From contig CAIMLR010000036.1 of the NCBI GenBank assembly GCA_903842345.1, forward strand, positions 186,001-250,000: a stretch of DNA of 64,000 nucleotides. The letters run 5' to 3'. This DNA is from an uncultured Myxococcales bacterium (lineage in GTDB: Bacteria > Myxococcota_A > UBA9042). Positions 1 to 64,000 of this stretch are shown in pieces (within the stretch, counting starts at the first letter, position 1; every line of letters starts with the position of its first letter). A program made the translations under genes and the position numbers. Below the pieces are notes generated by a model, which saw only the letters and a list, made by a program, of their open reading frames with translations, searched no databases and was not told where the DNA came from.

Positions 1-693
1 GTCGCCAACCACGAGCGCATGAAGATTCCGTCGCGCGCCGAGGATCTGATCGAGCTGGCGTGTTTGCACCTCGAACGCGTGCCGAACGGCGTCGTGAGCT
101 TTGGTCAAGGTTGCGAGGGCGAGCCGCTGATGCAGCCCAAAGTGCTGGAAGCGACAATTCTCGGCATCCGCGCGCGCACGTCCGCGGGCGTTGTGAACCT
201 GAACAGCAACGCCAGCCTGCCGCGCATCGTGGCGCGCTTGGCGGATGCGGGGCTGGATTCCATCCGCATCAGCCTGAATTCCGCGCAGCCCGAGCTCTAT
301 CGCGCCTACTACAAGCCGCGCGGCTATGATTTCTCCCACGTCCTGCAGTCGGCCAAGGAGATGTCCCAGCGCGGCAAGTACGTCAGCCTCAACTACTTCG
401 TCTTCGCCGGCGTGTCGGATTCCCCGCGCGAGATCGAGGCGCTTTGCCAGTTCATCGAAGCGGGCGGCGTCAATCTGATCCAGCTGCGCAACCTGAACAT
501 CGATCCGGAGCTCTACCTCAAGGTGCTCGGCGAGGGTGCGGTGGACGAGCCCATCGGCGTGCTGGCGATGGTCCACACGCTGCGGCGGCGCTTTCCGCAG
601 CTGCGGTTTGGCTACTTCAATCCGCCCAAGACGAAGTTCGGTCGGCCAGGTCCGCTCCCGGGCGCGGAGCTGGCGATGGAATTGGACGCGTAG
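1..693 (+). CDS. Radical SAM domain protein, 3' part only
   Basis: The reading frame is open from the first base of the window and ends with TAG at 691-693, so the gene begins outside the window. The visible 230 or so residues look like the second half of a radical SAM TIM-barrel: VVSFGQGCEGEPL, then strand-helix units such as VNLNSNASLPRIVARLADAG and LDSIRISLNSAQPELY. The CxxxCxxC iron-sulfur motif would lie upstream and is not visible. The ATG at 19 is internal. The C-terminus (NPPKTKFGRPGP) is not diagnostic. The substrate cannot be named. Confidence 0.8.
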   Translation, partial: VANHERMKIPSRAEDLIELACLHLERVPNGVVSFGQGCEGEPLMQPKVLEATILGIRARTSAGVVNLNSNASLPRIVARLADAGLDSIRISLNSAQPELYRAYYKPRGYDFSHVLQSAKEMSQRGKYVSLNYFVFAGVSDSPREIEALCQFIEAGGVNLIQLRNLNIDPELYLKVLGEGAVDEPIGVLAMVHTLRRRFPQLRFGYFNPPKTKFGRPGPLPGAELAMELDA

Positions 694-696
694 CGG

Positions 697-2163
697 CTAC
701 TGCCACGGCAGATTGGCGTGTGCAGCCCAAGCCAGTTTCTTCATCCGCTCGGTCAATTCTTTGTACGGATCGTCCTTTTCGGTGACGAGGCCGAAGTTGC
801 TGTCTTCGCCGTCAAACCGCCCTTCCTTGGGCTGATCGGCGTACAGGAACCAATGGTGGCCGACAAAATACGGTCGCTGCATCACGTTCTTGGCATAGGC
901 CTCGTACGCATCGGCGCGCTGCGTCTGCGTGTCCAGCGTCGGGTAGATCGGCGGAAACGAGTTGGGGAGGCCGGAATCCGCGGCGCGATAGCCCCATTCC
1001 GTGATCAGGATCGGCTTGCCACCTGCGGCGTAATGCTCGGCAAGGAAGTCGCCGACCGAGAGATAGTCCGGTTCAAGGCCCTGCAGCCACTCCGGCAGCC
1101 CAGGATTCAGATCGTAGTAGTTGATGCTCATGACATCGACGTACTTCCCCGCCGCCTTGATGACGGCCCGCGGCACCAACTGGCTGATGAAGCGCACGCC
1201 CATGTTCATGTGGTTCGGATCGGCGGCGCGCAGGACCTGGTCCGTCACGGCAAAGAATTTCTCAGCGACGATGCCGGACCATTCCGCGCGCGTCGCAATC
1301 GCGCTTGGTGTCTCGCGCGATTCCAACGTCGTGCCGGTTGCCACGCCTGGCCAATCCACTGCGTCGGTTTTGAAGTCGGCGGTGAGCGCCGCAACGGTTT
1401 TGTAGCGGTCCTCTAGGTACTGCATCAGGTGCTGCTTGCCCGGCGACGTCGCCATCGGCAGCGCCATGTAGTCGTCAAAGACGTAGTGGAATCCGCGGAT
1501 GCCATAGCCCCAGTAGACTTCATTGTTGAGGAAGTAGCCGATCAGGAACTTCTCGTCTTTTAGCTGGGTGGCCGTCGACGTGAGCACGTCCTTGGCATGC
1601 TGGGCAAAGGCCGGCGTGAAGTAGTCGGGGGCCGTGCCTACGTCGATGAGCACGGTGAATGGCATCCGGTCCTTGAACAGCGCCCAGTCGCTCCAGCCGC
1701 CGACGGTGTTGATCCCCCAGTTCTGGCAGTTCTTGAACGCCGCGTCGGACCACGCGGCGTTGGTGGCGTACTTGGCCGTCACCGCGTCCTTGTAGTGCAA
1801 GACGCCGTCCTTGGTCGCCGTGCCGTCAAACGTCAGCACGTTGATGCCGGTGGAGAAGAACGGGTGGCCGTCCGGCGTCACGAGCCACCAGCGGTCGCCG
1901 ATCTGCGCGGTGCGAAAAAAGCCCGTGGCGGCGAGCTGAACCTTGAGCGAGCCGGTGTATTTGTCGCGACCGGGGTCGGGCTTGACCTGTTGAACTTCGC
2001 TGACGTCTGCAGCCACGTCGGCGACGGGCGCGTCGGCACCGGTGTCGGCAACCGTTGCGGCGTCCGCAACATCTGCAGTCGCCGCAGGATGGCCGCACCC
2101 GGCAAGCACACCGCAGACGACAAGAGCCAGAGCCTGGGCGAACGGGCGGGCGGGAATGAACAT
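697..2163 (-). CDS. Lipoprotein with agarase-like glycoside hydrolase domain
   Basis: The 488-residue protein starts with a lipoprotein signal (ALALVVCGVLAGC, acylated Cys about residue 23) and an Ala/Asp/Val-rich linker to about residue 60. The rest resembles clan GH-A enzymes of the beta-agarase type: DRWWLVTPDGHPFFSTGINV near the start, GYFLNNEVYWG (candidate acid/base Glu) in the middle, and ITEWGYRAADSGLPN (candidate nucleophile Glu) near the end. It is probably anchored at the cell surface and acts on a polysaccharide, but the substrate is not known. It ends 3 bases from the convergent radical SAM gene. Confidence 0.75.
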   Translation of the reverse strand: MFIPARPFAQALALVVCGVLAGCGHPAATADVADAATVADTGADAPVADVAADVSEVQQVKPDPGRDKYTGSLKVQLAATGFFRTAQIGDRWWLVTPDGHPFFSTGINVLTFDGTATKDGVLHYKDAVTAKYATNAAWSDAAFKNCQNWGINTVGGWSDWALFKDRMPFTVLIDVGTAPDYFTPAFAQHAKDVLTSTATQLKDEKFLIGYFLNNEVYWGYGIRGFHYVFDDYMALPMATSPGKQHLMQYLEDRYKTVAALTADFKTDAVDWPGVATGTTLESRETPSAIATRAEWSGIVAEKFFAVTDQVLRAADPNHMNMGVRFISQLVPRAVIKAAGKYVDVMSINYYDLNPGLPEWLQGLEPDYLSVGDFLAEHYAAGGKPILITEWGYRAADSGLPNSFPPIYPTLDTQTQRADAYEAYAKNVMQRPYFVGHHWFLYADQPKEGRFDGEDSNFGLVTEKDDPYKELTERMKKLAWAAHANLPWQ

Positions 2164-2216
2164 CTGGACCTCTCGGCCGCAGCGTGCGATGCACGCCTGC
2201 CGCGGTCAAGCACGCG

Positions 2217-2262
2217 CGCGTCAGGAACCCGCCGTATCTGTCGGCGACGGATTCCTGACGCG
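2217..2262 (-). terminator. Stem-loop after ssb
   Basis: Perfect 11-bp arms (2217-2227 and 2252-2262, CGCGTCAGGAA and its complement) lie just after the ssb stop on the minus strand and before the lipoprotein gene start. No clear T-run follows, so termination is inferred from position and stem strength. Confidence 0.5.
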
Positions 2263-2276
2263 TTCGCACGCCGCGA

Positions 2277-2627
2277 CTACGCCGCCTTGGCCGCCTCGGT
2301 CCGGCTGCTCAGGAACGTCACGGTCTCCGCGCGAACCTCGTGGTCGTAGCGCTCGGTGCCGTCCTTCGCCTTCCAATGCGTGTTGTGCAGGTGGCCTTCC
2401 ACGAACACGAGCTTGCCCTTGTCCAGGAACCGCACGCAGTTCTCAGCGTGCTTGCCGAACACCGAGACCGAGTGCCACTCCGTGCGCTCCTCCCGCACGC
2501 CATCTTTCTTGCTCTGCCACGACGTCGCGACGTTCAGCCGCGTGACAGCATCGCCCGTCGGCAGCTTGCGCAGCTCCGGCTTCGCACCCAGACGACCAAT
2601 CAACATCACCTTGTTCAAATCTGACAT
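2277..2627 (-). CDS. ssb: Single-stranded DNA-binding protein, short form
   Basis: The 116-residue protein is essentially one OB fold: LNKVMLIGRLGAKPELR, then TRLNVATS, WHSVSVFGKHAENC, KGKLVFVEGHL and DHEVRAETVTFL, the normal SSB order. It binds single-stranded DNA in replication, repair and recombination. The usual Gly/Pro-rich linker and acidic DDDIPF-type tail that recruits partners are missing; it ends SSRTEAAKAA. It lies 54 bases downstream of recA in the same direction, so the two may be co-transcribed. The organism may have a second, full-length SSB elsewhere. Confidence 0.93.
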   Translation of the reverse strand: MSDLNKVMLIGRLGAKPELRKLPTGDAVTRLNVATSWQSKKDGVREERTEWHSVSVFGKHAENCVRFLDKGKLVFVEGHLHNTHWKAKDGTERYDHEVRAETVTFLSSRTEAAKAA

Positions 2628-2681
2628 GACTCGCTCCTTCCCGGGCTTCTGTTATCCCGGCATTTGCCCACTCCTGCTGCC

Positions 2682-3725
2682 CTACGCCGCGAGGTCTTCC
2701 GCCACACTGGCATCGACCGGCGCATCGCCCAGCAGGCCGACGATGCGTTCGCACAACTCCGGTTTGGCCTTCAGCTCGTTCACCGCCCGGTCGCGGCCCT
2801 GGCCAATCGCTTCGTCGCCCAGCTTGAAAAACGCGCCGCTGCGGGAGATGACGCCTTCCGCGACCGCGGCGTCGAACACCTCGGCTTCGCGGCAGAAACC
2901 CGCGCCGAACACCAGGTCGATTTCGCACTGCCGGAACGGCGGGGCCATCTTGTTCTTGGCAACCTTGATCTTGCAGCGATTGCCGTAGATCTGGTCGTCG
3001 CGCTTGAGCGAGCCAATGCGGCGGACATCCAAGCGAACCGACGCATAGAACTTCAGCGCATTGCCGCCGGTCGTGGTTTCCGGGCTGCCCATCATCACGC
3101 CGATCTTCATGCGGATCTGGTTGATGAAGATGAGCGTCGTCCCAGTCTGGTGCGCCAAGCTCGCGAGCTTGCGCATCGCCCGGCTCATCAGCCGCGCTTG
3201 CAGGCCCACGTGGTTGTCGCCCATCTCGCCGTCCAACTCGGCTTTCGGCGTCAGCGCCGCGACCGAGTCCACGACAACCACGCCGACCTGGCCGGAACGC
3301 ACCAGCGCCTCCACGACATCCATGGCCTGTTCGCCGCAATCGGGCTGGCTCACGAGCATCCGCGCGCCGTCGATGCCGAGGTCGCGGGCGTACTTGAGGT
3401 CCAACGCGTGCTCCGCATCGACGAACGCCGCAATCGCGCCCTGCTTCTGCGCTTGGGCAATCGCGGACAGCGCCATCGTCGTCTTGCCGGACGACTCCGG
3501 ACCGTAGATTTCGATGATGCGACCCTTGGGCAAACCGCCGATGCCAAGGCAGCGATCGAGCGCGAACGAGCCAGTCGGAATCACCTCAACACCCTGCTCC
3601 ACGACGGCGCCATCGGCGGCCATCAGGATCCCGCGACCAAACGACTTCTCAGCCGAGTGGATGAGATCGTCGAGCGCCTTGAGGCCCGGAATCGCCGCCT
3701 CTTTCTTGTCCTTTTTCTCCGCCAT
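2682..3725 (-). CDS. recA: RecA recombinase
   Basis: The 347-residue protein has the RecA core throughout: Walker A GPESSGKT at residues 75-82, FVDAEHALD, the VVVDSVAALTPKAE Walker B region, loop L2 containing GSPETTTGGNALKFYASVR, and FINQIRMKIG. It forms filaments on single-stranded DNA for strand exchange and SOS induction. The start MAEKKDKKEA at 3725 follows an AGGAG site by 6 bases; the longer frame to 3821 has no such site. It lies 92 bases downstream of comM in the same direction, so a prophage in comM could affect its read-through transcription. No obvious LexA box was seen in the gap. Confidence 0.97.
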   Translation of the reverse strand: MAEKKDKKEAAIPGLKALDDLIHSAEKSFGRGILMAADGAVVEQGVEVIPTGSFALDRCLGIGGLPKGRIIEIYGPESSGKTTMALSAIAQAQKQGAIAAFVDAEHALDLKYARDLGIDGARMLVSQPDCGEQAMDVVEALVRSGQVGVVVVDSVAALTPKAELDGEMGDNHVGLQARLMSRAMRKLASLAHQTGTTLIFINQIRMKIGVMMGSPETTTGGNALKFYASVRLDVRRIGSLKRDDQIYGNRCKIKVAKNKMAPPFRQCEIDLVFGAGFCREAEVFDAAVAEGVISRSGAFFKLGDEAIGQGRDRAVNELKAKPELCERIVGLLGDAPVDASVAEDLAA

Positions 3726-3817
3726 GAGGAACTCCTGCTTCACAAAGCCCGCGGCACCAGCAGCGCACTTGGCTGCGGCCGACGCGGGAAGAACGCCAGC
3801 CGCGGCTGGTCGTGGGG

Positions 3818-4381
3818 TCAAACCGTCGGTTCGATCGGCTCGTCAAAATGTCGGTACTGCAGCGCTTCCGCGACGTGTTCGGCGCCGATGTGCGCCTGGC
3901 CGTCCAGATCCGCGATCGTCCGCGCCACACGCCAGATGCGATCGTGCGCACGCGGCGAGAGGCCAAAGCGGCTGAGCGCCCGCAGCAGCAGGTCGTGGAC
4001 AGCCGGCGTCAGCGGACTCAGTTCCTGCAGGCGGCGCATCGGCACTTCCGCGTTCACGCCGCCGCCCAATTCAGCGTAACGCTCCCGCTGGCGCGCCCGT
4101 GCTTGGGCCACCCGCACCCGCACGTCCGCAGAAGTCTCGCCCGCCGGCCCCTGGCGCAGGGCTTCAGCCGGCAGCGCACGCAGCTGAATCTGGATGTCGA
4201 TGCGGTCAAGAATCGGCCCCGAAAGCCGCGCACGGTAGCGTTCCAAGGCGACGGCGGAACAGATGCAGGCCTTGTGGAGCGATCCCAGGTTGCCGCACGG
4301 GCACCCATTGGACGCGGCCACCATCATGAACCGCGCGGGGAAACGCGTTGTCTGACGGGCCCGCGTCACGTGCGCCACGCC
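3818..4381 (-). pseudogene. comM: comM, C-terminal part separated by prophage
   Basis: This piece encodes the last 187 residues of a ComM/YifB-type AAA+ ATPase: VAHVTRARQTTRFPARFMMV, NGCPCG, the RARLSGPILDRIDIQ sensor/arginine-finger region and the C-terminal helical domain ending EPIEPTV. The 5' part lies at 40052-41023. Reading this strand upstream, ComM similarity stops exactly at the Gly codon (4379-4381), where phage sequence begins. The frame continues into the phage to an ATG at 4570, but those residues are unrelated to ComM. ComM is a hexameric branch-migration helicase used to integrate DNA during natural transformation. The gene is split, not decayed, and excision would restore it. 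Confidence 0.93.
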
Positions 4382-4405
4382 TTCTTCGGACGGGAAACGC
4401 TCGCC
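4360..4405. other. attL: attL, left prophage junction
   Basis: Host comM sequence runs to the GCC at 4379-4381 and phage sequence starts at 4382. The same GCC at 40055-40057 marks the other junction. Only three bases are shared, as expected for a large serine integrase, which uses a 2-bp crossover inside otherwise different half-sites. The exact crossover dinucleotide (GC or CC) cannot be told from sequence. Confidence 0.88.
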
Positions 4406-4430
4406 AAGTGATGCGGGTTTCCCGTCCGAA
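4385..4430. repeat. Perfect 14-bp inverted repeat beside attL core
   Basis: TTCGGACGGGAAAC at 4385-4398 is repeated inverted at 4417-4430 with an 18-base spacer. It begins 3 bases inside the phage from the GCC core and ends 15 bases beyond the stop codon of the leftward gene at 4446. It could be the terminator of the leftward genes, an integrase or directionality-factor binding site, or both. Confidence 0.75.
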
Positions 4431-4443
4431 TGTGATCGGTGAG
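4429..4443. repeat. Copy 1 of 15-bp direct repeat AATGTGATCGGTGAG
   Basis: An identical 15-mer occurs at 7657-7671. This copy overlaps the right arm of the inverted repeat next to attL and lies just before the 4446 stop codon; the other lies just before the iteron array. The similarity goes a little further in loose form (GGCTTATT against GCGTATTA). Confidence 0.7.
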
Positions 4444-4445
4444 GC

Positions 4446-4886
4446 TTATTCGGGGTCTTGGACCGAACCGAGAAGGTGGGGGTTCTTGTCCAGCAGGTAG
4501 TATAGCTTCGTCGTCGCCAAGGCGGGAGTCGTCGCGCCTGACTCGTACCGCACGATCTGGCTCTGGCCACCTCCGATGACGCAGCCCATCTGCAACTGGG
4601 TCAGGTTCAAGCGGTGGCGGATTGCCAAGTAGTAGTCGGCTGGCCAATTCCAGCGGGCATCACGGATGTCCTTTTTGCGCTTCACTTCCGCAAGTTTCTG
4701 GGTCAGTTCGAGTTGCGCCCACTCCAAGGCAGCGTCCTGCGCGTCGTTGTCGGGGTCGACGTGACCGCAAGCAAGGCAACGCTGGACGGCGTATTCATAC
4801 CAGACCTTGACGCGTCCTTCGCGAACGCCGCCTTGGTTGGTGCTGTGGATCATTTGCTCGCCGCAGGGGCACTTCTTGGTGTCCAT
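4446..4886 (-). CDS. MqsA-like zinc-ribbon and HTH regulator
   Basis: The 146-residue protein has an N-terminal Cys region (KCPCGEQM and RCLACGH, about residues 5-41) and a C-terminal helix-turn-helix (RHRLNLTQLQMGCVIGGGQS then IVRYESGATTPALATTKLYY). This is the layout of MqsA/YgiT-type antitoxins, which bind zinc with the N-terminus and DNA with the C-terminus. There is no MqsR-like toxin beside it; its upstream neighbour is a lipoprotein, 3 bases away. In a prophage it may act as repressor or regulator of the leftward genes. It is the last gene before attL. Confidence 0.7.
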   Translation of the reverse strand: MDTKKCPCGEQMIHSTNQGGVREGRVKVWYEYAVQRCLACGHVDPDNDAQDAALEWAQLELTQKLAEVKRKKDIRDARWNWPADYYLAIRHRLNLTQLQMGCVIGGGQSQIVRYESGATTPALATTKLYYLLDKNPHLLGSVQDPE

Positions 4887-4889
4887 CGC

Positions 4890-5216
4890 TTAGTTCCCCT
4901 TGCAGACGTCGGTGTGGACGCAGCCGTTGAAGCCGCAAGAATCGGTGGTGCACGGATCTTGGTCGTCGCAAGGTTGGACCTTGGTGGTCGTGCAAGCCGT
5001 GTCTGCTGGTTGAACGGTGCCTGCCGGTTCGCATCCGCAGGTCGTGCTTTTTGCGCCACAGGTAGCCGTCTGGCAGACGTAGGATTCGCCGGTCACCTGC
5101 GAAGCATCCGCCTGCGAAGCGTCGGCACTGGCATCCGAAGCGGACAGGCCAGCCCCCGAAGGGGCACCCGTTTCGCACGCGGCCAAGAACATCATAGAAA
5201 CAATCATCTTCTTCAT
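4890..5216 (-). CDS. Small Cys-rich lipoprotein
   Basis: The 108-residue protein begins MKKMIVSMMFLAACETG, a short lipoprotein signal with lipobox LAAC (Cys at about 14). An Ala/Ser/Asp linker follows, then a Cys-rich part with CDDQDPCTTDSCGFNGCVH, a repeat unit common in surface proteins of Myxococcota and relatives. It is carried in the leftward accessory group of the prophage and is not an obvious virion gene. A lysogenic-conversion role such as altering the host surface or excluding other phages is plausible but only inferred. AGGGAGAT precedes the ATG by about 6 bases. Confidence 0.75.
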   Translation of the reverse strand: MKKMIVSMMFLAACETGAPSGAGLSASDASADASQADASQVTGESYVCQTATCGAKSTTCGCEPAGTVQPADTACTTTKVQPCDDQDPCTTDSCGFNGCVHTDVCKGN

Positions 5217-5238
5217 CTTCTATCTCCCTTGAAATGCC

Positions 5239-5649
5239 CTAGCGGGCGTCACGGATGGCGTCGATGCCACCCTGTTGCTCTGAAATGTTCTTCATCCAGC
5301 CGTTGCAGAAGACCACGAGATCCTTGATGGTCTTCTCGCGGAGTGCTGTCGGCTGATCGTTGGCGTCGAGTTCGGCGGCGACTTGGTAGATGACGCCCGC
5401 CTGCTCAAACGAGACGGGCATGTAGCCGGTGTAAACCTTGCAGAAGACGACATCGGGGTCGCAGCACAGGTCGCCGTTCTGCTCGTAGTAGTGCGCCACA
5501 GACCACGTAGCAGGACCGATCCGCTCGACGTGGACAGCCATGTAGCCGTGCCCATTGTCGATTTTGCGACTCTGGCCGATTTGGAGACCCTCGATCATGG
5601 CGTTGAGGACTTGGGTGGCACCGACCTTCAGGACGATGGGGTTGCTCAT
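5239..5649 (-). CDS. DUF6908-like protein
   Basis: The 136-residue protein contains ATWSVAHYYEQNGDLCCDPD followed by VVFCKVYTGYMPVSFEQAGV, which resembles the DUF6908 family seen on mobile elements, whose function is not known. The match is by eye and moderate. Its start overlaps the stop of the HTH gene at 5646 by 4 bases (ATGA), so the two are translationally coupled. Confidence 0.6.
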   Translation of the reverse strand: MSNPIVLKVGATQVLNAMIEGLQIGQSRKIDNGHGYMAVHVERIGPATWSVAHYYEQNGDLCCDPDVVFCKVYTGYMPVSFEQAGVIYQVAAELDANDQPTALREKTIKDLVVFCNGWMKNISEQQGGIDAIRDAR

Positions 5650-5933
5650 TTGGCATCCTTGCTGGCGTTGAGGTGTTGGTGAAGGACGCGGATTGCCCGC
5701 TGTCCCTGCTGGAATTCGCGACGGTTCGTGAGGGCGTGCTTGGCAAGGGCTGGGCCGATGAGGCCGTCCTTGACGAGTGCGTCCACGTCGGGACCCTCGA
5801 TGGTCCAGTGCCGCGTCGAAACCTCGATGTAGGCAATCACGCCCTCGCGGCAGTACCGGCGAAACGCAGTTGGCGAGACGCCCAGTTGGGCGGACGCTTC
5901 TTGAACGGTCAGGTATGGGTTCGTCATGGTCAT
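5646..5933 (-). CDS. Small HTH (excisionase-like) protein
   Basis: The 95-residue protein begins with a MerR/excisionase-type helix-turn-helix: PYLTVQEASAQLGVSPTAFR then RYCREGVIAYIEVSTRHWTI. Such proteins act as recombination directionality factors or regulators. The start at 5933 is chosen because GAGG precedes it by 6 bases; a second ATG is at 5927. It could supply the directionality factor for the serine integrase, although it lies at the opposite end of the linear prophage; on the circular form the two are close. Confidence 0.65.
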   Translation of the reverse strand: MTMTNPYLTVQEASAQLGVSPTAFRRYCREGVIAYIEVSTRHWTIEGPDVDALVKDGLIGPALAKHALTNRREFQQGQRAIRVLHQHLNASKDAK

Positions 5934-5962
5934 GGTGGTCCTCGTTGGGCGACTGCCGGTCT

Positions 5963-5991
5963 GGGGCGGGGTGGTTAATCCACCCCGCCCC
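5963..5991. terminator. GC-rich hairpin between leftward genes
   Basis: Perfect 12-bp arms (GGGGCGGGGTGG at 5963-5974 and its complement at 5980-5991) with a 5-base loop lie between the stop of the pentapeptide-repeat gene and the start of the HTH gene. There is no T-run on either strand. It may terminate, or stabilise the upstream message. Confidence 0.55.
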
Positions 5992-6003
5992 ATCCCTACG
6001 CGG

Positions 6004-6333
6004 TTAGTTCTGCGGATCAGCCGCGATGAACTCGACGACCTGCGTGACCGTCACGCCTTCCGCGTTCTTGAAGGTGCAGGCACCGTCAAACGTCGCGCCG
6101 CCGATCTGCGAACCGGCGAACAGCGCCGAGTCGAAGATGCAGCCCGTGAACGTCGCGTTCGACAGGTCGGCCCCGTCGAAGTTGACGCCGCGAAACGACG
6201 TGTCGCGGACCTCGCGACCGGCGAAGTTCATCTGCGTTCCGTGCTTGCCCTTGGTGGCGACCCACACCTGGTTCAGCGCGTCCATGCCCTTGATCTCGCC
6301 GTTCGACCACTTGCTCTTGATGGGATTCGACAT
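6004..6333 (-). CDS. Short pentapeptide-repeat protein
   Basis: The 109-residue protein has a central block with the five-residue A(D/N)LXX-like periodicity: MNFAGREVRDTSFRGVNFDG then ADLSNATFTGCIFDSALFAG, flanked by other sequence. Such repeats fold as a right-handed quadrilateral helix; functions vary, including DNA mimicry and gyrase protection. Only about nine repeats are present, so a specific role cannot be given. It is the first gene of the leftward group; AGAGAG precedes the ATG. Confidence 0.75.
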   Translation of the reverse strand: MSNPIKSKWSNGEIKGMDALNQVWVATKGKHGTQMNFAGREVRDTSFRGVNFDGADLSNATFTGCIFDSALFAGSQIGGATFDGACTFKNAEGVTVTQVVEFIAADPQN

Positions 6334-6902
6334 TTGCTCTCTCTCCGTGCGCCCCGCCGATTTGCGGGGCTATCTGACCTTCGACGTTTCGGAACCTCCC
6401 GAAACCATAGAAGAATTCAAACACGCCGAGAGACTGTGCACAATTCCCATCTAGTTGATATTGCTGGGGATTCGCTGGACCCACGTATCACATCTGAGGT
6501 TCCCGAACGGGTCCAGAAGCTTGTGAAGGCTTGTGTAGGATTTGTCACGAAGTATCATCGAGTTGCGCTCGAAAGGCACTCGCTGATCAGGACCGGACTG
6601 GTTGCGATGGGGTCGACTGGCGACCGGCGCGAACCAAGACCAACAGGTCAGCGACTGGGCGACGAATGGCCTTCGCTTGGCCTCCGTGATGCGCTGACGG
6701 TTCTGGCCAGTGTGTGGCGGTCAGGACCGGACGAAAGTCACTGAGCGCAAAGGCGAACCACGCAGCCACACGGACCATCCACGAGTCGTGGGCTGATCCA
6801 AACGGACTCCAGCGTCTGTACTCACATGGAAGGCACGCAGCCAGCAGGTGCTGGAAGACGCGAACCGGTCGATGTGGTCCCTGCGGGGACGGAGGTGTCC
6901 AG
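6334..6902. promoter_or_regulatory. Divergent intergenic region in prophage
   Basis: This 569-base region separates the leftward accessory genes from the rightward early genes and must hold the divergent promoters. It contains a GC hairpin (GCCCCGC at 6351-6357 and 6364-6370), a TTTCGG dyad (6387-6392 and 6399-6404) and an 8-bp dyad CTGGACCC (6475-6482 and 6509-6516). Open frames here have no good ribosome site. No convincing sigma-70 promoter could be fixed by eye. Confidence 0.45.
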
Positions 6903-7259
6903 ATGAAGATGAGTGATGACAAGGTAAAGAAGGCAGCACATATGGCGATGATAACGAGGATCGCGGAGAGCAATGGCATCAGCGAGGAAGAGGCTGCAAA
7001 GGCCGTAGGTGATGTGGTTGACACGGTGTTTGCACGCAAATGCGTCCACAACGTCGGGTGTGCCGTCATAAACATCTATCGTGCGGCGGAGCATTTCAAT
7101 GCTGAGCGCGACCATAGCGTCGTCAGTGACTTGGTAGTGGCGTTCATTCCCTTGCTCGAACTTATGTCCCCAGACGGTCTTATCCCGTTCTTCGCAACTC
7201 TCAAACCGGGCATATTCGGTGGAGTCGAAGCCGACGCCAAGGAGGTACCTAATGGCTAA
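6903..7259 (+). CDS. Hypothetical phage early protein
   Basis: The 118-residue product starts MKMSDDKVKKAAHMAMITRI after a GGAGGT site; the longer frame back to 6714 reads through the promoter region. It is mostly helical, with one hydrophobic stretch (VVSDLVVAFIPLLELM). No family was recognised. Its last 8 bases overlap the next gene. Confidence 0.65.
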   Translation: MKMSDDKVKKAAHMAMITRIAESNGISEEEAAKAVGDVVDTVFARKCVHNVGCAVINIYRAAEHFNAERDHSVVSDLVVAFIPLLELMSPDGLIPFFATLKPGIFGGVEADAKEVPNG

Positions 7260-7593
7260 GCAGAAAGAACACGATGATTGGTTCTGTCAGGACGTGAAGG
7301 AGTTCGCCGCCGCCGTCACAGCGGTCTGCGGTGGCAACACGTCGCACTCGGTGGAGAACGATGCCACCGGCTGCAAGCAGGTGGTCTGCTCGTCAAACGC
7401 CGATACCTGGGAGTTTGAACATCGGATCGGCCCAGACGTTGAGCACTGGGTGATCTCAGGCAACCAAGGGCAGCGAGGTGGGTTCATCCGCACGGAGTTC
7501 CACGATTGCGCCGACGCCTTGGACGCGTTGCACACGATGCGGGACCACTACGAGGAGATGGCCGAAGCGGGACGAGCAGCAGAAGCCGCTTAG
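7252..7593 (+). CDS. Hypothetical phage early protein
   Basis: The 113-residue product starts MAKQKEHDDWFCQDVKEFAA and is preceded by AAGGAGGT, inside the end of the previous gene. It has a central DTWEFEHRIG strand pattern and an acidic helical C-terminus. No family was recognised. A strong hairpin follows the stop. Confidence 0.65.
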   Translation: MAKQKEHDDWFCQDVKEFAAAVTAVCGGNTSHSVENDATGCKQVVCSSNADTWEFEHRIGPDVEHWVISGNQGQRGGFIRTEFHDCADALDALHTMRDHYEEMAEAGRAAEAA

Positions 7594-7608
7594 GACCCCA
7601 AGAAGGTG

Positions 7609-7642
7609 CCGTTGGGGACGCTACGATCGCCGTCCCCAACGG
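7609..7642 (+). terminator. Hairpin ending the first early pair
   Basis: Perfect 12-bp arms CCGTTGGGGACG (7609-7620) and its complement (7631-7642) start 15 bases after the stop at 7593. Position suggests a terminator or a transcript-end stabiliser; no T-run follows. Confidence 0.6.
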
Positions 7643-7656
7643 AGATCCTTCGGCTA

Positions 7657-7671
7657 AATGTGATCGGTGAG
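7657..7671. repeat. Copy 2 of 15-bp direct repeat AATGTGATCGGTGAG
   Basis: Identical to 4429-4443 near attL. It lies 3 bases before the first iteron-like unit, so the same signal marks the phage left end and the edge of the iteron region. Confidence 0.7.
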
Positions 7672-7674
7672 CGT

Positions 7675-7759
7675 ATTACAGCTTCGGTAAGTACCCTTAC
7701 AGATCAGCGTAAGGTCAACTTACAGATCAGCGTAAGTTCGCATTACAGACCCTGTCATA
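7675..7759. repeat. Iteron-like array of four units, possible origin or operator
   Basis: Two identical 18-mers CTTACAGATCAGCGTAAG lie at 7696-7713 and 7719-7736. Diverged units lie at 7675-7691 (ATTACAGCTTCGGTAAG) and 7742-7759 (ATTACAGACCCTGTCATA). Start-to-start spacing is 21, 23 and 23 bp, about two helical turns. Each full unit is a short dyad, CTTAC-8-GTAAG. Regular spacing on one face of the helix suggests cooperative binding by an initiator or repressor. The next confident gene, at 8546, encodes a protein with a DNA-binding look. Confidence 0.75.
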
Positions 7760-8545
7760 CATAAGAGGGAATCTGTGAAGAGGGGTTCTGGAAAGAGGTC
7801 CTATGATCCAGTAGGTACTATCCTTTTGGCTGCTGGCGCAGCCGAAGAGGTAGTCTGGAACCAAGAGGTTCATGGACCAAGAGGGTGGCATTCTGGTTTC
7901 AAGGTGTTCTCTCTGCCGATTCCCGTCGCCCCTTTTGGAAGACCGAGTTCAGGCGAAGCCAAACGGTGTCCAACCGAGAACGACAATCAACACCATCCCC
8001 AAACCATCTCTGCTACTGTAAATATGCGAATCCCGAACCCCGACCAGCGGAGCCTGTCCCTTACGGGATTCGGAAGTACCCACCACGTGTTTGTTAAGAC
8101 TTGTAAGGACGGACGAGAACGACTCTTTTGGGGAAACGGATCGTTAGCGACACCTACCACTACCTTTGTGACAGCTTTGCAACGCCTTCACCCGCAGCTC
8201 GTTGGGCGTCCTTTTGGCGGACCATAGGGTTGAAACCCGACGACTGCGGGTAGAGTGAATCAGAGCAGACGACTCCGTGGCCTTGGAAGCCAACCACAGC
8301 TAAACCATTGAACCACACGACAACATCACCATCCCCTACCAATCGAAAGCACACTGTAAGCAAGTTCCCTGAGAGACACAGCGCAAGGCCGGAAACCAAC
8401 CGCTGACACGTCTACCGCCTAGCAAGGCAAACACGGATTCTGAATCAACAATTTGGCCGTCTTTCAAGTCCCCCTCGCTCTAATCCAGCGTGGTTTCCGG
8501 TTTAGGGGCTTGGAAGACGGTCAAGCCTTGTTCAGGAGACCGACG
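7760..8545. other. Long region without a convincing gene
   Basis: About 790 bases follow the iterons. A GTG frame at 7775-8227 (150 codons, AGAGGGA just upstream) is possible, but its codon use is unlike the other phage genes (many AGG, AGA and GGA) and no family is visible. The stretch holds four spaced CTTTTGG elements (7823-7829, 7932-7938, 8125-8131, 8211-8217) and several AAGAGG words. It may be an origin region, a structured RNA or decayed DNA. No tRNA was found in it. Confidence 0.4.
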
Positions 8546-9349
8546 ATGACGACCCCAAAGACGACTGTTTGGAAAGACAAAGTGGACATATCGCTCAACT
8601 TTTTGCAAGACGAAGACCTCCCGGTCAAGGCGAGGATGAAGATCCTGTTTGCCATGATCCCGAAGTCCAAGGGCTGGCTGTTGCGCGAGATCGCCAAAGC
8701 GCTGAACTACCCGCACGAGACGCACCTGTCGACGCACAAGGCGGCGCTGCTCAAAGAAGGCGTCCAGCCCGACCTGTCGCCTGAGTCGGTCAAGATGCTC
8801 CGCGCCAAGTCGCACAAGGAGAAGTGGTTGTGGTGCCCGACCACCACCCAGGCACGCGATGCAATCCGCACCGAGGCCGTCCTTGCCAGCGAGAACTGCG
8901 GCATCGCCAACACGCTGATTGACCTGACTGCGATCCCGACGCTCGCCGGATTCGAGAAGCTCTGGGCCTACAACACCAACACGACCGGATTTTGGCTACA
9001 GGTCCAGAAGGTTGCACAGGCGCACAGGACGACCGTTTGGTCCTGCCTGTTGCACGTCGAAGAGGTGCTGGCCGGTCGCGACATCAGGAGCCAGACCGGT
9101 GCCGTCCTGTCTGTACTCCGCGAAGCTGATGAAGACGACATCAGCTCTCATGGTGATTCACAGAAGGGCACCTACCTATTCACGCTGCTCACCCAGAACC
9201 GCAAGGAACCCGTGCACCACAAGAACCGCGTCCTGACTCAGAAGGACAAGGCCGCGAAGGCATCTTCCTGCCCCGCTGGCGACATTGACGCGGTTCTGGA
9301 CGATTTGGACAACGTCGTGTCGCTCGGCGCAAAGAGGATGGCAAAGTGA
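8546..9349 (+). CDS. Phage protein with winged-helix-like segment, possibly replication
   Basis: The 267-residue product begins MTTPKTTVWKDKVDISLNFL after a CAGGAGA site; the in-frame ATG at 8453 is rejected for lack of a ribosome site. Residues about 30-75 (MKILFAMIPKSKGWLLREIA, KALNYPHETHLSTHKAALLK) look like a winged helix. No ATPase or polymerase motif is seen. It follows the iteron region at some distance, so a replication-initiator role is attractive but unproven. It overlaps the next gene by 4 bases (GTGA). Confidence 0.6.
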   Translation: MTTPKTTVWKDKVDISLNFLQDEDLPVKARMKILFAMIPKSKGWLLREIAKALNYPHETHLSTHKAALLKEGVQPDLSPESVKMLRAKSHKEKWLWCPTTTQARDAIRTEAVLASENCGIANTLIDLTAIPTLAGFEKLWAYNTNTTGFWLQVQKVAQAHRTTVWSCLLHVEEVLAGRDIRSQTGAVLSVLREADEDDISSHGDSQKGTYLFTLLTQNRKEPVHHKNRVLTQKDKAAKASSCPAGDIDAVLDDLDNVVSLGAKRMAK

Positions 9350-9591
9350 GCATCATCAAGAACCGCCGCGATACGGACCCTGACGCCCCTGTCCAGTGCG
9401 ACCGCTGCGGCGACAGACAGGCACAGATCCGCAGCCTGTCCCTGTCTTTGTGCCCTGCCTGCGCTGAGGCAGTTGGACGTGGTTTGCTGCTCGACGTGAT
9501 CGACACTGGGCACAACACGATGAAGGACGTCCTTGCTGGTGTTCAGAACCGCAAGGTCGAGATCCGTCGTCGCATCTTCCCGACCCGCTAG
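9346..9591 (+). CDS. Small zinc-ribbon protein
   Basis: The 81-residue product starts with GTG overlapping the previous stop. It has one CxxC pair in CDRCGD and a second in CPACAE, about 20 residues apart, the spacing of a small zinc ribbon, followed by a helix and basic tail. Coupling to the winged-helix gene suggests a joint role in phage DNA metabolism or transcription. Confidence 0.6.
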   Translation: MSIIKNRRDTDPDAPVQCDRCGDRQAQIRSLSLSLCPACAEAVGRGLLLDVIDTGHNTMKDVLAGVQNRKVEIRRRIFPTR

Positions 9592-9882
9592 TCACCTGCC
9601 AGTATTCGACGCCGACCCTCGCGTCACCAGTGGCTTGTGCAGCGCGACGTCTTCAGGCTCAGTGTTCGTCAGGTAGTCACGCCCACAGGCAACCAGCGTC
9701 AAGAAGTCACGCTGGGCCTTCAGGAAGCCCTTGCGCCCCTTCTCGGTACTTGCCGCCTGACGCCCATCTGCCAAGTACGCCGCACCGAACGCGTCAACCG
9801 CATCCTTCAGCGCCTGCACTACCTCGGCATCGGTCTTGTCGGCAATCCCACGCAGGATCTGGCTTGTAGGCACAGTCGCCAT
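9592..9882 (-). CDS. Hypothetical phage protein, leftward
   Basis: The 96-residue product, MATVPTSQILRGIADKTDAE onward, is mostly helical and ends directly against the rightward zinc-ribbon gene. Its ATG follows the upstream gene's TAG with no gap, so translation is probably coupled. No family was recognised. Confidence 0.6.
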   Translation of the reverse strand: MATVPTSQILRGIADKTDAEVVQALKDAVDAFGAAYLADGRQAASTEKGRKGFLKAQRDFLTLVACGRDYLTNTEPEDVALHKPLVTRGSASNTGR

Positions 9883-10161
9883 CTAGGTATTCGTGCCAAG
9901 TGTGATGTAGGAGTGCGTTGGCACCCGGATCACGATCGACCGTGCTGGGCCAACGCGTGGCCCTAACTTGTCGATGAAGTCGTGGATCGCCGCATCCCAC
10001 GTTGCCCCAATGCCTTGATTTCCCTGCTTGTCTTCCAGGTAATACACGTTGTTCGTGATTGTGCCCTTCAGATGGATGTCTCGGCTTATCGCCTTTGCCA
10101 CCACCAAGCCGTCCTGCTCGATCACAGTCGGATTGAACTTCTTCTTGTCGTCGGTCGCCAT
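9883..10161 (-). CDS. Hypothetical phage protein, leftward
   Basis: The 92-residue product starts MATDDKKKFNPTVIEQDGLV; the longer frame to 10482 overlaps a rightward gene and is rejected. The composition suggests a small beta-rich fold. It forms a leftward pair with the gene at 9592, inside an otherwise rightward block. No family was recognised. Confidence 0.6.
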   Translation of the reverse strand: MATDDKKKFNPTVIEQDGLVVAKAISRDIHLKGTITNNVYYLEDKQGNQGIGATWDAAIHDFIDKLGPRVGPARSIVIRVPTHSYITLGTNT

Positions 10162-10311
10162 TTCCCACTTCCAACGCGCCCAAGTCCCACGAGCGCGGTT
10201 CGCAGTTGGCCACGTCCTGCACCGGATGGCAACCGGCTCGATAGACGCGCTATGCGCGGTACGATTTGGGTGGCGCACAACAACCAAACGCCACCGAAAC
10301 GGAGCCAAATA

Positions 10312-10704
10312 ATGTTCGATTTCTTCAAGAAGAAGCCAGCGCATACGCCCCGCTTCACTCGTCCGCCCATCGATGACGCCGCTATCGAACGAGAGCGGCG
10401 CAACATGGAGCAGTTGCGCACCCTCAAGTACCTTAGGGTGGAGGTCAACAGCAACCCATTCGTGGGGCGGGTCAAGTACCAATTCATGAGATCACCAGTG
10501 GATGACGCTTGGGCGATTGAGAGCGAAGTGGTGGTAACAGACTTCGACGTCAAGACAGGCGAGACAACGGCCATTTCCAAGAATGGCCCAATCGTCCTGT
10601 ACGTGCCGAAGGACCGGGACCTACAGTGGTCTGCTTTCAAGGCGTACGCAGCCGCGTTGATGGAACACGCCTGCGCCGAGTCTGCTGCACAAGGAGACAA
10701 ATAA
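10312..10704 (+). CDS. Hypothetical phage protein, tandem paralogue 1
   Basis: The 130-residue product starts MFDFFKKKPAHTPRF. Its C-terminal half (GRVKYQFMRSPVDDAWAIES, FDVKTGE, PIVLYVPKD) matches the next gene's GRVFEFLGSQDDAYAFKF, FDVTTGK and PITLYMPKD, so the two are probably diverged duplicates. Function is not known. The stop and the next start overlap by one base (TAATG). Confidence 0.65.
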   Translation: MFDFFKKKPAHTPRFTRPPIDDAAIERERRNMEQLRTLKYLRVEVNSNPFVGRVKYQFMRSPVDDAWAIESEVVVTDFDVKTGETTAISKNGPIVLYVPKDRDLQWSAFKAYAAALMEHACAESAAQGDK

Positions 10705-11120
10705 TGTTCAACAAGCCCACAAACGATTCTTACGTCAACAGGATGTCCGAATACATCCTAAGTGTCTTGATGCACACAGGTGACCTCCTACCATCTGGGT
10801 ATACGCGTGTTGGCCGTGTCTTCGAGTTCTTGGGTTCTCAAGACGATGCGTATGCGTTCAAGTTCGGGAACGTATCAATATTTGATGTCACTACCGGAAA
10901 GATGAATCGCCTTGAACCCATAACGCTGTACATGCCGAAAGACCCCGAATGTGTCAACTTCTCCGGAATGGTCAACAACCTCGTTAATGAATACATCAAG
11001 CACATAAACGGAGGTGTAGTGCCGGTTAGGTCACCACTCCCCGAACCAGCCACAAGCGGAGAGGGGTTCCACATCCATGGCAACCCACCAGACGTGGTGA
11101 CATCCCCGATCCGGTACTGA
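10704..11120 (+). CDS. Hypothetical phage protein, tandem paralogue 2
   Basis: The 138-residue product starts MFNKPTNDSYVNRM after AAGGAGA and shares its central half with the gene just upstream. The N- and C-terminal ends differ; this copy has a Pro-rich tail. Translation is coupled to its paralogue by the TAATG overlap. No family was recognised. Confidence 0.65.
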   Translation: MFNKPTNDSYVNRMSEYILSVLMHTGDLLPSGYTRVGRVFEFLGSQDDAYAFKFGNVSIFDVTTGKMNRLEPITLYMPKDPECVNFSGMVNNLVNEYIKHINGGVVPVRSPLPEPATSGEGFHIHGNPPDVVTSPIRY

Positions 11121-11150
11121 GTCCGCGCCCCAATAGGCCTTTTATGCGTC

Positions 11151-11194
11151 CCCAAGGATGTGGCATCCGATTTCACCACCGCCACATCCTTGGG
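11151..11194 (+). promoter_or_regulatory. 14-bp hairpin covering a ribosome binding site
   Basis: CCCAAGGATGTGGC (11151-11164) pairs perfectly with 11181-11194, leaving a 16-base loop. The right arm contains most of the GGGAG Shine-Dalgarno (11192-11196) of the ATG at 11207, so the folded RNA would hide it. This could make translation of that gene conditional, or the stem may end the transcript of the paralogue pair. Confidence 0.6.
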
Positions 11195-11206
11195 AGATAC
11201 GCAACC

Positions 11207-11737
11207 ATGAACAAGATCCCGAACCTCACCGACCAGCCAGCAACCGACGCACAGCGGAGCGCGTCCACCGCACTACTTTCCCGCCCCGTTGACGACCAGC
11301 ACGTGCGCCGCGTCATCGTTCGCCTTCTCGCCCGCTCCTGGGGCAAGGCGACCCCTGCACAGGCACTTCTGCTGGTCGCCCACTTCAGCGACCGCATGTC
11401 TCCCCCTCCTGCCGAGGACTACGACCTCGCAAACCTCGCGCCGTCGCTCACGCTGGAAGAACGCCTCAACGTCAAGAACCACTGGGAGCGCTCATCCACC
11501 ATCAAGGAGCACAACTGCCTGCGCCGACTCAAGACCGGCGACTACGCCTGTGCAGCCGCACTCACCGCGTGGGTTGCGTGGATGGTCGTAGCGACACAGG
11601 CGCAGATCCAAGCGGAATGCAAACGCGTCCTGCCAGCAACGGCGAACTCTGACGACTGGGGTTGGGTTCGCATCGGCAAGCAAATACACGGACTTTTTGG
11701 CACGTTCCAGTACACGGAGGTCTACCCACATGCGTAA
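11207..11737 (+). CDS. Hypothetical phage protein
   Basis: The 176-residue product starts MNKIPNLTDQPATDAQRSAS after GGGAG. It is helical with many Ala and Trp residues (CAAALTAWVAWMVVATQAQI could be membrane-near or a buried helix). No family was recognised. The next start overlaps its last 8 bases. Confidence 0.6.
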   Translation: MNKIPNLTDQPATDAQRSASTALLSRPVDDQHVRRVIVRLLARSWGKATPAQALLLVAHFSDRMSPPPAEDYDLANLAPSLTLEERLNVKNHWERSSTIKEHNCLRRLKTGDYACAAALTAWVAWMVVATQAQIQAECKRVLPATANSDDWGWVRIGKQIHGLFGTFQYTEVYPHA

Positions 11738-12038
11738 CTTCAAGTCATATGCGGACTACGTGATGGAAATAGCACTGGAACAGGGGGTCGAGAACCCGTG
11801 GGTACTGGACGCCGCGTTGGTACTCGCTAGTGGGTACACGTGGACGGAAACCGATGCGATCCCAAAGGGAATGGACCCAGTGGACGCCGCGATTCTGGCG
11901 TCGAACATCGCATTGGAAGCCCAGAACAGACGTGCATTCGCTGAGATGGACGCCAAGTACGGTACAGACGAGTGGACCACAGAAGACGTCGTCCGTGTCT
12001 TGCAGAACCACCGCGACAAGACGACAGGGAAGAACTGA
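11730..12038 (+). CDS. Hypothetical phage protein
   Basis: The 102-residue acidic product starts MRNFKSYADYVMEIALEQGV after GGAGG. No family was recognised. Its TGA overlaps the next ATG (TGATG), continuing a chain of coupled genes from 11207 to 12868. Confidence 0.6.
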   Translation: MRNFKSYADYVMEIALEQGVENPWVLDAALVLASGYTWTETDAIPKGMDPVDAAILASNIALEAQNRRAFAEMDAKYGTDEWTTEDVVRVLQNHRDKTTGKN

Positions 12039-12868
12039 TGAACATCCAGCAATTTGCCATGGCTCGTGGTTGTAGCACCCAGAATGCACGCCACCTGTGC
12101 AGGAAGGGATACGTCCACGGCGCTGTCTTCGCGGCAAACCAATGGCAAATCCCCGACGCCGCCGTGGTCACGTGCTCGCAGTCACACGAAATGCTGACGA
12201 TCGCCCAATTTGCTGAAGCACGTGGAATCAGTCTTGCGAGCGCAAAGTCCTACTGCAAGTCGGGCAAGGTCCCCGGTGCTCGCAAATTCAAGAAGGTCTG
12301 GCGCATTCCACGCGACCTGCCAACCGCGCTTCTAGTCCCAACGCACAAGAGGTACCGCATGTCACAACTACAGAATCCGACAGAGACACAGGCGTGGGGT
12401 GCGATCCAGTCGCGTCAACCGCTGCTTGCACGCCAGCCAAAGGGCAAGCCCTATCAGGCACGCGGCCTACAGCAGCCGCACGCACGACTCACTGACCTCG
12501 ACGTACAGACGATCCGTGAACTGTGGGCCTTGGGTGTCGCACAACGCCAGATCGCTCGCGCCTACAGGATTGCCCAGCCGCACGTGAGCGACATTTGCCG
12601 AAGGGAGAAGTGGTCGCACGTACCGGCAACGGACAGGGAGATTACGGAGCTTGGCTGTCAGGCAGAGACACAGGCACCGCACGTCGCAACGACCGGCAGG
12701 ATTCAGCGCTGGACGGGGACGACCTGGGAGACGCACGCCGACATCCGCCGTGCTGAGAACGCAACGGGGATCGACCGCATGGTCATCGCACAGGCCTGCA
12801 TATCGGGCACTGGTTGGCGCTACGAACCCGGCATCCCAGCAGACAAGCCAACACCCGACCTGTGGTGA
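12038..12868 (+). CDS. Multi-HTH DNA-binding protein with NUMOD1-like end
   Basis: The 276-residue protein has four recognisable parts. Two MerR/excisionase-like helix-turn-helix units lie at about residues 1-40 (MNIQQFAMARGCSTQNARHL) and 53-90 (MLTIAQFAEARGISLASAKS). A third HTH of the type found in phage HNH endonucleases lies around residues 150-188 (LTDLDVQTIRELWALGVAQR). A C-terminal NUMOD1-like segment (ADIRRAENATGIDRMVIAQA) follows. No HNH or GIY-YIG catalytic motif is seen. It looks like a homing-endonuclease DNA-binding scaffold without the nuclease, perhaps reused as a regulator. Confidence 0.65.
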   Translation: MNIQQFAMARGCSTQNARHLCRKGYVHGAVFAANQWQIPDAAVVTCSQSHEMLTIAQFAEARGISLASAKSYCKSGKVPGARKFKKVWRIPRDLPTALLVPTHKRYRMSQLQNPTETQAWGAIQSRQPLLARQPKGKPYQARGLQQPHARLTDLDVQTIRELWALGVAQRQIARAYRIAQPHVSDICRREKWSHVPATDREITELGCQAETQAPHVATTGRIQRWTGTTWETHADIRRAENATGIDRMVIAQACISGTGWRYEPGIPADKPTPDLW

Positions 12869-12879
12869 GGAGACACGAA

Positions 12880-13203
12880 ATGGCAAAGATTCCGGGACTA
12901 TTCAGCATGGGGTACATAGACGGCGAAGCAGAACCGATGTGGGCAAGATTGTCTGGTTCTGAGCAGAACGACTTCCGCATCGCCGACCGAATCATCAACG
13001 AGCTATGGATGATTGTGGGCACACCAACGGCACGTGAACCGCCGAAGAAGCCAAAGTCTGACACGGACCAAGTCGTGGCAGCAGCGGCTGAGTATGGCGT
13101 GATGACAGCCCTAGCCGCTGGTCGAGCACCGTCGAAGTGGTGTGCAGAAACGTACGCCAAGTGCATGAAGGCCGCATCAGCCGCTTCGGCCAAGGGCGAA
13201 TGA
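12880..13203 (+). CDS. Hypothetical phage protein
   Basis: The 107-residue product starts MAKIPGLFSMGYIDGEAEPM after GGAGA. It is helical, with a Lys/Pro-rich middle and an Ala-rich end. No family was recognised. The motif GGTGGCTATCG lies 9 bases after its stop. Confidence 0.6.
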   Translation: MAKIPGLFSMGYIDGEAEPMWARLSGSEQNDFRIADRIINELWMIVGTPTAREPPKKPKSDTDQVVAAAAEYGVMTALAAGRAPSKWCAETYAKCMKAASAASAKGE

Positions 13204-13210
13204 CTGGTAG

Positions 13211-13230
13211 CGGTGGCTATCGCACCTCCC
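13211..13230 (+). promoter_or_regulatory. Intergenic motif CGGTGGCTATCGCACCTCCC, copy 1
   Basis: It follows the stop at 13203 and ends 20 bases before the ATG at 13250. The flanks GGTAGC and GCTACC can pair around it, which also covers the GGAGG site. The core GGTGGCTATCG recurs at four other phage gene borders. Confidence 0.65.
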
Positions 13231-13249
13231 AAAGTAGGAGGCTACCACC

Positions 13250-13606
13250 ATGAGCCAAGTTCAAGAAGATTCAATAGTTCCTAAGCACGACTACAAGCCC
13301 ACATCGACGGTGACCCTAGCGTTCGGCTGCACGTTCCCCGACGATTTCGAAACCTGCAAATTCCCAGGCGGGTTCATCCCATTCGAGTTCACATTGGATG
13401 AATACGACGCCATGTCGGCCATTAAGATGCAGCACCGCATTCTTACCAAACAATTCGATGGCAGGGATCGGGAGCGCAATTTGCTAGCCGCAATTGACGC
13501 GCTCGTGGAGGAAGTGACCAAAAGTTACGACCCTGTAAATGCCGAACGTTTCACATCAGCAGCGCTTAATTTGACGCAAGCGTTGTCGATCCTGCGAGGG
13601 CGCTAA
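13250..13606 (+). CDS. Hypothetical phage protein
   Basis: The 118-residue product starts MSQVQEDSIVPKHDYKP with TAGGAGG just upstream. No family was recognised. It overlaps the next gene by one base (TAATG). Confidence 0.6.
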   Translation: MSQVQEDSIVPKHDYKPTSTVTLAFGCTFPDDFETCKFPGGFIPFEFTLDEYDAMSAIKMQHRILTKQFDGRDRERNLLAAIDALVEEVTKSYDPVNAERFTSAALNLTQALSILRGR

Positions 13607-13911
13607 TGGAACCCACTGAGCAGGAACAACCACTGACAGCAGCCGACATCAAGCCGTTGCTGGTCGCCATCGACAGACTGACGCACCTCGTTGGTTTGGC
13701 AGTGGTTGCCATCGATCGTCACGCACGAGTAACCGACCGGCACCTAAGCGCAAAGGCAGCAGAAGCGACGGACGGAATCGTGGTCGTACAGCGTCAAGCG
13801 GACGGTTCGCAGAAGGTCATCGTGCGGGACACGGCAAGCGCGACGAAGGCCGTAGCAGCCCAGGTCGAAGCAGCAATAGACCACGAGGATTCTGAATGGT
13901 CTACATATTGA
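13606..13911 (+). CDS. Hypothetical phage protein upstream of terminase
   Basis: The 101-residue product starts MEPTEQEQPLTAADIKPLLV. A helical first half with a possible coiled coil is followed by an acidic end. It is the last gene before the packaging genes. No family was recognised. Confidence 0.6.
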   Translation: MEPTEQEQPLTAADIKPLLVAIDRLTHLVGLAVVAIDRHARVTDRHLSAKAAEATDGIVVVQRQADGSQKVIVRDTASATKAVAAQVEAAIDHEDSEWSTY

Positions 13912-14018
13912 CCAGACCCAATCCTACCAACCGCGAATATCCCAATATGGACAATACTTTCCTTTACCCCGTAGCTCTTGCGGCCAACCCCGCATTCTTG
14001 AAGTTATCGATATTTCAG

Positions 14019-14062
14019 ATATTTGAATCCATATTCGACCATCCAGATATGGATTCAAATAT
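14019..14062. terminator. AT-rich perfect 16-bp stem before terminase genes
   Basis: ATATTTGAATCCATAT (14019-14034) pairs exactly with 14047-14062 over a 12-base loop. The surrounding 13912-14085 stretch is much richer in A and T than the genes beside it. It marks the border between early and late genes and could be a terminator, a late operator, or both. An AGGAG site for the next gene starts 11 bases past it. Confidence 0.6.
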
Positions 14063-14085
14063 TGAGAACCTATAGGAGATCCTGC

Positions 14086-14637
14086 ATGAGTGTAGGCCCA
14101 AAGAAAGGCGCGATCGACAAGCCCGCTCGTCAGGCACGACCGCGAACCTGCGACACGACCACGATGGGTCTTGCCGACGCCAAGGCGAGGAACGCCGCGA
14201 AGTCTGCCAGCACACCACCAGCGGACGAGAAGCCACGATCCAAATATCACCCGCTGAAGCCTCGTGCGACTCCCAAGCGATCCTTGATGAGCGCAATCCT
14301 ACGCGACCCACGACTGGACGCTGACGACCGTGCCGCGATTGAACAAGCGAACGCCGATGGGCTGACCGTCCAAGAAGCCGCCGCGTTCGCCGTCTATCAG
14401 GTTGCACTCGCTCAGAAGCTGTTCGCGAACAAGCAAATCGAAGGCAAGGACGTCATCGTCGCGATGAACAGGATCGGCAGTTCCGTAACGGCCTGCGCCC
14501 AGCTATCGACTGCCGGTGGACCATCCGCCGCTACGGTGACGATCAAGTTCGAGGGCAAAGGCCAAACCGCCGACCGTGAAGGTGCAGTCGTTTCCACGCC
14601 TGACCCAGACATCGGCGACGTCATTGTGACCGAGTAA
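14086..14637 (+). CDS. Putative terminase small subunit
   Basis: The 183-residue product starts MSVGPKKGAIDKPARQARPR after AGGAG. Its place directly before the large terminase (its stop abuts the next start) and a central helical part (RDPRLDADDRAAIEQANADG, LTVQEAAAFAVYQVALAQKL) suit a small terminase subunit that binds phage DNA and starts packaging. No diagnostic motif was recognised, so the call rests mainly on context. Confidence 0.55.
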   Translation: MSVGPKKGAIDKPARQARPRTCDTTTMGLADAKARNAAKSASTPPADEKPRSKYHPLKPRATPKRSLMSAILRDPRLDADDRAAIEQANADGLTVQEAAAFAVYQVALAQKLFANKQIEGKDVIVAMNRIGSSVTACAQLSTAGGPSAATVTIKFEGKGQTADREGAVVSTPDPDIGDVIVTE

Positions 14638-16035
14638 ATGCCACGCATCGTCCCCCTCCCTGCTCGGCCAAACCGGGAAACAACCGCAGTCAGTGTCGAC
14701 CTAGACCTGAATGCGGCGTGGGGACTGTATGACAAGCAAGCACGCTTCGTCTTTGGCTCGTCCCTGTTCGCCATCATGCTCGGCGGCGTGGGATCGGGGA
14801 AGTCCGTCGCGCTGGTGTGCAAGGCCATCGTGCTCGCCCTGCGGAACCCCGGTTCTACTGGCGCGCTACTTGGCAGAACCGGCGTCGACCTCTCGACCGT
14901 GCTACTCCCTTCCCTGTTCGACATGCTGGCCAAGGCCCAAGAGCAATGCGGCATCTCGCTGATCTCCGACTACGACAAGGGCAACGCCTGCCTGACGCTG
15001 ATCAACGGGTCGAAGATCTGGTTCCGTCCGTACAACCGCATCCAGAAGATCCGTGGCCTCACGCTGACCTGGGCCTGCGCCGACGAGGTGGAATTCTCAG
15101 AAGCCAACCCAGAGGAGATCTGGTCAGTCCTCACTGGTCGTCTTCGTGGCAAAGGTCCGTGCCCACAGTTGGCGTTTGCCACGTCACCCAACGGACTACG
15201 CGGGATCACGGCCAAGTTCGTGACCGCCCAGCGCCACTACCAAGTCGCTATCCAGAACAATGACCTACAGGCCCAGCGAACCTACCGGCAGTACAACGTC
15301 GTCACCGCCACGAGCTTCGACAACCCGTACCTGCCTGAGTATTTCTTCGATTCGCTGCGCTCAATGAGCAAACGACGCTACGAGCAGGAAGCACTAGGCA
15401 AGGTCCTGCAACCGCTCAACACCGTTCTCTCCCTTGAACCCCGCCACATGGTCGACCACGACTGGCGCACCAAGGAGAACCGCAATCTGGCGTGGATCTT
15501 GTGCGTGGACTGGGGCGGTCAGGACCACCACGTAGCCTTGATGATCCAGATCGACCGCAAGAACAAGCGTTACGTCGTCGCTGACGAACTGATTGGCGAC
15601 GGGATGCCTCGCGGCAAGTTCCAGCGCCTGTTGTCCGACTGGGTGACCAGCAAGGGAATCGACCCATGCGTGGCCGGTGTGGACCGTGCAGCACCCGGCG
15701 AGAACCAGATCCTGCAAAGCCGACTCAGAAACACGCCGATCCGGTTCATGGACAGCAAGATCCAGCAGAAGGTGTCAACCGGCGTCGAGTACATCCGCGA
15801 CCTGATGGACCCGCAGTCCGTCGAACCGCAGCTCGTGTTTGCCAAGTCCCTAGCTCAGGTAACTACCGGCGTCACCGCACCGATTTGCCCAGCGCTTCGG
15901 AACTACTGCTTCCACATGGACAGCGATGGCATTCCCCGCGACATCCCCAACAAGGACAACATCAACGACCACATGCCCGACGCGATGCGCTACGGCCTGA
16001 TGGCGGCGAAGGACTACGCATCCTCCCGTTTGTAG
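14638..16035 (+). CDS. terL: Terminase large subunit
   Basis: The 465-residue protein has the packaging ATPase signature: Walker A GGVGSGKS at about residues 49-56, Walker B WACADEVEF near 145, and a coupling-like segment AFATSPNG. The C-terminal nuclease half has CVDWGGQDH and NDHMPDAMRYGLMAA, giving the acidic residues expected of the RNase H-like fold. It pumps DNA into the prohead and cuts it. The ATG directly follows the small subunit's stop. Confidence 0.92.
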   Translation: MPRIVPLPARPNRETTAVSVDLDLNAAWGLYDKQARFVFGSSLFAIMLGGVGSGKSVALVCKAIVLALRNPGSTGALLGRTGVDLSTVLLPSLFDMLAKAQEQCGISLISDYDKGNACLTLINGSKIWFRPYNRIQKIRGLTLTWACADEVEFSEANPEEIWSVLTGRLRGKGPCPQLAFATSPNGLRGITAKFVTAQRHYQVAIQNNDLQAQRTYRQYNVVTATSFDNPYLPEYFFDSLRSMSKRRYEQEALGKVLQPLNTVLSLEPRHMVDHDWRTKENRNLAWILCVDWGGQDHHVALMIQIDRKNKRYVVADELIGDGMPRGKFQRLLSDWVTSKGIDPCVAGVDRAAPGENQILQSRLRNTPIRFMDSKIQQKVSTGVEYIRDLMDPQSVEPQLVFAKSLAQVTTGVTAPICPALRNYCFHMDSDGIPRDIPNKDNINDHMPDAMRYGLMAAKDYASSRL

Positions 16036-16037
16036 TC

Positions 16038-16049
16038 CGGTGGCTATCG
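16038..16049 (+). promoter_or_regulatory. Intergenic motif CGGTGGCTATCG, copy 2
   Basis: It lies 3 bases after the terL stop and 28 bases before the portal ATG; ACCTCCC follows as in copies 1 and 3. Confidence 0.65.
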
Positions 16050-16077
16050 ACCTCCCCTCACAGGGGGCACCTCACCG

Positions 16078-17586
16078 ATGACCGACGACAACAGCTTTGA
16101 CGACTACGAACGATCCTTAGAAAGCCTGTATGAGCAGGCCGACGCGTCCGCAGGGATGACGTTGGCCAGTACGCGCAACAGACGCCGAAACATGGTGCTT
16201 CTGCGAAAGAAGTCACTTGAATTCGCCCAGTTCTTGGACGGCGACTTCACGTCGATCCCGTATCACATGAAGCGAGCGTTTCCATCTGGTTACAAGAAGA
16301 TGCCGATCCGCATCATCAACCTGTTGCAGCAGTTCGTCTTTGACCTCGCCACCCTGTACGCCCGCGCACCGAACCGAATGTTCGTCGCTGCACAGAAGGA
16401 CGCCGGTGGCAATAACCGGCTTGACCCCGCTGTCTACCAGAAGTTCAACGACATCTACGACCGCTCAGGGTTTGACAGCGCGTGCTTCCAAGGAAGCCGC
16501 AAACTCGTGCCCCAGCAGACGCAGGTCTTCGTGGTGCTACCCTCAGGTCCGCGCAAACAGATTATCAAGTCGTTCTCACCATTTGAAGTCTTCGTGACGC
16601 CCGGTAACGCCCTGACCGCCAGTGACATCCAATCCGCCGCAGAGGTTCGCATCCGCGCTCCGGTGGCCGCTCAGGACGACAACGTTCTGTTGGGCTGGAT
16701 GGTCTTCACGCCGACCGAATGCTACTGGGATGCTGACGGCACCAAGAGAAGCATCTTCAACTTGACCAACCCGCAGGACATCAGCAATCCGTGGCCCGGT
16801 ACGATCCCCCTTGCTGCCGTCCACGCCGTCGAACCACCTCCCGGTTGCTTCATCGCTCCGTTGGCCGACGACCTGTACCACGAGCAGATCGGCATCTGTC
16901 TGGCCCTCTCACAAATCGAGTTCATGGCCCGACACAGCGCACCGGTCAAAGTGATCCAGCCCGGTCAAGACGGTGGTTTGGTATCCGAGCAAGCCGAAGG
17001 ACTCCCAATGGGCGCGGACGACTGGGTCGCTCTACCTGGTCCCGGCTCCACGCTCGCCGTCATCCAGCCCCAGCCGATGATTGGCGAATACCGCATGATG
17101 ATCGACTGGATGACCGGTCTTTTGGCGAACACGCACAACGTGGCACCCGATTCGTTCAGCAAGTCACCTGCCGCTAAGACTTCCGTATCACGCGCCTACG
17201 ACCGTGCCGACCGTGCGGAGACGAGGGACCGCTACAAACGCATTTTTGAGCCTCTGGAGACCCAGTTGGCACGTCTGGTGGCACGCGTATCGAATCTCTA
17301 CGGACCGGACGGCATCGTCCTGCCCGAAGACGTCATCGTGAACGTGACGTACCAAGAGCCAGACGACGCACCAGCCGATCCGGTTCACGCAATGCAAGCC
17401 GCTTTGATGACCTTCCGAACCGGCGTGGACAGCCCGGTAGACTACCTCGCTCGTCAGAATGGAATCAGCACGAAGGCTGCGGAAGACAAGATTCGCGCCA
17501 ACCTAACCTTGTGGAACGACCTGTCCAAGCTAATGCCGACCGACGCGATGAACATCGACGCACCGATCCCAAAGGCTGACCAGTGA
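16078..17586 (+). CDS. Phage portal protein
   Basis: The 502-residue protein follows the large terminase and has a portal-like course: an N-terminal helical region with RIINLLQQFVFDLATLYARA, a central beta part (FSPFEVFVTPGN, VLLGWMVFTPTECYW) and a long helical stem region near MIDWMTGLLANTHNVAPDSF and KRIFEPLETQLARLVARVSN. Portals form the dodecameric DNA channel at one capsid vertex. Size and order fit. The stop overlaps the next GTG by 4 bases. Confidence 0.8.
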   Translation: MTDDNSFDDYERSLESLYEQADASAGMTLASTRNRRRNMVLLRKKSLEFAQFLDGDFTSIPYHMKRAFPSGYKKMPIRIINLLQQFVFDLATLYARAPNRMFVAAQKDAGGNNRLDPAVYQKFNDIYDRSGFDSACFQGSRKLVPQQTQVFVVLPSGPRKQIIKSFSPFEVFVTPGNALTASDIQSAAEVRIRAPVAAQDDNVLLGWMVFTPTECYWDADGTKRSIFNLTNPQDISNPWPGTIPLAAVHAVEPPPGCFIAPLADDLYHEQIGICLALSQIEFMARHSAPVKVIQPGQDGGLVSEQAEGLPMGADDWVALPGPGSTLAVIQPQPMIGEYRMMIDWMTGLLANTHNVAPDSFSKSPAAKTSVSRAYDRADRAETRDRYKRIFEPLETQLARLVARVSNLYGPDGIVLPEDVIVNVTYQEPDDAPADPVHAMQAALMTFRTGVDSPVDYLARQNGISTKAAEDKIRANLTLWNDLSKLMPTDAMNIDAPIPKADQ

Positions 17587-18212
17587 TTACGGTTCGCATC
17601 GCTTCGCCGCTGCTCAAGGGCGATTCGGACCCGACCGTGCTGGATCGGTTGCAGCCGTGGATCAACGCGATGGTGCCATTGGCCAACGCGATCCGTGCCC
17701 GCGTCAAGGAACATGGGACGGTTGTCGGCGAACAGCCCAAGTACAGCACATCCAAAGGGTATGCCACCAACCCCCAGTACAGCGAACTCGCAGGAGCTGG
17801 CCCACGTACATGGTCTGGTTCCTCCCAGCAGTTTCACACGGCGGCAGGTGCCAAGGCCGGTACGGGAAACACGACGGGTGGGATGTGGTCGGGCTACCAA
17901 GTACGCACCTACGGCCAAGACGCCGTGGTCATTGACTTCGCAGGCTCCACGCTCGGCAGGACCACGGAAGTCGGCAAACGCGGCAACCCGCTCAAGGTCT
18001 TGAACAGCACCAAGGCCGGAAGCATCTGGCAGGTTTGGCAGGTGAACGTCACCCAACCGGCAGACGACGAGCAAGAGGCGTTGCACGCCGCCGTCGTCCA
18101 GCAAGCGCGGGTTGTCATCGCTCGTGCTTTTGGCCTTGAGGCACCCGGACCAGTGCCAGTCGCGAACGCCGCCCTCTACGCCGCGATATCCCGTGCATGG
18201 GTCACCAAATAG
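17583..18212 (+). CDS. Hypothetical head morphogenesis protein
   Basis: The 209-residue product uses a GTG start overlapping the portal stop. It starts MITVRIASPLLKGDSDPTVL and has a Gly/Ser/Thr-rich middle. Its place between portal and scaffold is where minor head or completion proteins are often found. No family was recognised. Confidence 0.55.
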   Translation: MITVRIASPLLKGDSDPTVLDRLQPWINAMVPLANAIRARVKEHGTVVGEQPKYSTSKGYATNPQYSELAGAGPRTWSGSSQQFHTAAGAKAGTGNTTGGMWSGYQVRTYGQDAVVIDFAGSTLGRTTEVGKRGNPLKVLNSTKAGSIWQVWQVNVTQPADDEQEALHAAVVQQARVVIARAFGLEAPGPVPVANAALYAAISRAWVTK

Positions 18213-18232
18213 CGGTGGCTATCGCACCTCCC
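18213..18232 (+). promoter_or_regulatory. Intergenic motif CGGTGGCTATCGCACCTCCC, copy 3
   Basis: The 20 bases are identical to copy 1 at 13211-13230. The copy starts right after the stop at 18212 and lies 46 bases before the next ATG. Confidence 0.7.
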
Positions 18233-18278
18233 TCGAAAGGGCTTGGTTCCAAACCACCACCAACCCCAATAGGAACCG

Positions 18279-18827
18279 ATGACCGACGTATTGGACCCCA
18301 CCCCAATTGAAACACCAGCAGCCCCAGCGGCTGTGGACGTGCTTGCCACGCTCGCCGCTGTTCAAGCTGAACTCGCTGCAATGCGTGCAGACGTGTCGGC
18401 AAAGGCTCAAGCCGAAGCCGTCATCAAGGCAGAAGCTGACGCGAAGGCGAAGGCAGACGCCGAAGACAAGATGACGGAATCCCAGCGCACGCAGGCCGAA
18501 GTGGAAACGCTCAAGGCTCGCATCGCCGCACAGGACGCCGCCGCACTTGAATCCGCTCGCACGTCGATGCTCGATTCTTTGGGAGTAGACCCAGCGTACC
18601 GCCGCGTCTTCCCAGAGGGTGACGCAAGGGAACCGAAGGTGAAGGCCGCAATCGAGAAGTTTGCCGCCGACCACCCGCGCCTGTTGACGCGCCCACCAGG
18701 CCCACCGCAGCCGACCGTTCCCGACCTTGCAAGCAAGTTCCACGGACGTCAGGTCAGCAAGCTCGTGAACACCGAGTCCGTAAAGGCCTCGATTGCCGCG
18801 ATGAACGAAACACTCGGTAACCACTAA
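18279..18827 (+). CDS. Putative capsid scaffold protein
   Basis: The 182-residue product has an Ala/Pro-rich start, then a long charged coiled-coil region (about residues 20-95, with AKAQAEAVIKAEADAKAKAD and SQRTQAEVETLKARIAAQDA). A helical end with basic residues follows. It sits two genes before the major capsid gene. These are usual features of phage scaffold proteins, which organise capsid subunits and are then released. No sequence family was confirmed. Confidence 0.7.
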   Translation: MTDVLDPTPIETPAAPAAVDVLATLAAVQAELAAMRADVSAKAQAEAVIKAEADAKAKADAEDKMTESQRTQAEVETLKARIAAQDAAALESARTSMLDSLGVDPAYRRVFPEGDAREPKVKAAIEKFAADHPRLLTRPPGPPQPTVPDLASKFHGRQVSKLVNTESVKASIAAMNETLGNH

Positions 18828-18852
18828 ACCACCAATTTCAGAGGATAACTAG

Positions 18853-19221
18853 ATGGCGATTTCCACCAAGCAAGACCAGTCGGCATTGAACGACGCCCAG
18901 ACAGACCGCGTTGCGGCTGCGAAGGCTCGTGCAGCGTCGTTTTTGAGTGAGCAGAAGGAACAGATGGGCACCGTTTTGGGCCTATCAGCAGACCACCTGC
19001 CTTACTGGTTTGTCCCGGCAGAAGTAGGCGATGGCACCGCAGCGGCGATTCGGCGTGACCTTTTGGCACGCGGGTTCGACCACGCTCCACAGGCCAGCGT
19101 CTCAGGCGTCGGAACCGCAGAAGTTTGGGAATGTCACCCGGAGGTAGCAGCCGCGTTGGTTGGTGCCCGCAAGAAACGTGATCGACTCGCTTGGCAGGAA
19201 GCCCACAGGGGCGCTGAGTAA
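18853..19221 (+). CDS. Hypothetical capsid-module protein
   Basis: The 122-residue product starts MAISTKQDQSALNDAQTDRV. A helical N-terminus is followed by a compact part containing DHLPYWFVPAEVGDG and EVWECHPEV. Located between scaffold and major capsid genes; a decoration or stabilising protein is possible. No family was recognised. Confidence 0.55.
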   Translation: MAISTKQDQSALNDAQTDRVAAAKARAASFLSEQKEQMGTVLGLSADHLPYWFVPAEVGDGTAAAIRRDLLARGFDHAPQASVSGVGTAEVWECHPEVAAALVGARKKRDRLAWQEAHRGAE

Positions 19222-19267
19222 ATCGGTCCTCCCTTTTGCCCCATAACTAGGGGCCAAGGAACTGACA

Positions 19268-20167
19268 ATGGCTAACGTATTCGCTCCTCTTTTGCCTACA
19301 GCAATCGAAGTATTCTATCAGCAACTCGCTTCCAAATCGGCTGCATTCGAGAAGATTGCTCGTATGCGTTCCGACCCGGTAGCCAGCCTCAAGTTGGCTG
19401 AACTCCGCACTGGTGGTTCTGCCGGTTTTGGCACTTGGGACGGCGGCGACGTCACCCCAGGCGACTTCACCGGTCTTGGTTCCACTGCCGTGTCCTCGCA
19501 GGCCTACAAGAAGCAGATGTTCATCAGCAAGTACGACGCCGAAGACAACCCAATGGTTGTTGCCGACATCGCATCAAGATTGGCCGATGAAGCTGCCTAC
19601 AAACTGGGCCGTTTGGTTTGGACCGCTCTGGGCAACGTCGCCTCGACCGACCACCCAACCGTGGCAGGCAAGAAGATCTGCGACGCGCACACGTTCGGCA
19701 CCAACAAGGGCACCTCGGCGCTCTCGTTGTCTTCGCTGAACGCTGCACGCGTCGCAATGCGTGGTTACAAGAACCACGACGGCGACATCGTCCCATTCGA
19801 AGGCTACAACCTGTTTGTGCCGCCTTCTTTGGAAACGATGGGCAAGCAGTTGATTCGTTCCGTCAGCTACCCGAACTCCCCAACCAATGGTGGTGAGTCG
19901 GACATCATCAACTCGTTCAACGGTTCCGACTCCGGCATCGTGGGAGTTGAGGTTGCCCCGCTGATGAGCGATTCCAACGATTGGGCATTGATCTGCGGCG
20001 CTTCTGACGCACGCAAGCCGTTTGATTTGTGGCTCCGTTCGCCAATCGAGTTGATCCCAACGATCGACCCGAAGACGCAGGGCCTCTACTTCAACGTCTC
20101 GTTCCGCGCCAGTGTGTTGGTAAAGCCTGACTGCGACACGTCCATCTTCTACAGCTCCGTGGCGTAA
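19268..20167 (+). CDS. Major capsid protein
   Basis: The 299-residue protein follows the scaffold-like gene and precedes the connector genes. It has a helix with ASKSAAFEKIARM, a central YKKQMFISKYDAEDNPM, a long segment around FEGYNLFVPPSLETMGKQL, and a C-terminal half with GVEVAPLMSDSNDWALICGA typical of HK97-fold or Mu-like coat proteins. A strong stem-loop right after the gene would help give a high level of this message. Fold assignment is by pattern and place. Confidence 0.8.
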   Translation: MANVFAPLLPTAIEVFYQQLASKSAAFEKIARMRSDPVASLKLAELRTGGSAGFGTWDGGDVTPGDFTGLGSTAVSSQAYKKQMFISKYDAEDNPMVVADIASRLADEAAYKLGRLVWTALGNVASTDHPTVAGKKICDAHTFGTNKGTSALSLSSLNAARVAMRGYKNHDGDIVPFEGYNLFVPPSLETMGKQLIRSVSYPNSPTNGGESDIINSFNGSDSGIVGVEVAPLMSDSNDWALICGASDARKPFDLWLRSPIELIPTIDPKTQGLYFNVSFRASVLVKPDCDTSIFYSSVA

Positions 20168-20180
20168 GGCCCAACAAGAC

Positions 20181-20292
20181 GCGGGGGACGGATCTGGTGG
20201 GGTCCGTCCCCCGCAGTGGGTTCCCGCTAGGGAACGCTAATCCTCCGCCAGTAGTCTGTCCCCCTGAAGGGATACGATGACGCTGGCGGAGG
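20181..20292 (+). terminator. Two strong hairpins after the capsid gene
   Basis: First stem: GCGGGGGACGGA (20181-20192) with its perfect complement at 20203-20214. Second stem: CCTCCGCCAG (20242-20251) with its complement at 20283-20292. No T-run follows either. Likely roles are partial termination or 3'-end protection, giving more capsid than tail protein. Confidence 0.6.
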
Positions 20293-20324
20293 CACCCACC
20301 ACCTAATTCTCAGTGGGGCAACAC

Positions 20325-22265
20325 GTGGCAAAGACACTACGATTCGATACTTCCACCGTAGTGACCCACGCCGATCCGCTCGGCATCGTCCCATCATCTG
20401 CTACCTGCAAGTTCGTCACGTCCGGTGGCAAGGACGCCGGTCTTACCGGCTCCGTTTCATTGCCCTCCGTTGACACGACAGTGGGTCTTCCTGCCCTTCC
20501 TGCCACGCTGAGCACCGGAACCGCCTTCAACTTCAACCAAGGTCAGGGAAGCCCACAGACGGCGCTCGCGCCAGAATCCGGACACGTCACGTTCGCCTTT
20601 GGTGCGGACTCGCTAACTTTGACCTCCCCGGCATCGACTCCGCACGACGGCGACCAGTTCAATCTGGCTCGTGACTCCGTGAACCACACGACCACGCAGG
20701 TCGGTACCGCACCATCCGCGACCCTGCTGGCCGGAATCTCTGCCTCCTACTCGGCGGACCCGGATTACGACGCTGTGGTCGATGGCAACACCGTGGTCCT
20801 CACTGGCAAGGCACCCGGCGCAATCATGACCACGCTGGTCGCTGCGACAACGTCTTCGAACTCGACCTTCACGGTTGACCGCACAGTGACCGGACAGGAC
20901 GCGACATCAGGCGTACCAGCGGTTGCCGACCAGTGGACTGTCCAGTTCGGAGGAAGCGGTGGCCCAGTAGATGGTGGCACGCTGACCATCACGATTGACG
21001 GCACCCCTTACACGGCGACCTACCACTCGCCCGATGATGGTTCGCTTCTTTTTGCAGACCTGATTGCGGCCATCGCTACCGACCCCAACTACACGGCCTC
21101 CGCCGACATGGGTTCCGGTGGTGGGCCGTCCATCATCGTGACCGCCAACGCGGCAGGTGTGCGCTCGTCCGTCGTCAGCGGCTCCACGAACTTCCCCGGC
21201 GTTACCTTCACGTCCACGCAGACCCGCCCTGGCGTCGATTTGCAGACCGGTTCCCCGGCCACTACGGACCAGTGGACAGCCACCCTCACGGTCACCGGAA
21301 ACGCCGCCCCCAGCTTCATCACGACCAATGATTACTTCGCTGGCGCGTGGATGAAGGCGGGCACCGAGTATCGCAAGATCGCCACCCAGACCTACACGTC
21401 GTACCCCGACACCTCGTGGTCCCTCGCCTTCGCGTTCGACATCGCAGCTTCCGCACCGTTCGCTTCTTGGCAGGTAGCACAACCATCCGACACGACCTCC
21501 GTCTCGCTCTACCAGAACGCGTCGGTAGTCCACGGCGTTTCGCCACCATCTGCCTCTACCAAGTCCGTCGTCCGCGTTGTTGCGCCGACCGGCGTTGCAG
21601 TCGGCGACCCATACTTGATTGTCTCGGATGGTGTGCCGGTCGTCGTCACGGCGACCCGCGTGGCTGGCCATTCGGTCACCATCAGCCCGTCGTTGGATTC
21701 CGTGCCATCAGACGGCAGCACCTTCCAAGCGCTCAAGATGACCGTGACCGTGGACGCGCCTACCAAGACGCTATTGGGCACGAGCCACAAGATGGTCTGG
21801 GAATACACGGATGGGACGACCAATCGTCAGCACGTCGAGTCCGTCAGCGTCGTCCGCTGGGTTCCAGACCCACCAATCACGCCAGAGGGTGTCAAATCCC
21901 TGTTGGCCGCGTACCAACCGTCCACCGCCAACGCGAGGGACCAGACGTACTACCAAGGCATTGCCGACCGCGTGACCGCGAAGATCGAGCAGGCCCTGAT
22001 GGGTGCTGGTCGTCGGCAATCCTGCTTCGGCGACCCCAACGCGTTCTCAGAACCCGGCAGGACCAGTGCCCGCCTCTTCTTGGCCGACGACGGCTTCTAT
22101 CCATCCGGTGCCCAGCCCGACGCCTACCTGCGTGAGTGCCAAATGCGCCTCCAGCAGGAAATGGTCGTGGCCATCGCAGGCCTTGGCTACGACACGGACG
22201 GCGACGGTGCACTGACTGGCGACGAGAAGCGACCGAAGTTCTTCTCATTCAAGGTGACGTTGTGA
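20325..22265 (+). CDS. Large beta-rich head-tail connector or decoration protein
   Basis: The 646-residue protein uses GTG at 20325 with GGGGC upstream (a GTG at 20313 is also in frame). The first two thirds are Thr/Ser/Gly-rich and contain copies of a unit like DQWTVQFGG, GTLTITIDGTPYTATY, LFADLIAAIATDPNYTASAD; related units start DQFNLARDS and DQWTATLTV. A matching unit occurs in the fibre-like gene at 32915. The last third (PEGVKSLLAAYQPSTANARD onward) is helical like an adaptor and includes DTDGDGALTGDEK, a calcium-loop-like segment. It looks like a connector with added surface domains. Confidence 0.55.
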   Translation: MAKTLRFDTSTVVTHADPLGIVPSSATCKFVTSGGKDAGLTGSVSLPSVDTTVGLPALPATLSTGTAFNFNQGQGSPQTALAPESGHVTFAFGADSLTLTSPASTPHDGDQFNLARDSVNHTTTQVGTAPSATLLAGISASYSADPDYDAVVDGNTVVLTGKAPGAIMTTLVAATTSSNSTFTVDRTVTGQDATSGVPAVADQWTVQFGGSGGPVDGGTLTITIDGTPYTATYHSPDDGSLLFADLIAAIATDPNYTASADMGSGGGPSIIVTANAAGVRSSVVSGSTNFPGVTFTSTQTRPGVDLQTGSPATTDQWTATLTVTGNAAPSFITTNDYFAGAWMKAGTEYRKIATQTYTSYPDTSWSLAFAFDIAASAPFASWQVAQPSDTTSVSLYQNASVVHGVSPPSASTKSVVRVVAPTGVAVGDPYLIVSDGVPVVVTATRVAGHSVTISPSLDSVPSDGSTFQALKMTVTVDAPTKTLLGTSHKMVWEYTDGTTNRQHVESVSVVRWVPDPPITPEGVKSLLAAYQPSTANARDQTYYQGIADRVTAKIEQALMGAGRRQSCFGDPNAFSEPGRTSARLFLADDGFYPSGAQPDAYLRECQMRLQQEMVVAIAGLGYDTDGDGALTGDEKRPKFFSFKVTL

Positions 22266-22672
22266 ACGCCGCCTCAATCCTCACAGCCATCCAAGATCGC
22301 ATCGAGGCCTTGGACCCATTCGATTGTGCGACGACCGGCGACCGATTCCGTGGGCACGTCGGCGGTGAACCCCCGCTGAACATGGACAGGACGTTCAGCG
22401 TCGGTTCGTCCCTGCCCGCTCGCGCTACCGACTTCCTCTCACCAACCGACTACGTGGTGACGGTGGCTATCGCGGTTGCTTACCAAGACGGCGATGCCGC
22501 ACTTGCCCGAATCCTCACGGATGCGGAACAGATAGCCGAAACCATTTACGAAATGGGTTCGGACCTGGGTGTGGTGATCGACCAAGTTCCTGAAGGACAA
22601 ATCCATCAGGGACCCGTAGCGAACACGTTGATTGCAGCCCGCATGTTTAGACTGCGGTATACCTTGGGGTGA
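22262..22672 (+). CDS. Putative head-tail joining or tail terminator protein
   Basis: The 136-residue product starts with GTG overlapping the previous stop: MNAASILTAIQDRIEALDPF. The alternation of an N-terminal helix, beta region and C-terminal RMFRLRYTLG strand, together with its place just before the tail tube gene, fits a tail terminator. No sequence family was confirmed. Its coding sequence contains one GGTGGCTATCGC (22460-22471), probably by codon chance. Confidence 0.6.
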   Translation: MNAASILTAIQDRIEALDPFDCATTGDRFRGHVGGEPPLNMDRTFSVGSSLPARATDFLSPTDYVVTVAIAVAYQDGDAALARILTDAEQIAETIYEMGSDLGVVIDQVPEGQIHQGPVANTLIAARMFRLRYTLG

Positions 22673-22676
22673 TAAG

Positions 22677-23936
22677 ATGGCACGTTGGTTGAAGCGGGAT
22701 TCTTCCCTTGGTTTTGCAGTTCAGTCCGATTACACGACCGTACAGACCAGCGGGTTCAACTACCTGTTGGCCGGTGACGACGTAAGCGTCGATGTCGCTC
22801 GTGACCTTCAGCAAACGCAGCTTCTGGAAGGATCCTGGGGCGCGAGCAGCGCCCCAGCGGTCGGATCCAAGCACGGCGGCAAGATCAAGTTCAAGATTCC
22901 GCTCCGCTCCTGCAAAGTCGCCTACGACCCGACATCCGATTTGATCAGCGCCAATCTGCCACCTGAGTTCAGCCTGTTGGCCATCGCCCTCGGCTCTGGC
23001 TCTGCCAACGCCCTGTTCAACCACCTGTATGGTGCTGGCGACGTGGACACCTTCTCGCCTACCGTCATTGGCACGAACACCGGCTCGTACACGACTGGCC
23101 AGTTCTTCTGCGCCGCTTCTGATACGGCAGGCACCAACCTCGTCACCGGATGGATCAAGAGCCAGTCTGGCGCGTCCCTCACGCTGTTCGAAGCGACCGC
23201 GACCCCAGCATCCGACCCAACCAACGTCTACCCGACGTCCACCGCGTGCTTGACGTCCACCCAGCCAAGCCCGCTGACCATCCACTACGTCGGATCGAAC
23301 GCGGCTCTCGGTTACGTCCTCGTTGGTTGTGTCTGCGAATCCGCTTCGCTGACGCTGGGCGCTCGCCAAGTGCCGGTGCTTGAACTCTCTTACAGCTTCA
23401 CCAGCCACACCCGCTCAGCCACGGTCGGTGGCCTACAGATCCCCGCTGGCTACGAACGCGTCCAGCCGTCAATCGGCGTCAAAGGCGCTCGCCTCACTTT
23501 GGGCGGCGTGGCTACCGATGGCGTCGGCGACCTCAAGCTGACCTACACCGCAACCCACAGCTACATCGACTCCCACAACGCGCTACAGGGCGTTGCTGAG
23601 TGCATCGTGACGAGCAAGACCGTCAAGATCTCCTGCACGGTGCCGATCGATTCGACCGATACGCTGACCAACGGTTCAAGCCCGTACGAAACGAAGCTGG
23701 AACAGGGCACGACCGTCAACGGCCTCTGCCTCACGACCGGCACCCAGCCTGGCAAGATCCTGTCGATCTTCTGCCCAGCGGTTCGCGTTTCTGCTCAGCC
23801 GAAACTGGTCGATAAGGGCGGGTTCCTCTGCGAACAGCTTGAATTCGAAGCCGCTGCCTACGCTGCAGATGGCACCAGCCCAACGACCGTTGACGCAGCT
23901 CCTGCCGATTCGGTGTTCCGCATCGCGCTAGCCTAA
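22677..23936 (+). CDS. Putative major tail tube protein
   Basis: The 419-residue product starts MARWLKRDSSLGFAVQSDYT. It is beta-rich, with Thr, Ser and Gly patterns and strands such as LGYVLVGCVCESASLTLG, QVPVLELSYSFTSHTR and GVGDLKLTYTATHSYI. It lies two genes before the tape measure, directly before the tail chaperone pair, the usual place for the tail tube subunit. No sheath gene accompanies it, which supports a non-contractile tail. Confidence 0.7.
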   Translation: MARWLKRDSSLGFAVQSDYTTVQTSGFNYLLAGDDVSVDVARDLQQTQLLEGSWGASSAPAVGSKHGGKIKFKIPLRSCKVAYDPTSDLISANLPPEFSLLAIALGSGSANALFNHLYGAGDVDTFSPTVIGTNTGSYTTGQFFCAASDTAGTNLVTGWIKSQSGASLTLFEATATPASDPTNVYPTSTACLTSTQPSPLTIHYVGSNAALGYVLVGCVCESASLTLGARQVPVLELSYSFTSHTRSATVGGLQIPAGYERVQPSIGVKGARLTLGGVATDGVGDLKLTYTATHSYIDSHNALQGVAECIVTSKTVKISCTVPIDSTDTLTNGSSPYETKLEQGTTVNGLCLTTGTQPGKILSIFCPAVRVSAQPKLVDKGGFLCEQLEFEAAAYAADGTSPTTVDAAPADSVFRIALA

Positions 23937-23966
23937 GTTCCCACCTCCACCAAGGAAACCCACCAA

Positions 23967-24323
23967 ATGGCAATCGTTCTAGCTACTACTAAGGAATTCG
24001 TCACCGTCGTCAACACGCTTGACCCAGACGTCCAATCCGCACCGGAGAAGACCGGATGGATCCCCGTTGGCGAAGCACTCTCCATTGGCGACGCCGCCAC
24101 GAAGGTCGTCATCCGTGCGCTCGCTGGTCACGAAATCCTGACGTGCTGGGCCGCAGGCGACCGTGGCGACGTAGCGGTCGCGTTCATCACCCGCGCCACA
24201 ATCTCCGTGGATGGCAAACCGGTCGACGAGGTTCAGGTCCGCACGTGGGGATGGGAAGTGATCATCGCTCTCAAGTCCCTGATTGAGAACCTATCCACGG
24301 TCCCCACGGTGGCCCGCTCCTAA
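23967..24323 (+). CDS. Putative tail assembly chaperone, short form
   Basis: The 118-residue product starts MAIVLATTKEFVTVVNTLDP and lies between tail tube and tape measure genes, the standard place of lambda gpG-like chaperones. In many phages a -1 ribosomal slip makes a longer G-T fusion. Here the -1 frame is open from 24287 through the end of this gene to 24664, and CCCC at 24302-24305 (GTC CCC in the zero frame) offers a simple slip site. Confidence 0.65.
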   Translation: MAIVLATTKEFVTVVNTLDPDVQSAPEKTGWIPVGEALSIGDAATKVVIRALAGHEILTCWAAGDRGDVAVAFITRATISVDGKPVDEVQVRTWGWEVIIALKSLIENLSTVPTVARS

Positions 24324-24397
24324 CTCTGGATGGCGGGCAACAGCCGACGTGGACAGAGCGTTGGCGTCTTCTAGCTGACCTTGCCGCAGACATCGCA

Positions 24398-24664
24398 ATG
24401 GTCCGCATGGCGCACTCGTGCGACCCCGACCAAGACTGCGACGGCCAAGGATTCGAGTTCGACGGGCACATCTGGAATGTCTGCCCGCACGACGCGCTAC
24501 AGGACCCATATTTTGCGACCGCACAACTGCTGGCCGACGCACAGGAAGTGCAACCACTATCTGATTGGCCGTCTGGTTGGCCTGCGGGCATCAGTTACTG
24601 CGTGCAGGTGATCCGCTCCGCACGCATCCGCAAGGCACGCAGGGACGCGGCTGACCAACAGTAA
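24398..24664 (+). CDS. Tail assembly chaperone extension, probably made by -1 frameshift
   Basis: From the ATG at 24398 the frame gives 88 residues with HSCDPDQDCDGQGFEFDGHI, but it is open back to 24287 with no ATG, GTG or TTG between, and the upstream residues (LTLDGGQQPTWTERWRLLAD) look coding. That fits a gpT-like extension reached by slipping -1 near 24302 from the gene at 23967. An independent start at 24398 has no good ribosome site. The D-x-D and Cys-rich part could bind a metal. A 20-bp hairpin follows. Confidence 0.65.
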   Translation: MVRMAHSCDPDQDCDGQGFEFDGHIWNVCPHDALQDPYFATAQLLADAQEVQPLSDWPSGWPAGISYCVQVIRSARIRKARRDAADQQ

Positions 24665-24674
24665 CCGAACCATC

Positions 24675-24726
24675 TTGTTCCCCCAACGGGTCTTCTTCTC
24701 TTCTTTAAGACCCGTTGGGGGAACAA
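24675..24726 (+). terminator. 20-bp perfect hairpin before tape measure gene
   Basis: The arms at 24675-24694 and 24707-24726 are exact complements over 20 bp, with a 12-base pyrimidine-rich loop. It starts 10 bases after the chaperone stop. This is the longest stem seen in the window; it may limit read-through into the tape measure gene or be an RNA processing site. Confidence 0.65.
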
Positions 24727-24746
24727 CGGATTCCAAACACCCAGTA

Positions 24747-24757
24747 GTGGCTATCGC
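24747..24757 (+). promoter_or_regulatory. Intergenic motif GTGGCTATCGC, copy 4
   Basis: It lies between the 20-bp hairpin and the tape measure ATG at 24781, 23 bases before the start. The first G of the fuller motif is A here (AGTGGCTATCGC), and the ACCTCCC extension is missing. Confidence 0.55.
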
Positions 24758-24780
24758 AGGCACTCGTTGGAGGCGTCTGT

Positions 24781-27189
24781 ATGGCTATCCCCGCCGCGAA
24801 AGTAGAAACCCGCATCGTATTGGAGACCGACGACCGTGCCAGCAAAGGCATTAAGGACGCCCACGGTGCTCTGCGTGACTTCGGCCACGAAGCCGAAGGC
24901 GTTGGCGGTCAGTTCCACGAAATGGGCGAGAAGGCGGCTGGCGCGCTCTCCAGCACATCCCGCCTCGCACGTCCGCTAGCTGGGTTTGCCGGTGAAGCTG
25001 GTGGCGAAGTCCGCGAACTCGGTCACGCCATGCACGGCTTCGCATTGGCGACTGAGCTTATCCCAGGTCCGCTCGGAATGGTTGCCGGTGGTGTCGTCGC
25101 ATTGGGTGTCGCCGCCGTGTTGACCAACCAGCACATGGAGAAGTTGGCGGCACAGAACCGCCTCCTGAACACCCCCCTTAGCCAGAACCTGCGTGGCGAA
25201 CTCGACCTCGACGCTGAGGGCGCACGGAAGGCAGCAGAAGCGATGGAGGGACTGCGCTCCCACACGGCTCTGAACAACACGATCCTGAAAGAAGTCATCG
25301 CCAACGCTAAATCTTTGGGGGAGGAACCGGCAAAGGCCGTCGAAGACCTCGCCAAGGCTTGGGCCGGTGGCGTTGTCGGTGTCCTTGCCTATCAGGCCGC
25401 ACACGGACGTATGGCCGGTCTGGACCGTGAGTCACTGGACGCGACCGCTGAGCGCCTCGGTCTTGACCGAGAAGCACTGGGTCTGGCTGACAAACAACTC
25501 ACGCTCGGCCAGCAACTAAACGACCAAACGCTTGCCGCTGCAAAGGCTCGCCACAGCGTGGACGTGGACATCGCGGCGGTCAACGACGCCCTGTACAAGT
25601 CGATCCACGGCTACACCGACGAAGCGAAACGTGCCGGTAAGGAGCAATACGCCGCCCTACTTGAACGCCTCGGCCCAGAATCCCAGCTAACTGAGGAAGC
25701 CGACCGCCAGGTCAAGTACACGCAGCAGACGCTGACGTTCAACAAGGAGCAGGCCGCAGAAGAGAAGGCGCGATCCGAAGACCAGAAGCTCGCCAACCTA
25801 CAGGCAGAACTGGCAGGCACCAAGGCCGAACAGCGCCAATTGAAGCTCGCGTCCATTGGTGAACAACAGGCAGAGGTAGCAAAGAAGCTCGCCACCTTGG
25901 AGGAACTGCGTGCCGTCATTGGCGGTGGCCTGACCGACGATCAGAAGCGTCAGCTCGAAATCCTGAAGGCCCAGTTGGAGGTCGAAACCAAGGCGATCCA
26001 CGAGGCCGATAACTCAGAGAAGAAGGCCGCGCACAAGAAGGCAGCGGAGGACGCGAAGAAGCGCCAAACCGAATCTGCGAAGGAACGCACCGACTACCAG
26101 AAGGCAATCGGAGAGGTCGAGTCGCAGCAGATGCTCGCCGCCGCAGGTAACGACGCGATGAAGCTCGCGAAGGTCCAAGAGCAGAACCTGATTGCCGCTG
26201 CTAACCGAGAGGAAACGGCGATTCACTTCTCGCTCGACAGCGCACGCGTCAAAGCGGCCAAGTTTGAGGCGATCGAAGGCAAGCTGGATCAGGACTTGGC
26301 GAACCTACACAGGGAGGCGACCGACCAAGAGCTAACCACCGCTCAGGAACGCGACGACGCATTGGCCCAGTTGGAAATGGCGCGGCTCGCTGAGAAGAAG
26401 AAGCACCTGCTCGCCGAAGACGACCTCAACGGTGCGCATGCCATCGACGTCCAGATTGCCGACCTCGACCTGCACCAGAAGCAAATCGAGGAAGAGCGAC
26501 GTTTTGCGACCGAGATGCTGAGCGCGAAATCCGACCAAGCGAAGGCCGAGATCCAGCAGGCCCACGAGCACAACCTTGAACTGCTGAAGCTGAACGGCGC
26601 GAACAAGAACGGATCGGACAAGAACGGCACGGAGAACGCCGCACGCGGATACGCGTCCCTTGAAGCAGCGGCGAACGCAGCCAACGCGGCAGGCACGAAG
26701 GGCGCGCAAGCGGTTGGCAATTTGGCCAAGCATTCTGCCCAGCTCAACAAAGACTGGGAGCAGACCAAGAAGGCCGGTGGTGGCATTGTCGATATGGCAC
26801 CCGGTATGGTCGAAGCTGCTGGTTCCATCGCCGCTGGCTTCGTGGACGGCGAGAAGTCCAAGGCCGGAATCATGGCGATCACTGAGTTTGCTGCTGGTTG
26901 GGCGTCCTACCCGAACCCAGTCGGCATGGCTTCCCACTTCACGGCAGCGGCGATCTACGGGTCCATTGCTGGTGGCATCATCGGTGGTGGTGGTTCATCG
27001 GCTCCCGGTGGTGGTGGCGGTTCCGGTGGTTCGTCGCCGTTCAGCCCATCAGGTGGGTCCGCTGGGCAAGGTGGTCATACCATCAACGTCATTTATGGCG
27101 TTCTCGGCACCAAGCAGCAGCAGGGCTTGGCCATACAGCAGGCAATCGCAGCAACCCGTGGCACTGGCTTCTCCGGCAAGGGGGTCTAA
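24781..27189 (+). CDS. Tail tape measure protein
   Basis: The 802-residue protein is the longest in the tail block except the tail tip protein. It has long charged helical and coiled-coil stretches (about residues 300-620), a hydrophobic region near residues 80-120 (ELIPGPLGMVAGGVVALGVA, AVLTNQHMEKLAAQ), and a Gly-rich C-terminal end after FTAAAIYGSIAGGIIGGGGS. These are standard for tape measures, which set tail length and line the tube. By length it would fit a tail of roughly 120 nm at 0.15 nm per residue, an estimate only. Confidence 0.88.
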   Translation: MAIPAAKVETRIVLETDDRASKGIKDAHGALRDFGHEAEGVGGQFHEMGEKAAGALSSTSRLARPLAGFAGEAGGEVRELGHAMHGFALATELIPGPLGMVAGGVVALGVAAVLTNQHMEKLAAQNRLLNTPLSQNLRGELDLDAEGARKAAEAMEGLRSHTALNNTILKEVIANAKSLGEEPAKAVEDLAKAWAGGVVGVLAYQAAHGRMAGLDRESLDATAERLGLDREALGLADKQLTLGQQLNDQTLAAAKARHSVDVDIAAVNDALYKSIHGYTDEAKRAGKEQYAALLERLGPESQLTEEADRQVKYTQQTLTFNKEQAAEEKARSEDQKLANLQAELAGTKAEQRQLKLASIGEQQAEVAKKLATLEELRAVIGGGLTDDQKRQLEILKAQLEVETKAIHEADNSEKKAAHKKAAEDAKKRQTESAKERTDYQKAIGEVESQQMLAAAGNDAMKLAKVQEQNLIAAANREETAIHFSLDSARVKAAKFEAIEGKLDQDLANLHREATDQELTTAQERDDALAQLEMARLAEKKKHLLAEDDLNGAHAIDVQIADLDLHQKQIEEERRFATEMLSAKSDQAKAEIQQAHEHNLELLKLNGANKNGSDKNGTENAARGYASLEAAANAANAAGTKGAQAVGNLAKHSAQLNKDWEQTKKAGGGIVDMAPGMVEAAGSIAAGFVDGEKSKAGIMAITEFAAGWASYPNPVGMASHFTAAAIYGSIAGGIIGGGGSSAPGGGGGSGGSSPFSPSGGSAGQGGHTINVIYGVLGTKQQQGLAIQQAIAATRGTGFSGKGV

Positions 27190-27867
27190 GTGATCTGCTT
27201 CCACACCAAAGACAACTGGGCCGGTGCCCAGATCACCGTCGTAGTCTCAGGGACGTCGCACCTGTGGACCTGCACTTCCAGTGCTCACAACGCGCTGGAA
27301 GCGGTCAACCAGTTCTCGGATTGGTTCGGCTCTGCGTACACACCCGCACGAGTCGCAACGCCGACCTACGCCAGAAACCCGACAGACGGCGGCATCAAGG
27401 TCACGTTCGCCTTCACGGTCGCGTCGTCCGGTGCCGCCCAATCGGTCACGATGACGCCAAACGCTTCCGCCACATCCCTTCTGGGCTTCGGCACCGCAAC
27501 CGGCTCCGTCCTCACTGCCTCCGCGTCTGCCGCAGGCACGTGGTCGCCGGTACAGGCGAACGGTCGGGTCAGCTACTCACTCGACTACCCGATGGTCTTG
27601 GGCACTGGCGATGCCGCTGGTGCCGGTGCAATCCGCCAAGACGTACCGGGGCATGGCCACTACAAGCCGACCGTCGAGGCCATCGGAAACGCAATCGACG
27701 CCGGACGTCTTACCGGCGTCATGGCTGGGATGCCAACCGGACGGTATGGTTGGATTTACACGACGTTGGCCAAGCAGTGGCTCTTCTTGGCCTTCGGTGC
27801 CGTCACGCGCTCCGCCGCTGGTCGCAACCTCTACAAGTTCTCTTTTGACGTAGGAAGGACTTCGTAA
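27190..27867 (+). CDS. Putative distal tail protein
   Basis: The 225-residue product starts with GTG right after the tape measure stop: MICFHTKDNWAGAQITVVVS. It is beta-rich. Its place directly after the tape measure is that of distal tail proteins, which link tube to tip. It overlaps the next ATG by one base. No family was confirmed. Confidence 0.6.
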   Translation: MICFHTKDNWAGAQITVVVSGTSHLWTCTSSAHNALEAVNQFSDWFGSAYTPARVATPTYARNPTDGGIKVTFAFTVASSGAAQSVTMTPNASATSLLGFGTATGSVLTASASAAGTWSPVQANGRVSYSLDYPMVLGTGDAAGAGAIRQDVPGHGHYKPTVEAIGNAIDAGRLTGVMAGMPTGRYGWIYTTLAKQWLFLAFGAVTRSAAGRNLYKFSFDVGRTS

Positions 27868-28619
27868 TGGCCGGTGCACGCATTGAAAGCTACGCCTACT
27901 CAGAAGGTCCAGCAGCCATCGGTGCCGCCGCGCCAGCCGTGGCCAAGTATCAAGGCGTCCAGACGCTGGCGGTCATTGAGCAGGCATACCCGTCCGATAC
28001 GACCTACGCACGTCCAGCCGAAGCCACGCTCTGGGACGACCTGTTGGTGTCCTGGGGAACTTCGTTGTCGTCTGCCTACCCGATGGGGGCGCACGCAGGC
28101 CACTACTTAGTCACCTACAGCCAGACGACCAAGCGCGTAACGATCGCCAGCACCAACAGCGTGTCATTCCGCCCCGTCATGGTCGGCTCTGGCGCGACCT
28201 ACTTAGGGTTCACGCAGTCACTATCTGGTTGGGCAACTAGCTGGACCGGCGCGTCAGCACCACTCGGTTGCGTTGAAATGGTCGGCGTCACCGTCAAACC
28301 CGCAGAAGACGGCGCGAAGCCGACGATGACGCGTTACCGCCACGGCAGGTGCTACCCAGTCGGATGGGGCAACACGTTCACCCACAAGGTGTCTGTCTGG
28401 ATTCGCCAAGCAGATGCCCAGCACTTGAGCGCGGGATGGTGTCTGACTGGTCGCGTCCGCATCTTCCAAGACAGCGCGCACCTGACGGCTTACAGCCCGA
28501 CCAACCTGTCTGGCTACGTCGATGGCTACGTGGTCAACGCCACGAATCTGAAAGCGTATGGGGCAACTGAGGACTTTTTGACGATGGACCTGACGATCGC
28601 CACTGGACGTGCATCATGA
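27867..28619 (+). CDS. Putative tail tip protein
   Basis: The 250-residue beta-rich product starts MAGARIESYAYSEGPAAIGA. It contains aromatic-rich strands (GRCYPVGWGNTFTHKVSVWI) and ends in an ATGA overlap with the tail hub gene. Placement fits a minor tail or baseplate-like component. No family was recognised. Confidence 0.55.
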   Translation: MAGARIESYAYSEGPAAIGAAAPAVAKYQGVQTLAVIEQAYPSDTTYARPAEATLWDDLLVSWGTSLSSAYPMGAHAGHYLVTYSQTTKRVTIASTNSVSFRPVMVGSGATYLGFTQSLSGWATSWTGASAPLGCVEMVGVTVKPAEDGAKPTMTRYRHGRCYPVGWGNTFTHKVSVWIRQADAQHLSAGWCLTGRVRIFQDSAHLTAYSPTNLSGYVDGYVVNATNLKAYGATEDFLTMDLTIATGRAS

Positions 28620-31231
28620 TCTGGGACTCCTTGAAATATGGATGGAATGTCAACTACTGGCTGACGATATCCGGTATCGACTGCGTGTTCAGCGAAGCGA
28701 GCGTTACCGGAACACCCCCCGATGGGTTCGCGTCGATGCTCAAGTCATTGGTGATCGACCACTCGGCGGAAGTGGGCCAGTCGGTAGACCGTGACACCGG
28801 AATGGGTCAAGGTCTTCCGCTGACCTTCTCATTGCTCAGCGCCCCTGCTTTGGCAGCGATCATGCAGACGCCGACGATGACGACCGTTTTGACGCAGAAT
28901 TGCGTCGCTGGCACGCCCTACACTGGAACCGGCACGCTCCACGTTCAGGACACGTCGGCGTTCCCGTCGTCGGGCACCCTGTACGTCGGCCTCGAAACGT
29001 TTACGTACACCGGCAAGACGTCCATCACCTTCACTGGTTGTTCGAACGCACTTCACGGCTCTCTGGCTTCGTCGCATTTTTACGGCACGGCAGGTGGCAC
29101 GGTCACGAACAGACCGCGTGTCTGGCGTGGTCGTGAAGTCCGCTTGTACGCAGCTCCTGTCTCGCCGGACGGCACGACAACGGGGTCCGCTCTCGCCGAT
29201 GAATCACAAGAAGTATGGCGCGGCTTCATTGACCAAGGCCCGTACAGGGACGGCTCCGACAGGTTCACGGTCGAAGCACTGTCAATGGACCGCGTGTTGG
29301 CCAACCCACTGCCGTGCGGTGCCACTGGCGTCGTGCAGAAGTACTCAAGCCGTCAGCCAGTCCACCAGGACCAGTACCTTCAGGTCGTGATCGAGGCCTA
29401 CAACTCCAGCAACGCGGCAATCTCTGGGTACCCGTTGCAGGTCATCATCACGCCGTTCGACAACATCCCGGACGGAACGCTGATGGAAATCGCAGACATC
29501 ATCGCGACCATTCAAGCCCGATGGGACGCCGCACTGGTAGACCTTGGCGCACCTGCCATCAAGCTGATGTTCAACACGCATGTTGGCGATTACACGTACA
29601 ACACTGGGTACTTCCTGTACCCATCCAACGCCGCGATCGACCATAGCGTCTTCACGGTCGTGGTCAATGGAAAGCTAAAGGTCGACCACCACGCTATGTG
29701 GTGGGGTCCGTCTGGCCTTGGTTTCGACGTGAACCCGAAGCCGATCATCCCGACGTGGAACGGAGGCGCAAACCCGCTCGGCGGTGGAGCGACATCCAAT
29801 GAGTACGGCCAGTGGGACCCTAGCGGAGACACAGGCGAATCGATGACGCTGGTGGTCGAGTTGGATTCACCTGCGGACGCGATTCCCCCCTATGGGTTGC
29901 TGACGGTCGGAGACGAAACAATCTCTGGCAAGGCTACAGTGGTCGGAAACCTCGCGTACTTCTATGACTTGCGCTACCTGTCGCCCAAACAGAACATAGC
30001 GTGGACGCCCAAGGATAACGCAATTGGCAAGACGGTTGAGTACACCTTCTCGGAGACCAGTGACTACGCATACGACCTGATGTGCCGGTCTTTGGAATCT
30101 TCCGGTGCTGGCACTCGGGGTGATTACGACTACTGGGGATACGGCGATGGCTACGCGATCGACCAGAGTGCAATCGACGTGGCCAGCTTCGTCAGCGGAC
30201 TCGCTTCTGCAATCGTTGGTCTGAACCTACGCGTCGGCGGGTCTGGCCTGTCGTTTCAGGACATGTTCAGCGGTCTTCTGGCGTTGGTGCAGCGCGGTGT
30301 CGTGGCCCGTCCCGACTCTTCTGGCCGCGTCCGATTGGGCATCGTGTCCACCGACGTCAATGGGTCTTGGTACAAGACGAAGATCACTGATGAGCACCTG
30401 TTGTCCTTCAACAGCGAACCGGTCGTATCCGTCCGAAAGCGCGACCCGGTGACCCAGATCAAGGTGTCCTTCACGACCGACGCTAAGGGTAAGGACAGCC
30501 CGACCGTTTACACCGTGCAGGAGACTTCTGGCGTACTCGAATCGGGTGGACAGACGCTTGACCTTGCGCTCGCCTTGAATGGCCCACAGCCTTCGGCTGA
30601 CTGGACAATCCAAGGTTGGTGCGCCACGATTTTGGCGCAGTCGCACGCCGTCCAGACGATCGAAGTGCGCGTCGTCCCGTGGTTGGACGTCAACGTCGGC
30701 GACATGTGCCGACTGGAAACGACGCACCCCACGTTGTGGAACTGGGCTACTGCATCCGAAGGATTCACAGGTCAGGCACGGTGCATCGGCACCCGCCGCG
30801 ATCTGATGGGTGGCGCGCTGACTCTGACGCTGGTTGTCCAAGGTGGCCCGGTCGTGTCGGGTTTGTCGCCCGCAGCACGGATCAACTGGTACGACAGTTC
30901 GTCCGCACCGACGCTCGTGGACATCGATCACAAGTTCTTGTCCTACATGCAGCAGTCGATCTCAGAGAACGCGGGGGCCGCAGTCCGACTGATGCACTAC
31001 CAGGTCGGAATGGGCAACGAGGCATACGGCGGCTACCTGATCGTGTCGGCTGCGAACTCAGTCACGGTTTCCGGCGTCGACTGGTGCCGCCTGACGATCG
31101 CCAGCAGTTCGATCGCTGGGGCCAGCTTATCCACCTCGTTGAACAGCACACTCACGTTGCCCGCAGGGGCGGTCGCCACTGGCTGGCAGAACATGTTCGC
31201 TCACGCAGGCGACGGAACCTTCTGGGGATAA
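28616..31231 (+). CDS. Large tail tip or hub protein
   Basis: The 871-residue protein has an N-terminal region like siphovirus hub proteins, where a shifted-domain pattern RPRVWRGREVRLYAAPV is followed by EVWRGFIDQGPYRDGSDRFT. The middle has GDYDYWGYGDGYAIDQSAID, and the final third has NVGDMCRLETTHPTLWNWAT. It is the largest gene after the tape measure and likely forms the tail tip that contacts the host. The receptor-binding part cannot be assigned. Confidence 0.7.
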   Translation: MIWDSLKYGWNVNYWLTISGIDCVFSEASVTGTPPDGFASMLKSLVIDHSAEVGQSVDRDTGMGQGLPLTFSLLSAPALAAIMQTPTMTTVLTQNCVAGTPYTGTGTLHVQDTSAFPSSGTLYVGLETFTYTGKTSITFTGCSNALHGSLASSHFYGTAGGTVTNRPRVWRGREVRLYAAPVSPDGTTTGSALADESQEVWRGFIDQGPYRDGSDRFTVEALSMDRVLANPLPCGATGVVQKYSSRQPVHQDQYLQVVIEAYNSSNAAISGYPLQVIITPFDNIPDGTLMEIADIIATIQARWDAALVDLGAPAIKLMFNTHVGDYTYNTGYFLYPSNAAIDHSVFTVVVNGKLKVDHHAMWWGPSGLGFDVNPKPIIPTWNGGANPLGGGATSNEYGQWDPSGDTGESMTLVVELDSPADAIPPYGLLTVGDETISGKATVVGNLAYFYDLRYLSPKQNIAWTPKDNAIGKTVEYTFSETSDYAYDLMCRSLESSGAGTRGDYDYWGYGDGYAIDQSAIDVASFVSGLASAIVGLNLRVGGSGLSFQDMFSGLLALVQRGVVARPDSSGRVRLGIVSTDVNGSWYKTKITDEHLLSFNSEPVVSVRKRDPVTQIKVSFTTDAKGKDSPTVYTVQETSGVLESGGQTLDLALALNGPQPSADWTIQGWCATILAQSHAVQTIEVRVVPWLDVNVGDMCRLETTHPTLWNWATASEGFTGQARCIGTRRDLMGGALTLTLVVQGGPVVSGLSPAARINWYDSSSAPTLVDIDHKFLSYMQQSISENAGAAVRLMHYQVGMGNEAYGGYLIVSAANSVTVSGVDWCRLTIASSSIAGASLSTSLNSTLTLPAGAVATGWQNMFAHAGDGTFWG

Positions 31232-31234
31232 CGA

Positions 31235-32287
31235 ATGGCAATCACGACACCAACCAAGCTCGTCGTTTCCAAGGCGGACGAGTTCAACTTCACGCAGATG
31301 GCCGCAGGCCCGTTGCAGGTATCCTTAGCGAACAGCAATCACCTGTACGGCCATTTTTGCCCGAACCTGCTGTCGTTCAGCCCGATGGGCGGTCTTCTTG
31401 CTGCATCGACCACCTACGTGGTCCCCGTCGTGCCGTCCGTCGATGGGTTGTCCTACGACTTCATCTACACGGTGCTCGCTGGTGCGACCGACCCGTTGAC
31501 TATTCAGGTCTACAAGAACACTGGGGCCAACCCGGCGTCTGGCTGGACGAGCATCTACGGACCAACTGCCACGGCCTCGATGACGGTCGGACACTGGTTC
31601 GTACACCGCCATTCGACCGTCATCGCGGCGAACGTCACGATGCTCAAGTTCGTCGTCGTCGCACGCGCTGGCTACGACATGTTGAGTCACGTCGCTGTCC
31701 AGCCCACTGCCACGGCGGTCGCACCTCCACTGCTCAAGGCATCTGGCTTCTTGCCATTCGATGACTCGCTGATCTCTAGCCCTCGTGCGCCGATCAACAC
31801 CGAGATGGTGAACCGTGCCAAGTCCAACGCGCTGAACGTCTTGCGCGACCGCAAGCAATGCATCGCGTCCTTCGTGCAACCTTACGTCGCCGCTCCGTTC
31901 ACGACAGGTGGCTACGCGGTAAGCACACCCAGCGGATACACAACCACACCTTGGTCCCTGATGGGCAAGGCGACTGGTTTCCTACCGGGGAAACAATACG
32001 GGAACATCACCGTGTACTGCCTGTCGTCCGTGACCGGTGGCGCAACGGCTGACCAAGTGGTCATGGATCTCACCTGCCAGCCGTTGAGCAGTACCGGCAT
32101 TGACTCGACCGGGCTATTGAAGACTGACCTGTCTGGAAACGTCGTCCCGTCGCTCACTTTGGTGGTTTGGGGAACAGGTGTGTCCAACCCAGAGGTTCCG
32201 ATCGAGATCCGCGTCCGTGCGACCGCTGGGCACACCACTTACATCCACAGTCTGATTGCTTTTTGGACACCAACGGGGGCCGTGTAA
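31235..32287 (+). CDS. Putative tail fibre-module protein
   Basis: The 350-residue product starts MAITTPTKLVVSKADEFNFT. It is Thr/Ser/Val-rich, beta-type, with no catalytic motif seen. It lies between the tail hub and other receptor-side genes and overlaps the next ATG by one base (TAATG). A fibre or receptor-binding role is inferred from place. Confidence 0.55.
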   Translation: MAITTPTKLVVSKADEFNFTQMAAGPLQVSLANSNHLYGHFCPNLLSFSPMGGLLAASTTYVVPVVPSVDGLSYDFIYTVLAGATDPLTIQVYKNTGANPASGWTSIYGPTATASMTVGHWFVHRHSTVIAANVTMLKFVVVARAGYDMLSHVAVQPTATAVAPPLLKASGFLPFDDSLISSPRAPINTEMVNRAKSNALNVLRDRKQCIASFVQPYVAAPFTTGGYAVSTPSGYTTTPWSLMGKATGFLPGKQYGNITVYCLSSVTGGATADQVVMDLTCQPLSSTGIDSTGLLKTDLSGNVVPSLTLVVWGTGVSNPEVPIEIRVRATAGHTTYIHSLIAFWTPTGAV

Positions 32288-32868
32288 TGGCAAGAACCTG
32301 CAAACAGCGTGACTGGAGCACCGAACACGTCGCGATATCTTTGTGCGGCACCGATGTCGCTCCACCTGCGTCCCTGTGGCTGCTCAAAGAAGCCGATCAG
32401 GTCCAGTTGGACGTCGGCATGGCCTACTGCCAGACCGCCCTGATGGTCGAGAACAACACAGCCGCGTCCGGTACAACCCGCCGATTTATGGCGGTCATCC
32501 CGCCCGGACGTAACCACGCCTACCTGACGTTCACGCGATGCGCCAGTGGTCCGCTCAACGCACAGGTGGACACAACGGCTGGTTGGGATGCGACTGGACT
32601 TGGTACCGGAACCATCACGGAGACTGTCAAACAGGGGACGACCACGTCTGGTGCTGAGACCTACCTGGGAATGGGCACGACGCTCGGCGATTCCCAGTCC
32701 TTGTCTACGTCCGATCATGTTGATGATGTCTCCGCTGGCCTCCAGTACCGCGCCTTGATCGTGCCAGAAGACCGCGTGGCCACGAACGCTTGGTTTCAGG
32801 TCAGTCACACCGCTGGCCATTGCCTCGTTGTCCACGGCGTCACGCAGGACTTAGAAACCCTGCCGTAG
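32287..32868 (+). CDS. Putative minor tail or fibre protein
   Basis: The 193-residue product starts MARTCKQRDWSTEHVAISLC. It is a beta-rich protein coupled to the gene before it by TAATG. No family was recognised. GGTGGCTATCGC follows its stop by 8 bases. Confidence 0.55.
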   Translation: MARTCKQRDWSTEHVAISLCGTDVAPPASLWLLKEADQVQLDVGMAYCQTALMVENNTAASGTTRRFMAVIPPGRNHAYLTFTRCASGPLNAQVDTTAGWDATGLGTGTITETVKQGTTTSGAETYLGMGTTLGDSQSLSTSDHVDDVSAGLQYRALIVPEDRVATNAWFQVSHTAGHCLVVHGVTQDLETLP

Positions 32869-32874
32869 TGGTCC

Positions 32875-32887
32875 CGGTGGCTATCGC
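32875..32887 (+). promoter_or_regulatory. Intergenic motif CGGTGGCTATCGC, copy 5
   Basis: It lies 6 bases after the stop at 32868 and 27 bases before the ATG at 32915. The ACCTCCC extension seen in copies 1-3 is replaced by GAACGCC. Confidence 0.6.
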
Positions 32888-32914
32888 GAACGCCTTGATA
32901 AGAAGGTGTAAACG

Positions 32915-33964
32915 ATGCGACAGCCCAGAATTCTCTACCGTCACGGCCAACCAGTTTCAGCCCAAATCGTTGCCCTTCACGGCACGCGCACGGCGGCAAA
33001 CGCAAACCAGAATCACGTCTGGGCAGGTGAAGGGTCGTTACGCCCGGTTCCTGCCTCCCCCGGTGCAATCCACGTCGGGTCCGGTTCCGCTGATGACGTG
33101 GCCTCATCCGATCTGGTGCCAGCCACTCCTGAACTCGTAGACATCACCCTCGCGGGCACGCCCGACGCTGGCGCTCCTTCGGTGGCGTCGGTGACGGATG
33201 GCGTGCACACCTATTCTGCGACGTACACGGCTGGCACGCTCGGCGACCTCGCGACAGCCCTTGCCGCTGCAATCAACGGCAACGATGGTTACTCCGCGTC
33301 TGCTGCTGGTCCCGTCGTTTCGGTAAGTGGTCCGACTGGCTACACCCTGACCGACGCATCGCACGATGACGTCACCGCCTCGTTCGTTGTGACGAGCGCA
33401 GGTACTGCCGAGATCCCCGCCGTCGTGGGCACCGGCGCTCATTCCGTCAAGGTCTTCTACTTGAACGGCGATGGCCAATCCAAGTCTGAGTCGATCGCGC
33501 TGAATGGCACGTCCCCGGTCGCATCGGTCGCTACCGACGTCTACCGCATCCAGTCTGTCGTCGTTGAATCTGTCGGCTCTGCTGGTGCTGCGGTTGGCAG
33601 CATCTACATCATCGACGCCGGTGAATCAACCATGTACGAAACGGTCCTCGCTGGTGCTACCGCGTCGGCGTCCGTCATCTACACGGTCCCGGCGAGCAAG
33701 AGCCTCTACATCGACCGTCTGACTGCCACCCCTGGCAACAGCACGGTTGGCCACGTTCGCCTCATCGCGACCGCACTGCCCGAAGCTGCCGTGGACGCTG
33801 GCGTCAACTACGTCCTGACCGACTTCTACGCTTCCCAACTGATGAACCTCGCCTTCCATGACGCGCCACTCGGCCCGTTCCCAGCAGGTTCGCAGATCTC
33901 CGTGACCGTCGAAGGCGACGGCTCATTGGTTGCCATCGACCTCCTTGGCTACTTGGACGACTAA
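32915..33964 (+). CDS. Putative tail fibre or surface protein
   Basis: The 349-residue product starts MRQPRILYRHGQPVSAQIVA. Residues about 75-125 (VTDGVHTYSATYTAGTLGDL, ATALAAAINGNDGYSASAAG) repeat the domain seen in the large protein at 20325. The C-terminal half is beta-rich and could form a trimeric fibre or decoration domain. The shared unit suggests both proteins are displayed on the virion. Confidence 0.6.
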   Translation: MRQPRILYRHGQPVSAQIVALHGTRTAANANQNHVWAGEGSLRPVPASPGAIHVGSGSADDVASSDLVPATPELVDITLAGTPDAGAPSVASVTDGVHTYSATYTAGTLGDLATALAAAINGNDGYSASAAGPVVSVSGPTGYTLTDASHDDVTASFVVTSAGTAEIPAVVGTGAHSVKVFYLNGDGQSKSESIALNGTSPVASVATDVYRIQSVVVESVGSAGAAVGSIYIIDAGESTMYETVLAGATASASVIYTVPASKSLYIDRLTATPGNSTVGHVRLIATALPEAAVDAGVNYVLTDFYASQLMNLAFHDAPLGPFPAGSQISVTVEGDGSLVAIDLLGYLDD

Positions 33965-33983
33965 ACGAGAAGGACGCTCACCA

Positions 33984-34355
33984 ATGACCCCGCCAAAGAC
34001 ACCCGACCTAAACATCACGACAACCCCACCTTGGTATCAGACCACGCTAGCCAAGTCCGTTCTCGGCCTCGTTGGCGCTGGTTTGATCGCCGCTGCCGGT
34101 AACCAAGCTGCCACGCCAGCACCTGTCGTGGCACCACTGCCACCTGTGCAGCCTCCCGCCGTCTTGGAAGAGCGCATCGCTGTGCAAGCAGCTACCGCGA
34201 TCCGCATCGAGACAAAGGTCGATCAGGTCGCCGACGACGTGAACCAGATCAAGGTCAGTCTTGCGCGAATGCAGGGCGCGACGGTTGGCAAGGCACTGTC
34301 CGACTCTCCGCTGGTGACGACCGTGCTGGCCAACACCGTGAGGGCCACGCCGTGA
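33984..34355 (+). CDS. Putative inner-membrane spanin (Rz-like)
   Basis: The 123-residue product starts MTPPKTPDLNITTTPPWYQT. One membrane segment (LAKSVLGLVGAGLIAAAG) is followed by a Pro-rich stretch and a charged helical region (IRIETKVDQVADDVNQIKVS) able to form a coiled coil. This is the layout of an inner-membrane spanin. The next gene, overlapping by 4 bases, is a short lipoprotein, the expected outer-membrane partner. Together they would fuse the two membranes at the end of lysis. Confidence 0.65.
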   Translation: MTPPKTPDLNITTTPPWYQTTLAKSVLGLVGAGLIAAAGNQAATPAPVVAPLPPVQPPAVLEERIAVQAATAIRIETKVDQVADDVNQIKVSLARMQGATVGKALSDSPLVTTVLANTVRATP

Positions 34356-34549
34356 AGAAGCTGCTCGCCGGTCTGATCCTTTGCTGCGTCATCCAAGGCT
34401 GCTTGCCGACGACCAGCGCCTACGTCCTGAAGGGACCAGAGGCCAACGAAGCGCTCCCATACGCCAAGTACCTCCGTCGCGACACGTTGCTCTGCCGATC
34501 TGCCGTGAAGATCCCGATCGCTACGACACCGGCAGACGCCTGCGAGTAG
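34352..34549 (+). CDS. Putative outer-membrane spanin lipoprotein (Rz1-like)
   Basis: The 65-residue product begins with GTG overlapping the previous stop: MKKLLAGLILCCVIQGCLPT, a lipoprotein signal with Cys at about 17 in the lipobox IQGC. The mature part is under 50 residues, as for many o-spanins, though it is less Pro-rich than Rz1 of lambda. Coupling to the membrane-anchored coiled-coil gene supports the call. Confidence 0.65.
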   Translation: MKKLLAGLILCCVIQGCLPTTSAYVLKGPEANEALPYAKYLRRDTLLCRSAVKIPIATTPADACE

Positions 34550-34581
34550 AGTTCGGACAGACACACAACTAGGGGTATGCA

Positions 34582-34764
34582 ATGGACATTTCAACCGCGA
34601 TCGCAACCATTCTTGCCGCGTTCCACGGCTTCAACACGCTGATCCGTCCGCAGATCCCAGCCGCCTCTTGGGCGAAGCTCGGCGCTGTCGGTCGCGTCGT
34701 GGACGTCCTGCTGGGCAACTACGGCAACACGGCCAACATCCCCGTCATAGACGAGCAGAAGTAA
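34582..34764 (+). CDS. Small holin-like protein
   Basis: The 60-residue product starts MDISTAIATILAAFHGFNTL after AGGGG. It has one moderately hydrophobic N-terminal segment and a C-terminal GNYGNTANIPVID. Size and place in the lysis group suggest a holin or holin-associated protein, but the membrane segment is weak, so the function is tentative. Confidence 0.5.
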   Translation: MDISTAIATILAAFHGFNTLIRPQIPAASWAKLGAVGRVVDVLLGNYGNTANIPVIDEQK

Positions 34765-34767
34765 CCA

Positions 34768-35778
34768 GTGGCCAAGCACGCGCTGGTCATTCCCGACATG
34801 CACGTTGGTTTCCGACGTGCCACCAACGGCAACCTTACGCCACTCCACGATGAATCGGCCTTGAAGGCAGCGCTGAAGATGGCGCGGCAGATCCGGCCAA
34901 GCGAAGTAGTCATGCTGGGCGACAACCTCGACCTCGCCGCGTGGTCGTCCAAGTTCGTCCCGACGCCCGACCTTAGGGAAACGACACAGGCCAGCCTCGA
35001 ATGCCTCCGTGACTTTCTCGTCGCCCTTCGGAAAGCCGTTGGACCCAAGTGCCGCCTGACCTACCTCGAAGGCAACCACGAGGCACGAATAGGCAAGCTC
35101 TTGCTCGTCGTGGCAGGTGAAGCCTACGGTCTGTCGCCAGCCGGTTCGGACGTCCCTGCGTTGTCGGTACCTGGGCTGCTGCGATTGGCCGACAAAGACC
35201 TACGCATCAACTACCTCGGACCATACGGCGCGACGTACTGGCTCTGGGGCAAGGTCGAGTGCACGCACGGCGACCTGATCAGGAAGCGTGGCGGTCACAC
35301 GGTTGGCGCTCGCCTTGTTGAGCACCCGAACCACCAGACCTTTGGACACATCCACCGCTGCGAGCTGGCTGGCCGAACGCTTCACGGCGCGTCGGGTCCG
35401 CACACCGTCTGGGCAATGTCTCCGGGGACGCTAGCCCGACTCGATGGTGTCGTCCCAGCAGGAACGGCGCACGTCGATTGGCAGCAAGGACTGGGGCTGA
35501 TCACGCTCGATGGCGAAGACATAGCGATGTTTCTGATCCCGATCACCAACGGCAAAGCGATGTTGCCGGGAGGTTTGAAGCCCATGATGGACCTAGACGA
35601 TGGTATAGACGACGAGAAGGTAGTCACGAAGCTAGCCGAACCTGAACCGAAGGACGCCGACAGGTTCCGCGAATTGCAATGGGTCGAAACGCTCCCGCAG
35701 GTCTGGGAACAACGCCACGTACCTGTCCAGCAGGACGACGCGATCCTTGGGATCAACCTGACGGACGTGCTGTCATGA
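34768..35778 (+). CDS. Metallophosphoesterase in lysis region
   Basis: The 336-residue product starts with GTG. It carries the calcineurin-type metal-binding set: IPDMHVG, VVMLGDNLDLAAW, YLEGNHEARIGK, a CTHGDLI and a final FGHIHRCELAG, giving the Asp, Asn and His ligands of a two-metal site. It would hydrolyse a phosphate ester, perhaps of nucleic acid or nucleotides; the substrate is not known. It is coupled to the endolysin gene by ATGA, which is an unusual position for such an enzyme. Confidence 0.85.
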   Translation: MAKHALVIPDMHVGFRRATNGNLTPLHDESALKAALKMARQIRPSEVVMLGDNLDLAAWSSKFVPTPDLRETTQASLECLRDFLVALRKAVGPKCRLTYLEGNHEARIGKLLLVVAGEAYGLSPAGSDVPALSVPGLLRLADKDLRINYLGPYGATYWLWGKVECTHGDLIRKRGGHTVGARLVEHPNHQTFGHIHRCELAGRTLHGASGPHTVWAMSPGTLARLDGVVPAGTAHVDWQQGLGLITLDGEDIAMFLIPITNGKAMLPGGLKPMMDLDDGIDDEKVVTKLAEPEPKDADRFRELQWVETLPQVWEQRHVPVQQDDAILGINLTDVLS

Positions 35779-36278
35779 CCGGAGAAGTGCTGATCGCTCG
35801 CGGACGCTCAGCCATCGGCAAAGGCGTCGTTTACGGCTTAGGCAAGGGAGGTCTTTGGCCTCTCGATAAACTGCCGTGCCGATCGTCGGCGAAGCTGGTC
35901 AACGGTGTTGCGAAGACCGCGCTCTGGTGCGACTGCTCAGGTTTTGTAGCTTGGGTGCTTGGCCGTTCACGGAAGGACAGCAAGGACTGGCCTTGGTGGT
36001 TGTCGACCGATTCGGTGTACGACGACGCGAAGGACGACGGCAAACACGTCCTGTTTACGAAGCTCGACAAGGCCGAACCGGGCTGTCTGGCTGTCTACTC
36101 CGACTGGAAGGACGCGGACGGGACGCACCACGAAGGACACATCGCCGTTGTTTCAGATCCTGCACTGCATCTTGTTATAGACTGCTCATCTTCTCAGAAT
36201 GGCATCGCGGAACATGCGCAGCCTGTCTTCTGGTCAGAACATCACGCCGTAATATTTTGCGCTTATCGCGGTTCTTAG
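35775..36278 (+). CDS. NlpC/P60-type endolysin
   Basis: The 167-residue product starts MTGEVLIARGRSAIGKGVVY. The cysteine-peptidase core is visible: LWCDCSGFVAWVLG with catalytic Cys, then EGHIAVVSD with catalytic His, and a polar residue near VIDCSSSQ. NlpC/P60 enzymes cut peptide stems of peptidoglycan. No signal peptide is seen, so release probably depends on the holin. It is the last gene of the lysis group. Confidence 0.8.
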   Translation: MTGEVLIARGRSAIGKGVVYGLGKGGLWPLDKLPCRSSAKLVNGVAKTALWCDCSGFVAWVLGRSRKDSKDWPWWLSTDSVYDDAKDDGKHVLFTKLDKAEPGCLAVYSDWKDADGTHHEGHIAVVSDPALHLVIDCSSSQNGIAEHAQPVFWSEHHAVIFCAYRGS

Positions 36279-36337
36279 AACCTGCAACGTCGCTTTCAGA
36301 ACTTCTGTACCTTGTCCATTTTTTGACCGAGCTTCCA

Positions 36338-36430
36338 ATATACGGTGATGATATACCGTATATCGTCAGACTATATCACCGACTAGGCGACAGCCATATA
36401 GCCTATAATAGTCTGAAACACATAGGCTAT
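36338..36430. promoter_or_regulatory. AT-rich dyad cluster, candidate lysogeny operator
   Basis: The 310-base gap after the endolysin gene is AT-rich and carries several dyads: ATATACGGT (36338-36346 with complement at 36355-36363), CAGACTAT (36367-36374 with complement at 36408-36415), and ATAGCCTAT (36398-36406 with complement at 36422-36430). TATAAT lies at 36404-36409 inside the cluster, a possible -10 box, with no clear -35. This is how repressor operators over a promoter look. The next gene, 160 bases on, encodes a winged-helix-like protein. Confidence 0.6.
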
Positions 36431-36588
36431 GCACCTGCACAGCTATACCTACCTGCCGGACGACGGGGCCACGCCTGCCTACACGATCTTCGGCATGCAT
36501 GCCAAAAAGTGGCGGTCTGATGGAATCCGCTTGACGAGCCTCCCAACATTTCGTATTCTCCGTTGCGGCACTGCGCCGGAGGTACTCG

Positions 36589-37131
36589 ATGACGAACCAG
36601 CCGATGGAAACGAAGGTAGAGGAACTGCTACGCGCGAGTCGTGCTGAACTGGCGCGCAACGAGACCACCTTGGAAGAGTACGACCGCAATCGATTCCCCC
36701 TGTACGCCATCGTGATGGCAAACAGGGCTGTCGTGGCGGCACTTTCCGAACTTCTGGGGGCACAACCTGCACGCCTTCCTGCGTATGTTCCCCGTCCGGC
36801 CCAGAAGCCAGACGCCCCGGTCGCGCAGCGCCGCACGCACGGTGGTCGGGCGCGCATGGAACGCGTCAAAGCAGCGTTCTCCGCTGTGGGCAACATCGCA
36901 ATGTCTCCGAACGACGTGGCCCACAAGGTCAACGAGGGCTTGTTGCCGGACGACCCGAACTTCATGAAACGTGACGCGATCAACAGCATGATGCACCGCG
37001 AAACCGACGTGTTCGAGAAGGACGGCTACGGCAAGTACCGCGTCATCCCCGCCATCTTCGACGCCGAACCGGTGTCGATGTTCTCCGACGATGCCGACGC
37101 GAACGGCGGCAACGCTGAGGTGGTCCAATGA
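36589..37131 (+). CDS. Winged-helix-like phage protein, candidate lysogeny regulator
   Basis: The 180-residue product starts MTNQPMETKVEELLRASRAE. The N-terminal third is helical and charged. A basic linker (RRTHGGRARMER) leads to a C-terminal part that reads like a winged helix: AMSPNDVAHKVNEGLLPDDP, INSMMHRETDVFEKDGYGKY. It lies between the lysis genes and the integrase, behind the dyad cluster, so a regulator role is plausible. It is not similar to CI-type repressors, so this is inference. Confidence 0.55.
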   Translation: MTNQPMETKVEELLRASRAELARNETTLEEYDRNRFPLYAIVMANRAVVAALSELLGAQPARLPAYVPRPAQKPDAPVAQRRTHGGRARMERVKAAFSAVGNIAMSPNDVAHKVNEGLLPDDPNFMKRDAINSMMHRETDVFEKDGYGKYRVIPAIFDAEPVSMFSDDADANGGNAEVVQ

Positions 37132-37190
37132 GAAGGTAGGAACCGGCACGCGCCTGTAGTGCACAGGGGGCGCGCGTGTCGGGAATGCCC

Positions 37191-37236
37191 ACCCCGCCTG
37201 AGAGCCGACTTTCGACGGCAGACTCTCAGGCGGGGT
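37191..37236 (+). terminator. 14-bp hairpin after the winged-helix gene
   Basis: ACCCCGCCTGAGAG (37191-37204) pairs perfectly with 37223-37236 over an 18-base loop, 60 bases after the stop at 37131. The loop includes part of GACGGCAGACT (37214-37224), which recurs at 37547-37557. Confidence 0.6.
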
Positions 37237-37599
37237 GCCCTGGATGTCAAGGTGCCGGTGGAGAGATGCGCTGTAGCTGGCGCATCACGTACCGGAAAGC
37301 TGGACGCGGAACATGTGAAACGCCCCGTATCGACCGGTAGTAGCTTAGCTACTGCCACAAGGCGGCGTCAACTTCTCCGCACGCGTCCGGCACCACGTTG
37401 TCTGGCCGAAGGGCCATTCTGTTCGGTGTAACCGTGCGTATTTATTATTGTACCGTACGCGATTGCCGTTGTGGTTGTGTGGTTGAGTTCCGCACGATCG
37501 ATGGTCGTCGCGTGCCCATGCACCAGCACTAACTGAAGATCTGCTTGACGGCAGACTGATGGACGCCTGACCGGCGTCGGCACGACCTGTGCCAAACTT

Positions 37600-37642
37600 G
37601 GCAGGGACGGTGGGGTCACCCCACCGTCCCTGCCGTGGTTTT
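37600..37642 (+). terminator. Rho-independent terminator
   Basis: A perfect 16-bp stem (37600-37615 with 37619-37634, 3-base loop) is followed by GTGGTTTTT. This is the best intrinsic terminator in the window, the only phage stem with a clear T-run. Confidence 0.8.
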
Positions 37643-37729
37643 TGGGCCACCATCCGCTTGACGCAGGATGACCGACGCGTGCTACCTTCCAGCGCACAAC
37701 GCCCCCAAGCGGAAACAACGGCGACGACC

Positions 37730-37918
37730 ATGCCCAGTTCAGGCACCGACGAATCGACTGGACTGGTCGTCGCCGCGTTGCTGGCCGAAGCCGACCGGCT
37801 AGACGCGCTCGCGTTGGTCTTGCCGGACTTCGCCGACGCTGCGACAACACGAGCGCTGGCTGAACGGACGCGGGCACAGGCTACCGCGCTCGCCCTGTCA
37901 CCGGATGACGAAGACTAA
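37730..37918 (+). CDS. Small hypothetical phage protein
   Basis: The 62-residue product starts MPSSGTDESTGLVVAALLAE and is helical, Ala/Leu/Asp-rich. The ribosome site is weak. It lies 19 bases before the next gene, probably in the same transcript. No family was recognised. Confidence 0.45.
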   Translation: MPSSGTDESTGLVVAALLAEADRLDALALVLPDFADAATTRALAERTRAQATALALSPDDED

Positions 37919-37937
37919 CCACCCACAAGGAGTACAC

Positions 37938-38177
37938 ATGGCTTTCCCAGACGCAAATCATCAGGTCAACGAGGCGCATCAAGTTGGCGAGTCATTCAAA
38001 CCGTATGGCGACGCTGGCGGGACCGTCCCCGAGGTCTGGGTCTCGCGCGGGCATTGGAAGCAAGATGGCGTCACGCATAAGGTCTGGGGAATTGGGACCA
38101 CGAAGGCGGCGGCGCAGGCAGACGCCGAACGGCGCGTGAATGCCCATGAAATCAGCGAATGGGCGCAACAGCCCTAG
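37938..38177 (+). CDS. Small hypothetical phage protein next to integrase
   Basis: The 79-residue product starts MAFPDANHQVNEAHQVGESF after AAGGAG. It has GHWKQDGVTHKVWGIGTTKA followed by a helix, a small alpha-beta pattern. It converges on the integrase gene; the two stops share CTAG (38174-38177). No family was recognised. Confidence 0.6.
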   Translation: MAFPDANHQVNEAHQVGESFKPYGDAGGTVPEVWVSRGHWKQDGVTHKVWGIGTTKAAAQADAERRVNAHEISEWAQQP

Positions 38178-39997
38178 CGGGTCGCCAGCGCCTCAAACGC
38201 CGCCTTCGTCGCCGCCAACTCGGCTTCGCTCCACATCCGCATACCAGATCGGACGCGGGTGGCTGGCTCAGGAAGCTTGCCGAACCTGTACAGGCGCTTC
38301 AGCGTTGCCGCCGTCGTCCCCAAGCGCTCGGCCACCTGCGACAACAGCAGACCGTTTGACGACGGGATCAGCATCGCCGTCTTCTTGTCGCCACCCAGCA
38401 GGTCCGCCCACGTCGCGAGATCGCTGTGTGGGTACAGAACGCCACCGTCGGCGGTCGGCAGTCGCAACGAGATCGACTCGATTCCGATCTGCGACACGAA
38501 GATCGCCGACACGTACTTTTTGCACCACGCGCGCTTCTGCTCGTTGCTCCACGACGAATCGAACACCCAGGCATCCGGCGCAAACGTCGCGTCCAACTCG
38601 ATCGCAGTCGGCTGCACAGGACCGGCGACAACCCCAGCCAGCTTCGCTTCGGCATCGCGGCGATCCTTGCGGATTCCGTCTTGCTGCTGGTCGTGCTTGG
38701 CCCTGTCGATCCGACCGTCCACGTACAGGTCGGCGAGGCGCGCTTCCTTGGCCGCGAAGCCGTCCAGAAGCTTCTCCAGCCGTTTCCGCTCGCTCGTCGT
38801 GTCGGGCGTCTTCTTTGCCGCTTCCCGTGCGCCGGAAACCACATCCTTGTCCCTTGTCAGTGAGACAAGGTAGCGATCAACCGCGATGTTGATTCGCGCG
38901 ACGGGTGGTTCGCCGAACTGGCACTTGCCGATGCCCTTGGTCCTTGTCGACTTGCAGGCGCAGACGTAGCGGACCTGATTGTTGTGCGTCTTGCCGGTGT
39001 TGTGCCCATAGGCGACGTGGCCGGTCTGTTCACCCGTCAGGTCAAAGAAGCCGTTGATTACAGCACCGTGGGTGTCTGGCGCGTCATGGGCACGGACGAA
39101 GCCCGACAGATAGGCGTCCTTGGACGTCTCCCGCATCGACACGGAGATCCGCGCAACCCGATCAACCAGCTTCGCCTGCGCCTTCGCCCACGTTTCGTCC
39201 GACACCAACTGCGGCAATTGCCCTTCACCGCCGAAGATGCGAACGCGGATGACGTCTTCGTCCTTGCGCGCGATCTTTTTGCGTTCTGGCTGGCGACCGG
39301 CGACGGTCGGGTAGGCTTCGCCCCGCCGCTGGTCGAACGTCACGATGCCCTTATAGATGGTGTTGGTCAGGACGTTCTTGATCGAATTCCGCGTGTAGCC
39401 GAGATCGCTGGCGATCGATTCGCTGCTTTCACCTGCGAGAAAGCGATCATAGGCGTCTGCGATCGCCTGCGCTTCGCCCGTGTACGTCCAGCCGTTCTTG
39501 CGGTCGTACTGCGTGCCGCGTGGTGCAATCCCCGACACCCAGTGGCCTGCCTTCCGGCGCTGCTCCTTGCCCGCTTGGGCACGGCGCGTGATCTCCACCT
39601 TCTCCTTGCCAGCCAGCAGCGCGAGGATTCCGCTTACCAAGGCGTCATCGGCCTTGGACAGATCACGGACACCCTGCGGCGTGTAGATCTTGGTTGCAGT
39701 CGCTTGGCAGGATGAAAGCACGCCCAGATCAAGGTTGGATGCACGGATCAGCCGGTCGATCGAGTCGACGGCGATGTGCGTGTCAGGGTCGCGGATCGCG
39801 GGGAGGACCTCTTGGAGCCATTCGCGGGTCTGGGCGACAGCGGACCCCGAAACGCCTACGATCTCGACCCAGAGGACGTCGGAAACACCCTCGCGCTGGG
39901 CAATTTTGCGGATCTCGTGGCGCTGGCGCTCAAGCCCCTCGCCGCCAATGCCTTCCTGTTGATCTGTGGAAACCCGAACTACGCCGACCAGCTTCAT
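38174..39997 (-). CDS. int: Large serine integrase with extra C-terminal HTH
   Basis: The 607-residue protein has the serine recombinase order. The catalytic domain has Ser10 in VVRVSTDQQ and an Arg motif VDSIDRLIR (78-85). A recombinase domain follows, then a zinc ribbon around YVCACKS and GKCQFG (about residues 340-360), then a coiled coil (ERKRLEKLLDGFAAKEARLA). The last 59 residues form an added MerR/excisionase-like HTH: LSQVAERLGTTAATLKRLYR, then GMRMWSEAEL. The ATG at 39997 is chosen for its AGGAGG 6 bases upstream over the in-frame TTG at 40003. It catalyses attP x attB recombination and lies 57 bases from attR. Confidence 0.93.
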   Translation of the reverse strand: MKLVGVVRVSTDQQEGIGGEGLERQRHEIRKIAQREGVSDVLWVEIVGVSGSAVAQTREWLQEVLPAIRDPDTHIAVDSIDRLIRASNLDLGVLSSCQATATKIYTPQGVRDLSKADDALVSGILALLAGKEKVEITRRAQAGKEQRRKAGHWVSGIAPRGTQYDRKNGWTYTGEAQAIADAYDRFLAGESSESIASDLGYTRNSIKNVLTNTIYKGIVTFDQRRGEAYPTVAGRQPERKKIARKDEDVIRVRIFGGEGQLPQLVSDETWAKAQAKLVDRVARISVSMRETSKDAYLSGFVRAHDAPDTHGAVINGFFDLTGEQTGHVAYGHNTGKTHNNQVRYVCACKSTRTKGIGKCQFGEPPVARINIAVDRYLVSLTRDKDVVSGAREAAKKTPDTTSERKRLEKLLDGFAAKEARLADLYVDGRIDRAKHDQQQDGIRKDRRDAEAKLAGVVAGPVQPTAIELDATFAPDAWVFDSSWSNEQKRAWCKKYVSAIFVSQIGIESISLRLPTADGGVLYPHSDLATWADLLGGDKKTAMLIPSSNGLLLSQVAERLGTTAATLKRLYRFGKLPEPATRVRSGMRMWSEAELAATKAAFEALATR

Positions 39998-40035
39998 GTC
40001 CAACCTCCTGAAAGGACGGATTTTAGCACAGCCCG

Positions 40036-40080
40036 CGAAACGCTACAATTGTCAGCCGCTTTCCAGCGGCTGCCGCAGCG
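40036..40080. other. attR: attR, right prophage junction
   Basis: Phage sequence ends at the GCC at 40055-40057, and comM continues at 40058. The word GAAACGCT occurs in both phage arms (40036-40043 here and 4394-4401 at the left end), 12 bases from the core on each side and in the same orientation. Confidence 0.88.
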
Positions 40081-41023
40081 TTTCCAACACGTTGCGGGGA
40101 AATTCCGCCAATTCGTCGAGGAACAGCACGCCGCGGTGGGCGAGCGACACTTCACCCGGCTTCGGCACCGAACCGCCGCCCACCAGCGCGGGTCCCGAAA
40201 CGGTGTGATGCGGCGCCCGGAACGGCCGCTCCGTCAGCAGGCCCAAGCCGCGGGGCAGCAGCCCGGCCACCGAGTGGACCTTCGTCACTTCGATCGACTC
40301 GGCTGGCTCGAGCGGCGGAAGGATCGTCGGAATGCGCCGGGCCAGCATCGTCTTGCCGGTGCCCGGCGTACCGACCATTACCACGTTGTGGCCACCCGCT
40401 GCCGCCACCTCCAGCGCACGCTTGGCCACCGCGTGGCCACGGACGTCGGACCAATCCAGCATCGCCCGGCGCGCCACCGGCGGCTCACCCACGGCCGGCT
40501 CGGGCCACGGCTGCTCGCGGCGCAGACAGCGGACGACTTCACCCAGCGTCGCCGCGACGCGCACCTCGATCCCGGGCACCACGATCGCCTCCGCGACGTT
40601 GTCGATCGGGCACAGCAGGCCGCGCAGACCGAGACGCCGCGCCATCTCCGCGACCGCGAGCACGCCACACACCGGTCGCACCGCGCCGGTCAGCGAGAGT
40701 TCACCCAGCACCGCCCAGCCCGTGAGCGCATCGAGCGGAATCGCGCCGTCAGCCTGCAGGACCGCCAGCGCGACGGGCAGGTCAAAGCTGGTGCCGTCCT
40801 TGCGCAGGTCCGCTGGCGCCAAGTTCACGACAACGCGCGTCTTGGGAAATGGCAGCCCGCTGTGGCGAATCGCGCTGCGCACGCGTACCCGCGCCTCCCG
40901 CACGGTGAGTTCGGCAAGGCCGACTGTGTCAAACGACGGAAAACCGCCGGTCACATCGCATTCCACGTCAATCGGCTGCGCGTCCACGCCCAGGACGGCA
41001 GCACCTACAACTTTGGCGAGCAT
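40052..41023 (-). pseudogene. comM: comM, N-terminal part separated by prophage
   Basis: This encodes the first 322 ComM residues plus the junction Gly, then stops at TGA made by phage bases (40052-40054). It holds the N-terminal Lon-like domain ([20 protein letters not shown]), Walker A GTPGTGKT and Walker [11 protein letters not shown]. The sensor and arginine-finger parts are on the 3' piece at 3818-4381, so this fragment alone should not form a working hexamer. Both pieces are free of other lesions, as expected if the insertion is recent or regularly reversed. Confidence 0.93.
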
Positions 41024-41437
41024 GGGATTCCTTCAGTGCGTCATGCGCTCTGGCCAACGCTTGTGCACCGGCTGTGCCAAGACGGGGCTCAGCAGCTTTT
41101 GCCAGTGGTTCTAAATCGTTCCAACGCGCAGGCGCGGACTACGGCGTGGTCTCGTCGGTCTCAGAAGTCTCACGACGGCCGAGATTCTCGTTTGGTTTTG
41201 CCGGCGTGCGATCGACGCATTCGGCCACTGCCGGCGTTGCGACCGTCCATGGCGCTGGACCGCATCACTGAAATCGGCGGTCTTTTCCAGCAGCGACGCG
41301 CGGCGGTCTCACTTCCGTGCCTCGCCGTCCCACATCGCCGGCCCTTCGTGGACTCCTGCCGGGACAAACGTCGCCGCGAGGGTTGGCGGTCCGGAGCGTG
41401 CGTTGCTACACTCGACTACAACTTTGTGAGGCGCTGC
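41024..41437. other. Intergenic region between comM and lipoprotein gene
   Basis: About 410 bases between divergent genes must contain both promoters. No clear -35/-10 pair, repeat or RNA gene was seen. Long frames crossing it continue from the integrase-complement strand and are not supported. Confidence 0.4.
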
Positions 41438-44400
41438 ATGTCCGCCAACTCGATCACCGCCGCGAGGCTTGGAAGTCTCCGCGCCCGCACACACACGATG
41501 CGCCCCATCGGCTGGGCCAAGTGGCTCGTCGCGCTTCTGGTCATGGCCAGCTTGGTCGGCTGCGCGGACTTCTTGACCAAGAAGAAGCGCAAGTTCGGCT
41601 CCACGTGCGGCAACTCCGGCGAATGCGAATCGGGCGTCTGCACCCACAACATCTGCACCCAGTCCTGCGGCAGCGACAGCGATTGCGGCGGCGATTTGTG
41701 CATCGAAGCCACCTGCCAACAAGCGGACAGCGACTACGACGGCGACGGCTTGTCGAACAACCAGGAAAAGACCATCGGCACCGATCCGGCGAAAAAGGAC
41801 TCGGACGGCGACGGCATCGACGACGGCACGGAGGTCGGCAGCAACGTCGATCATCCAGTCGACACCAACGGCAACGGCATTCCCGACGCGCTCGAGTCCA
41901 ACATCCTCGACGCCGACCAGGACTGCATCGTCAACGCCTTTGACAAGGTGCCCAATGGCCCCGACCCGCTGCCCGGCGCGGATGGCATTTGCAACCAGGG
42001 CGTGTGCGCGGGCGCGGTCGGCAAGGCCAAAGTCACGTGCGTGCCGACGACGCAGGGCTCCAGCACCGTGGGACTCGCCGCCGGGTGCACAGGCTGCGTC
42101 TGCGAAGCGCCGGGCGTCGCCGATTGGCAAGCGACCGAGACGTTCTGCGACGCGCTCGACAACGACTGCGATGGCCAGACCGATGAAGGATTGACGTGGA
42201 ACAAGTTCCCGCTCGGGTCCCCATGCCACGCCGACAAGGGCATTTGCGCGGTCAGCCCAAGCGGCGTCCTCCAGAAGTCCGGCAAGGTCCAATGCGGTAC
42301 GGACAAAGTCGCGACGTGCTCGACGCTGGGCAACGGCAGCGAATCGCTCGCGGCCAAAGAGACATGCAACGGCCTGGACGACAACTGCGACGGCCAAACC
42401 GACGAGGCTTTCCTCTGGAACAATCACCATGTGGGCGACAGCTGCGCCGACGCGTGTGGCGGCACGCCGCTGTTTTGCGACGACAAGAAAGCGACGATCG
42501 GCGGCGCGGTTGTGCGCTGCCTCGACAGCGAAAACGCGATCTGCGCCGGCAAGCCATGGGCCAGCGGCTTCGTCGGCATGGGCCAAGGCGCGCCACAGCC
42601 GCGGAGCGACTGGACAGCGAGCTTGGTGGGGGCCGATCGGATCGTGCTCTTTAGCGGCAAGACGCCAGCGGCCGACGGCATGGTGCTGCGCGATGAAGCG
42701 TGGACGCTGGACGTGACGGCGCTGAAGCAGGGATTGAGCGTGTCCCAGCCGTGGCAGCATCAACTGGCGCCGGGGCCGTTGCCGCGTGCGCATGCCGCGA
42801 TGATTTGGGACGAGGCGTCGAATCGGGCGCTGATTCTCGGCGGCTTCCTCAACAGCAATTGGCAACCGCCGATCTGGTCAATCGCACTGACGGGCGAAGC
42901 GACGGAAGTCAGCGCGTTGGCGGCCAGCGACCCATTCTTTGTCCCCGCCATGCCGACCACGAATCTGCTCCCCGAATCGGACCAGTCGTTGACCCTTGCG
43001 GCGATCGTCAACGACGCAAGCGGCAACCGCGCGGTGCTGGTGGTTTCCGCAGGCCTGCCCGCGCCAGTCGCGCTGCCGCTGTCACCGACCGCGGTCGTCG
43101 AGTGGAAGAACGCGCCGATGCTGATGGGCGGCACGCCGACGAATACGCCAATCCTGGACCCGCTCTGCCTGACTGCGACGCCGGATGGCAGCGCGGCGGT
43201 GCTCGTTGAGGCGAACGGCACGACGTGGTGGATCACGCACAACGGCGAGATACCGGTGCTGCGGCAGTTGGCGAGCCAGGGTGAATGGAGCCAAGTACCG
43301 CGAACGGCCGCGCAGTGCGCCGTCGACAGCGCGCACAAATTGCACCTCTTTGGCGGCGTGCGGTCCGACGGCGCGCCCGGCGCCTACTTGACGGCCGACC
43401 TCTCAGCGATTCCCAACAGCGTCACGCCCAGCGCACCCAATGACATCACGTGGACCAACCCGAACGTCGCGCTTCCCGCATCCGAGCGCGCGGGCGGCTT
43501 TGCCATGTGGCACGCGGCCAGCGCGACAATCGTGATCGGCGGCGGCTGGCAGCCCGTGACGACGGCGAGCGGCGCGCATCGGGTCAGTCTCGCGGACGTC
43601 TGGGCGTTCTCGCCGGTGACAAACACCGCGACGCGACTCGACACGGAAGTCCCCGGCGGGCGGATCGGCGCGGCCCACGCCTGGCGCCCCGCTTCAGCGC
43701 AATGGTGCATCGCCGGCGGATTGACCTACGAACTCCCGGACGCCAACGCCGTCTCGCCGCGCGCCGTTCCCGTGAGCGACGCGTGGTGCGTTGCCGCCAA
43801 CGGCGCATGGACGCAAGTGGGCACCGGAATTCTCTACGCGTTCGGCATGGCCGGCATTGACGCCCAAGCCGACCGCTTCGTCTTTGCTGGCGGCTTTGAC
43901 CTCAAGGCCCATGAAGCCGTGCCCGACCTCCAGCGGATGTGGACCGGCAGCCTGCCAACCAGCAACAGCGCGATGGAGACGCTGTGGGTGCCGACAAACG
44001 CGGTGCGGACCCTGGATTTGCAGACCCACGCATTGCAGACCACGCCCTCGACCGGAGCTTATGGCCTCAGCGCGCCGTCCGTGGCGATCGATCCGCTGCG
44101 CAATCGCCTCGTGATCTCAGGCGGTTTTGACAGCAAGAAGGAGACCCACGCGTTCCTGACGCTGGATCTGGCGACGCTGGCGTGGACCGACATCGGCGCC
44201 AACGTTCCCGCGCTTGGCATGTGCGGCGGTGAATGCCATCCCGTGGATCGCTACGGCGCGCCGATGGTCTACGACCCGGTGCACGACATCGTCGGCATCA
44301 CCGCAGGCTCGATCCGCGCGCCTGACGGCAACCTCGGCGAGGATACCGGCGTGATGGGCGACGCCGGCTGCCAGGGCTTCAAGGGCAATACGCTCTGGCT

Positions 44401-44869
44401 CGGCACGACGGGCGTCTTCACCGGCACGCCGTCGTTCATGCCGACCTACGTGCCCAACTTCGCCGACGACGGTCTGACCACGCCGCTCCTGCAGCAGTAT
44501 TTTGGCGGTCCGGCGTTTGTGCCGGTGCTCTTTGACTGGCTGGGCGGACGCGCCTGGCTGGCGCCGCAGGTCCGCGCCATTCCGCAATGGGGCGGCCCGG
44601 GCGGGCAACTTTGCCCCAGCTACGCCGATCAGGCGTGGTCGACGGCCGGCGTGCAGGTGTCACTGGCCGTCGGGCTCTGCCAGCCGCTCAATCCGCAGTC
44701 CGTGCAGGCCAAGCTGGAACAGCAAAATATCGCGGCGCCCACGGCGCTCATTCACGCGGCGGCCTACTTCAACGTGCCGACCCAGAAAGCGTGGCTGTTT
44801 GGCGGCCTGGAACCCGATGGCAGCGTGTCATCCGGCCTGTGGCAGCTGGCTGAAACGTGTGGCAACTAA
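41438..44869 (+). CDS. Large surface lipoprotein with TSP3, MopE and kelch-like repeats
   Basis: The 1143-residue protein starts at ATG 41438, 6 bases after GTGAGG; an ATG at 41498 would give a tidier signal, MRPIGWAKWLVALLVMASLV then GC. After the lipobox come a Cys-rich patch (CGSDSDCGGDLC), thrombospondin-3/EF-like calcium repeats (DSDYDGDGLSNNQE, DSDGDGIDDGTE) and two MopE-type units (CDALDNDCDGQTDEG, CNGLDDNCDGQTDEA). From about residue 390 there is a beta-propeller of kelch-like units: RALILGGF, KLHLFGGV, TIVIGGGW, RFVFAGGF, RLVISGGF, KAWLFGGL. It is likely exposed at the cell surface; role not known. Confidence 0.8.
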   Translation: MSANSITAARLGSLRARTHTMRPIGWAKWLVALLVMASLVGCADFLTKKKRKFGSTCGNSGECESGVCTHNICTQSCGSDSDCGGDLCIEATCQQADSDYDGDGLSNNQEKTIGTDPAKKDSDGDGIDDGTEVGSNVDHPVDTNGNGIPDALESNILDADQDCIVNAFDKVPNGPDPLPGADGICNQGVCAGAVGKAKVTCVPTTQGSSTVGLAAGCTGCVCEAPGVADWQATETFCDALDNDCDGQTDEGLTWNKFPLGSPCHADKGICAVSPSGVLQKSGKVQCGTDKVATCSTLGNGSESLAAKETCNGLDDNCDGQTDEAFLWNNHHVGDSCADACGGTPLFCDDKKATIGGAVVRCLDSENAICAGKPWASGFVGMGQGAPQPRSDWTASLVGADRIVLFSGKTPAADGMVLRDEAWTLDVTALKQGLSVSQPWQHQLAPGPLPRAHAAMIWDEASNRALILGGFLNSNWQPPIWSIALTGEATEVSALAASDPFFVPAMPTTNLLPESDQSLTLAAIVNDASGNRAVLVVSAGLPAPVALPLSPTAVVEWKNAPMLMGGTPTNTPILDPLCLTATPDGSAAVLVEANGTTWWITHNGEIPVLRQLASQGEWSQVPRTAAQCAVDSAHKLHLFGGVRSDGAPGAYLTADLSAIPNSVTPSAPNDITWTNPNVALPASERAGGFAMWHAASATIVIGGGWQPVTTASGAHRVSLADVWAFSPVTNTATRLDTEVPGGRIGAAHAWRPASAQWCIAGGLTYELPDANAVSPRAVPVSDAWCVAANGAWTQVGTGILYAFGMAGIDAQADRFVFAGGFDLKAHEAVPDLQRMWTGSLPTSNSAMETLWVPTNAVRTLDLQTHALQTTPSTGAYGLSAPSVAIDPLRNRLVISGGFDSKKETHAFLTLDLATLAWTDIGANVPALGMCGGECHPVDRYGAPMVYDPVHDIVGITAGSIRAPDGNLGEDTGVMGDAGCQGFKGNTLWLGTTGVFTGTPSFMPTYVPNFADDGLTTPLLQQYFGGPAFVPVLFDWLGGRAWLAPQVRAIPQWGGPGGQLCPSYADQAWSTAGVQVSLAVGLCQPLNPQSVQAKLEQQNIAAPTALIHAAAYFNVPTQKAWLFGGLEPDGSVSSGLWQLAETCGN

Positions 44870-45544
44870 ATGCCAACGCCCCCGCCCATTGCCGTTCAGC
44901 CGCTCGATCCCGCGCTCCTCGCGCAGTTGGTCCGGCTGCTGCACAAGCTGAAGCATGACTTGTCCAACAGCCTGGTGGCGGCCATGGGCGAGCTGGATTT
45001 GCTGGCGGAAGACGTGGATGACGTCGCGCTGGCGGAGCGTTTGCACGAGACGCGCGGCAACCTGCTGCGGCCCTTTCGGGATCTGCGGCGGATAACGACC
45101 GGCCTGCCGTTGCCCGAGGGCGCGCCGGTGCGTTGGCAGGACGTGCGGCACGAACTGGAGACGCGCGCGCGCGAGTTGGGAGTCGCGCTGGAGTGGCAGC
45201 CGGATGTCGTGCGCTGGCTTGCGGCGGACCCGGCGCTGCGGCCGATTGTCGCAGCGCTCGTGACCAACGCGTTGGATGCTGCGACCGCGGGCGTGACCGT
45301 CGACGTGTCGCTCACGGCGGAGCCGCAGACCGGCGACCATTTCCTGCAGATTCGGGATGATGGACCGGGTTGTTCAGACCTCCTTGCGGCGGCCGACGGC
45401 AAGCTCGCCCGCACGGGGGGCGCGCACCTTGGACTCGGATTGCCAGTCGCCGCGGCCATTCTCGCCCAGCGCGGCGGGCACCTGACGCTGCAGGAAAATG
45501 CGCCGCACGGGCTCCTGGCCATCGCATCCTGGCCGGAGGACTGA
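44870..45544 (+). CDS. Stand-alone histidine-kinase-like ATPase
   Basis: The 224-residue protein begins directly after the previous stop. It has a dimerisation-helix segment with a candidate phospho-His (KLKHDLSNSLVAAMGEL, His29), then an ATPase part with N-box VTNALDAA, G1-box RDDGPG and G2-box GLGLPVAAAILAQ. There is no sensor, membrane or receiver domain, and no response regulator gene next to it. It may be a cytoplasmic phosphotransfer or kinase component for a regulator elsewhere. Confidence 0.75.
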   Translation: MPTPPPIAVQPLDPALLAQLVRLLHKLKHDLSNSLVAAMGELDLLAEDVDDVALAERLHETRGNLLRPFRDLRRITTGLPLPEGAPVRWQDVRHELETRARELGVALEWQPDVVRWLAADPALRPIVAALVTNALDAATAGVTVDVSLTAEPQTGDHFLQIRDDGPGCSDLLAAADGKLARTGGAHLGLGLPVAAAILAQRGGHLTLQENAPHGLLAIASWPED

Positions 45545-45628
45545 ATTCCCCCCGGGACTGTGGCAGTTGCTTGACCGAGTTGTGTGCCTCCGGGATACTG
45601 GCGGCCGGTTAGACTGGAGGCTTTACTC

Positions 45629-47629
45629 ATGCGTGCCTTGCTCGTGCTGTCCCCTGCTCTGCGTTCGGTTGTCGTTCTGGCGGCCGCTGTCGCGTTCGTC
45701 GCCCCGGCATGCTCCTCCGATCCGTCGGTGATCCTGCCTGAAGGCGCCAACGCCAAGCGCAATCGCTCCGTCATCATCGACAATTCCGCGTGCTATTTGG
45801 CGGCCAAGGGCATCGATGGCCCGGTCGCATGCGCGGACGACTCCGTTCCTGCTGGCGGCCTCACGGGCACCGGCATGCGGGGCGTCAATGGCGCGCCGAC
45901 GCCGGTCTTCATCGAGGACTACGCGGCGGACTACGTCAAGAATTTTGGTCAGTTGAGCTCGACCAACATGCGCATTCCAGTCGGCTACGGCTGCGCGTAT
46001 TCGCTGCAAGGCATCTGGAAAGGCGGCGCGGCCGGCAGCCCGGATGACATCAACAGCTACAATTTGACGGCATTTGAGTCGGTACTCAAGACCGTGCGCG
46101 ACGCCAATGGCACGCCGCTCTGGACCGCGGCGTACGACCTCGCGGAAGGCGGCACGTGCACCTACGCGGGTGGCCAGCAGGTCGGCAAGCCGATCGCCAA
46201 TCCCGCCAAGTGGGCAAAAATCGTCCGCAAGATCATGAAGCACTACGACCGCGAGATGCCGGCGGCCAATGGCCAGACGTCCGCGTGCAAGGGCTCCGGC
46301 GTCCTGCCGTGGGACTGCTTCCCGTCGATCTTCAACGTTGAATTCGGCCGCGACCCGTTTGGCGCGGGCGGCTACACGAACACGCCGACCGACAAGGCCG
46401 CTTGGCTCGGCGCCTACCAGCAGTTTGCGATGGAATTGCGCGGCAACGCTGCGGCGGCAGGCGAATTCCCGCTGCCGGGCAATGACGTGCGCCTCGTCGC
46501 GCCGTCCGTCGTGATGAGCGCGGATCCGACCAACCTGAACGCTGACGGCGCGGTTCGCTCGCCGATCTATGATTTCATCGACTTCGTCGTCGCCAACGGC
46601 TTGCCGCTGACCGACCTGTCGCTCGAAATTGAAACCTGCACGCCGCTGCAGGCGCGTTCGATTGTCCAGGCTGTGGCCAACTACGCCGCCAAAAAGGGCC
46701 TGAAGCACGAGAAGAATTTCTCGCTGGACTCCGGCAAGATTGTCGTGACGGACGCCGCCGGCCAGGTCGTCGGTCACCGCTCCGATGGCAGCGAGCCGAT
46801 TCCGATTTGGGTCACCGATCTGCGCATGAATTGCCCGGCGCTGCCGAAGTCGATCGACAGCGATGCGGCGCGCAAGTCGGCGTACCTCGGCGCGTTCTTC
46901 GCCGGATCCAAGATCCTGTGGCAGGGCCTCGTGTCGCACGCGACCGTGGGTTCGGCGCCGCGTTTCCCGTCGATCCAGCTCAGCGCGACCAACAAGGGCG
47001 AGGCGCTGCTGACGACGCATGACTCCGATTTCATGTGGTTCGGCGATCTGGGCATCGCCAACACGCTGCTCAAGCCCGCGGGCTGGTACCAGTTCTGGTT
47101 CAACGACGGCTTCATGGCCGGCGCCCAGCAGATCAGCGTCCTGGAAGGCCCGGACGCGTTCGGCCTGAACGGCACGCCGGATTCCCGCCGCGATTCAGGC
47201 ATCCTGCTGATGGCGACGCGGGAAACTTGCGTCGACGCGCTCGGCAAGATCAAGAACTGCGTCGAGGACCCGGCGACGTCCAACTACCCGGCCGTTGACG
47301 CCAATCGCAAGCACCGGATGCACGTGTTCCTCGTGGACCTGGACGTGAGCCAGGACGATCCCGTGACCGGTCTTGGCATCCTGGAGCACATGCTGCGGAT
47401 GGAAGTGAAGGGCCTGCCCAAGGACACGAAGACGGTCGGCTACCGCTGGGCGTACATGGATGGCACCGACAAGACGTGGTGCAAGCCTGACCTGACCCAG
47501 TCCGGGGCGCCGATGAACTGCAAGTTCGAGTTCCCGGAGCAGGGTCTGCTGGACATCACCGACGGCACGTTCCACTTCTCGCGCAACGTCGGCGTGCCCT
47601 CGATGCACTATTTCGAATTCCTGTACTAA
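45629..47629 (+). CDS. Large lipoprotein of unknown function
   Basis: The 666-residue product starts MRALLVLSPALRSVVVLAAA after GGAGG and has a lipobox VAPAC (Cys about 28). The body has a barrel-enzyme feel: MRIPVGYGCAYSLQGIWKGG, FNVEFGRDPFGAGG, and DLSLEIETCTPLQARSIVQA with acidic residues at strand ends, similar in style to GH39-like hydrolases. No family was confirmed. It is probably anchored in the outer membrane. Confidence 0.6.
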   Translation: MRALLVLSPALRSVVVLAAAVAFVAPACSSDPSVILPEGANAKRNRSVIIDNSACYLAAKGIDGPVACADDSVPAGGLTGTGMRGVNGAPTPVFIEDYAADYVKNFGQLSSTNMRIPVGYGCAYSLQGIWKGGAAGSPDDINSYNLTAFESVLKTVRDANGTPLWTAAYDLAEGGTCTYAGGQQVGKPIANPAKWAKIVRKIMKHYDREMPAANGQTSACKGSGVLPWDCFPSIFNVEFGRDPFGAGGYTNTPTDKAAWLGAYQQFAMELRGNAAAAGEFPLPGNDVRLVAPSVVMSADPTNLNADGAVRSPIYDFIDFVVANGLPLTDLSLEIETCTPLQARSIVQAVANYAAKKGLKHEKNFSLDSGKIVVTDAAGQVVGHRSDGSEPIPIWVTDLRMNCPALPKSIDSDAARKSAYLGAFFAGSKILWQGLVSHATVGSAPRFPSIQLSATNKGEALLTTHDSDFMWFGDLGIANTLLKPAGWYQFWFNDGFMAGAQQISVLEGPDAFGLNGTPDSRRDSGILLMATRETCVDALGKIKNCVEDPATSNYPAVDANRKHRMHVFLVDLDVSQDDPVTGLGILEHMLRMEVKGLPKDTKTVGYRWAYMDGTDKTWCKPDLTQSGAPMNCKFEFPEQGLLDITDGTFHFSRNVGVPSMHYFEFLY

Positions 47630-47752
47630 ACAGGCTGACCTGAGTCCGATAGCCAAGTTCGTCGGTCACGCCTGTTGCATTTCGGCCTTGGACCGCGGGC
47701 GTGGACCTCCGGTGGCACGCTGCAGATCGAAGCCGTCGAGCACGCTGTCCAG

Positions 47753-50443
47753 TCAGCGCTTCAGCAGCCGGTCACGCACGCCGTCGGGCAGCGCCTCGAA
47801 CCGCGCACGCCATTCACCCAGCCACGACAGCGCTTGCCGCGGCGTCAGGTCATCCGGATCCAGGCTTGTCAACGCCTGCAGCAGCGCCGTGACTTCCTCG
47901 GGTACCGGCTCCAGCGGCGCGTTGCCCGACAGCGACTGCACCGGCACCAGCTCAAACAGCTCCAGTTGCTTGCGCCGCGCCCGCGCCAACGGTCCCGTCG
48001 ATTGCCCCGCCGCGCCCTTTTCCAGCTCGGTCAGCAGCCCGCGCGCGCGCTCGACGACGTCCGGCGGCAGTCCCGCGAGCCGCGCCACCGCGATGCCATG
48101 CGAGCGATTGGTCGGCCCGGACTGCAGGCGGTGCAGGAACACGATGTCGCCCGCCCACTCGCGCACAGCCACGTGGGCGTTGCGCAGGCGCGGAAGCGTC
48201 TCTGAAAGCGACGTCAGTTCGTGGTAGTGCGTGGCAAACAGGCACAGGCTGCGCGTGCGGTCGTGCAGCGCTTCCACCACCGCCCAGGCAATCGCCAAGC
48301 CGTCCCACGTTGACGTTCCGCGGCCGATTTCGTCCAGCAGCACCAGCGTCCGCTCCGTCGATTGCCCGAGGATCGTCGCGGTCTCGCGCATCTCCACCAT
48401 GAACGTCGACGCGCCTTGGCTGATGTCATCCGACGCGCCAATCCGCGTGTGCACGGCGTCCAGCACGCCCATCTCTGCCTGGTCCGCCGGCACAAAGCCG
48501 CCCGCCTGGGAAAGAATCACCGCGAGCGCGACCTGCCGCATCAGCGTCGATTTGCCCGCCATGTTCGGACCGGTAATCAGCAGGACCTGCGCCGCATCCA
48601 CCGACGGCGTTTCCAGCAAGCCGCCCTGCAGCCACACGTCATTGGGCACAAACGCGCCTGGTGCCAGCGTCTGCTCGATCACCGGATGGCGACAGCCCGT
48701 CAGCCGGACGATCGGCTCGTCCACCAGCGTCGGGCGCACATGCCGCCACTGTGCGGCCAGCTCCGCGAACCCCGCGTGGACGTCCAATTCCGCCAGCGCC
48801 GCAGCGATGCGCCGCAGCAGCGGGGCGTGGCCACCCAGGTGCGCCATCAACTGGCGGAACAGTTCGCTCTCGCGCGCCATCCGGTCCGCGTCAGCCGTCA
48901 GGATCCGCCGCTCAAATTCGACGAGCTCCGGCGTCGTGTACCGCTCCGCGTTCTTCAGCGTCTGCTTGCGGTGGTAGCGCTCCGGCACGTCGTCGCTCCG
49001 GCTCCGGCCAATCTCAATGCCATAGCCGCTGACGCGGTTGTAGGTCACTTTGAGGGTGGCGATGCCAGAGGCGGTGCGCTCCTGGGTCTCAAAGCGGTCC
49101 AGCCACGCGTGCGCGTCCTCGCTGAGTTCGCGGAACGTGTCGAGTTGGGCGTCAAAACCCGGCCGCATCACGCCGCCATCGGCCAGCACGGCGCGCGGGA
49201 CGTCCGCCAGCGCCGCTTCCAGATGCGCCGTCAGCGTCTCCGCGCCTTGCGTGTCGGCCAGCACGCTGGCAAGCGCGACGCTGTGGCTCGCCCGCGCCAA
49301 CAGCTGCTGCAACTCGGGCAGCCCGCGCAACGTCTCGCGCAGCACGGTCATTTCCCGCGGCGTGGCCAGTCCCGCCGCAGCGCGCGTCGTCAGCCGCGCC
49401 AAATCGCCCTGATACTTGAGCACTGAACGCAGCGACTCGCGGGTCGGCCGATCCTGCAGCAAGGCCTCAACCGCTGCGTGTCGCACCTGCAGGGCGCGGC
49501 GATCGCCCAGCGGCGCGAGGATCAACCCGCGCAACAGCCGCGCGCCCGCTGACGTCAACGTCCGATCGACCGCGTTCAAGAGCGCGCCCTGCCGACGACC
49601 CTGCCGCACGGTCGCGATCAGCTCCAGGTGCTGCACCGTCTCGCGGCTCAGCGTCAGGTGCGGCGTCGTCTCGAGCGGCTGGGGCGGCTGCAGGAGCTTG
49701 ACCGCGCCGGGTCGCACCTCGTCCAGATAGCGCCGCAGCGCCTGTTCTGCCGCCTGCGCCAGCGTCGGCGCCTCGTTGCCGTGCATTTCCCGAATCGTCC
49801 GCGGCAGTTCGCGCGCGCTCGCCAACGTGTCCAGCCACGGCTCTGCGAGCGCCGGAAACACCAGCTCGCGCGGCTCCAGCCGGACAAGCAGCACGCCCAG
49901 CGCGGTTGGGTGCAGCACTTCGCCAATTTGCAGCACGCCGGTCGTCACGTCCGCCACCGCCACGCCCAGGCCGCCATGCTTGCCCGGCCACAGCGCCGCC
50001 ACCCGGTGATCGGCGCGCGGGTCCAGCGCTTCCGGCTCCAGCACCACGCCCGGCGTCACCACGTGTGTCACGCCGCGCGCCACGAGCCCCTTGGCCGTCG
50101 CCGCATCCTCCAGCTGCTCCACGACGGCGCACCGCCGCCCCGCTTCCAGCACGCGCTGCACGTGCTGCGGCATCGCGTGGTAGGGAAAGCCGCACATCGG
50201 GATCGGCCGCGGATCGTTCTTGTTGCGGGACGTCAGCGCCAGATCGAGTAGCCGCGAACCTTCCAGCGCGTCTTCAAAGAACAGCTCGTAGAAGTCCCCG
50301 AGGCGAAACAGGATCAGCGCATCCGGATGCTGCCGCTTGGCGTCGACGACCTGGCGCATCACCGGCGTCAGGGCGGCCACATCCACGTCCGGCGTCGTGA
50401 GCCAGTTGGGATTTGCGTTGTGCGGAACCAGCGTGTCATTCAT
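47753..50443 (-). CDS. mutS: DNA mismatch repair protein MutS
   Basis: The 896-residue protein has all MutS domains. The mismatch-binding domain contains FRLGDFYELFFEDA, the Phe-x-Glu wedge motif form. Connector and lever domains follow, then the ATPase with ITGPNMAGKST, a DDISQGASTFMVEM signature, VLLDEIGRGTSTWDG and THYHEL. It recognises mispairs and recruits MutL. The start at 50443 (MNDTLVPHNA) gives normal length; the frame is open further to 50674, but that part is unlike MutS. It is divergent from the cluster starting at 50546. Confidence 0.95.
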   Translation of the reverse strand: MNDTLVPHNANPNWLTTPDVDVAALTPVMRQVVDAKRQHPDALILFRLGDFYELFFEDALEGSRLLDLALTSRNKNDPRPIPMCGFPYHAMPQHVQRVLEAGRRCAVVEQLEDAATAKGLVARGVTHVVTPGVVLEPEALDPRADHRVAALWPGKHGGLGVAVADVTTGVLQIGEVLHPTALGVLLVRLEPRELVFPALAEPWLDTLASARELPRTIREMHGNEAPTLAQAAEQALRRYLDEVRPGAVKLLQPPQPLETTPHLTLSRETVQHLELIATVRQGRRQGALLNAVDRTLTSAGARLLRGLILAPLGDRRALQVRHAAVEALLQDRPTRESLRSVLKYQGDLARLTTRAAAGLATPREMTVLRETLRGLPELQQLLARASHSVALASVLADTQGAETLTAHLEAALADVPRAVLADGGVMRPGFDAQLDTFRELSEDAHAWLDRFETQERTASGIATLKVTYNRVSGYGIEIGRSRSDDVPERYHRKQTLKNAERYTTPELVEFERRILTADADRMARESELFRQLMAHLGGHAPLLRRIAAALAELDVHAGFAELAAQWRHVRPTLVDEPIVRLTGCRHPVIEQTLAPGAFVPNDVWLQGGLLETPSVDAAQVLLITGPNMAGKSTLMRQVALAVILSQAGGFVPADQAEMGVLDAVHTRIGASDDISQGASTFMVEMRETATILGQSTERTLVLLDEIGRGTSTWDGLAIAWAVVEALHDRTRSLCLFATHYHELTSLSETLPRLRNAHVAVREWAGDIVFLHRLQSGPTNRSHGIAVARLAGLPPDVVERARGLLTELEKGAAGQSTGPLARARRKQLELFELVPVQSLSGNAPLEPVPEEVTALLQALTSLDPDDLTPRQALSWLGEWRARFEALPDGVRDRLLKR

Positions 50444-50545
50444 GGCCGCGGGAGGATGCGCGATGCGGGCCAGCGGCGTCAACGCGGACTTGCCCATCGG
50501 CGCCGCAACGTGCGATCCTGCCGCGGCAAAGAAGCGGAGGCGATC

Positions 50546-51622
50546 GTGGGCAGAAGGTTCGACTGGCGAGGATTGGGCACGCGTTTGACGACCGTCGGCC
50601 TGCTGCTGTTGACGGCGTGCGGCGCGAGCGGTCCGCAGATCAGTGAAGTGCAATCGCCCGAGCCAGGGACGCACGCGAAGGCGCTGATCGTGCTACCGGT
50701 CGCGCTGGCGATGCAGGACGCGACCTCGCTGGACATCGCGATGCGGACGGACGCGCTGGCGCGCTGGCTGCTGACAAAGACGCCGCAGCCGTTGATCGGT
50801 CCGGCGGACTTCTCCCTGCTGCACCCGGTGGACGAAATCTCGGTTGTCTCGGCGGATACCGATCTGATGGCCCACACGTCCGAGCTGCGCCTGCCCGTGC
50901 GCGAGGCCGTCGTGCTGCATATCCTGGTGACGGAGCAGCGCGCGACGAACGTGCGCGACATTCAGGACGTGCGCAACGCCGATCCCAAGAAGCAGCGGAC
51001 GTTCCGCCAGCACGGTCTGGAGGCGCACCTGCGCACGGAAGTGTGGCTGTCGGACGCGATGCGCGGGCGGCGGCTGGCCGGGCTTGTCGTCGAGACGACG
51101 GACGACCCGACGGACGTGATGCCGGGCGGCGATCCGCGACCGGGGCTGACGCTGGCGATCCAGATGGCACTGGACAAGCTGCTGGAGATCGCCGGACCGC
51201 TGCTGACGGAGACCGGCGTGCGGCAGACGCGCGGCGATGGCTTGGTTGACTGTCTGCCCGCGACGCTGGCCTGGGCGGCGCCGGGCAAGCCGAGTTGGGA
51301 CGAGGCGAACAAGGCGAAGGCGGACGTGGTGCGGGAAGCGGCGGCGCTGGCGTTGTGGGATCGCGTGGCGCCCAACCTGACGGCCAAGGAGCTGCTTGTG
51401 GCGTCGCGCAACCGCGGCGTGCTCGTGCGCAAGGCCCAGGGCGAGCTGCAGTCGGGTGACCTGATTACCGCGATCTTCGGTCGACCGGTGACGATGGCCT
51501 ACCAGCTCGATCGCGCGCTGCAAGTCGCGGGCGGCGAAGGTGTGCGCGCGCAGGTCTTGCGCAATGGCGCGATTGCCGACGTGACACTCCATGGCCCACT
51601 GGTGCCTGCCGCCACGCCATGA
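50546..51622 (+). CDS. Lipoprotein with C-terminal PDZ-like domain
   Basis: The 358-residue product uses GTG at 50546, 5 bases after GGAGG: MGRRFDWRGLGTRLTTVGLL then LLTACGASG, a lipoprotein signal (Cys about 25). The middle is alpha-beta with no catalytic motif seen. The last 70 or so residues (LVRKAQGELQSGDLITAIFG, then QVAGGEGVRAQVLRNG) look like a PDZ domain. It overlaps recD2 by 4 bases. The role is not known. Confidence 0.65.
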   Translation: MGRRFDWRGLGTRLTTVGLLLLTACGASGPQISEVQSPEPGTHAKALIVLPVALAMQDATSLDIAMRTDALARWLLTKTPQPLIGPADFSLLHPVDEISVVSADTDLMAHTSELRLPVREAVVLHILVTEQRATNVRDIQDVRNADPKKQRTFRQHGLEAHLRTEVWLSDAMRGRRLAGLVVETTDDPTDVMPGGDPRPGLTLAIQMALDKLLEIAGPLLTETGVRQTRGDGLVDCLPATLAWAAPGKPSWDEANKAKADVVREAAALALWDRVAPNLTAKELLVASRNRGVLVRKAQGELQSGDLITAIFGRPVTMAYQLDRALQVAGGEGVRAQVLRNGAIADVTLHGPLVPAATP

Positions 51623-53907
51623 ACGCGCCGAGCCACCCGCGTCAGGGCGCGATCTTTGACTTCAACACCGAGGCAGCCGTCACGCGCGCCAGTCAGCCGA
51701 TCCCGAGCGCCGCCAGCTCGGGCGAGCACGTCGCGTGGACCGGGCTCATCGAGCGCTTTGTCTACCGCAACGCGGACAACGGCTTTGGCATCGCGCTGCT
51801 GCGGCGGGACGATGGGATCGGCGCGACAATCAAGGGCCCGCTGTGGGGCCTGGACGTCGGCGACGCGGTGGCGATCGACGGCGTTGTCGAGGATGACCCG
51901 CGCCACGGCCGGCAAGTGAAGGTGCTTTCCGCGCGGCCAATTCTCCCGGGAACGCGCGACGGCGTGGCGCGGTACTTGAAGTCGGGCAAAATCGCCGGAA
52001 TTGGTCCAACCATTGCCGATCGCCTATTGGACCAGTTGGGCGACGACGCGCTGGAGCAGATTCGCAAGGATCCGGACGTGCTCAAGGGCATCAAAGGCCT
52101 GAGCCGCAAGGTGCGCGGGACGCTTGTCGAGCAGGTGCAGGTGCACGCAGCGGCGGCGGCAAACGCGGTGTTCCTGTACGGCCTTGGCCTGGGGCCGACG
52201 CTGACGGCCCGCATCGAGCAGCGGTACGGCAAGGACACCGTCCGGCAGGTACGCGAGCGGCCGTATCGGCTGGCTGAGGAGATCCCCGGCATCGGTTTCA
52301 GGACCGCGGATCGCCTCGCGCGCGAGCTGGGCGTGCCCGCAACGTCACCGGAGCGCTTGCGCGCGGGACTCGTGCACGCGCTGCAGGAGCTGGCCCAGCA
52401 AGGTCACACCGCGCCGCCGGAGTCGGCTGCGCTGGCCGGCGCGATGGCGATCCTGGAGGTGCCGGCTGAACCGCTGATGGACGCGATCGACGCGCTTGTC
52501 GCGCAGGGCACTTTCGTGCGGTCAGACGAGGCGCTTTGCCTCGCCGAGTTGGCGCACGCGGAGCAGCGGCTGGCGCACCGGATGGCGGAACTGCTGCACG
52601 CCCAATCGACGGTGCTGCCCGATCTGGAGGCGCGGTTGGCGGATGCGGAAGCGGCGCTGGGTTTTAACCTGCAAGGCGGCCAACGCGACGCGGTGACCCG
52701 GACGCTGCAGACCGGCGTGCTCGTCGTGACGGGCGGCCCGGGCACGGGCAAGACGACGATTATCCGCGGCGTGCTGGCGGCGATGGCGCGCGACAAGCCG
52801 CGGCTGGCTCTGGCGGCCCCGACGGGACGCGCAGCGCGGCGGCTGGCGGAAGCGACGGGCGCGGAGGCCAAAACGCTGCACCGGCTGCTGGAGTTTGAGC
52901 CGCGCACCGGGCGTTTTCTGCGCAACAAGGACACGCCGCTGGACGCGGATCTCATCATCGTGGACGAAGTGTCGATGATGGAGGTCCCGCTGGCGGCCGC
53001 GCTGTTTGACGCGACACCGCTGGGTGCGCGGGTGCTGCTCGTGGGCGACGCCGATCAGCTGCCTTCCGTGGGACCCGGCGCGGTGCTGGACGACCTGATC
53101 CAGTCGCAGTGCATCCCCGTCGTCGCGCTGGATCGCATCTACCGGCAGGGCGAGGGTTCGCAGATCGCGCTGAACGCCTACCGCGTGCGCAAGGGCGAGA
53201 TGCCGCAGTCTTCGCCGCGCAACGCCGACGGCGATTTCTATCTGGTGCCGCGCGAAAATCCGGAGGACATCCTGGCGGGCGTGCTGGAGATCGTGCAGCA
53301 CCGCCTCCCGCAGCGCGGTTTTGAACCGATTCGCGACATCCAGGTGCTCGCGCCGGTGCACCGCGGGCCTCTGGGAACGCAGGCGCTCAATGAGGCGCTG
53401 CGGCAGGCGCTGAATCCGTATGGCGAACAGCTGGGCAACGGCCTGCGCGTGGGCGACAAGGTGCAGCAAACCAAGAACGACTACGATTTGGAAGTGTTCA
53501 ACGGCGACATCGGCGTCGTCGTCGGTCGCGGCCAGGGGCGGGCGGATAACCGGCAGCCGGGCTTGCCCCTGTCGCCGACCGTGCAGATTCGCTTTGGCGA
53601 GCGCCTTGTGGACGTGGAAGGCAGCGCGCTGGACAACCTGCAATTGGCCTACGCCGTGACGGTGCACAAGTCGCAGGGCAGCGAGTACCCGGCGGTCGTC
53701 CTGCCGCTGCACCCCCAGCACCACATCATGCTGCAGCGCAACCTGCTGTACACGGCGCTCACCCGCGGGCGGCGTTTCGTCGTGCTGGTGGGGCCGGCGC
53801 GAGCAATCGAGAGGGCCGTGCAAAACGACGCGCCCATTCACCGCCACACCCAGCTGCGCCAAGCCCTGCAGCGCGCCATGGCCACGTACACAACGGAGAG
53901 CGTATGA
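51619..53907 (+). CDS. recD2: RecD2-type DNA helicase
   Basis: The 762-residue protein has the RecD2 layout: an N-terminal OB-like part (TGLIERFVYRNADNGFGIAL), helix-hairpin-helix repeats (GIGPTIADRLLDQL, IPGIGFRTADRLAREL), then superfamily 1 helicase motifs. These include Walker A TGGPGTGKTT near residue 371, DEVSMMEV, LVGDADQLPSVGPG and VTVHKSQGSEYPAVVLPL. RecD2 moves 5' to 3' on single-stranded DNA in repair outside RecBCD. It overlaps both neighbours by 4 bases (ATGA). Confidence 0.93.
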   Translation: MNAPSHPRQGAIFDFNTEAAVTRASQPIPSAASSGEHVAWTGLIERFVYRNADNGFGIALLRRDDGIGATIKGPLWGLDVGDAVAIDGVVEDDPRHGRQVKVLSARPILPGTRDGVARYLKSGKIAGIGPTIADRLLDQLGDDALEQIRKDPDVLKGIKGLSRKVRGTLVEQVQVHAAAAANAVFLYGLGLGPTLTARIEQRYGKDTVRQVRERPYRLAEEIPGIGFRTADRLARELGVPATSPERLRAGLVHALQELAQQGHTAPPESAALAGAMAILEVPAEPLMDAIDALVAQGTFVRSDEALCLAELAHAEQRLAHRMAELLHAQSTVLPDLEARLADAEAALGFNLQGGQRDAVTRTLQTGVLVVTGGPGTGKTTIIRGVLAAMARDKPRLALAAPTGRAARRLAEATGAEAKTLHRLLEFEPRTGRFLRNKDTPLDADLIIVDEVSMMEVPLAAALFDATPLGARVLLVGDADQLPSVGPGAVLDDLIQSQCIPVVALDRIYRQGEGSQIALNAYRVRKGEMPQSSPRNADGDFYLVPRENPEDILAGVLEIVQHRLPQRGFEPIRDIQVLAPVHRGPLGTQALNEALRQALNPYGEQLGNGLRVGDKVQQTKNDYDLEVFNGDIGVVVGRGQGRADNRQPGLPLSPTVQIRFGERLVDVEGSALDNLQLAYAVTVHKSQGSEYPAVVLPLHPQHHIMLQRNLLYTALTRGRRFVVLVGPARAIERAVQNDAPIHRHTQLRQALQRAMATYTTESV

Positions 53908-55868
53908 CAGAAGGCCAAATCGTGCTCGTTGCCGATGGACCGCTGCTGCGCGTTGGCTGGGTGCAGACCTACAAGCCGGGACGGCCGATGCGCGTGCAGG
54001 TGCGGGCGTATGGCGCGGAAGTGACGGTACTGAAGCTGGAGCGGCCCGAGCTTGCCGGGGAGCTGAGCCTGCGAACGGCGTCGCTGGCCGATGCGGAGAA
54101 GGCCGTGATCGCGCTGCAAGGTCGCGCGACGCGGGATGAACTGGACGTGGCGTGGACGCTGTTTGCCGACCGGCCGCTGGGCATCGGCGAACTGGCGGAA
54201 GTGCTGTTTGGCCACGAGGACGCGGATACGCGCGATGCCGCGACGGTGCTTGCGGTGTTCAGCCACACGGGCTTCGCCTTGACCCACGGCCGCCTGACGC
54301 GGCGCGATGCCGCGGAGCGGGCGATGCTCGATCAGCAGCGGCTGCGCCAGGTGGAGCTGGACGTTGACGTGGCGCAGTGGCGCAAAGCGCTGCACCAGCA
54401 TCGCGCCGGAATGCGCGCGACGTTTGGCGATGCCCCGCAGCGGCTCATGGCGATTGTGCGTGGCGAGGACGATCCGGCGGCGGCGCACTGGCTGGAGTTG
54501 GATGGTCGGCACAAGCACGCGGACGCGCGCGACGCGACGGACCTGCTCAACGAGCTGGGCTTCTGGGACGGGCACGAGGACCTGGACCTGTGGCGGTCGG
54601 GGCTGCTGCGGCCGTGGTCGGAAGAGGCGATTGCTTCGTTGCGGCCAACGCCGGACATACCCGCCGACGCGCCGCGTCTCGACCTGCCGTTTGTGGCGAT
54701 GGACAACGACGCACCGCATGAAGTGGACGACGCGATTTGCGTGGAAGAGACGCCCGATGGCACCCGCGTGCACGTGGCGATCGCACATCCGTCCGCGTGG
54801 ATCGTGCCGGACAGCCTCGCCGACCTCGCGGCACGGCAACGCGGCGCGACGATGTACCACCCGCGCCACGTCGTCGGCATGCTGCCCGATGTCCTGGCGC
54901 GCGACGTCGCCTCGCTCACGCGCGACGCGTGGAAGCCGGCGCTCGTCGTATCCCTGACGCTGGATGCCGCGGGCGCGCCGCGGGACGAATCGCTCCAGGA
55001 GGCGTGGGTCCGCGTCAAACACGTGTGGTCCTACAGCCTCGTGGAACGCACGTTGGCCGGCGAGAACGCGCCGGAGATGGACCGTTCCGTGCTGGACAAG
55101 CTGATCGCGACGGGGCTGCACGCAGAAGGCGCCCGCATCCGCAACGGCGCGTGGCTGCTGTACCGGCCGGATTGCGAGGTGGTTGCGCCGCCGTTCAAGC
55201 CCGTCGAGGTGCGGCAGGTCCAGCAGACCAGCCCGGGACGCCGCCTCGTCACGGAGATGATGGTGCAGGCGTGCGCGGCGGTCGCGCAGCTCGGGTCGCG
55301 CAACCGGATCGCCCTGCCGTACCGCACGCAGCCGCGGCCGAGCCACCCGCCGCTTCCGCCGGGTCTCTATGACCAGCCGGCGGACTGTTTCTCCATGTTC
55401 CGCGTGCTGGAGGCCGGAACGATGCAGGCAACGCCCGCGCCGCACGGGATGATGGGCGTGCCAGCGTACGTGCAGTTTACCTCGCCGCTGCGCCGTTATG
55501 GCGACGTGCTGGCGCACCGGCAGCTTGTCGCGTGGCTCCGCGGCGTGCCAGCGCCCCACACGCTGCAGGAAGTGACGCAGCTCGCGCAAGTCGCCGACGA
55601 TGCTGCGCGCGACCGGCGGCAGTGGCAGCGCAAGGGCAGCCATTACTTCAAGCTGCTGTGGCTGGCGGGGCGCGTCAACGGCAAGCCGCTGGAGGGTCAA
55701 GTCGTGCGCGTGCTGGCGAGCGGCGAGCGGTTGGTGTTCCTCTCCGCGCTCGCGCTGGACACGCCGGTGCGGGCGCCGATGCTGGACGTTGGCGATCACG
55801 TGCAGCTGCTCGTGCGCAACGTGCATCCGACGCGCGGCCTCGTGGAACTTGCCGTGACCGCAACGTAA
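53904..55868 (+). CDS. RNB-domain 3'-5' exoribonuclease (RNase II/R family)
   Basis: The 654-residue protein has the RNB catalytic segment with clustered Asp residues (VAMDNDAPHEVDDAICVEET), HPSAWIVPDS, then TSPLRRYGDVLAHRQLVAWL, a hallmark of the family. The N-terminus lacks a clear pair of cold-shock domains. It degrades single-stranded RNA. Translation is coupled to recD2 by ATGA. Confidence 0.88.
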   Translation: MTEGQIVLVADGPLLRVGWVQTYKPGRPMRVQVRAYGAEVTVLKLERPELAGELSLRTASLADAEKAVIALQGRATRDELDVAWTLFADRPLGIGELAEVLFGHEDADTRDAATVLAVFSHTGFALTHGRLTRRDAAERAMLDQQRLRQVELDVDVAQWRKALHQHRAGMRATFGDAPQRLMAIVRGEDDPAAAHWLELDGRHKHADARDATDLLNELGFWDGHEDLDLWRSGLLRPWSEEAIASLRPTPDIPADAPRLDLPFVAMDNDAPHEVDDAICVEETPDGTRVHVAIAHPSAWIVPDSLADLAARQRGATMYHPRHVVGMLPDVLARDVASLTRDAWKPALVVSLTLDAAGAPRDESLQEAWVRVKHVWSYSLVERTLAGENAPEMDRSVLDKLIATGLHAEGARIRNGAWLLYRPDCEVVAPPFKPVEVRQVQQTSPGRRLVTEMMVQACAAVAQLGSRNRIALPYRTQPRPSHPPLPPGLYDQPADCFSMFRVLEAGTMQATPAPHGMMGVPAYVQFTSPLRRYGDVLAHRQLVAWLRGVPAPHTLQEVTQLAQVADDAARDRRQWQRKGSHYFKLLWLAGRVNGKPLEGQVVRVLASGERLVFLSALALDTPVRAPMLDVGDHVQLLVRNVHPTRGLVELAVTAT

Positions 55869-55936
55869 CTTTGCGTATCTGGCGAGACAAACGCGGCGCG
55901 TTCGGTTACAAACGCGCGGCTTTTGCCGACGCTTCG

Positions 55937-57355
55937 ATGGAGACGTACGTGGCCGAACTGGGAACTCTTCGCGCAGGACCGTTGCCGCCGCTATTGGCGC
56001 GCTACGTTTTCTCGTGGGAGACGATGCACACGATCATCGGTGGACAGTCGGCCATTGACCTCTCGCATTTGCGCCTTTCGCAGCACGGGGAGGAGGAAGC
56101 GTCGCGCTTTCTCGCCCGCTACGGCTACGATCTCCACAATTCCGTACAGTTCCAGGACGTGGAGCGGATTCGCACGGAGGCGCTTGGCTTCATCCGCGGC
56201 GTGCTGTTGCCGGGCCTGCCGGTGGAGATGCCCGCGGACTTCGACACGATGCCGATCCTCACGGTGCTCCGTCTCGCCGCGGCCGATCCGGACATCGCGG
56301 TGGCCAAGGACGGATTCACGGCGGAAGTGTGGACCGGGTGGGCGTGCGGGCTGCTGCGCGTGATGCACACGGTCGCCCACGCGGTGAACTACTTCCAGAA
56401 CAACTACTACCACGAGATTCGCGAGCACATCCTCAGCCGTTTCGTCGCGCAAGTGCACACGCGCGAGGATGGCAGCCAGTACCTGCACGCGCAGAGCTTT
56501 GATGTCCCAATCGTGCGTTTTGAGGTCAAGGAGACCAAACCGCTGCGGTCCGTCGTGGTCAAGTTGCTGCAGAAACAGGAGAACGTCGCCTACGATCTTT
56601 TTGACCACATCGGCGTGCGCATCATCGTCGGCAATCCGGTGGACGCACTGTTCGCCGTGCGCGCGCTGCGTGAAGAACACACGATCATGTACCCGAACAT
56701 CAAGCCGACGCGGTCGCGCAACACGCTTGTGGATCTGGACGCCTATGACGCGCACGTGCGCAAGTGCCTGCAGCGGTACCAGCGCGGTGAAATCGACGAG
56801 ATGACGACGGTGCAGGAGATTCACAGTTTTGACCACAAGCCGGAAAGCGACGACCAGATCGAGTGGAATCCGTACAGCTCGGACAAGTACCAGTCGATCC
56901 AGTTCACAAGCCGGCAGATGATCCGGTTTCCCAATCCGCTGTTCACGCGCATGCGCGACGCCCAGGCGATCGCCCACAAGCACCTGTCGGGCGAGGCGCT
57001 TGACGAGATGCTGGCGGCGCTGACGACCCAGGGCGTGGATCCGGAGATTCAGTTCTTCTTTCCGTATGAAGTCCAAATCATGGACCTCGCCAGCTTTCAG
57101 GCGGCGACGGAAGGCCGCGCGTCTTACGGCGAATACAAGGCGCGGCAGATTGCCTCCGTGCGCCGGCGGGTGCTGCCGCGGGTGTTGAAGCTGCTCGGCG
57201 TGGCGGACGAGCCGCGCCCGGATCGCGACGGTTCAACCGCTGCAGGTGGCGCGGCCAAGCCGATTGCCCTGCGGCGCCAGTTTGCGTCGACGGGCCTCCT
57301 GCCGAATGCGAGCCTTGAAGAGCTGCGCGCGCTCCTGCCCACCGACGCCAAGTGA
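55937..57355 (+). CDS. RelA/SpoT-synthetase-like protein
   Basis: The 472-residue product starts METYVAELGTLRAGPLPPLL; a TTG at 55871 would lengthen it by 22 residues. The N-terminal half is a helical region with MHTVAHAVNYFQNNYYHEIR. The second half has the RelA/SpoT synthetase pattern: VAYDLFDHIGVRIIVGNPVD, DKYQSIQFTSRQM and FFPYEVQIMDLASF with EGRASYGEYKARQ. It may make or sense (p)ppGpp-like nucleotides or be an inactive relative. From memory it resembles the TIGR04552 family of deltaproteobacteria; unverified. Confidence 0.6.
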   Translation: METYVAELGTLRAGPLPPLLARYVFSWETMHTIIGGQSAIDLSHLRLSQHGEEEASRFLARYGYDLHNSVQFQDVERIRTEALGFIRGVLLPGLPVEMPADFDTMPILTVLRLAAADPDIAVAKDGFTAEVWTGWACGLLRVMHTVAHAVNYFQNNYYHEIREHILSRFVAQVHTREDGSQYLHAQSFDVPIVRFEVKETKPLRSVVVKLLQKQENVAYDLFDHIGVRIIVGNPVDALFAVRALREEHTIMYPNIKPTRSRNTLVDLDAYDAHVRKCLQRYQRGEIDEMTTVQEIHSFDHKPESDDQIEWNPYSSDKYQSIQFTSRQMIRFPNPLFTRMRDAQAIAHKHLSGEALDEMLAALTTQGVDPEIQFFFPYEVQIMDLASFQAATEGRASYGEYKARQIASVRRRVLPRVLKLLGVADEPRPDRDGSTAAGGAAKPIALRRQFASTGLLPNASLEELRALLPTDAK

Positions 57356-58101
57356 CGACGCTCGTTGACCCGCCCATGCCGCCGTTGGCGCAGACGCTCG
57401 GGACGCCGCCGCGCGTGGAGCGCCCGCACACACGCGTGCACGACGGCCAGCCGCTGTGCGACTACGACGCGGCGATCCACCAAATGGACGCGCTTGTCGC
57501 CCGGCCCAGGACTGCCGAAGACGTGCTGCTTGTGCTGCAGCATCCGCCGACGCTGACGCTGGGCCGCAAGGGCGGGCTGGAGCACATCGTCGCGCCGCGC
57601 TGGCAGCCGGCGGGCCAAGTGCCGCTGGACGTGCCCGTGCATGAAGTGGCGCGCGGCGGATCGGTGACGTGGCACGCGCCGGGACAGCTTGTCGTCTACC
57701 CGATTGTGCAACTGTGCCAACAAGTGGGGCCGTGGGGCAAAGGGCCGCTGGGCGACCTGCCGGCGTTCGTGCGGTTGCTGGAGCAGTGCATCGCGGCGGC
57801 GTGCGGCCAGTTCGGCGTGCGGACGGTGCTCAAGCCGGGTCAATCCGGCGTGTGGATCGATGCCAACCGGAAGATCGCCAGCGTGGGTCTGGGTCTGCGC
57901 AACGGTTGGACTTTTCACGGGCTGGCGCTCAACGTCAATCCGCGACTGGACGGCTTCGCGGTCACACCGTGCGGATTGGACGGCGTGGCGATGACGTCGA
58001 TTTGGCAGCTGTGTGAGGAACAGGGTCTGGAGCGGCCAGCGTTGGCGGACGTGCAGCAGGCGCTGGAACAGCAGCTCTGCGCGGTCCTGCGGCGCGGTTG
58101 A
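57352..58101 (+). CDS. lipB: Octanoyltransferase LipB
   Basis: The 249-residue product uses GTG overlapping the previous stop. It has LQHPPTLTLGRKG, the signature RGGSVTWHAPGQLVVYPI, the Lys-containing KIASVGLGLRNGWTFHGLAL and the Cys-containing VTPCGLDGVAMTS, the catalytic pair of LipB. It moves octanoyl from ACP to lipoyl domains as the first step of lipoate synthesis. The N-terminus is about 30 residues longer than usual. Its stop abuts the atpC stop on the other strand. Confidence 0.93.
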   Translation: MTTLVDPPMPPLAQTLGTPPRVERPHTRVHDGQPLCDYDAAIHQMDALVARPRTAEDVLLVLQHPPTLTLGRKGGLEHIVAPRWQPAGQVPLDVPVHEVARGGSVTWHAPGQLVVYPIVQLCQQVGPWGKGPLGDLPAFVRLLEQCIAAACGQFGVRTVLKPGQSGVWIDANRKIASVGLGLRNGWTFHGLALNVNPRLDGFAVTPCGLDGVAMTSIWQLCEEQGLERPALADVQQALEQQLCAVLRRG

Positions 58102-58509
58102 CTACTTGGTCGCGCCCACGCGCACGCGCGTCTCGGCCAGATCGACCGCGCGCTTGCGCACTTTCCACAACTCAGCCGCGACGTCTTCGCGGGTCTGCGC
58201 GAGCTCAGCCGTCGCTTCTTCCAGCTGCTTGCGGGCGACGTCGAGGACGATGTCCTCCGCTTTCTCGCAAAGCTCCGTGGTAATCGTGACGGACTGGCCG
58301 CCCACGACGTGCACGTAGCCACCATCCACAGCCAGCAGCAGGTCGTTGTGCGGCCCCAACTGCACGGTGCAGACGCCGGTCCGCAAACCGGAGAGAAGCG
58401 CCTGGTGGCCGGGCAGGATGCCGAGGTCGCCGGAAGCGCCCGGCGCAATCACGCCCTGCACTTCACCTGAATACTTGATGCCCACCGGCGTTACGATCTC
58501 GACCTTCAT
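58102..58509 (-). CDS. atpC: ATP synthase epsilon subunit
   Basis: The 135-residue product has the epsilon beta-sandwich (MKVEIVTPVGIKYSGEVQGV, APGASGDLGILPGHQALLSG) and a C-terminal two-helix part ending RKRAVDLAETRVRVGATK. It regulates and couples the F1 motor. It is the last gene of the atp run, 143 bases after atpD. Confidence 0.95.
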   Translation of the reverse strand: MKVEIVTPVGIKYSGEVQGVIAPGASGDLGILPGHQALLSGLRTGVCTVQLGPHNDLLLAVDGGYVHVVGGQSVTITTELCEKAEDIVLDVARKQLEEATAELAQTREDVAAELWKVRKRAVDLAETRVRVGATK

Positions 58510-58652
58510 GACATCTCCCGGCTCAGTCTGCTTGTCTCGCCAGCCAAGCCCTCACAGCGACAAGCCTATGTCGCCGCGTGTATCGCCACAGGCGGGCGCG
58601 CTTGGCGACCCAGCTGACAGCCGGAGTCGCGCGCAAGCCCACTTGCGTGCGG

Positions 58653-60131
<1,479 letters not shown>

Positions 60132-60171
60132 CTAACGCAGAGATGAATCGGAGGTGGACTTGAACCCAGAC

Positions 60172-61062
60172 CTAGCCCTTGAGAGCCTCGGCGCCTGACG
60201 TGATTTCCATCAGTTCCGTGGTGATGATCGACTGGCGAGCGCGGTTGTAGACGAGCGTGATGCGCGCCAACAGTTCGCCGGCGTTCTTGGTCGCCGCTTC
60301 CATGGCCGTCATGCGTGCGCCCATTTCCGAGGCGACCGACTCCAGCAAGCAACGGTACACGTGCACGTCGATGGACATCGGCAGGATCGAATCCAGCACG
60401 GCATCCTTGGACGGCTCAAAGATCGTATCGATGCCGGTCGGCATCGCTTCAGCCGGCGCACCCTTGCCATCGTCCAGACCGGCCGGCGGCAGCGGCAGCA
60501 CGCGCTCCACTTGCACGATCTGCGTCATCGCCGACTTGAACTGGTTGTACGCGATGTACACTTCGTCAAACTTGCCGTCGACGTACGCTGCAACGAGCTC
60601 GCGGCCAATGCCGGTCGCGCGCTCAAGCGTCACGTTGTTCAACACGTCCATGTAGACGTGGGCCACTTCAGCCTGACGCGCCTTGAAGTAATCGCGGCCC
60701 TTCTTGCCCACCACGCGCAGCTCAATGTGCTCGCGGTTGCCCTGATTGGCCTTGATCCAGTTCCACGCCGCCTTGTTGACGTTGGAGTTGAACGCGCCCG
60801 CGAGGCCGCGATCGGACGTCAACACCAGCATCAGCGTCCGCTTGGGCGCACGCACCGCCAGCAGCGCGTGGGCATCCGCATCCGTACCCGCCGCCAGTTC
60901 AACGATCATGTCGTTGACCCGCTTCGCGTACGGACGCAGTTGCACGAGCCTTTCCTGGGCGCGGCGGAGACGGGCTGTCGCCACCAATTTCATCGCACGC
61001 GTGATCTTGGCCGTGGACTTGACCGACACGATGCGACGTCGAATTGCTTTCAAAGATGGCAT
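60172..61062 (-). CDS. atpG: ATP synthase gamma subunit
   Basis: The 296-residue protein has the N-terminal helix MPSLKAIRRRIVSVKSTAKI TRAM, the central LTSDRGLAGAFNSN and the C-terminal RMTAMEAATKNAGELLARIT helix, which form the rotating central shaft. Confidence 0.97.
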   Translation of the reverse strand: MPSLKAIRRRIVSVKSTAKITRAMKLVATARLRRAQERLVQLRPYAKRVNDMIVELAAGTDADAHALLAVRAPKRTLMLVLTSDRGLAGAFNSNVNKAAWNWIKANQGNREHIELRVVGKKGRDYFKARQAEVAHVYMDVLNNVTLERATGIGRELVAAYVDGKFDEVYIAYNQFKSAMTQIVQVERVLPLPPAGLDDGKGAPAEAMPTGIDTIFEPSKDAVLDSILPMSIDVHVYRCLLESVASEMGARMTAMEAATKNAGELLARITLVYNRARQSIITTELMEITSGAEALKG

Positions 61063-61127
61063 GTTGCCTCAATTCCTCGGACCGGATCAGGGAGCAAGCT
61101 GCTTCACCAACGCCAGGGACGCCAGAC

Positions 61128-62711
61128 TTACGCTTGGAAGAGCGCCTTGAACTCGGTCAACGCCGCCACGAGGGCAACGCGGTACGGGTCGTCTTTCTTC
61201 TTCAGGTCGGTCTTGGTGACGCCGTTCTTCAGGTCTTCCATCATCGACGCTTTCTGGTTGCGCAGGAACGCGAACAGCTCCTGCTCATAGCGGCGCAGGG
61301 ACGCCACCGGCAGATGGTCGATGAAGCCTTCCGCCGCGGTCGCCGCGAACATCAGGATGACCTGCTCGTGCACCTGCATCGGCGCGTACTGCGGCTGCTT
61401 GAGCAGTTCCGTCAGGCGCGCGCCCTGCGCCAGCGTGCGCTGGGTCGAGGGATCGAGGTCCGAAGCGAACTGCGAGAACGCCGCGAGCTCCCGGTACTGG
61501 GCCAGCGACAGACGCAGCGGACCAGCCACGGCCTTCATCGCTTTCACCTGAGCCGCACCGCCGACGCGGGACACCGACAGGCCGACGTTGATGGCCGGGC
61601 GGATGCCTTTGTAGAACAGGTCGCTTTCCAGAAAGATCTGACCGTCCGTGATCGAAATCACGTTGGTCGGCACGTACGCGGAAATGTCGCCAGCCTGCGT
61701 TTCGATGATCGGCAGCGCCGTCAGCGAACCGCCGCCTTCTTCGTCACGCAGCTTGGCGGCGCGCTCGAGCAGACGGCTGTGGAGGTAGAACACGTCGCCC
61801 GGATACGCTTCGCGGCCCGGCGGACGGCGCAGCAGCAGGGACATCTGGCGATACGCGACGGCCTGCTTGGACAGATCGTCATAGACGATGAGGCCGTGCA
61901 TGCCGTTGTCGCGGAAGTACTCGCCCATCGCCGCGCCCGTGTACGGGGCGAGGAACTGCAGCGGCGCCAGGTCCGACGCGGTCGCCGAGACGACGATCGT
62001 GTATTCCAGCGCGCCGTGGTCAGCGAGCTTCTTCACGACCTGCGCGACCGTCGACTGCTTCTGGCCGACGGCGACGTAGATGCAGTACACCGGCTTGGCG
62101 GTCTTGTCGCCGGCCTTGAAGCGCTCGTGTTCCGGCTTCTGGTTGATGATGGCGTCAATCGCGACGGCCGTTTTGCCCGTCTGGCGATCGCCGATGATGA
62201 GCTCGCGCTGGCCGCGGCCAATCGGAACCATGCCGTCGATCGGCTTGAGACCCGTCTGCAGCGGCTCGAACACCGGCTTGCGGGAGATGATGCCCTTCGC
62301 CTTCACTTCCACGCGGCCGTAGGAGATCGGCGCGCCATCCGTGTTGGCCAGCGGACCTTTGCCGTCGATCGGCTGACCGAGCGCGTTCATCACGCGGCCA
62401 AGCAGCGCCTTGCCGACCGGGACTTCCACGATGCGGCCGGTGCGCTTGACGAGGTCGCCCTCTTTGATCGAGTTCGCGTTGCCGAGCAGCGCGACACCGA
62501 CGTTGTCTTCTTCCAAGTTCAGAACCATGCCTTTGACATCGTTCGGGAACTCAAGAAGCTCGCCGGCCATCGCCGCTTCCAGACCGTGCACGCGGGCGAT
62601 ACCGTCGCCTACCGCCAGCACGCGGCCGGTTTCCTGAACGTCAACCTTGGCGCCGTAGTTGGCGACTTGGTCGCGAATGATGCGGCTGACTTCTTCAACG
62701 CGGATGTCCAT
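61128..62711 (-). CDS. atpA: ATP synthase alpha subunit
   Basis: The 527-residue protein has Walker [30 protein letters not shown] context, [20 protein letters not shown] and the [20 protein letters not shown] signature. It is a non-catalytic nucleotide-binding subunit of F1 and lies between atpH and atpG. Confidence 0.98.
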
Positions 62712-62763
62712 GGCAGTCTACTCCCAGATTCGATTTTCAGTTCAGTCGAAACGTGAAACGAGT

Positions 62764-63318
62764 TCAGTCTGTAACCAATTGGTTGTGAAGGCGATTGAGG
62801 TGATTGCGCACCGAGCTGTCCCAAACCGTGTTGCCGACGCGCACGACCACGCCGCCGAGGAGCTCCGGGTCGACCGAGGCCGTCACCTGAACTTCCTTGC
62901 CGATGAGGCGCTTGATGGCCGCAGCCACCCGCGCAATCGCCGCAGCATCCAGCGCGACGGCTGACGTGAGCTGCGCTTCCGCCCGACCGCTGCGCGCGTC
63001 CTGAATTGCCGCGAATTCCGCCAGCGTCGCCGCCAGGGAGCCGATGCGACCGTTGTCGAGCATCAGCTTGGCAAACGCCTCAGCCGTGCCCGTGATCGCC
63101 AGTTCCTTCAGAACCGTCGCCAGGAGGCTCGTCCGCGGCTCGTGCGGCAGCGTCGGATTGGTCAGGAACGTCAGCGCTTCAGGCGCCGCATCCAGGGTCG
63201 CCACGACTTGCGTCAGCGCCGCGCGGACCATGTCGGCATCGCCGCGCTCGTCGCACAGGAGCGCCAGTGCGCGCGCGTAACGTCGGGCAATTTTTGCAGA
63301 ACCGCTCGTGCTAGCCAT
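62764..63318 (-). CDS. atpH: ATP synthase delta subunit
   Basis: The 184-residue protein starts MASTSGSAKIARRYARALAL, the usual delta N-terminal helix, and ends with EVQVTASVDPELLGGVVVRV GNTVWDSSVRNHLNRL, the conserved delta C-terminal signature. It joins F1 to the b subunit stalk. Confidence 0.95.
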   Translation of the reverse strand: MASTSGSAKIARRYARALALLCDERGDADMVRAALTQVVATLDAAPEALTFLTNPTLPHEPRTSLLATVLKELAITGTAEAFAKLMLDNGRIGSLAATLAEFAAIQDARSGRAEAQLTSAVALDAAAIARVAAAIKRLIGKEVQVTASVDPELLGGVVVRVGNTVWDSSVRNHLNRLHNQLVTD

Positions 63319-63366
63319 GCTACATCGCTCCCAAGACCGGGGGTTTCAGTTCCCGGCGGCCAAGAC

Positions 63367-63963
63367 CTACGCGTTCGCGCCCGTCGTCGGCAGTTCCTCG
63401 ATTTCCGTCAGTGCGCGATCGACAAGCTTCGCCTGCGTCGCCGCATCCAGCTTCTCGCGCACCATCTGCTCGGCCAGCTTCAGCGCCAGGGCCGCCGCTT
63501 CACGCTGCAGCTCGTCGCGAATGCGCTTGGACTCCTGGTCCAGACGAATCTGCTCCTCGGCCGTCACGCGCTCAACCTGCGCTTTCGCGTCGGCGAGAAT
63601 CCGCTGCACTTCCGTTTCCGTACCCGCGCGGGCATCCGTCAGGATCTTCTCCATCTCGACCGCGAGGTTGTCCATGCGCGTCTTGTAGGCGTCGTACTTC
63701 TGCTGGGCGGCATCGCGCAACTCGTGGGCCGCGGCGATTTCCTTGGAGACGTCGGCGTAGCGCTTGTCGAGGAACGCCGCCAACGGCTTGCGCGCGGCGT
63801 AGACGATGATGGCCACAAACGCGATGAAGTCGAGGATGTAGTAGCCCTGAACCTGGAAGCAAAACTCGTTCGGCTCGCACGTGGCGTGCGCTTCCTCAGC
63901 CAGCGCAAGGACCGGCGTCGCCAGGCCAAGGCCGAGAATCAGAAGTTGCTGCAATCGCTTCAT
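63367..63963 (-). CDS. atpF: ATP synthase b subunit with signal-like N-terminus
   Basis: The 198-residue protein has a hydrophobic N-terminus resembling a signal peptide (LLILGLGLATPVLALAEEAH), then a membrane segment (YYILDFIAFVAIIVYAARKP) and a long coiled-coil stalk. Two Cys residues (about 29 and 35) lie between the two hydrophobic parts. The extra N-terminal segment is seen in some deltaproteobacterial b subunits. The F0 a and c genes are not in the window. AGGAGACGAGG precedes the ATG. Confidence 0.93.
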   Translation of the reverse strand: MKRLQQLLILGLGLATPVLALAEEAHATCEPNEFCFQVQGYYILDFIAFVAIIVYAARKPLAAFLDKRYADVSKEIAAAHELRDAAQQKYDAYKTRMDNLAVEMEKILTDARAGTETEVQRILADAKAQVERVTAEEQIRLDQESKRIRDELQREAAALALKLAEQMVREKLDAATQAKLVDRALTEIEELPTTGANA

Positions 63964-64000
63964 CCTCGTCTCCTGCGTCCAAACCGGCGCGGTTTACGCC

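Follow-up and report, generated by a model that had tools for sequence, protein, structure and literature searches.

The comM gene of this genome is cut in two, which raises the questions of what lies between its parts, at which bases the inserted DNA meets the gene, and by which agent it entered. The window, that is to say, the whole stretch of DNA analysed here (64,000 nucleotides), corresponds to C36:186001–250000 in a draft genome of 5.85 Mb in 50 contigs, and both comM and the intervening element are carried on a 446-kb contig.

The interrupted comM gene and its empty site

The gene lies on the minus strand, with its 5′ part on the right of the element and its 3′ part on the left, followed by recA (Table 1). 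Profile searches assigned the target gene to TIGR00368 (PF13541-PF01078-PF13335); the two parts cover positions 3–322 and 316–499 of this profile, which is named “YifB family Mg chelatase-like AAA ATPase”, and a solved relative is 8rxd, “Competence related protein ComM”. No second PF01078 gene was found at E 1e-10 in the host genome, which is 96% complete and in which ComEC and DprA are present. In-silico removal of the element produced a single uninterrupted ComM/YifB frame of 509 residues (510 with the stop). The initial annotation had described a prophage that splits comM, flanks that rejoin into one 509-residue frame, and an attB between the Walker B and sensor parts of the gene, and all three statements stand. 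Phage genes lie inside the element, and the insertion point falls between the motif VLFLDE (residues 299–304), which we take to be Walker B, and a segment at about residues 347–351, which we take to be the sensor-1/CPC segment, with positions counted on the sequence.

Related genomes were searched for an intact comM, as had been proposed, and 29 comM loci from relatives, 28 of which cover residue 322, served as the comparison set for the join. Comparison with the four other genomes of the same genus revealed that (i) comM is intact and in a single frame in 4 of 4; (ii) the rejoined ComM is 90–94% identical to these loci over 505–509 residues with 0 gaps, so that no codon was lost on insertion and the earlier claim of an insertion without host loss is borne out at the codon level; and (iii) the empty site in all 4 agrees with the joined flanks when the core is TTC, and disagrees at residue 322 when the core is GCC (described below). 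The insertion and its position in comM are real. An assembly chimera of unrelated phage and host DNA is conceivable in a draft of 50 contigs without reads for checking, but is extremely improbable, given that both flanks belong to one single-copy gene and meet at one register on the 446-kb contig, and that recA comes after comM as in the relatives. There, recA immediately follows comM in all 27 testable cases (27 of 29 loci; the 2 untestable loci have just 25 and 184 bases of downstream sequence).

Table 1. Positions of the comM parts, the element ends, and the main prophage features in the window.
Feature	Position	Strand	Basis or remark
recA	2682..3725	-	next gene downstream of comM, now parted from the comM 5′ part by the prophage
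comM 3′ part	3818..4387	-	codons 321–509 and stop: sensor 1, CPC motif, Mg_chelatase_C
Left TTC core copy (attL)	4385..4387		codon 321; join scan
Perfect 14-bp inverted repeat	4385..4430		left element end, between the MqsA-like gene and the comM 3′ part
Prophage	4388..40063		35,676 bp; join scan
MqsA-family zinc/HTH protein, repressor-like	4446..4886	-	profile match; presumed function
HTH_17/excisionase-like small protein, candidate directionality factor	5646..5993	-	TIGR01764 below its cut-off; presumed role
Terminase large subunit	14638..16035	+	profile match
Prohead protease-like head protein	19268..20167	+	profile match
Tape measure protein	24781..27189	+	weak profile match
CHAP-like protein, possible endolysin	35679..36278	+	below Pfam cut-off
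Large serine recombinase	38174..39997	-	ATG start; frame open from TTG at 40003; Resolvase and Recombinase domains
Right TTC core copy (attR)	40061..40063		codon 321; join scan
comM 5′ part	40061..41023	-	codons 1–321: ChlI/Lon-like domain, Walker A, Walker B

Placement of the crossover

The ends of the element share two triplets in one register, namely GCC (4379–4381 and 40055–40057) and, three bases on, TTC (Table 1), and a join at either triplet keeps the 509 residues. The initial annotation had chosen GCC as the 3-base core, with the element starting at 4382, a native Ser322, and ESG-VAHVTRAR as the native ComM sequence across the join. We scanned the join position from −9 to +15 bp against congener DNA, and the shifts of +3 to +6, all of which are equivalent to a crossover in TTC, fit best. 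The TTC join matches the four congeners at 58, 58, 61, and 59 of 72 nucleotides, compared with 55, 56, 58, and 56 of 72 for the GCC join. With the TTC join, codon 322 encodes Glu; with the GCC join, it encodes Ser. Of the 29 relatives examined, 28 cover this residue, and all of these have Asp (19) or Glu (9) and none has Ser. The four congeners read EEG at the join, so the exact GCC join, when put to the sequences of the relatives, fails, and a shift of 6 bp repairs it. The best fit is therefore a TTC core, 6 bp from the earlier placement, which would change the element boundaries to those in Table 1 and leave its length unchanged.

On the host side, attL continues through TTCTTC (4382–4387), that is to say, the bases GCC TTC TTC correspond to Gly323, Glu322, and the core codon 321. 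The GCT at 40058–40060 is then phage DNA. The interrupted 5′ gene encodes 321 ComM residues followed by Ser-Gly-stop (two phage codons), and the “ESG” of the earlier join would thus be partly phage-coded. A crossover within GCC, giving a native protein with Ser322, is very improbable: GCC is common to both ends in the same register and also yields the 509-residue frame, but every relative covering the position has D or E there, the TTC join is better by 2–3 nucleotides in each of the four congeners, and a GCC crossover would make the comM-like GAA beside attL a coincidence.

The shared register of GCC and TTC would also accommodate a GCC crossover followed by a later change of codon 322.

A shared core of at least 3 bp is expected at 6.2% of random breakpoint pairs, and for this reason core identity alone is weak evidence; the support for the site comes from the gapless homology, neither short core sufficing by itself. 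Neither attB nor attP showed significant dyad symmetry (best of 12 TTC-core tests, background fraction 0.17), and tests at GCC centres were no better than those at TTC. Sites of large serine recombinases (LSRs) are often imperfect in symmetry. Two short identities in one register can misplace a crossover by a few bases, and conserved residues settle the placement.

The prophage and its recombinase

Judged from its gene content, with a terminase, a head protease, and tail genes and an integrase at one end, the element appears to be a temperate tailed prophage of the Caudoviricetes type. None of the profiles searched identified a portal or a major capsid protein in the prophage. The G+C content in 2-kb blocks is 57–63% inside the prophage and 63–70% in the flanking blocks. 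The 14-bp inverted repeat begins at the left core and has a folding energy of −38.4 kcal/mol (z −5.03). Neither a T-run terminator nor a sigma-70-like promoter was detected within 3600–4600. With a threshold of E 1e-20, terminase relatives were found in 3 of the 377 genomes from the phylum, namely the present genome (three copies, on contigs C36, C15, and C35), G011, and G004. The prophages on C15 and C35 have counterparts, in the same order, of the window genes between about 14.6 and 34 kb. Tyrosine recombinases are located near the C15 prophage, and related phages within this one genome may therefore use different integration modules. We regard it as unlikely that the present prophage is defective and immobile, fixed in comM with the gene lost for good. 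A single assembly cannot show excision and the directionality factor is a candidate, but the LSR, terminase, head, and tail genes all have open frames, and the structural genes are matched along their length by the two sister prophages.

A 609-codon LSR frame, P0001, adjoins attR. It contains a Resolvase domain (PF00239, E 1.7e-14) and a Recombinase domain (PF07508, E 6.3e-10, above the cut-off), falls in the PHROG integrase family, and shows weak similarity to two solved YokA sequences (E 6e-6 and 8e-6). The Ser of the RVST motif, presumably the catalytic Ser, is invariant across 8 aligned LSR sequences, as are C348, C350, C361, and H329. The zinc ribbon PF13408 had no match in P0001 by Pfam; it was matched in P0004 and, below the cut-off, in L077. 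The Cys/His region of P0001 may be a divergent zinc region. The host genome encodes a second LSR (L012, at C12:100696), which is 35% identical to P0001 over nearly the whole length and does not have these invariant Cys/His residues.

The C-terminal tail of P0001 may be MerR-like, which we treat as a lead. The last 70 residues searched alone matched MerR_1 weakly, below the cut-off (E 5e-4); with the full-length protein as query, residues 545–598 matched PHROG 597 (E 6.4e-5); and the tails of four relatives scored 6.5e-4 at best, with no match at all for one of them. The AlphaFold model, of low confidence, has a helix-helix-strand-strand-helix tail, and its mean pLDDT of 56.8 makes it unfit for a fold search. 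None of the papers listed in literature searches pointed, in its title or the start of its abstract, to a natural LSR that ends in a MerR-like tail, which leaves such an absence unproven.

Relatives of this LSR occur in 6 genomes of a 52-genome set, the present genome included; those in three congeners and two other genomes are 32–54% identical to it over the matched stretches. A scan of genome contigs revealed 11 related loci (CAIYBN 4, CAIYWC 5, CAITYF 1, and JADHTP 1). No relative was found in IMG/VR, queried by the single protein and by the alignment. The phages collection contained 59 matching records, none of which spanned 80% of the query, with a best identity of 31.6% among the best 20 of the 59. 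No relative with this LSR in the comM site was found in the 52-genome set, the genome contigs, or IMG/VR; comM is intact in the LSR-bearing genomes G001, G002, G004, and G051, and runs off the contig in G020.

Proposed integration and other interruptions of comM

We are highly confident that a temperate tailed phage integrated in comM by its own LSR. LSR-mediated integration through TTC is very likely, with P0001 as the presumed agent, and the anatomy of the element (LSR beside attR, terminase, head protease, and tape measure) fits conservative site-specific recombination. The LSR would pair the phage attP (..GCCGCT-TTC-GGACGG..) with the comM attB (..CACGCCTTC-TTC-CAGCGG..), and strands would be exchanged at the central dinucleotide inside the common TTC. 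The predicted uninterrupted attB is CACGCCTTCTTCCAGCGG, and the predicted circular attP junction is GCCGCTTTCGGACGG. Integration would leave the comM 5′ part, with 321 codons, two phage codons, and a stop, and the 3′ part beside recA. ComM function is likely lost while the prophage is integrated because the break falls inside the AAA+ domain, after Walker B and before sensor 1, and the insertion would thereby inactivate a transformation helicase. Less transformation with heterologous DNA would be expected, and lowered transformation would also guard the prophage from replacement by transforming DNA, so the prophage may be protected against curing by this route. The phage may still be able to excise, and excision, aided by a directionality factor (for which Table 1 gives a candidate), should restore comM.

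The prophage separates recA, the switch of SOS-driven induction, from the 5′ end of comM. An effect of the prophage on recA is conceivable. A more elaborate reading is that comM was chosen partly for the recA that follows it in all testable relatives, that the insertion both disables the helicase by which incoming DNA could displace the prophage and, by placing phage DNA with a strong hairpin upstream of recA, lets the phage tune recA, and that the LSR tail is a built-in directionality or site-reading module; we consider this improbable. If the coupling of comM and recA holds, it would provide a testable link between the placement of a prophage and the control of recA.

In a survey of the phylum for split comM genes, PF01078 matches were found in 340 of 377 genomes, and 16 genomes, including the present one, were re-run, picked for weak or double PF01078 matches among about 150 of the best survey matches. 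In G151, an LSR lies where comM is broken at residue 351 (NPC|PC), and the remaining part of the gene is 42 kb away on the same contig. In G055, the gene, whose match contains one TGA, is also broken at residue 351, beside an LSR piece, with its parts on different contigs; this piece is 57.7% identical to the G151 LSR over 111 residues. The G053 comM stops at residue 350; the 645 bases beyond it are other DNA, and three LSR queries revealed no LSR at this break. The gene stops at 351 in G202, which is the end of its contig, and at 352 in G273, near an apparent IS transposase recognised by eye. In G155, G288, G306, G115, G095, G205, G225, and G250, comM pieces start or end within about 20 bases of contig ends. 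Among the records of the phages collection, comM begins or ends at about residue 279–284 in those of Acinetobacter, and an Evtepia phage record carries ComM up to about residue 302. A break at residues 321–323 was seen in none of these other interruptions. Several elements thus cut the ComM stretch 279–352 at different codons, and unrelated LSRs in one phylum meet comM at different codons. G151 and G055 resemble the present case in that comM is broken beside an LSR gene (G151) or piece (G055), and differ from it in the break at residue 351 and in the G151 LSR, which is only 21% identical to P0001.

Similar insertions are known from three reports. In Durrant 2022, the magnesium chelatase/ATP-dependent protease gene is the target of 12.4% of predicted site-specific LSRs (PMC10083194). 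Those elements, like the present prophage, lie inside coding sequence and exchange at a core dinucleotide; by contrast, the LSR clade described here was found by our searches solely in congeners and a few related MAGs. The sr1WO elements of Wolbachia phage WO split a magnesium chelatase gene into two flanking parts, and the two ends hold nucleotides 1–23 and 22–45 of a 45-nt attB (PMC9203015), so that the shared part would be about 2 nt. Phage WO thus shares with the present prophage a serine recombinase and a split magnesium chelatase gene, in a different host. We read the gene annotations in both reports as the ComM/YifB family. In Acinetobacter baumannii, comM is often interrupted and transformation lowered; AbaR and other islands of this species, like the present prophage, interrupt the Mg_chelatase domain of comM, and AbaR is called Tn7-like (PMC11472951), which points to transposition rather than an LSR. 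LSR insertion in comM is already documented, and the present prophage, for which attB and attP are both resolved to 3 bp, adds one example to an LSR target class reported to be strongly enriched.

Recombinase copies and prophages in the source genome and its congeners

The perfect inverted repeat of 14 bp at the left end of the phage overlaps attP, because its first bases are those of the core. Elsewhere in the source genome, we found a second large serine recombinase (LSR) belonging to the clade of the window LSR but lacking its invariant Cys residues, as well as 2 additional prophages with structural genes matching those of the window prophage, the one on contig C15 having tyrosine recombinases nearby. 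By eye, the gene preceding the second LSR resembles an acyl-CoA dehydrogenase gene. Clade LSR loci (L005–L019) were also found in 3 congeners, G001, G002, and G004; G001 and G004 each carry several such genes, some of which lie on contigs of 4–5 kb. The LSR genes of G001 and G004 perhaps represent a multicopy mobile element.

Coordinates of the features described
Feature	Record	Position
Inverted repeat, phage left end	window	4385-4430
Second clade LSR	L012 (G000:C12:100696)	1501-3267
Additional prophage	G000, C15	about 24.3-49.5 kb
Additional prophage	G000, C35	from 0.6 kb
ComM-like gene and partial LSR-like frame	L050	3967-6542
ComM N-part	L096	4205-5104
ComM homology	L052	5001-5113
ComM AAA fragment	L095	5935-6495
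LSR gene	L095	6455-8095

ComM end points in relatives

At 2 loci of related genomes (L054, G053:C160; L056, G202:C350), ComM homology ends at residue 350–351, which coincides with the position where comM is broken beside an LSR gene or LSR piece in the same-phylum genomes G151 and G055. No LSR was seen at L054, searched with 3 LSR queries, or at L056, where the homology stops at the contig end.

ComM sequences in viral records

In 2 viral contigs, IMGVR_UViG_3300020045_018875 (L050) and IMGVR_UViG_3300049859_000318 (L053), a ComM-like gene, which in L050 is a whole 529-codon frame, adjoins a partial LSR-like frame amid phage genes. Evtepia phage NatCom_42594 (PV036445.1, L096) contains a ComM N-part with the last residues SLAHHGV (about residue 302), near a gene resembling, by eye, a DNA methyltransferase gene. 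In viral contig IMGVR_UViG_3300012930_000164 (L052), ComM homology runs from residue 278 up to the contig end and adjoins a gene that, on visual inspection, resembles a DNA methylase gene.

The record of Acetoanaerobium phage ANDSL2_ph1 (PP197248.1, L095), which by its title is a complete genome, includes an LSR gene abutted by a ComM AAA fragment, which spans about residue 188 to NPCPC. Beside its integrase, this phage seems to carry a piece of the gene that it probably targets.

Follow-up and report, generated by a model that had tools for sequence, protein, structure and literature searches.

The late promoters of phage T4 consist of a single box, TATAAATA, which is read by gp55. The genes of the late activators RinA, ArpU and Ltf directly precede the late operon, and P2 Ogr and Mu C have their own sites; such activators work through one to four sigma-dependent promoters, each having a separate -10 element. 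Cluster K mycobacteriophages carry repeated, oriented and phage-specific Start-Associated Sequences (SAS; GGGATAGGAGCCC), which lie 3–7 nt from the start codon, within the initiation region. In the L5 group (Cluster A) of mycobacteriophages, stoperators have the 13-bp consensus GGTGGMTGTCAAG (PMC3029335).

The stretch of 64,000 nucleotides analyzed here (the window), located on contig C36 in a host genome of 5.85 Mb (G000), contains a prophage whose late operon carries an 11-base box, GGTGGYTATCG in its general form, which appears to be an asymmetric, phage-specific, single-box control site. Its layout fits a single-box phage late promoter: like the T4 promoters, it is a short box that lacks a -35 element and is present in several copies before late modules, but its sequence is unrelated and no gp55-like factor was found. 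With the late activators this locus shares a gene for a DNA-binding protein adjoining the terminase block and, probably, a coordinated late switch; in contrast to them, it has six self-contained boxes with no dyad, and a candidate protein whose C15 paralogue matches such activators weakly. The resemblance to both systems is one of logic only. The SAS are likewise repeated, oriented, phage-specific and tied to downstream starts, but they differ in sequence and position, whereas the present box is found upstream of the Shine-Dalgarno sequence, 23–56 nt from the start codon.

Repeated Box in the Late Operon

The genes and sites of the prophage are listed in Table 1. The motif GGTGGCTATCG occurs in five exact copies (sites 1–4 and 6), compared with 0.02 ± 0.14 expected from dinucleotide shuffles, none of 100 of which reached five. 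The copy at site 5, AGTGGCTATCG, has one mismatch to it. All six copies lie on the coding strand of a single prophage's late operon, and no others with 0–1 mismatch were found on either strand between 4 and 41 kb of the window. The repetition of the motif at five late-gene borders, described in the initial annotation with coordinates 1–2 bases off, is confirmed. So is the placement of the copies right after a stop codon or a stem, since a stop codon lies 1–8 nt before four of the five intergenic copies and the fifth, site 5, follows a perfect hairpin. The distances from the motif end to the start codon are 27, 28, 54, 24, and 28 nt for the intergenic copies in order. Copies 1 and 3, previously noted as identical over 20 bases, actually share 23 (TAGC, the motif and CACCTCCC).

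Table 1. Genes, box copies and the long inverted repeat of the window prophage, with counterparts (contig:position) in the related prophages on contigs C35 and C15.
Feature	Position in window	Strand	Basis or context	Counterparts
Candidate factor, multi-HTH DNA-binding protein, 276 aa	12038–12868	+	Two HTH_17-like domains, central HTH, C-terminal module	
Site 1, GGTGGCTATCG	13212–13222	+	Before gene 13250–13606 and terminase genes	C15:24898 (GGTGGTTATCG)
Terminase large subunit	14638–16035	+	PHROG 2, E = 3.9e-31	
Site 2	16039–16049	+	Before portal-position gene 16078–17586	C35:1948, C15:27511
Portal	16078–17586	+	Gene order, no family match; used as query for relatives	
Site 3	18214–18224	+	Before scaffold-position gene 18279–18827 and head genes	C35:4138, C15:29721
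Major capsid protein	19268–20167	+	Weak matches to head/protease families	
Site 4	22462–22472	+	Within gene 22262–22672, 204 nt before gene 22677–23936	C35:8381, C15:33915
Perfect inverted repeat, 20 bp, loop 12, no T-tract	24675–24726	+	Between gene 24398–24664 and tape measure gene	
Site 5, AGTGGCTATCG	24746–24756	+	Before tape measure gene 24781–27189	C35:10651, C15:36234
Tape measure protein	24781–27189	+	PHROG 24, E = 2.4e-5	
Site 6	32876–32886	+	Before fibre-position gene 32915–33964	C35:18847, C15:44618
Serine integrase	38174–40003	-	Resolvase and Recombinase domains, PHROG 95 integrase	

Three Related Prophages in One Genome

A search of the host genome for GTGGCTATCG revealed a second motif cluster on contig C35, and a capsid profile search revealed a third related prophage on contig C15. 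The C35 prophage shares about 64–73% DNA identity with the window across the aligned late genes. Its contig starts at the terminase genes, downstream of the place of site 1, so that five sites are visible, and all five orthologous places (sites 2–6) hold an exact copy of the motif; the rest of this prophage, with the sixth site, was sought in the host assembly and not found. In the C15 prophage, each of the six orthologous places is occupied by GGTGGTTATCG, and these six copies are the only ones in the whole host genome. The motif thus recurs in related phages at orthologous places rather than at random ones.

The conservation is limited to the box. The intergenic flanks, taken as 22 nt on each side, have an ungapped identity of 9–64%, mostly 20–50%, which is the background level, while the box is identical at 11/11 or 10/11 positions in all pairs except window versus C15 at site 5 (9/11). 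Every position bar the phage-specific sixth is retained in 16 of the 17 orthologous copies; the flanks show no such retention.

At position 6, all six C15 copies share one C-to-T change. Under simple models, the probability that the identical change arose six times by chance is about 3e-8, and a permutation test of the confinement of all T copies to one phage gives P = 8e-5; independent drift is very unlikely. The three prophages (C36, C35, and C15) are mosaics, in which the head genes of the window are nearer to C15 (capsid 78% vs. 69%) and its tail genes nearer to C35. Since the C-to-T change is uniform despite these mosaic relationships, it does not merely track gene ancestry, and since all three phages reside in the same host, a host factor alone would not explain a box sequence that is uniform within each phage. 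It is very likely, as far as sequence comparison can tell, that a phage-specific trans-acting factor reads the box, and that this reader should be phage-encoded is an inference, albeit close to forced. We hold with high confidence that the box is a real site and that such a reader exists. The phage-specific and functional character proposed for the motif in the initial annotation is thus strongly supported by the three prophages and the concerted change.

The copy within gene 22262–22672 had been set apart from the others; all three phages retain it, and it must be counted with the rest. The codons at this place are ACG GTG GCT ATC GCG in the window and C35 (peptide TVAIA) and ACG GTG GTT ATC GCG in C15 (TVVIA). 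The replacement of alanine by valine alongside the box change indicates that here the protein follows the box.

Position of the Box, Leaders and Hairpins

The 17 sites of the three prophages, 14 of them intergenic, are all on the late coding strand. The start codon is 23–29 nt downstream of the box in ten of the 14 intergenic sites and 46–56 nt downstream in the other four, three of which precede the scaffold gene. The distance from the upstream stop codon varies from 1 to 162 nt, the extreme being C15 site 2, which in a gap of 197 nt lies 162 nt past the stop and 24 nt before the start. Random placement of boxes in the same gaps never gave as many sites at 23–29 nt in 100,000 trials. A distance that is fixed to the start and variable to the stop assigns the box to the gene that follows it.

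A logo of the 17 sites from -60 to +70 displays the 11-base box, a preceding C in 14 sites and the Shine-Dalgarno sequence, with no second conserved box within 60 nt upstream. The space before the Shine-Dalgarno sequence is too small to accommodate both an activator site and a -10 element. Sigma-70 promoters have -35 and -10 hexamers with a spacer of 16–18 nt; a scan for promoters like these on the plus strand found none between 12000 and 31900.

Two boxes in long gaps, site 5 and C15 site 2, sit past strong hairpins. The gap with the inverted repeat upstream of site 5 has a folding energy of about -41 kcal/mol, and neither of the other two phages was found to have such a repeat there. Neither strong hairpin has a T-tract, and termination there is a conjecture.

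Candidate Reader Proteins

The best candidate for the protein reading the box is the putative multi-HTH DNA-binding protein (Table 1), whose homologues in C15 are encoded at 24375–24881, adjoining site 1, and at 46261–47010, after the late operon. In both the window and C15, the candidate gene is located just upstream of the late operon. For the C15 paralogue, weak similarity was detected to late transcriptional activators (E = 3.4e-5) and to sigma region 4, while the matches of the window protein are general HTH matches; its structure model is poor (pLDDT 60) and too weak for a fold search. No homologue was found in C35, where the contig breaks off upstream of the terminase. An alternative reader could be the conserved HTH protein 5646–5993 (minus strand; C15:48793–49080), although it looks more like an excisionase.

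Relatives in Other Genomes

Searches of the phage database by DNA and by the portal protein gave no match, and by the terminase only distant ones. No relative was detected in IMG/VR by the capsid, portal and HTH proteins, or in GTDB genome contigs by the capsid and portal. When IMG/VR was searched for the motif followed by a start codon, three of at least 205 stretches with a copy had a second one among the matches listed, and none of these had a comparable arrangement. Across the family of the host, a cluster of copies was found only in this host's own genome; distant relatives identified by the capsid and portal in two other genomes of the family (G004 and G011) are prophages without the motif set. 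In G004, which belongs to the same genus, GGTGGCTGCCG is located 11 nt past a stop codon before the fibre-gene orthologue, that is, in the place of site 6 (C24, reverse-complement position 29824); it is possibly a diverged box or a chance occurrence.

Other Elements of the Prophages

An RNA hairpin is located just past the major capsid gene in all three phages (window 20181–20214, L009:6156–6191, C15:31713–31746). Its stem of 12–13 bp varies in sequence, with both bases replaced in 8 of 13 pairs and 100% pairing retained, while all three phages have exactly the same 10-nt loop, TCTGGTGGGG. The hexamer CCCACC, complementary to the loop, occurs 55–95 nt downstream behind further stems (partner strand at window 20295–20301, L009:6248, and C15:31789), which suggests a conserved pseudoknot. 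Rfam gave no match on 6000–40500. Other perfect inverted repeats of 12–16 bp in the prophage region are at 14019–14062, 11151–11194, 37600–37634 (a 16-bp stem with a 3-nt loop) and 7609–7642.

An accessory block at 4446–6333 on the minus strand codes for an MqsA-antitoxin-like HTH/zinc protein, an HTH_17 excisionase-like protein, a DUF6908 protein and a pentapeptide-repeat-like protein. Homologues of the last three are encoded in C15 on the plus strand behind the late operon. The product of the early-side gene 8453–9349 (298 aa) has no match in Pfam or PHROGs.

Discussion

The best supported mechanism, ahead of repressor sites and RNA-level roles, is that the boxes are single-box late promoters read by a phage-encoded factor, for which the multi-HTH protein is the candidate; we assign this reading a probability of roughly 0.55. 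Each copy would act as DNA, forming the core of a late promoter, and the transcript would begin in or just past the box, so that a leader of roughly 20 nt would precede the start codon. Transcription of the late genes would then be divided among at least six modules, each with its own start (terminase block; portal; scaffold and capsid; major tail; tape measure and tail; fibre and lysis), which the phage factor would turn on together. A self-contained promoter core is the best reading of a box that is tied to the downstream start, has no room for a -10 element and is found past hairpins. Among the three roles offered by the initial annotation, promoter, antiterminator site and RNA processing site, it is the promoter that agrees best with the link to the downstream start and with the two copies past strong hairpins. 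Against it stand the 204 nt between site 4 and the next start, the 46–56 nt at four other sites, the dissimilarity of the box to any known promoter and the lack of the motif set in the distant relatives from G004 and G011.

It is rather unlikely that the box acts in RNA, whether as a site for antitermination or pausing, as an ops-like element, or as a leader site where a bound protein would control translation, in combination with the small hairpin often found behind it. Hairpins do begin a few nucleotides past the box at most sites, often with the Shine-Dalgarno sequence in the 3' arm, but the advantage of their energies over shuffles is modest and is absent at site 4 of the window and C35 and at sites 1 and 6 of C15. 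The consensus elemental pause is G-10 Y-1 G+1, with which the G at position 1 and the YG at positions 10–11 of the box agree. However, site 4 is far from the next start, and site 5 and C15 site 2 are past strong hairpins, whereas an antitermination site would have to precede them. The absence of the complement of GGTGGTTATCG across the host genome speaks against a fully pairing RNA partner. Processing of the late transcript into modules, which would suit coding-strand boxes at module borders, is very improbable and was rejected: cutting at the conserved site 4 would destroy the gene around it, and a host nuclease would not account for a uniform C-to-T change in one phage. The likelihood of chance or a coding by-product, for which only the shortness of the motif speaks, is negligible given the number of copies expected and the retention of the box without its flanks; the three-prophage comparison refutes it.

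Silencing of the stoperator kind, in which a phage repressor bound to asymmetric boxes blocks elongation into the late genes of the prophage, as in the L5 group, is unlikely, marginally more so than a role in RNA. The likeness is considerable: in both cases the sites are short, asymmetric, oriented with transcription and located at gene junctions, the consensus agrees with GGTGGCTATCG at 9 of 11 positions, and the concerted change resembles the uniform difference between related, heteroimmune phages. On the other hand, L5 has at least 24 sites genome-wide, including operators, while here there are six, in late genes only, and the last bases differ. With 0–1 mismatch, only late sites were found in the window prophage and C15, none near early genes or an operator region, and the one extra match, with one mismatch, falls within a late gene of C35. 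For a road-block repressor, a fixed distance to the start codon, mostly 23–29 nt, would be unnecessary, and early genes should be hit too. The window and C35 prophages carry the same box in one genome, which homoimmunity should hinder. The stretches of the window, C35 and C15 contain no L5 consensus, and GGTGGMTGTC only as isolated single matches. A profile search with the candidate among solved structures listed no phage immunity repressor, and neither PDB nor PHROGs gave it a match to the L5 Gp71 family; the left end of C35 is missing.

If the boxes are indeed single-box late promoters, they may, as a doubtful extension, represent a new type: a short, self-contained box with a dedicated phage initiation factor that has no sequence relationship to known sigma factors or late activators, where one base would switch the specificity of six sites in concert, so that co-resident prophages would be either insulated from each other or cross-activated, depending on that base.

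The three prophages in one host amount to a natural experiment, in which the places and the box are shared and one phage differs by a single base in each of its six copies, including the copy where this alters an amino acid. C versus T at position 6 provides a testable specificity pair for finding the factor. Should the window and C35 prophages share the specificity of the factor, inducing one could activate late genes in the other, though not in C15. The arrangement shows how late-gene control is organized in a group of phages for which phage databases list no close relatives.

Follow-up and report, generated by a model that had tools for sequence, protein, structure and literature searches.

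A large serine integrase with a C-terminal tail resembling a MerR-type winged helix-turn-helix, encoded by a prophage in comM

A prophage interrupting comM

The window, i.e. the whole stretch of 64,000 nucleotides analysed here, derives from an uncultured Myxococcales bacterium whose genus relatives are freshwater metagenome assemblies, likewise designated 'uncultured Myxococcales'. It contains a prophage located within comM, the gene of the transformation helicase (Table 1). The integrase gene lies at one prophage end, where the adjoining comM frame is broken after LRQPLE; the 3' part of comM is found at the opposite end, beside recA. Joining the flanks in silico results in a single open comM frame (509 codons from the ATG), and the intact comM of genus relatives provides the empty site. 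Precise excision of the prophage would restore comM. In the open-access literature we found no report of a serine integrase inserted in comM.

The protein encoded at one prophage end is the integrase of this prophage. A sequence-only reading of the DNA had described its open reading frame as a large serine integrase (large serine recombinase, LSR), and the description holds: the protein matches Resolvase (PF00239, E 1.7e-14) and Recombinase (PF07508, E 6.3e-10, above the cut-off), its ATG at 39997 has an AGGAGG immediately 5', and residues R10, S12, R84 and R87 are invariant in an alignment of its relatives. A TTG two codons 5' of the ATG gives an alternative form of 609 aa. By its sequence the protein belongs to the large serine recombinases, although its zinc ribbon is recognisable only in part: there is no match to Zn_ribbon_recom, the corresponding match of its relative L038 is weak, and the cysteines are kept in part among the relatives and are gone in L019. 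No relatives were found in IMG/VR. Similarity to proteins in INPHARED and PLSDB reaches at most about residue 410, mostly residue 300, and for the C-terminal 128 residues there is no phage match.

A separate gene at the prophage end opposite the integrase encodes an excisionase-like protein, a candidate directionality factor, with matches to HTH_17 (E 5.9e-8, above the cut-off), to the excisionase family phrog_66, and to TIGR01764 (excise, E 1.4e-5, slightly under the cut-off). Immediately inside attL, positions 4446-4886 encode an MqsA-family antitoxin-like protein (PF15731, E 5.7e-13). The phage protein encoded at 11972-12868 has HTH_17/excisionase-like as well as HNH-related matches and is possibly another DNA-binding factor.

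Table 1. Positions of the features discussed, in window coordinates unless a contig is given.
Feature	Position	Strand	Details and basis
Prophage, 35,676 bp	4387..40062	.	Both att junctions; terminase, capsid/protease and tape-measure matches
Interrupted comM, 5' part	40063..41023	-	PF13541 and PF01078 matches; rejoined frame
Interrupted comM, 3' part	3818..4386	-	Translation; rejoined frame
Integrase of the prophage (large serine recombinase); 607 aa with the ATG as start	38174..39997	-	PF00239 and PF07508; phrog_95 integrase; ATG with AGGAGG
C-terminal MerR/HTH_17-like winged HTH, residues 553-595 of the 607-aa form	38213..38341	-	MerR_1; phrog_597; divergent tails; MerR structure profile
attR	40032..40089	.	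P' arm 40032-40062, B arm 40063-40089, centre 40062/40063; comM breakpoint, B/P' motif; predicted outer limits
attL	4360..4417	.	B' arm 4360-4386, P arm 4387-4417, centre 4386/4387; comM breakpoint, B'/P motif
Excisionase-like HTH_17 protein, candidate directionality factor	5646..5993	-	HTH_17; TIGR01764; phrog_66
Repeat arrays	G000:C29:29000-48999 (L148); G000:C47:377000-396999 (L149); G000:C4:217000-236999 (L150)		Same repeat in G001-G004

The C-terminal tail

The last approximately 60 residues of the integrase follow the coiled-coil region and were previously read as an added helix-turn-helix (HTH) of the MerR/excisionase type. Several lines of sequence comparison back this assignment. The tail matches MerR_1 at residues 555-597 (609-aa numbering; E 0.014), aligned to positions 4-44 of the 69 in the model, with a score of 15.9 bits that lies below the curated cut-off of 21.6; the tails of the homologues are below the cut-off as well. 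The PHROG family phrog_597 ('DNA binding protein') spans residues 545-598 of the 609-aa form (E 6e-5). The weak match is not due to chance, since homologues that are divergent in this region (17-23% identical) match MerR_1 or HTH_17 independently and in the corresponding position (E 0.0033 for L012, 0.0085 for L014, 0.0093 for L019 and 0.00037 for L038). A profile of nine tails, in which L, L, R and W are invariant, matches the MerR-family crystal structures 5e01, 5d8c and 5d90 with E-values of about 0.002-0.004 over the winged HTH (wHTH). When the same profile was run against whole genomes across the phylum, the five best matches read outside the LSR clade were all of MerR type, namely HTH-citrate synthase fusions and MerR regulators. 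Resemblance of the tail to a MerR/HTH_17 winged HTH is thus supported at the level of sequence. The tail is not classed as a MerR regulator, because its score is below the curated cut-off and because the protein ends about 12 residues past the matched region, without the long dimerisation helix and effector domain.

The earlier reading had also proposed that such a tail could control the direction of recombination. A natural fusion of integrase and recombination directionality factor (RDF) would act on the zinc/coiled-coil region and allow excision by attL x attR. Typical excisionases include MerR/Xis-like HTH proteins. Integrase-RDF fusions engineered through the C-terminus do function (PMC5737554). 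These fusions, however, lower recombination between attP and attB (PMC5737554), which would hinder integration; the known RDF of the SPbeta type is a separate protein; and the prophage has an excisionase-like protein of its own. The tail and this protein gave no alignment. Since engineered fusions disfavour integration and the phage encodes its own candidate, we regard a built-in directionality factor as improbable, and nothing found here supports a role of the tail in the control of direction.

Distribution and evolution of the tail

The tail is a conserved trait of a clade rather than a one-off fusion, as judged by sequence comparison, and is not unique to the integrase of the window. Every intact close relative whose sequence was read to the end carries it (n = 9, including the window integrase): it is present in six copies in three genus genomes, in a second LSR of the window genome (L019) and in L038, an LSR from another Myxococcota family. 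These relatives are 35-39% identical to the window integrase over the full length. In a Pfam scan 5 of 32 Myxococcota LSRs match MerR_1 or HTH_17, all of them tailed members of the clade, and none of the other 27 does. The sequence-only reading had named presence of the domain in most related integrases as a finding that would refute it; this applies to the immediate clade but not to LSRs generally. Two other Myxococcota LSRs match HNH_repeat, a homing-endonuclease-associated repeat that is possibly another accessory domain.

In a tree of 36 LSR sequences (first 440 residues), the tail requires one change (SH-aLRT 89), and the neighbour of the tailed clade is the tail-less L016, which also lacks about 40 residues of the recombinase domain. 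The tree fits a single gain of the tail in the LSR clade. Estimated from six closely related copies, dN/dS amounts to 0.07 for the catalytic domain, 0.11-0.19 for the middle domains and 0.28 for the tail, which is thus under purifying selection. The weakness of the HTH-family match could be taken to indicate a passive, functionless leftover of a gene fusion; we consider this very unlikely, because no intact member whose sequence was read to the end has lost the tail, because it occurs in two Myxococcota families and because purifying selection acts on it.

Attachment sites

The prophage is bounded by attL and attR, each composed of a B and a P half, with the shift between P and B that is typical of LSRs. 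In attL, a motif common to B' and P ends at bp 27 and 31, respectively (4-bp shift, p 0.002-0.003); in attR, a motif common to B and P' ends at 22 and 26 (4-bp shift, p 0.003), a little past the canonical range and shorter than the attL motif. Canonical LSR half-sites comprise 20-25 bp. The LI integrase has an attP half-site of 25 bp, and its zinc-domain motif occupies bp 16-24 in attP and 11-19 in attB (PMC3783163).

In the genus relatives, the LSRs recombine within a small repeated sequence that is present both as intact copies (attB) and as copies adjacent to an LSR (attR). Aligned on the crossover, the B arm is near-invariant up to bp 32 within otherwise unrelated surroundings and conservation then drops abruptly. 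In their attR the B arm measures 32 bp and the P' arm 37 bp, and the outer motif, ending at 32 and 37, is shifted by 5 bp (p <= 0.003). The tail-less L016 is inserted in a repeated gene, where homology stops at a single point; its motif is found nearer to the centre, occupying bp 6-15 of B and 11-20 of P' (p 0.001, with the centre placed to give a 5-bp shift). Measured from outer motif to outer motif, with no centre chosen, the span is 69 bp in the relatives, 58 bp in attL and 48 bp in attR of the window, 35-41 bp in L016 and 43 bp in LI.

A single genome of the genus can hold as many as five tailed LSRs (L027-L034, L105-L116). Each of them is joined to a different copy of the small repeat, which is related to an 84-aa gene (FDDGAILVNCCPSCDVPA), and intact attB copies of this repeat persist elsewhere.

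Possible roles of the tail

MerR-type HTH domains are typical repressors or activators. A tail acting as a regulatory domain would bind an operator close to the integrase gene, thereby controlling expression of the integrase or of neighbouring phage genes; the start of the integrase gene is only about 65 bp from attR, such that binding to the att site could also block the promoter. An inverted repeat upstream of the relatives' LSR genes, considered as a candidate operator, was dropped since it turned out to be attR, and upstream of the integrase gene in the window we recognised no operator-like motif that is shared. A regulatory function hence appears doubtful. Screening the upstream regions of individual LSR genes blindly for inverted repeats yielded nothing informative.

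Many wHTH domains mediate protein contacts. The tail may accordingly be a module for protein-protein contact or stability, for example holding coiled coils or the tetramer, rather than one that reads DNA, and its faster evolution relative to the remainder of the protein is in line with such a role. We consider this unlikely, as it leaves unexplained the half-sites of 27-37 bp and an outer motif that moves with the shift between P and B.

The favoured reading, to which we assign roughly even chances, is that the tail is an additional sequence-specific DNA-binding domain recognising the outermost part of every att half-site. With its catalytic domain, recombinase domain and zinc-ribbon/coiled-coil region, the integrase would cut and rejoin attP and attB as serine recombinases usually do. 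The wHTH of the tail would sit after the zinc domain along the DNA and read about 7-12 bp at the outer end of a half-site, making attB and attP longer than usual and the enzyme more selective. That the tail contacts the outer arms is suggested by the unusually long half-sites in two tailed systems, i.e. the genus relatives and the window, together with the more central motif of the tail-less sister L016. We note that L016 is a weak control because of the missing residues of its recombinase domain and because its centre was placed to give the expected shift. The window's attR motif, which is shorter than that of attL and goes only slightly past the canonical range, also speaks against this reading. 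Alternatively, the zinc domain itself could lie further out, its cysteines being kept only in part. The proposal of the sequence-only reading that the tail helps to choose the site is thereby supported indirectly, by the length of the half-sites.

Serine integrases are widely used for DNA insertion, and limited specificity is a main weakness of theirs. With half-sites of about 27-37 bp and what appears to be an acquired extra module for reading DNA, this natural family would illustrate how recognition sites can be lengthened in evolution, and the tail would offer a module for integrase engineering.

Repeat arrays in the genus

A repeat of approximately 70 bp consists of a P-like arm of 37 bp and the same B' arm as in the att sites of the relatives. 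It is found in 18-32 copies per genome in all five genus genomes and almost nowhere else. In the window genome, 22 of 26 copies are organised in three arrays of a single orientation, in which neighbouring copies are separated by one or a few genes. The array repeats share the crossover point (between ACACC and AT, i.e. ACACC/AT) with the att sites of the tailed LSRs, and on contig G004:C148 a tailed LSR is located upstream of three repeat copies in the same orientation. No significant similarity was observed between the P-like arm of the arrays and the LSRs' own P' arm.

The repeats were considered as integron attC sites and rejected: no integron integrase (IntI, TIGR02249) scores above the cut-off in any of the five genus genomes, there is no Rfam match, and the two array-type sites that were folded have no excess structure. 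The arrays may have been left behind by successive LSR integrations, may serve a different recombinase, or may form a cassette system run by a serine integrase. That the clade of tailed LSRs includes enzymes serving an integron-like system, the tail providing the long-site recognition the arrays need, is a speculative and rather improbable extension. If true, arrays and tailed LSRs would constitute a serine-integrase counterpart of integrons; the open-access literature, to which our search was confined, yielded no description of a serine-integrase cassette array.

Comparison with known systems

In the open-access literature we found no paper that describes a MerR domain at the C-terminus of an LSR. 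The tail shares with wHTH proteins of the MerR_1/HTH_17 (excisionase) type the sequence pattern of HTH plus wing; unlike these, it is part of a recombinase, scores below the curated cut-off and has neither dimerisation helix nor effector domain. An HTH protein is also associated with an LSR in the DUF2924-recombinase-HTH sets of proteobacterial plasmids, where, however, the HTH is encoded by a separate downstream ORF and is of a different type.

With the integrases of LI/A118, Bxb1, phiC31 and SPbeta (YokA), the window protein has in common the resolvase and recombinase domains, the integration of a phage at a single site, and the asymmetry of B and P half-sites with a shifted outer motif. It differs by the MerR-like wHTH after the coiled coil and by longer half-sites, and its identity to these proteins is very low (about 25-30%).

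The HTH of IS607-family transposases is of MerR type. These serine transposases likewise combine a serine recombinase and an HTH in one chain, but the HTH is N-terminal (an inverted domain order), the protein is small and target specificity is minimal (PMC4058570). Engineered integrase-RDF fusions also carry a second module at the C-terminus of a serine integrase; they are artificial, and the added module is the cognate RDF, which disfavours integration (PMC5737554). The window protein, in contrast, integrates its phage or did so in the past, and the excisionase-like protein of that phage is encoded by a gene of its own.
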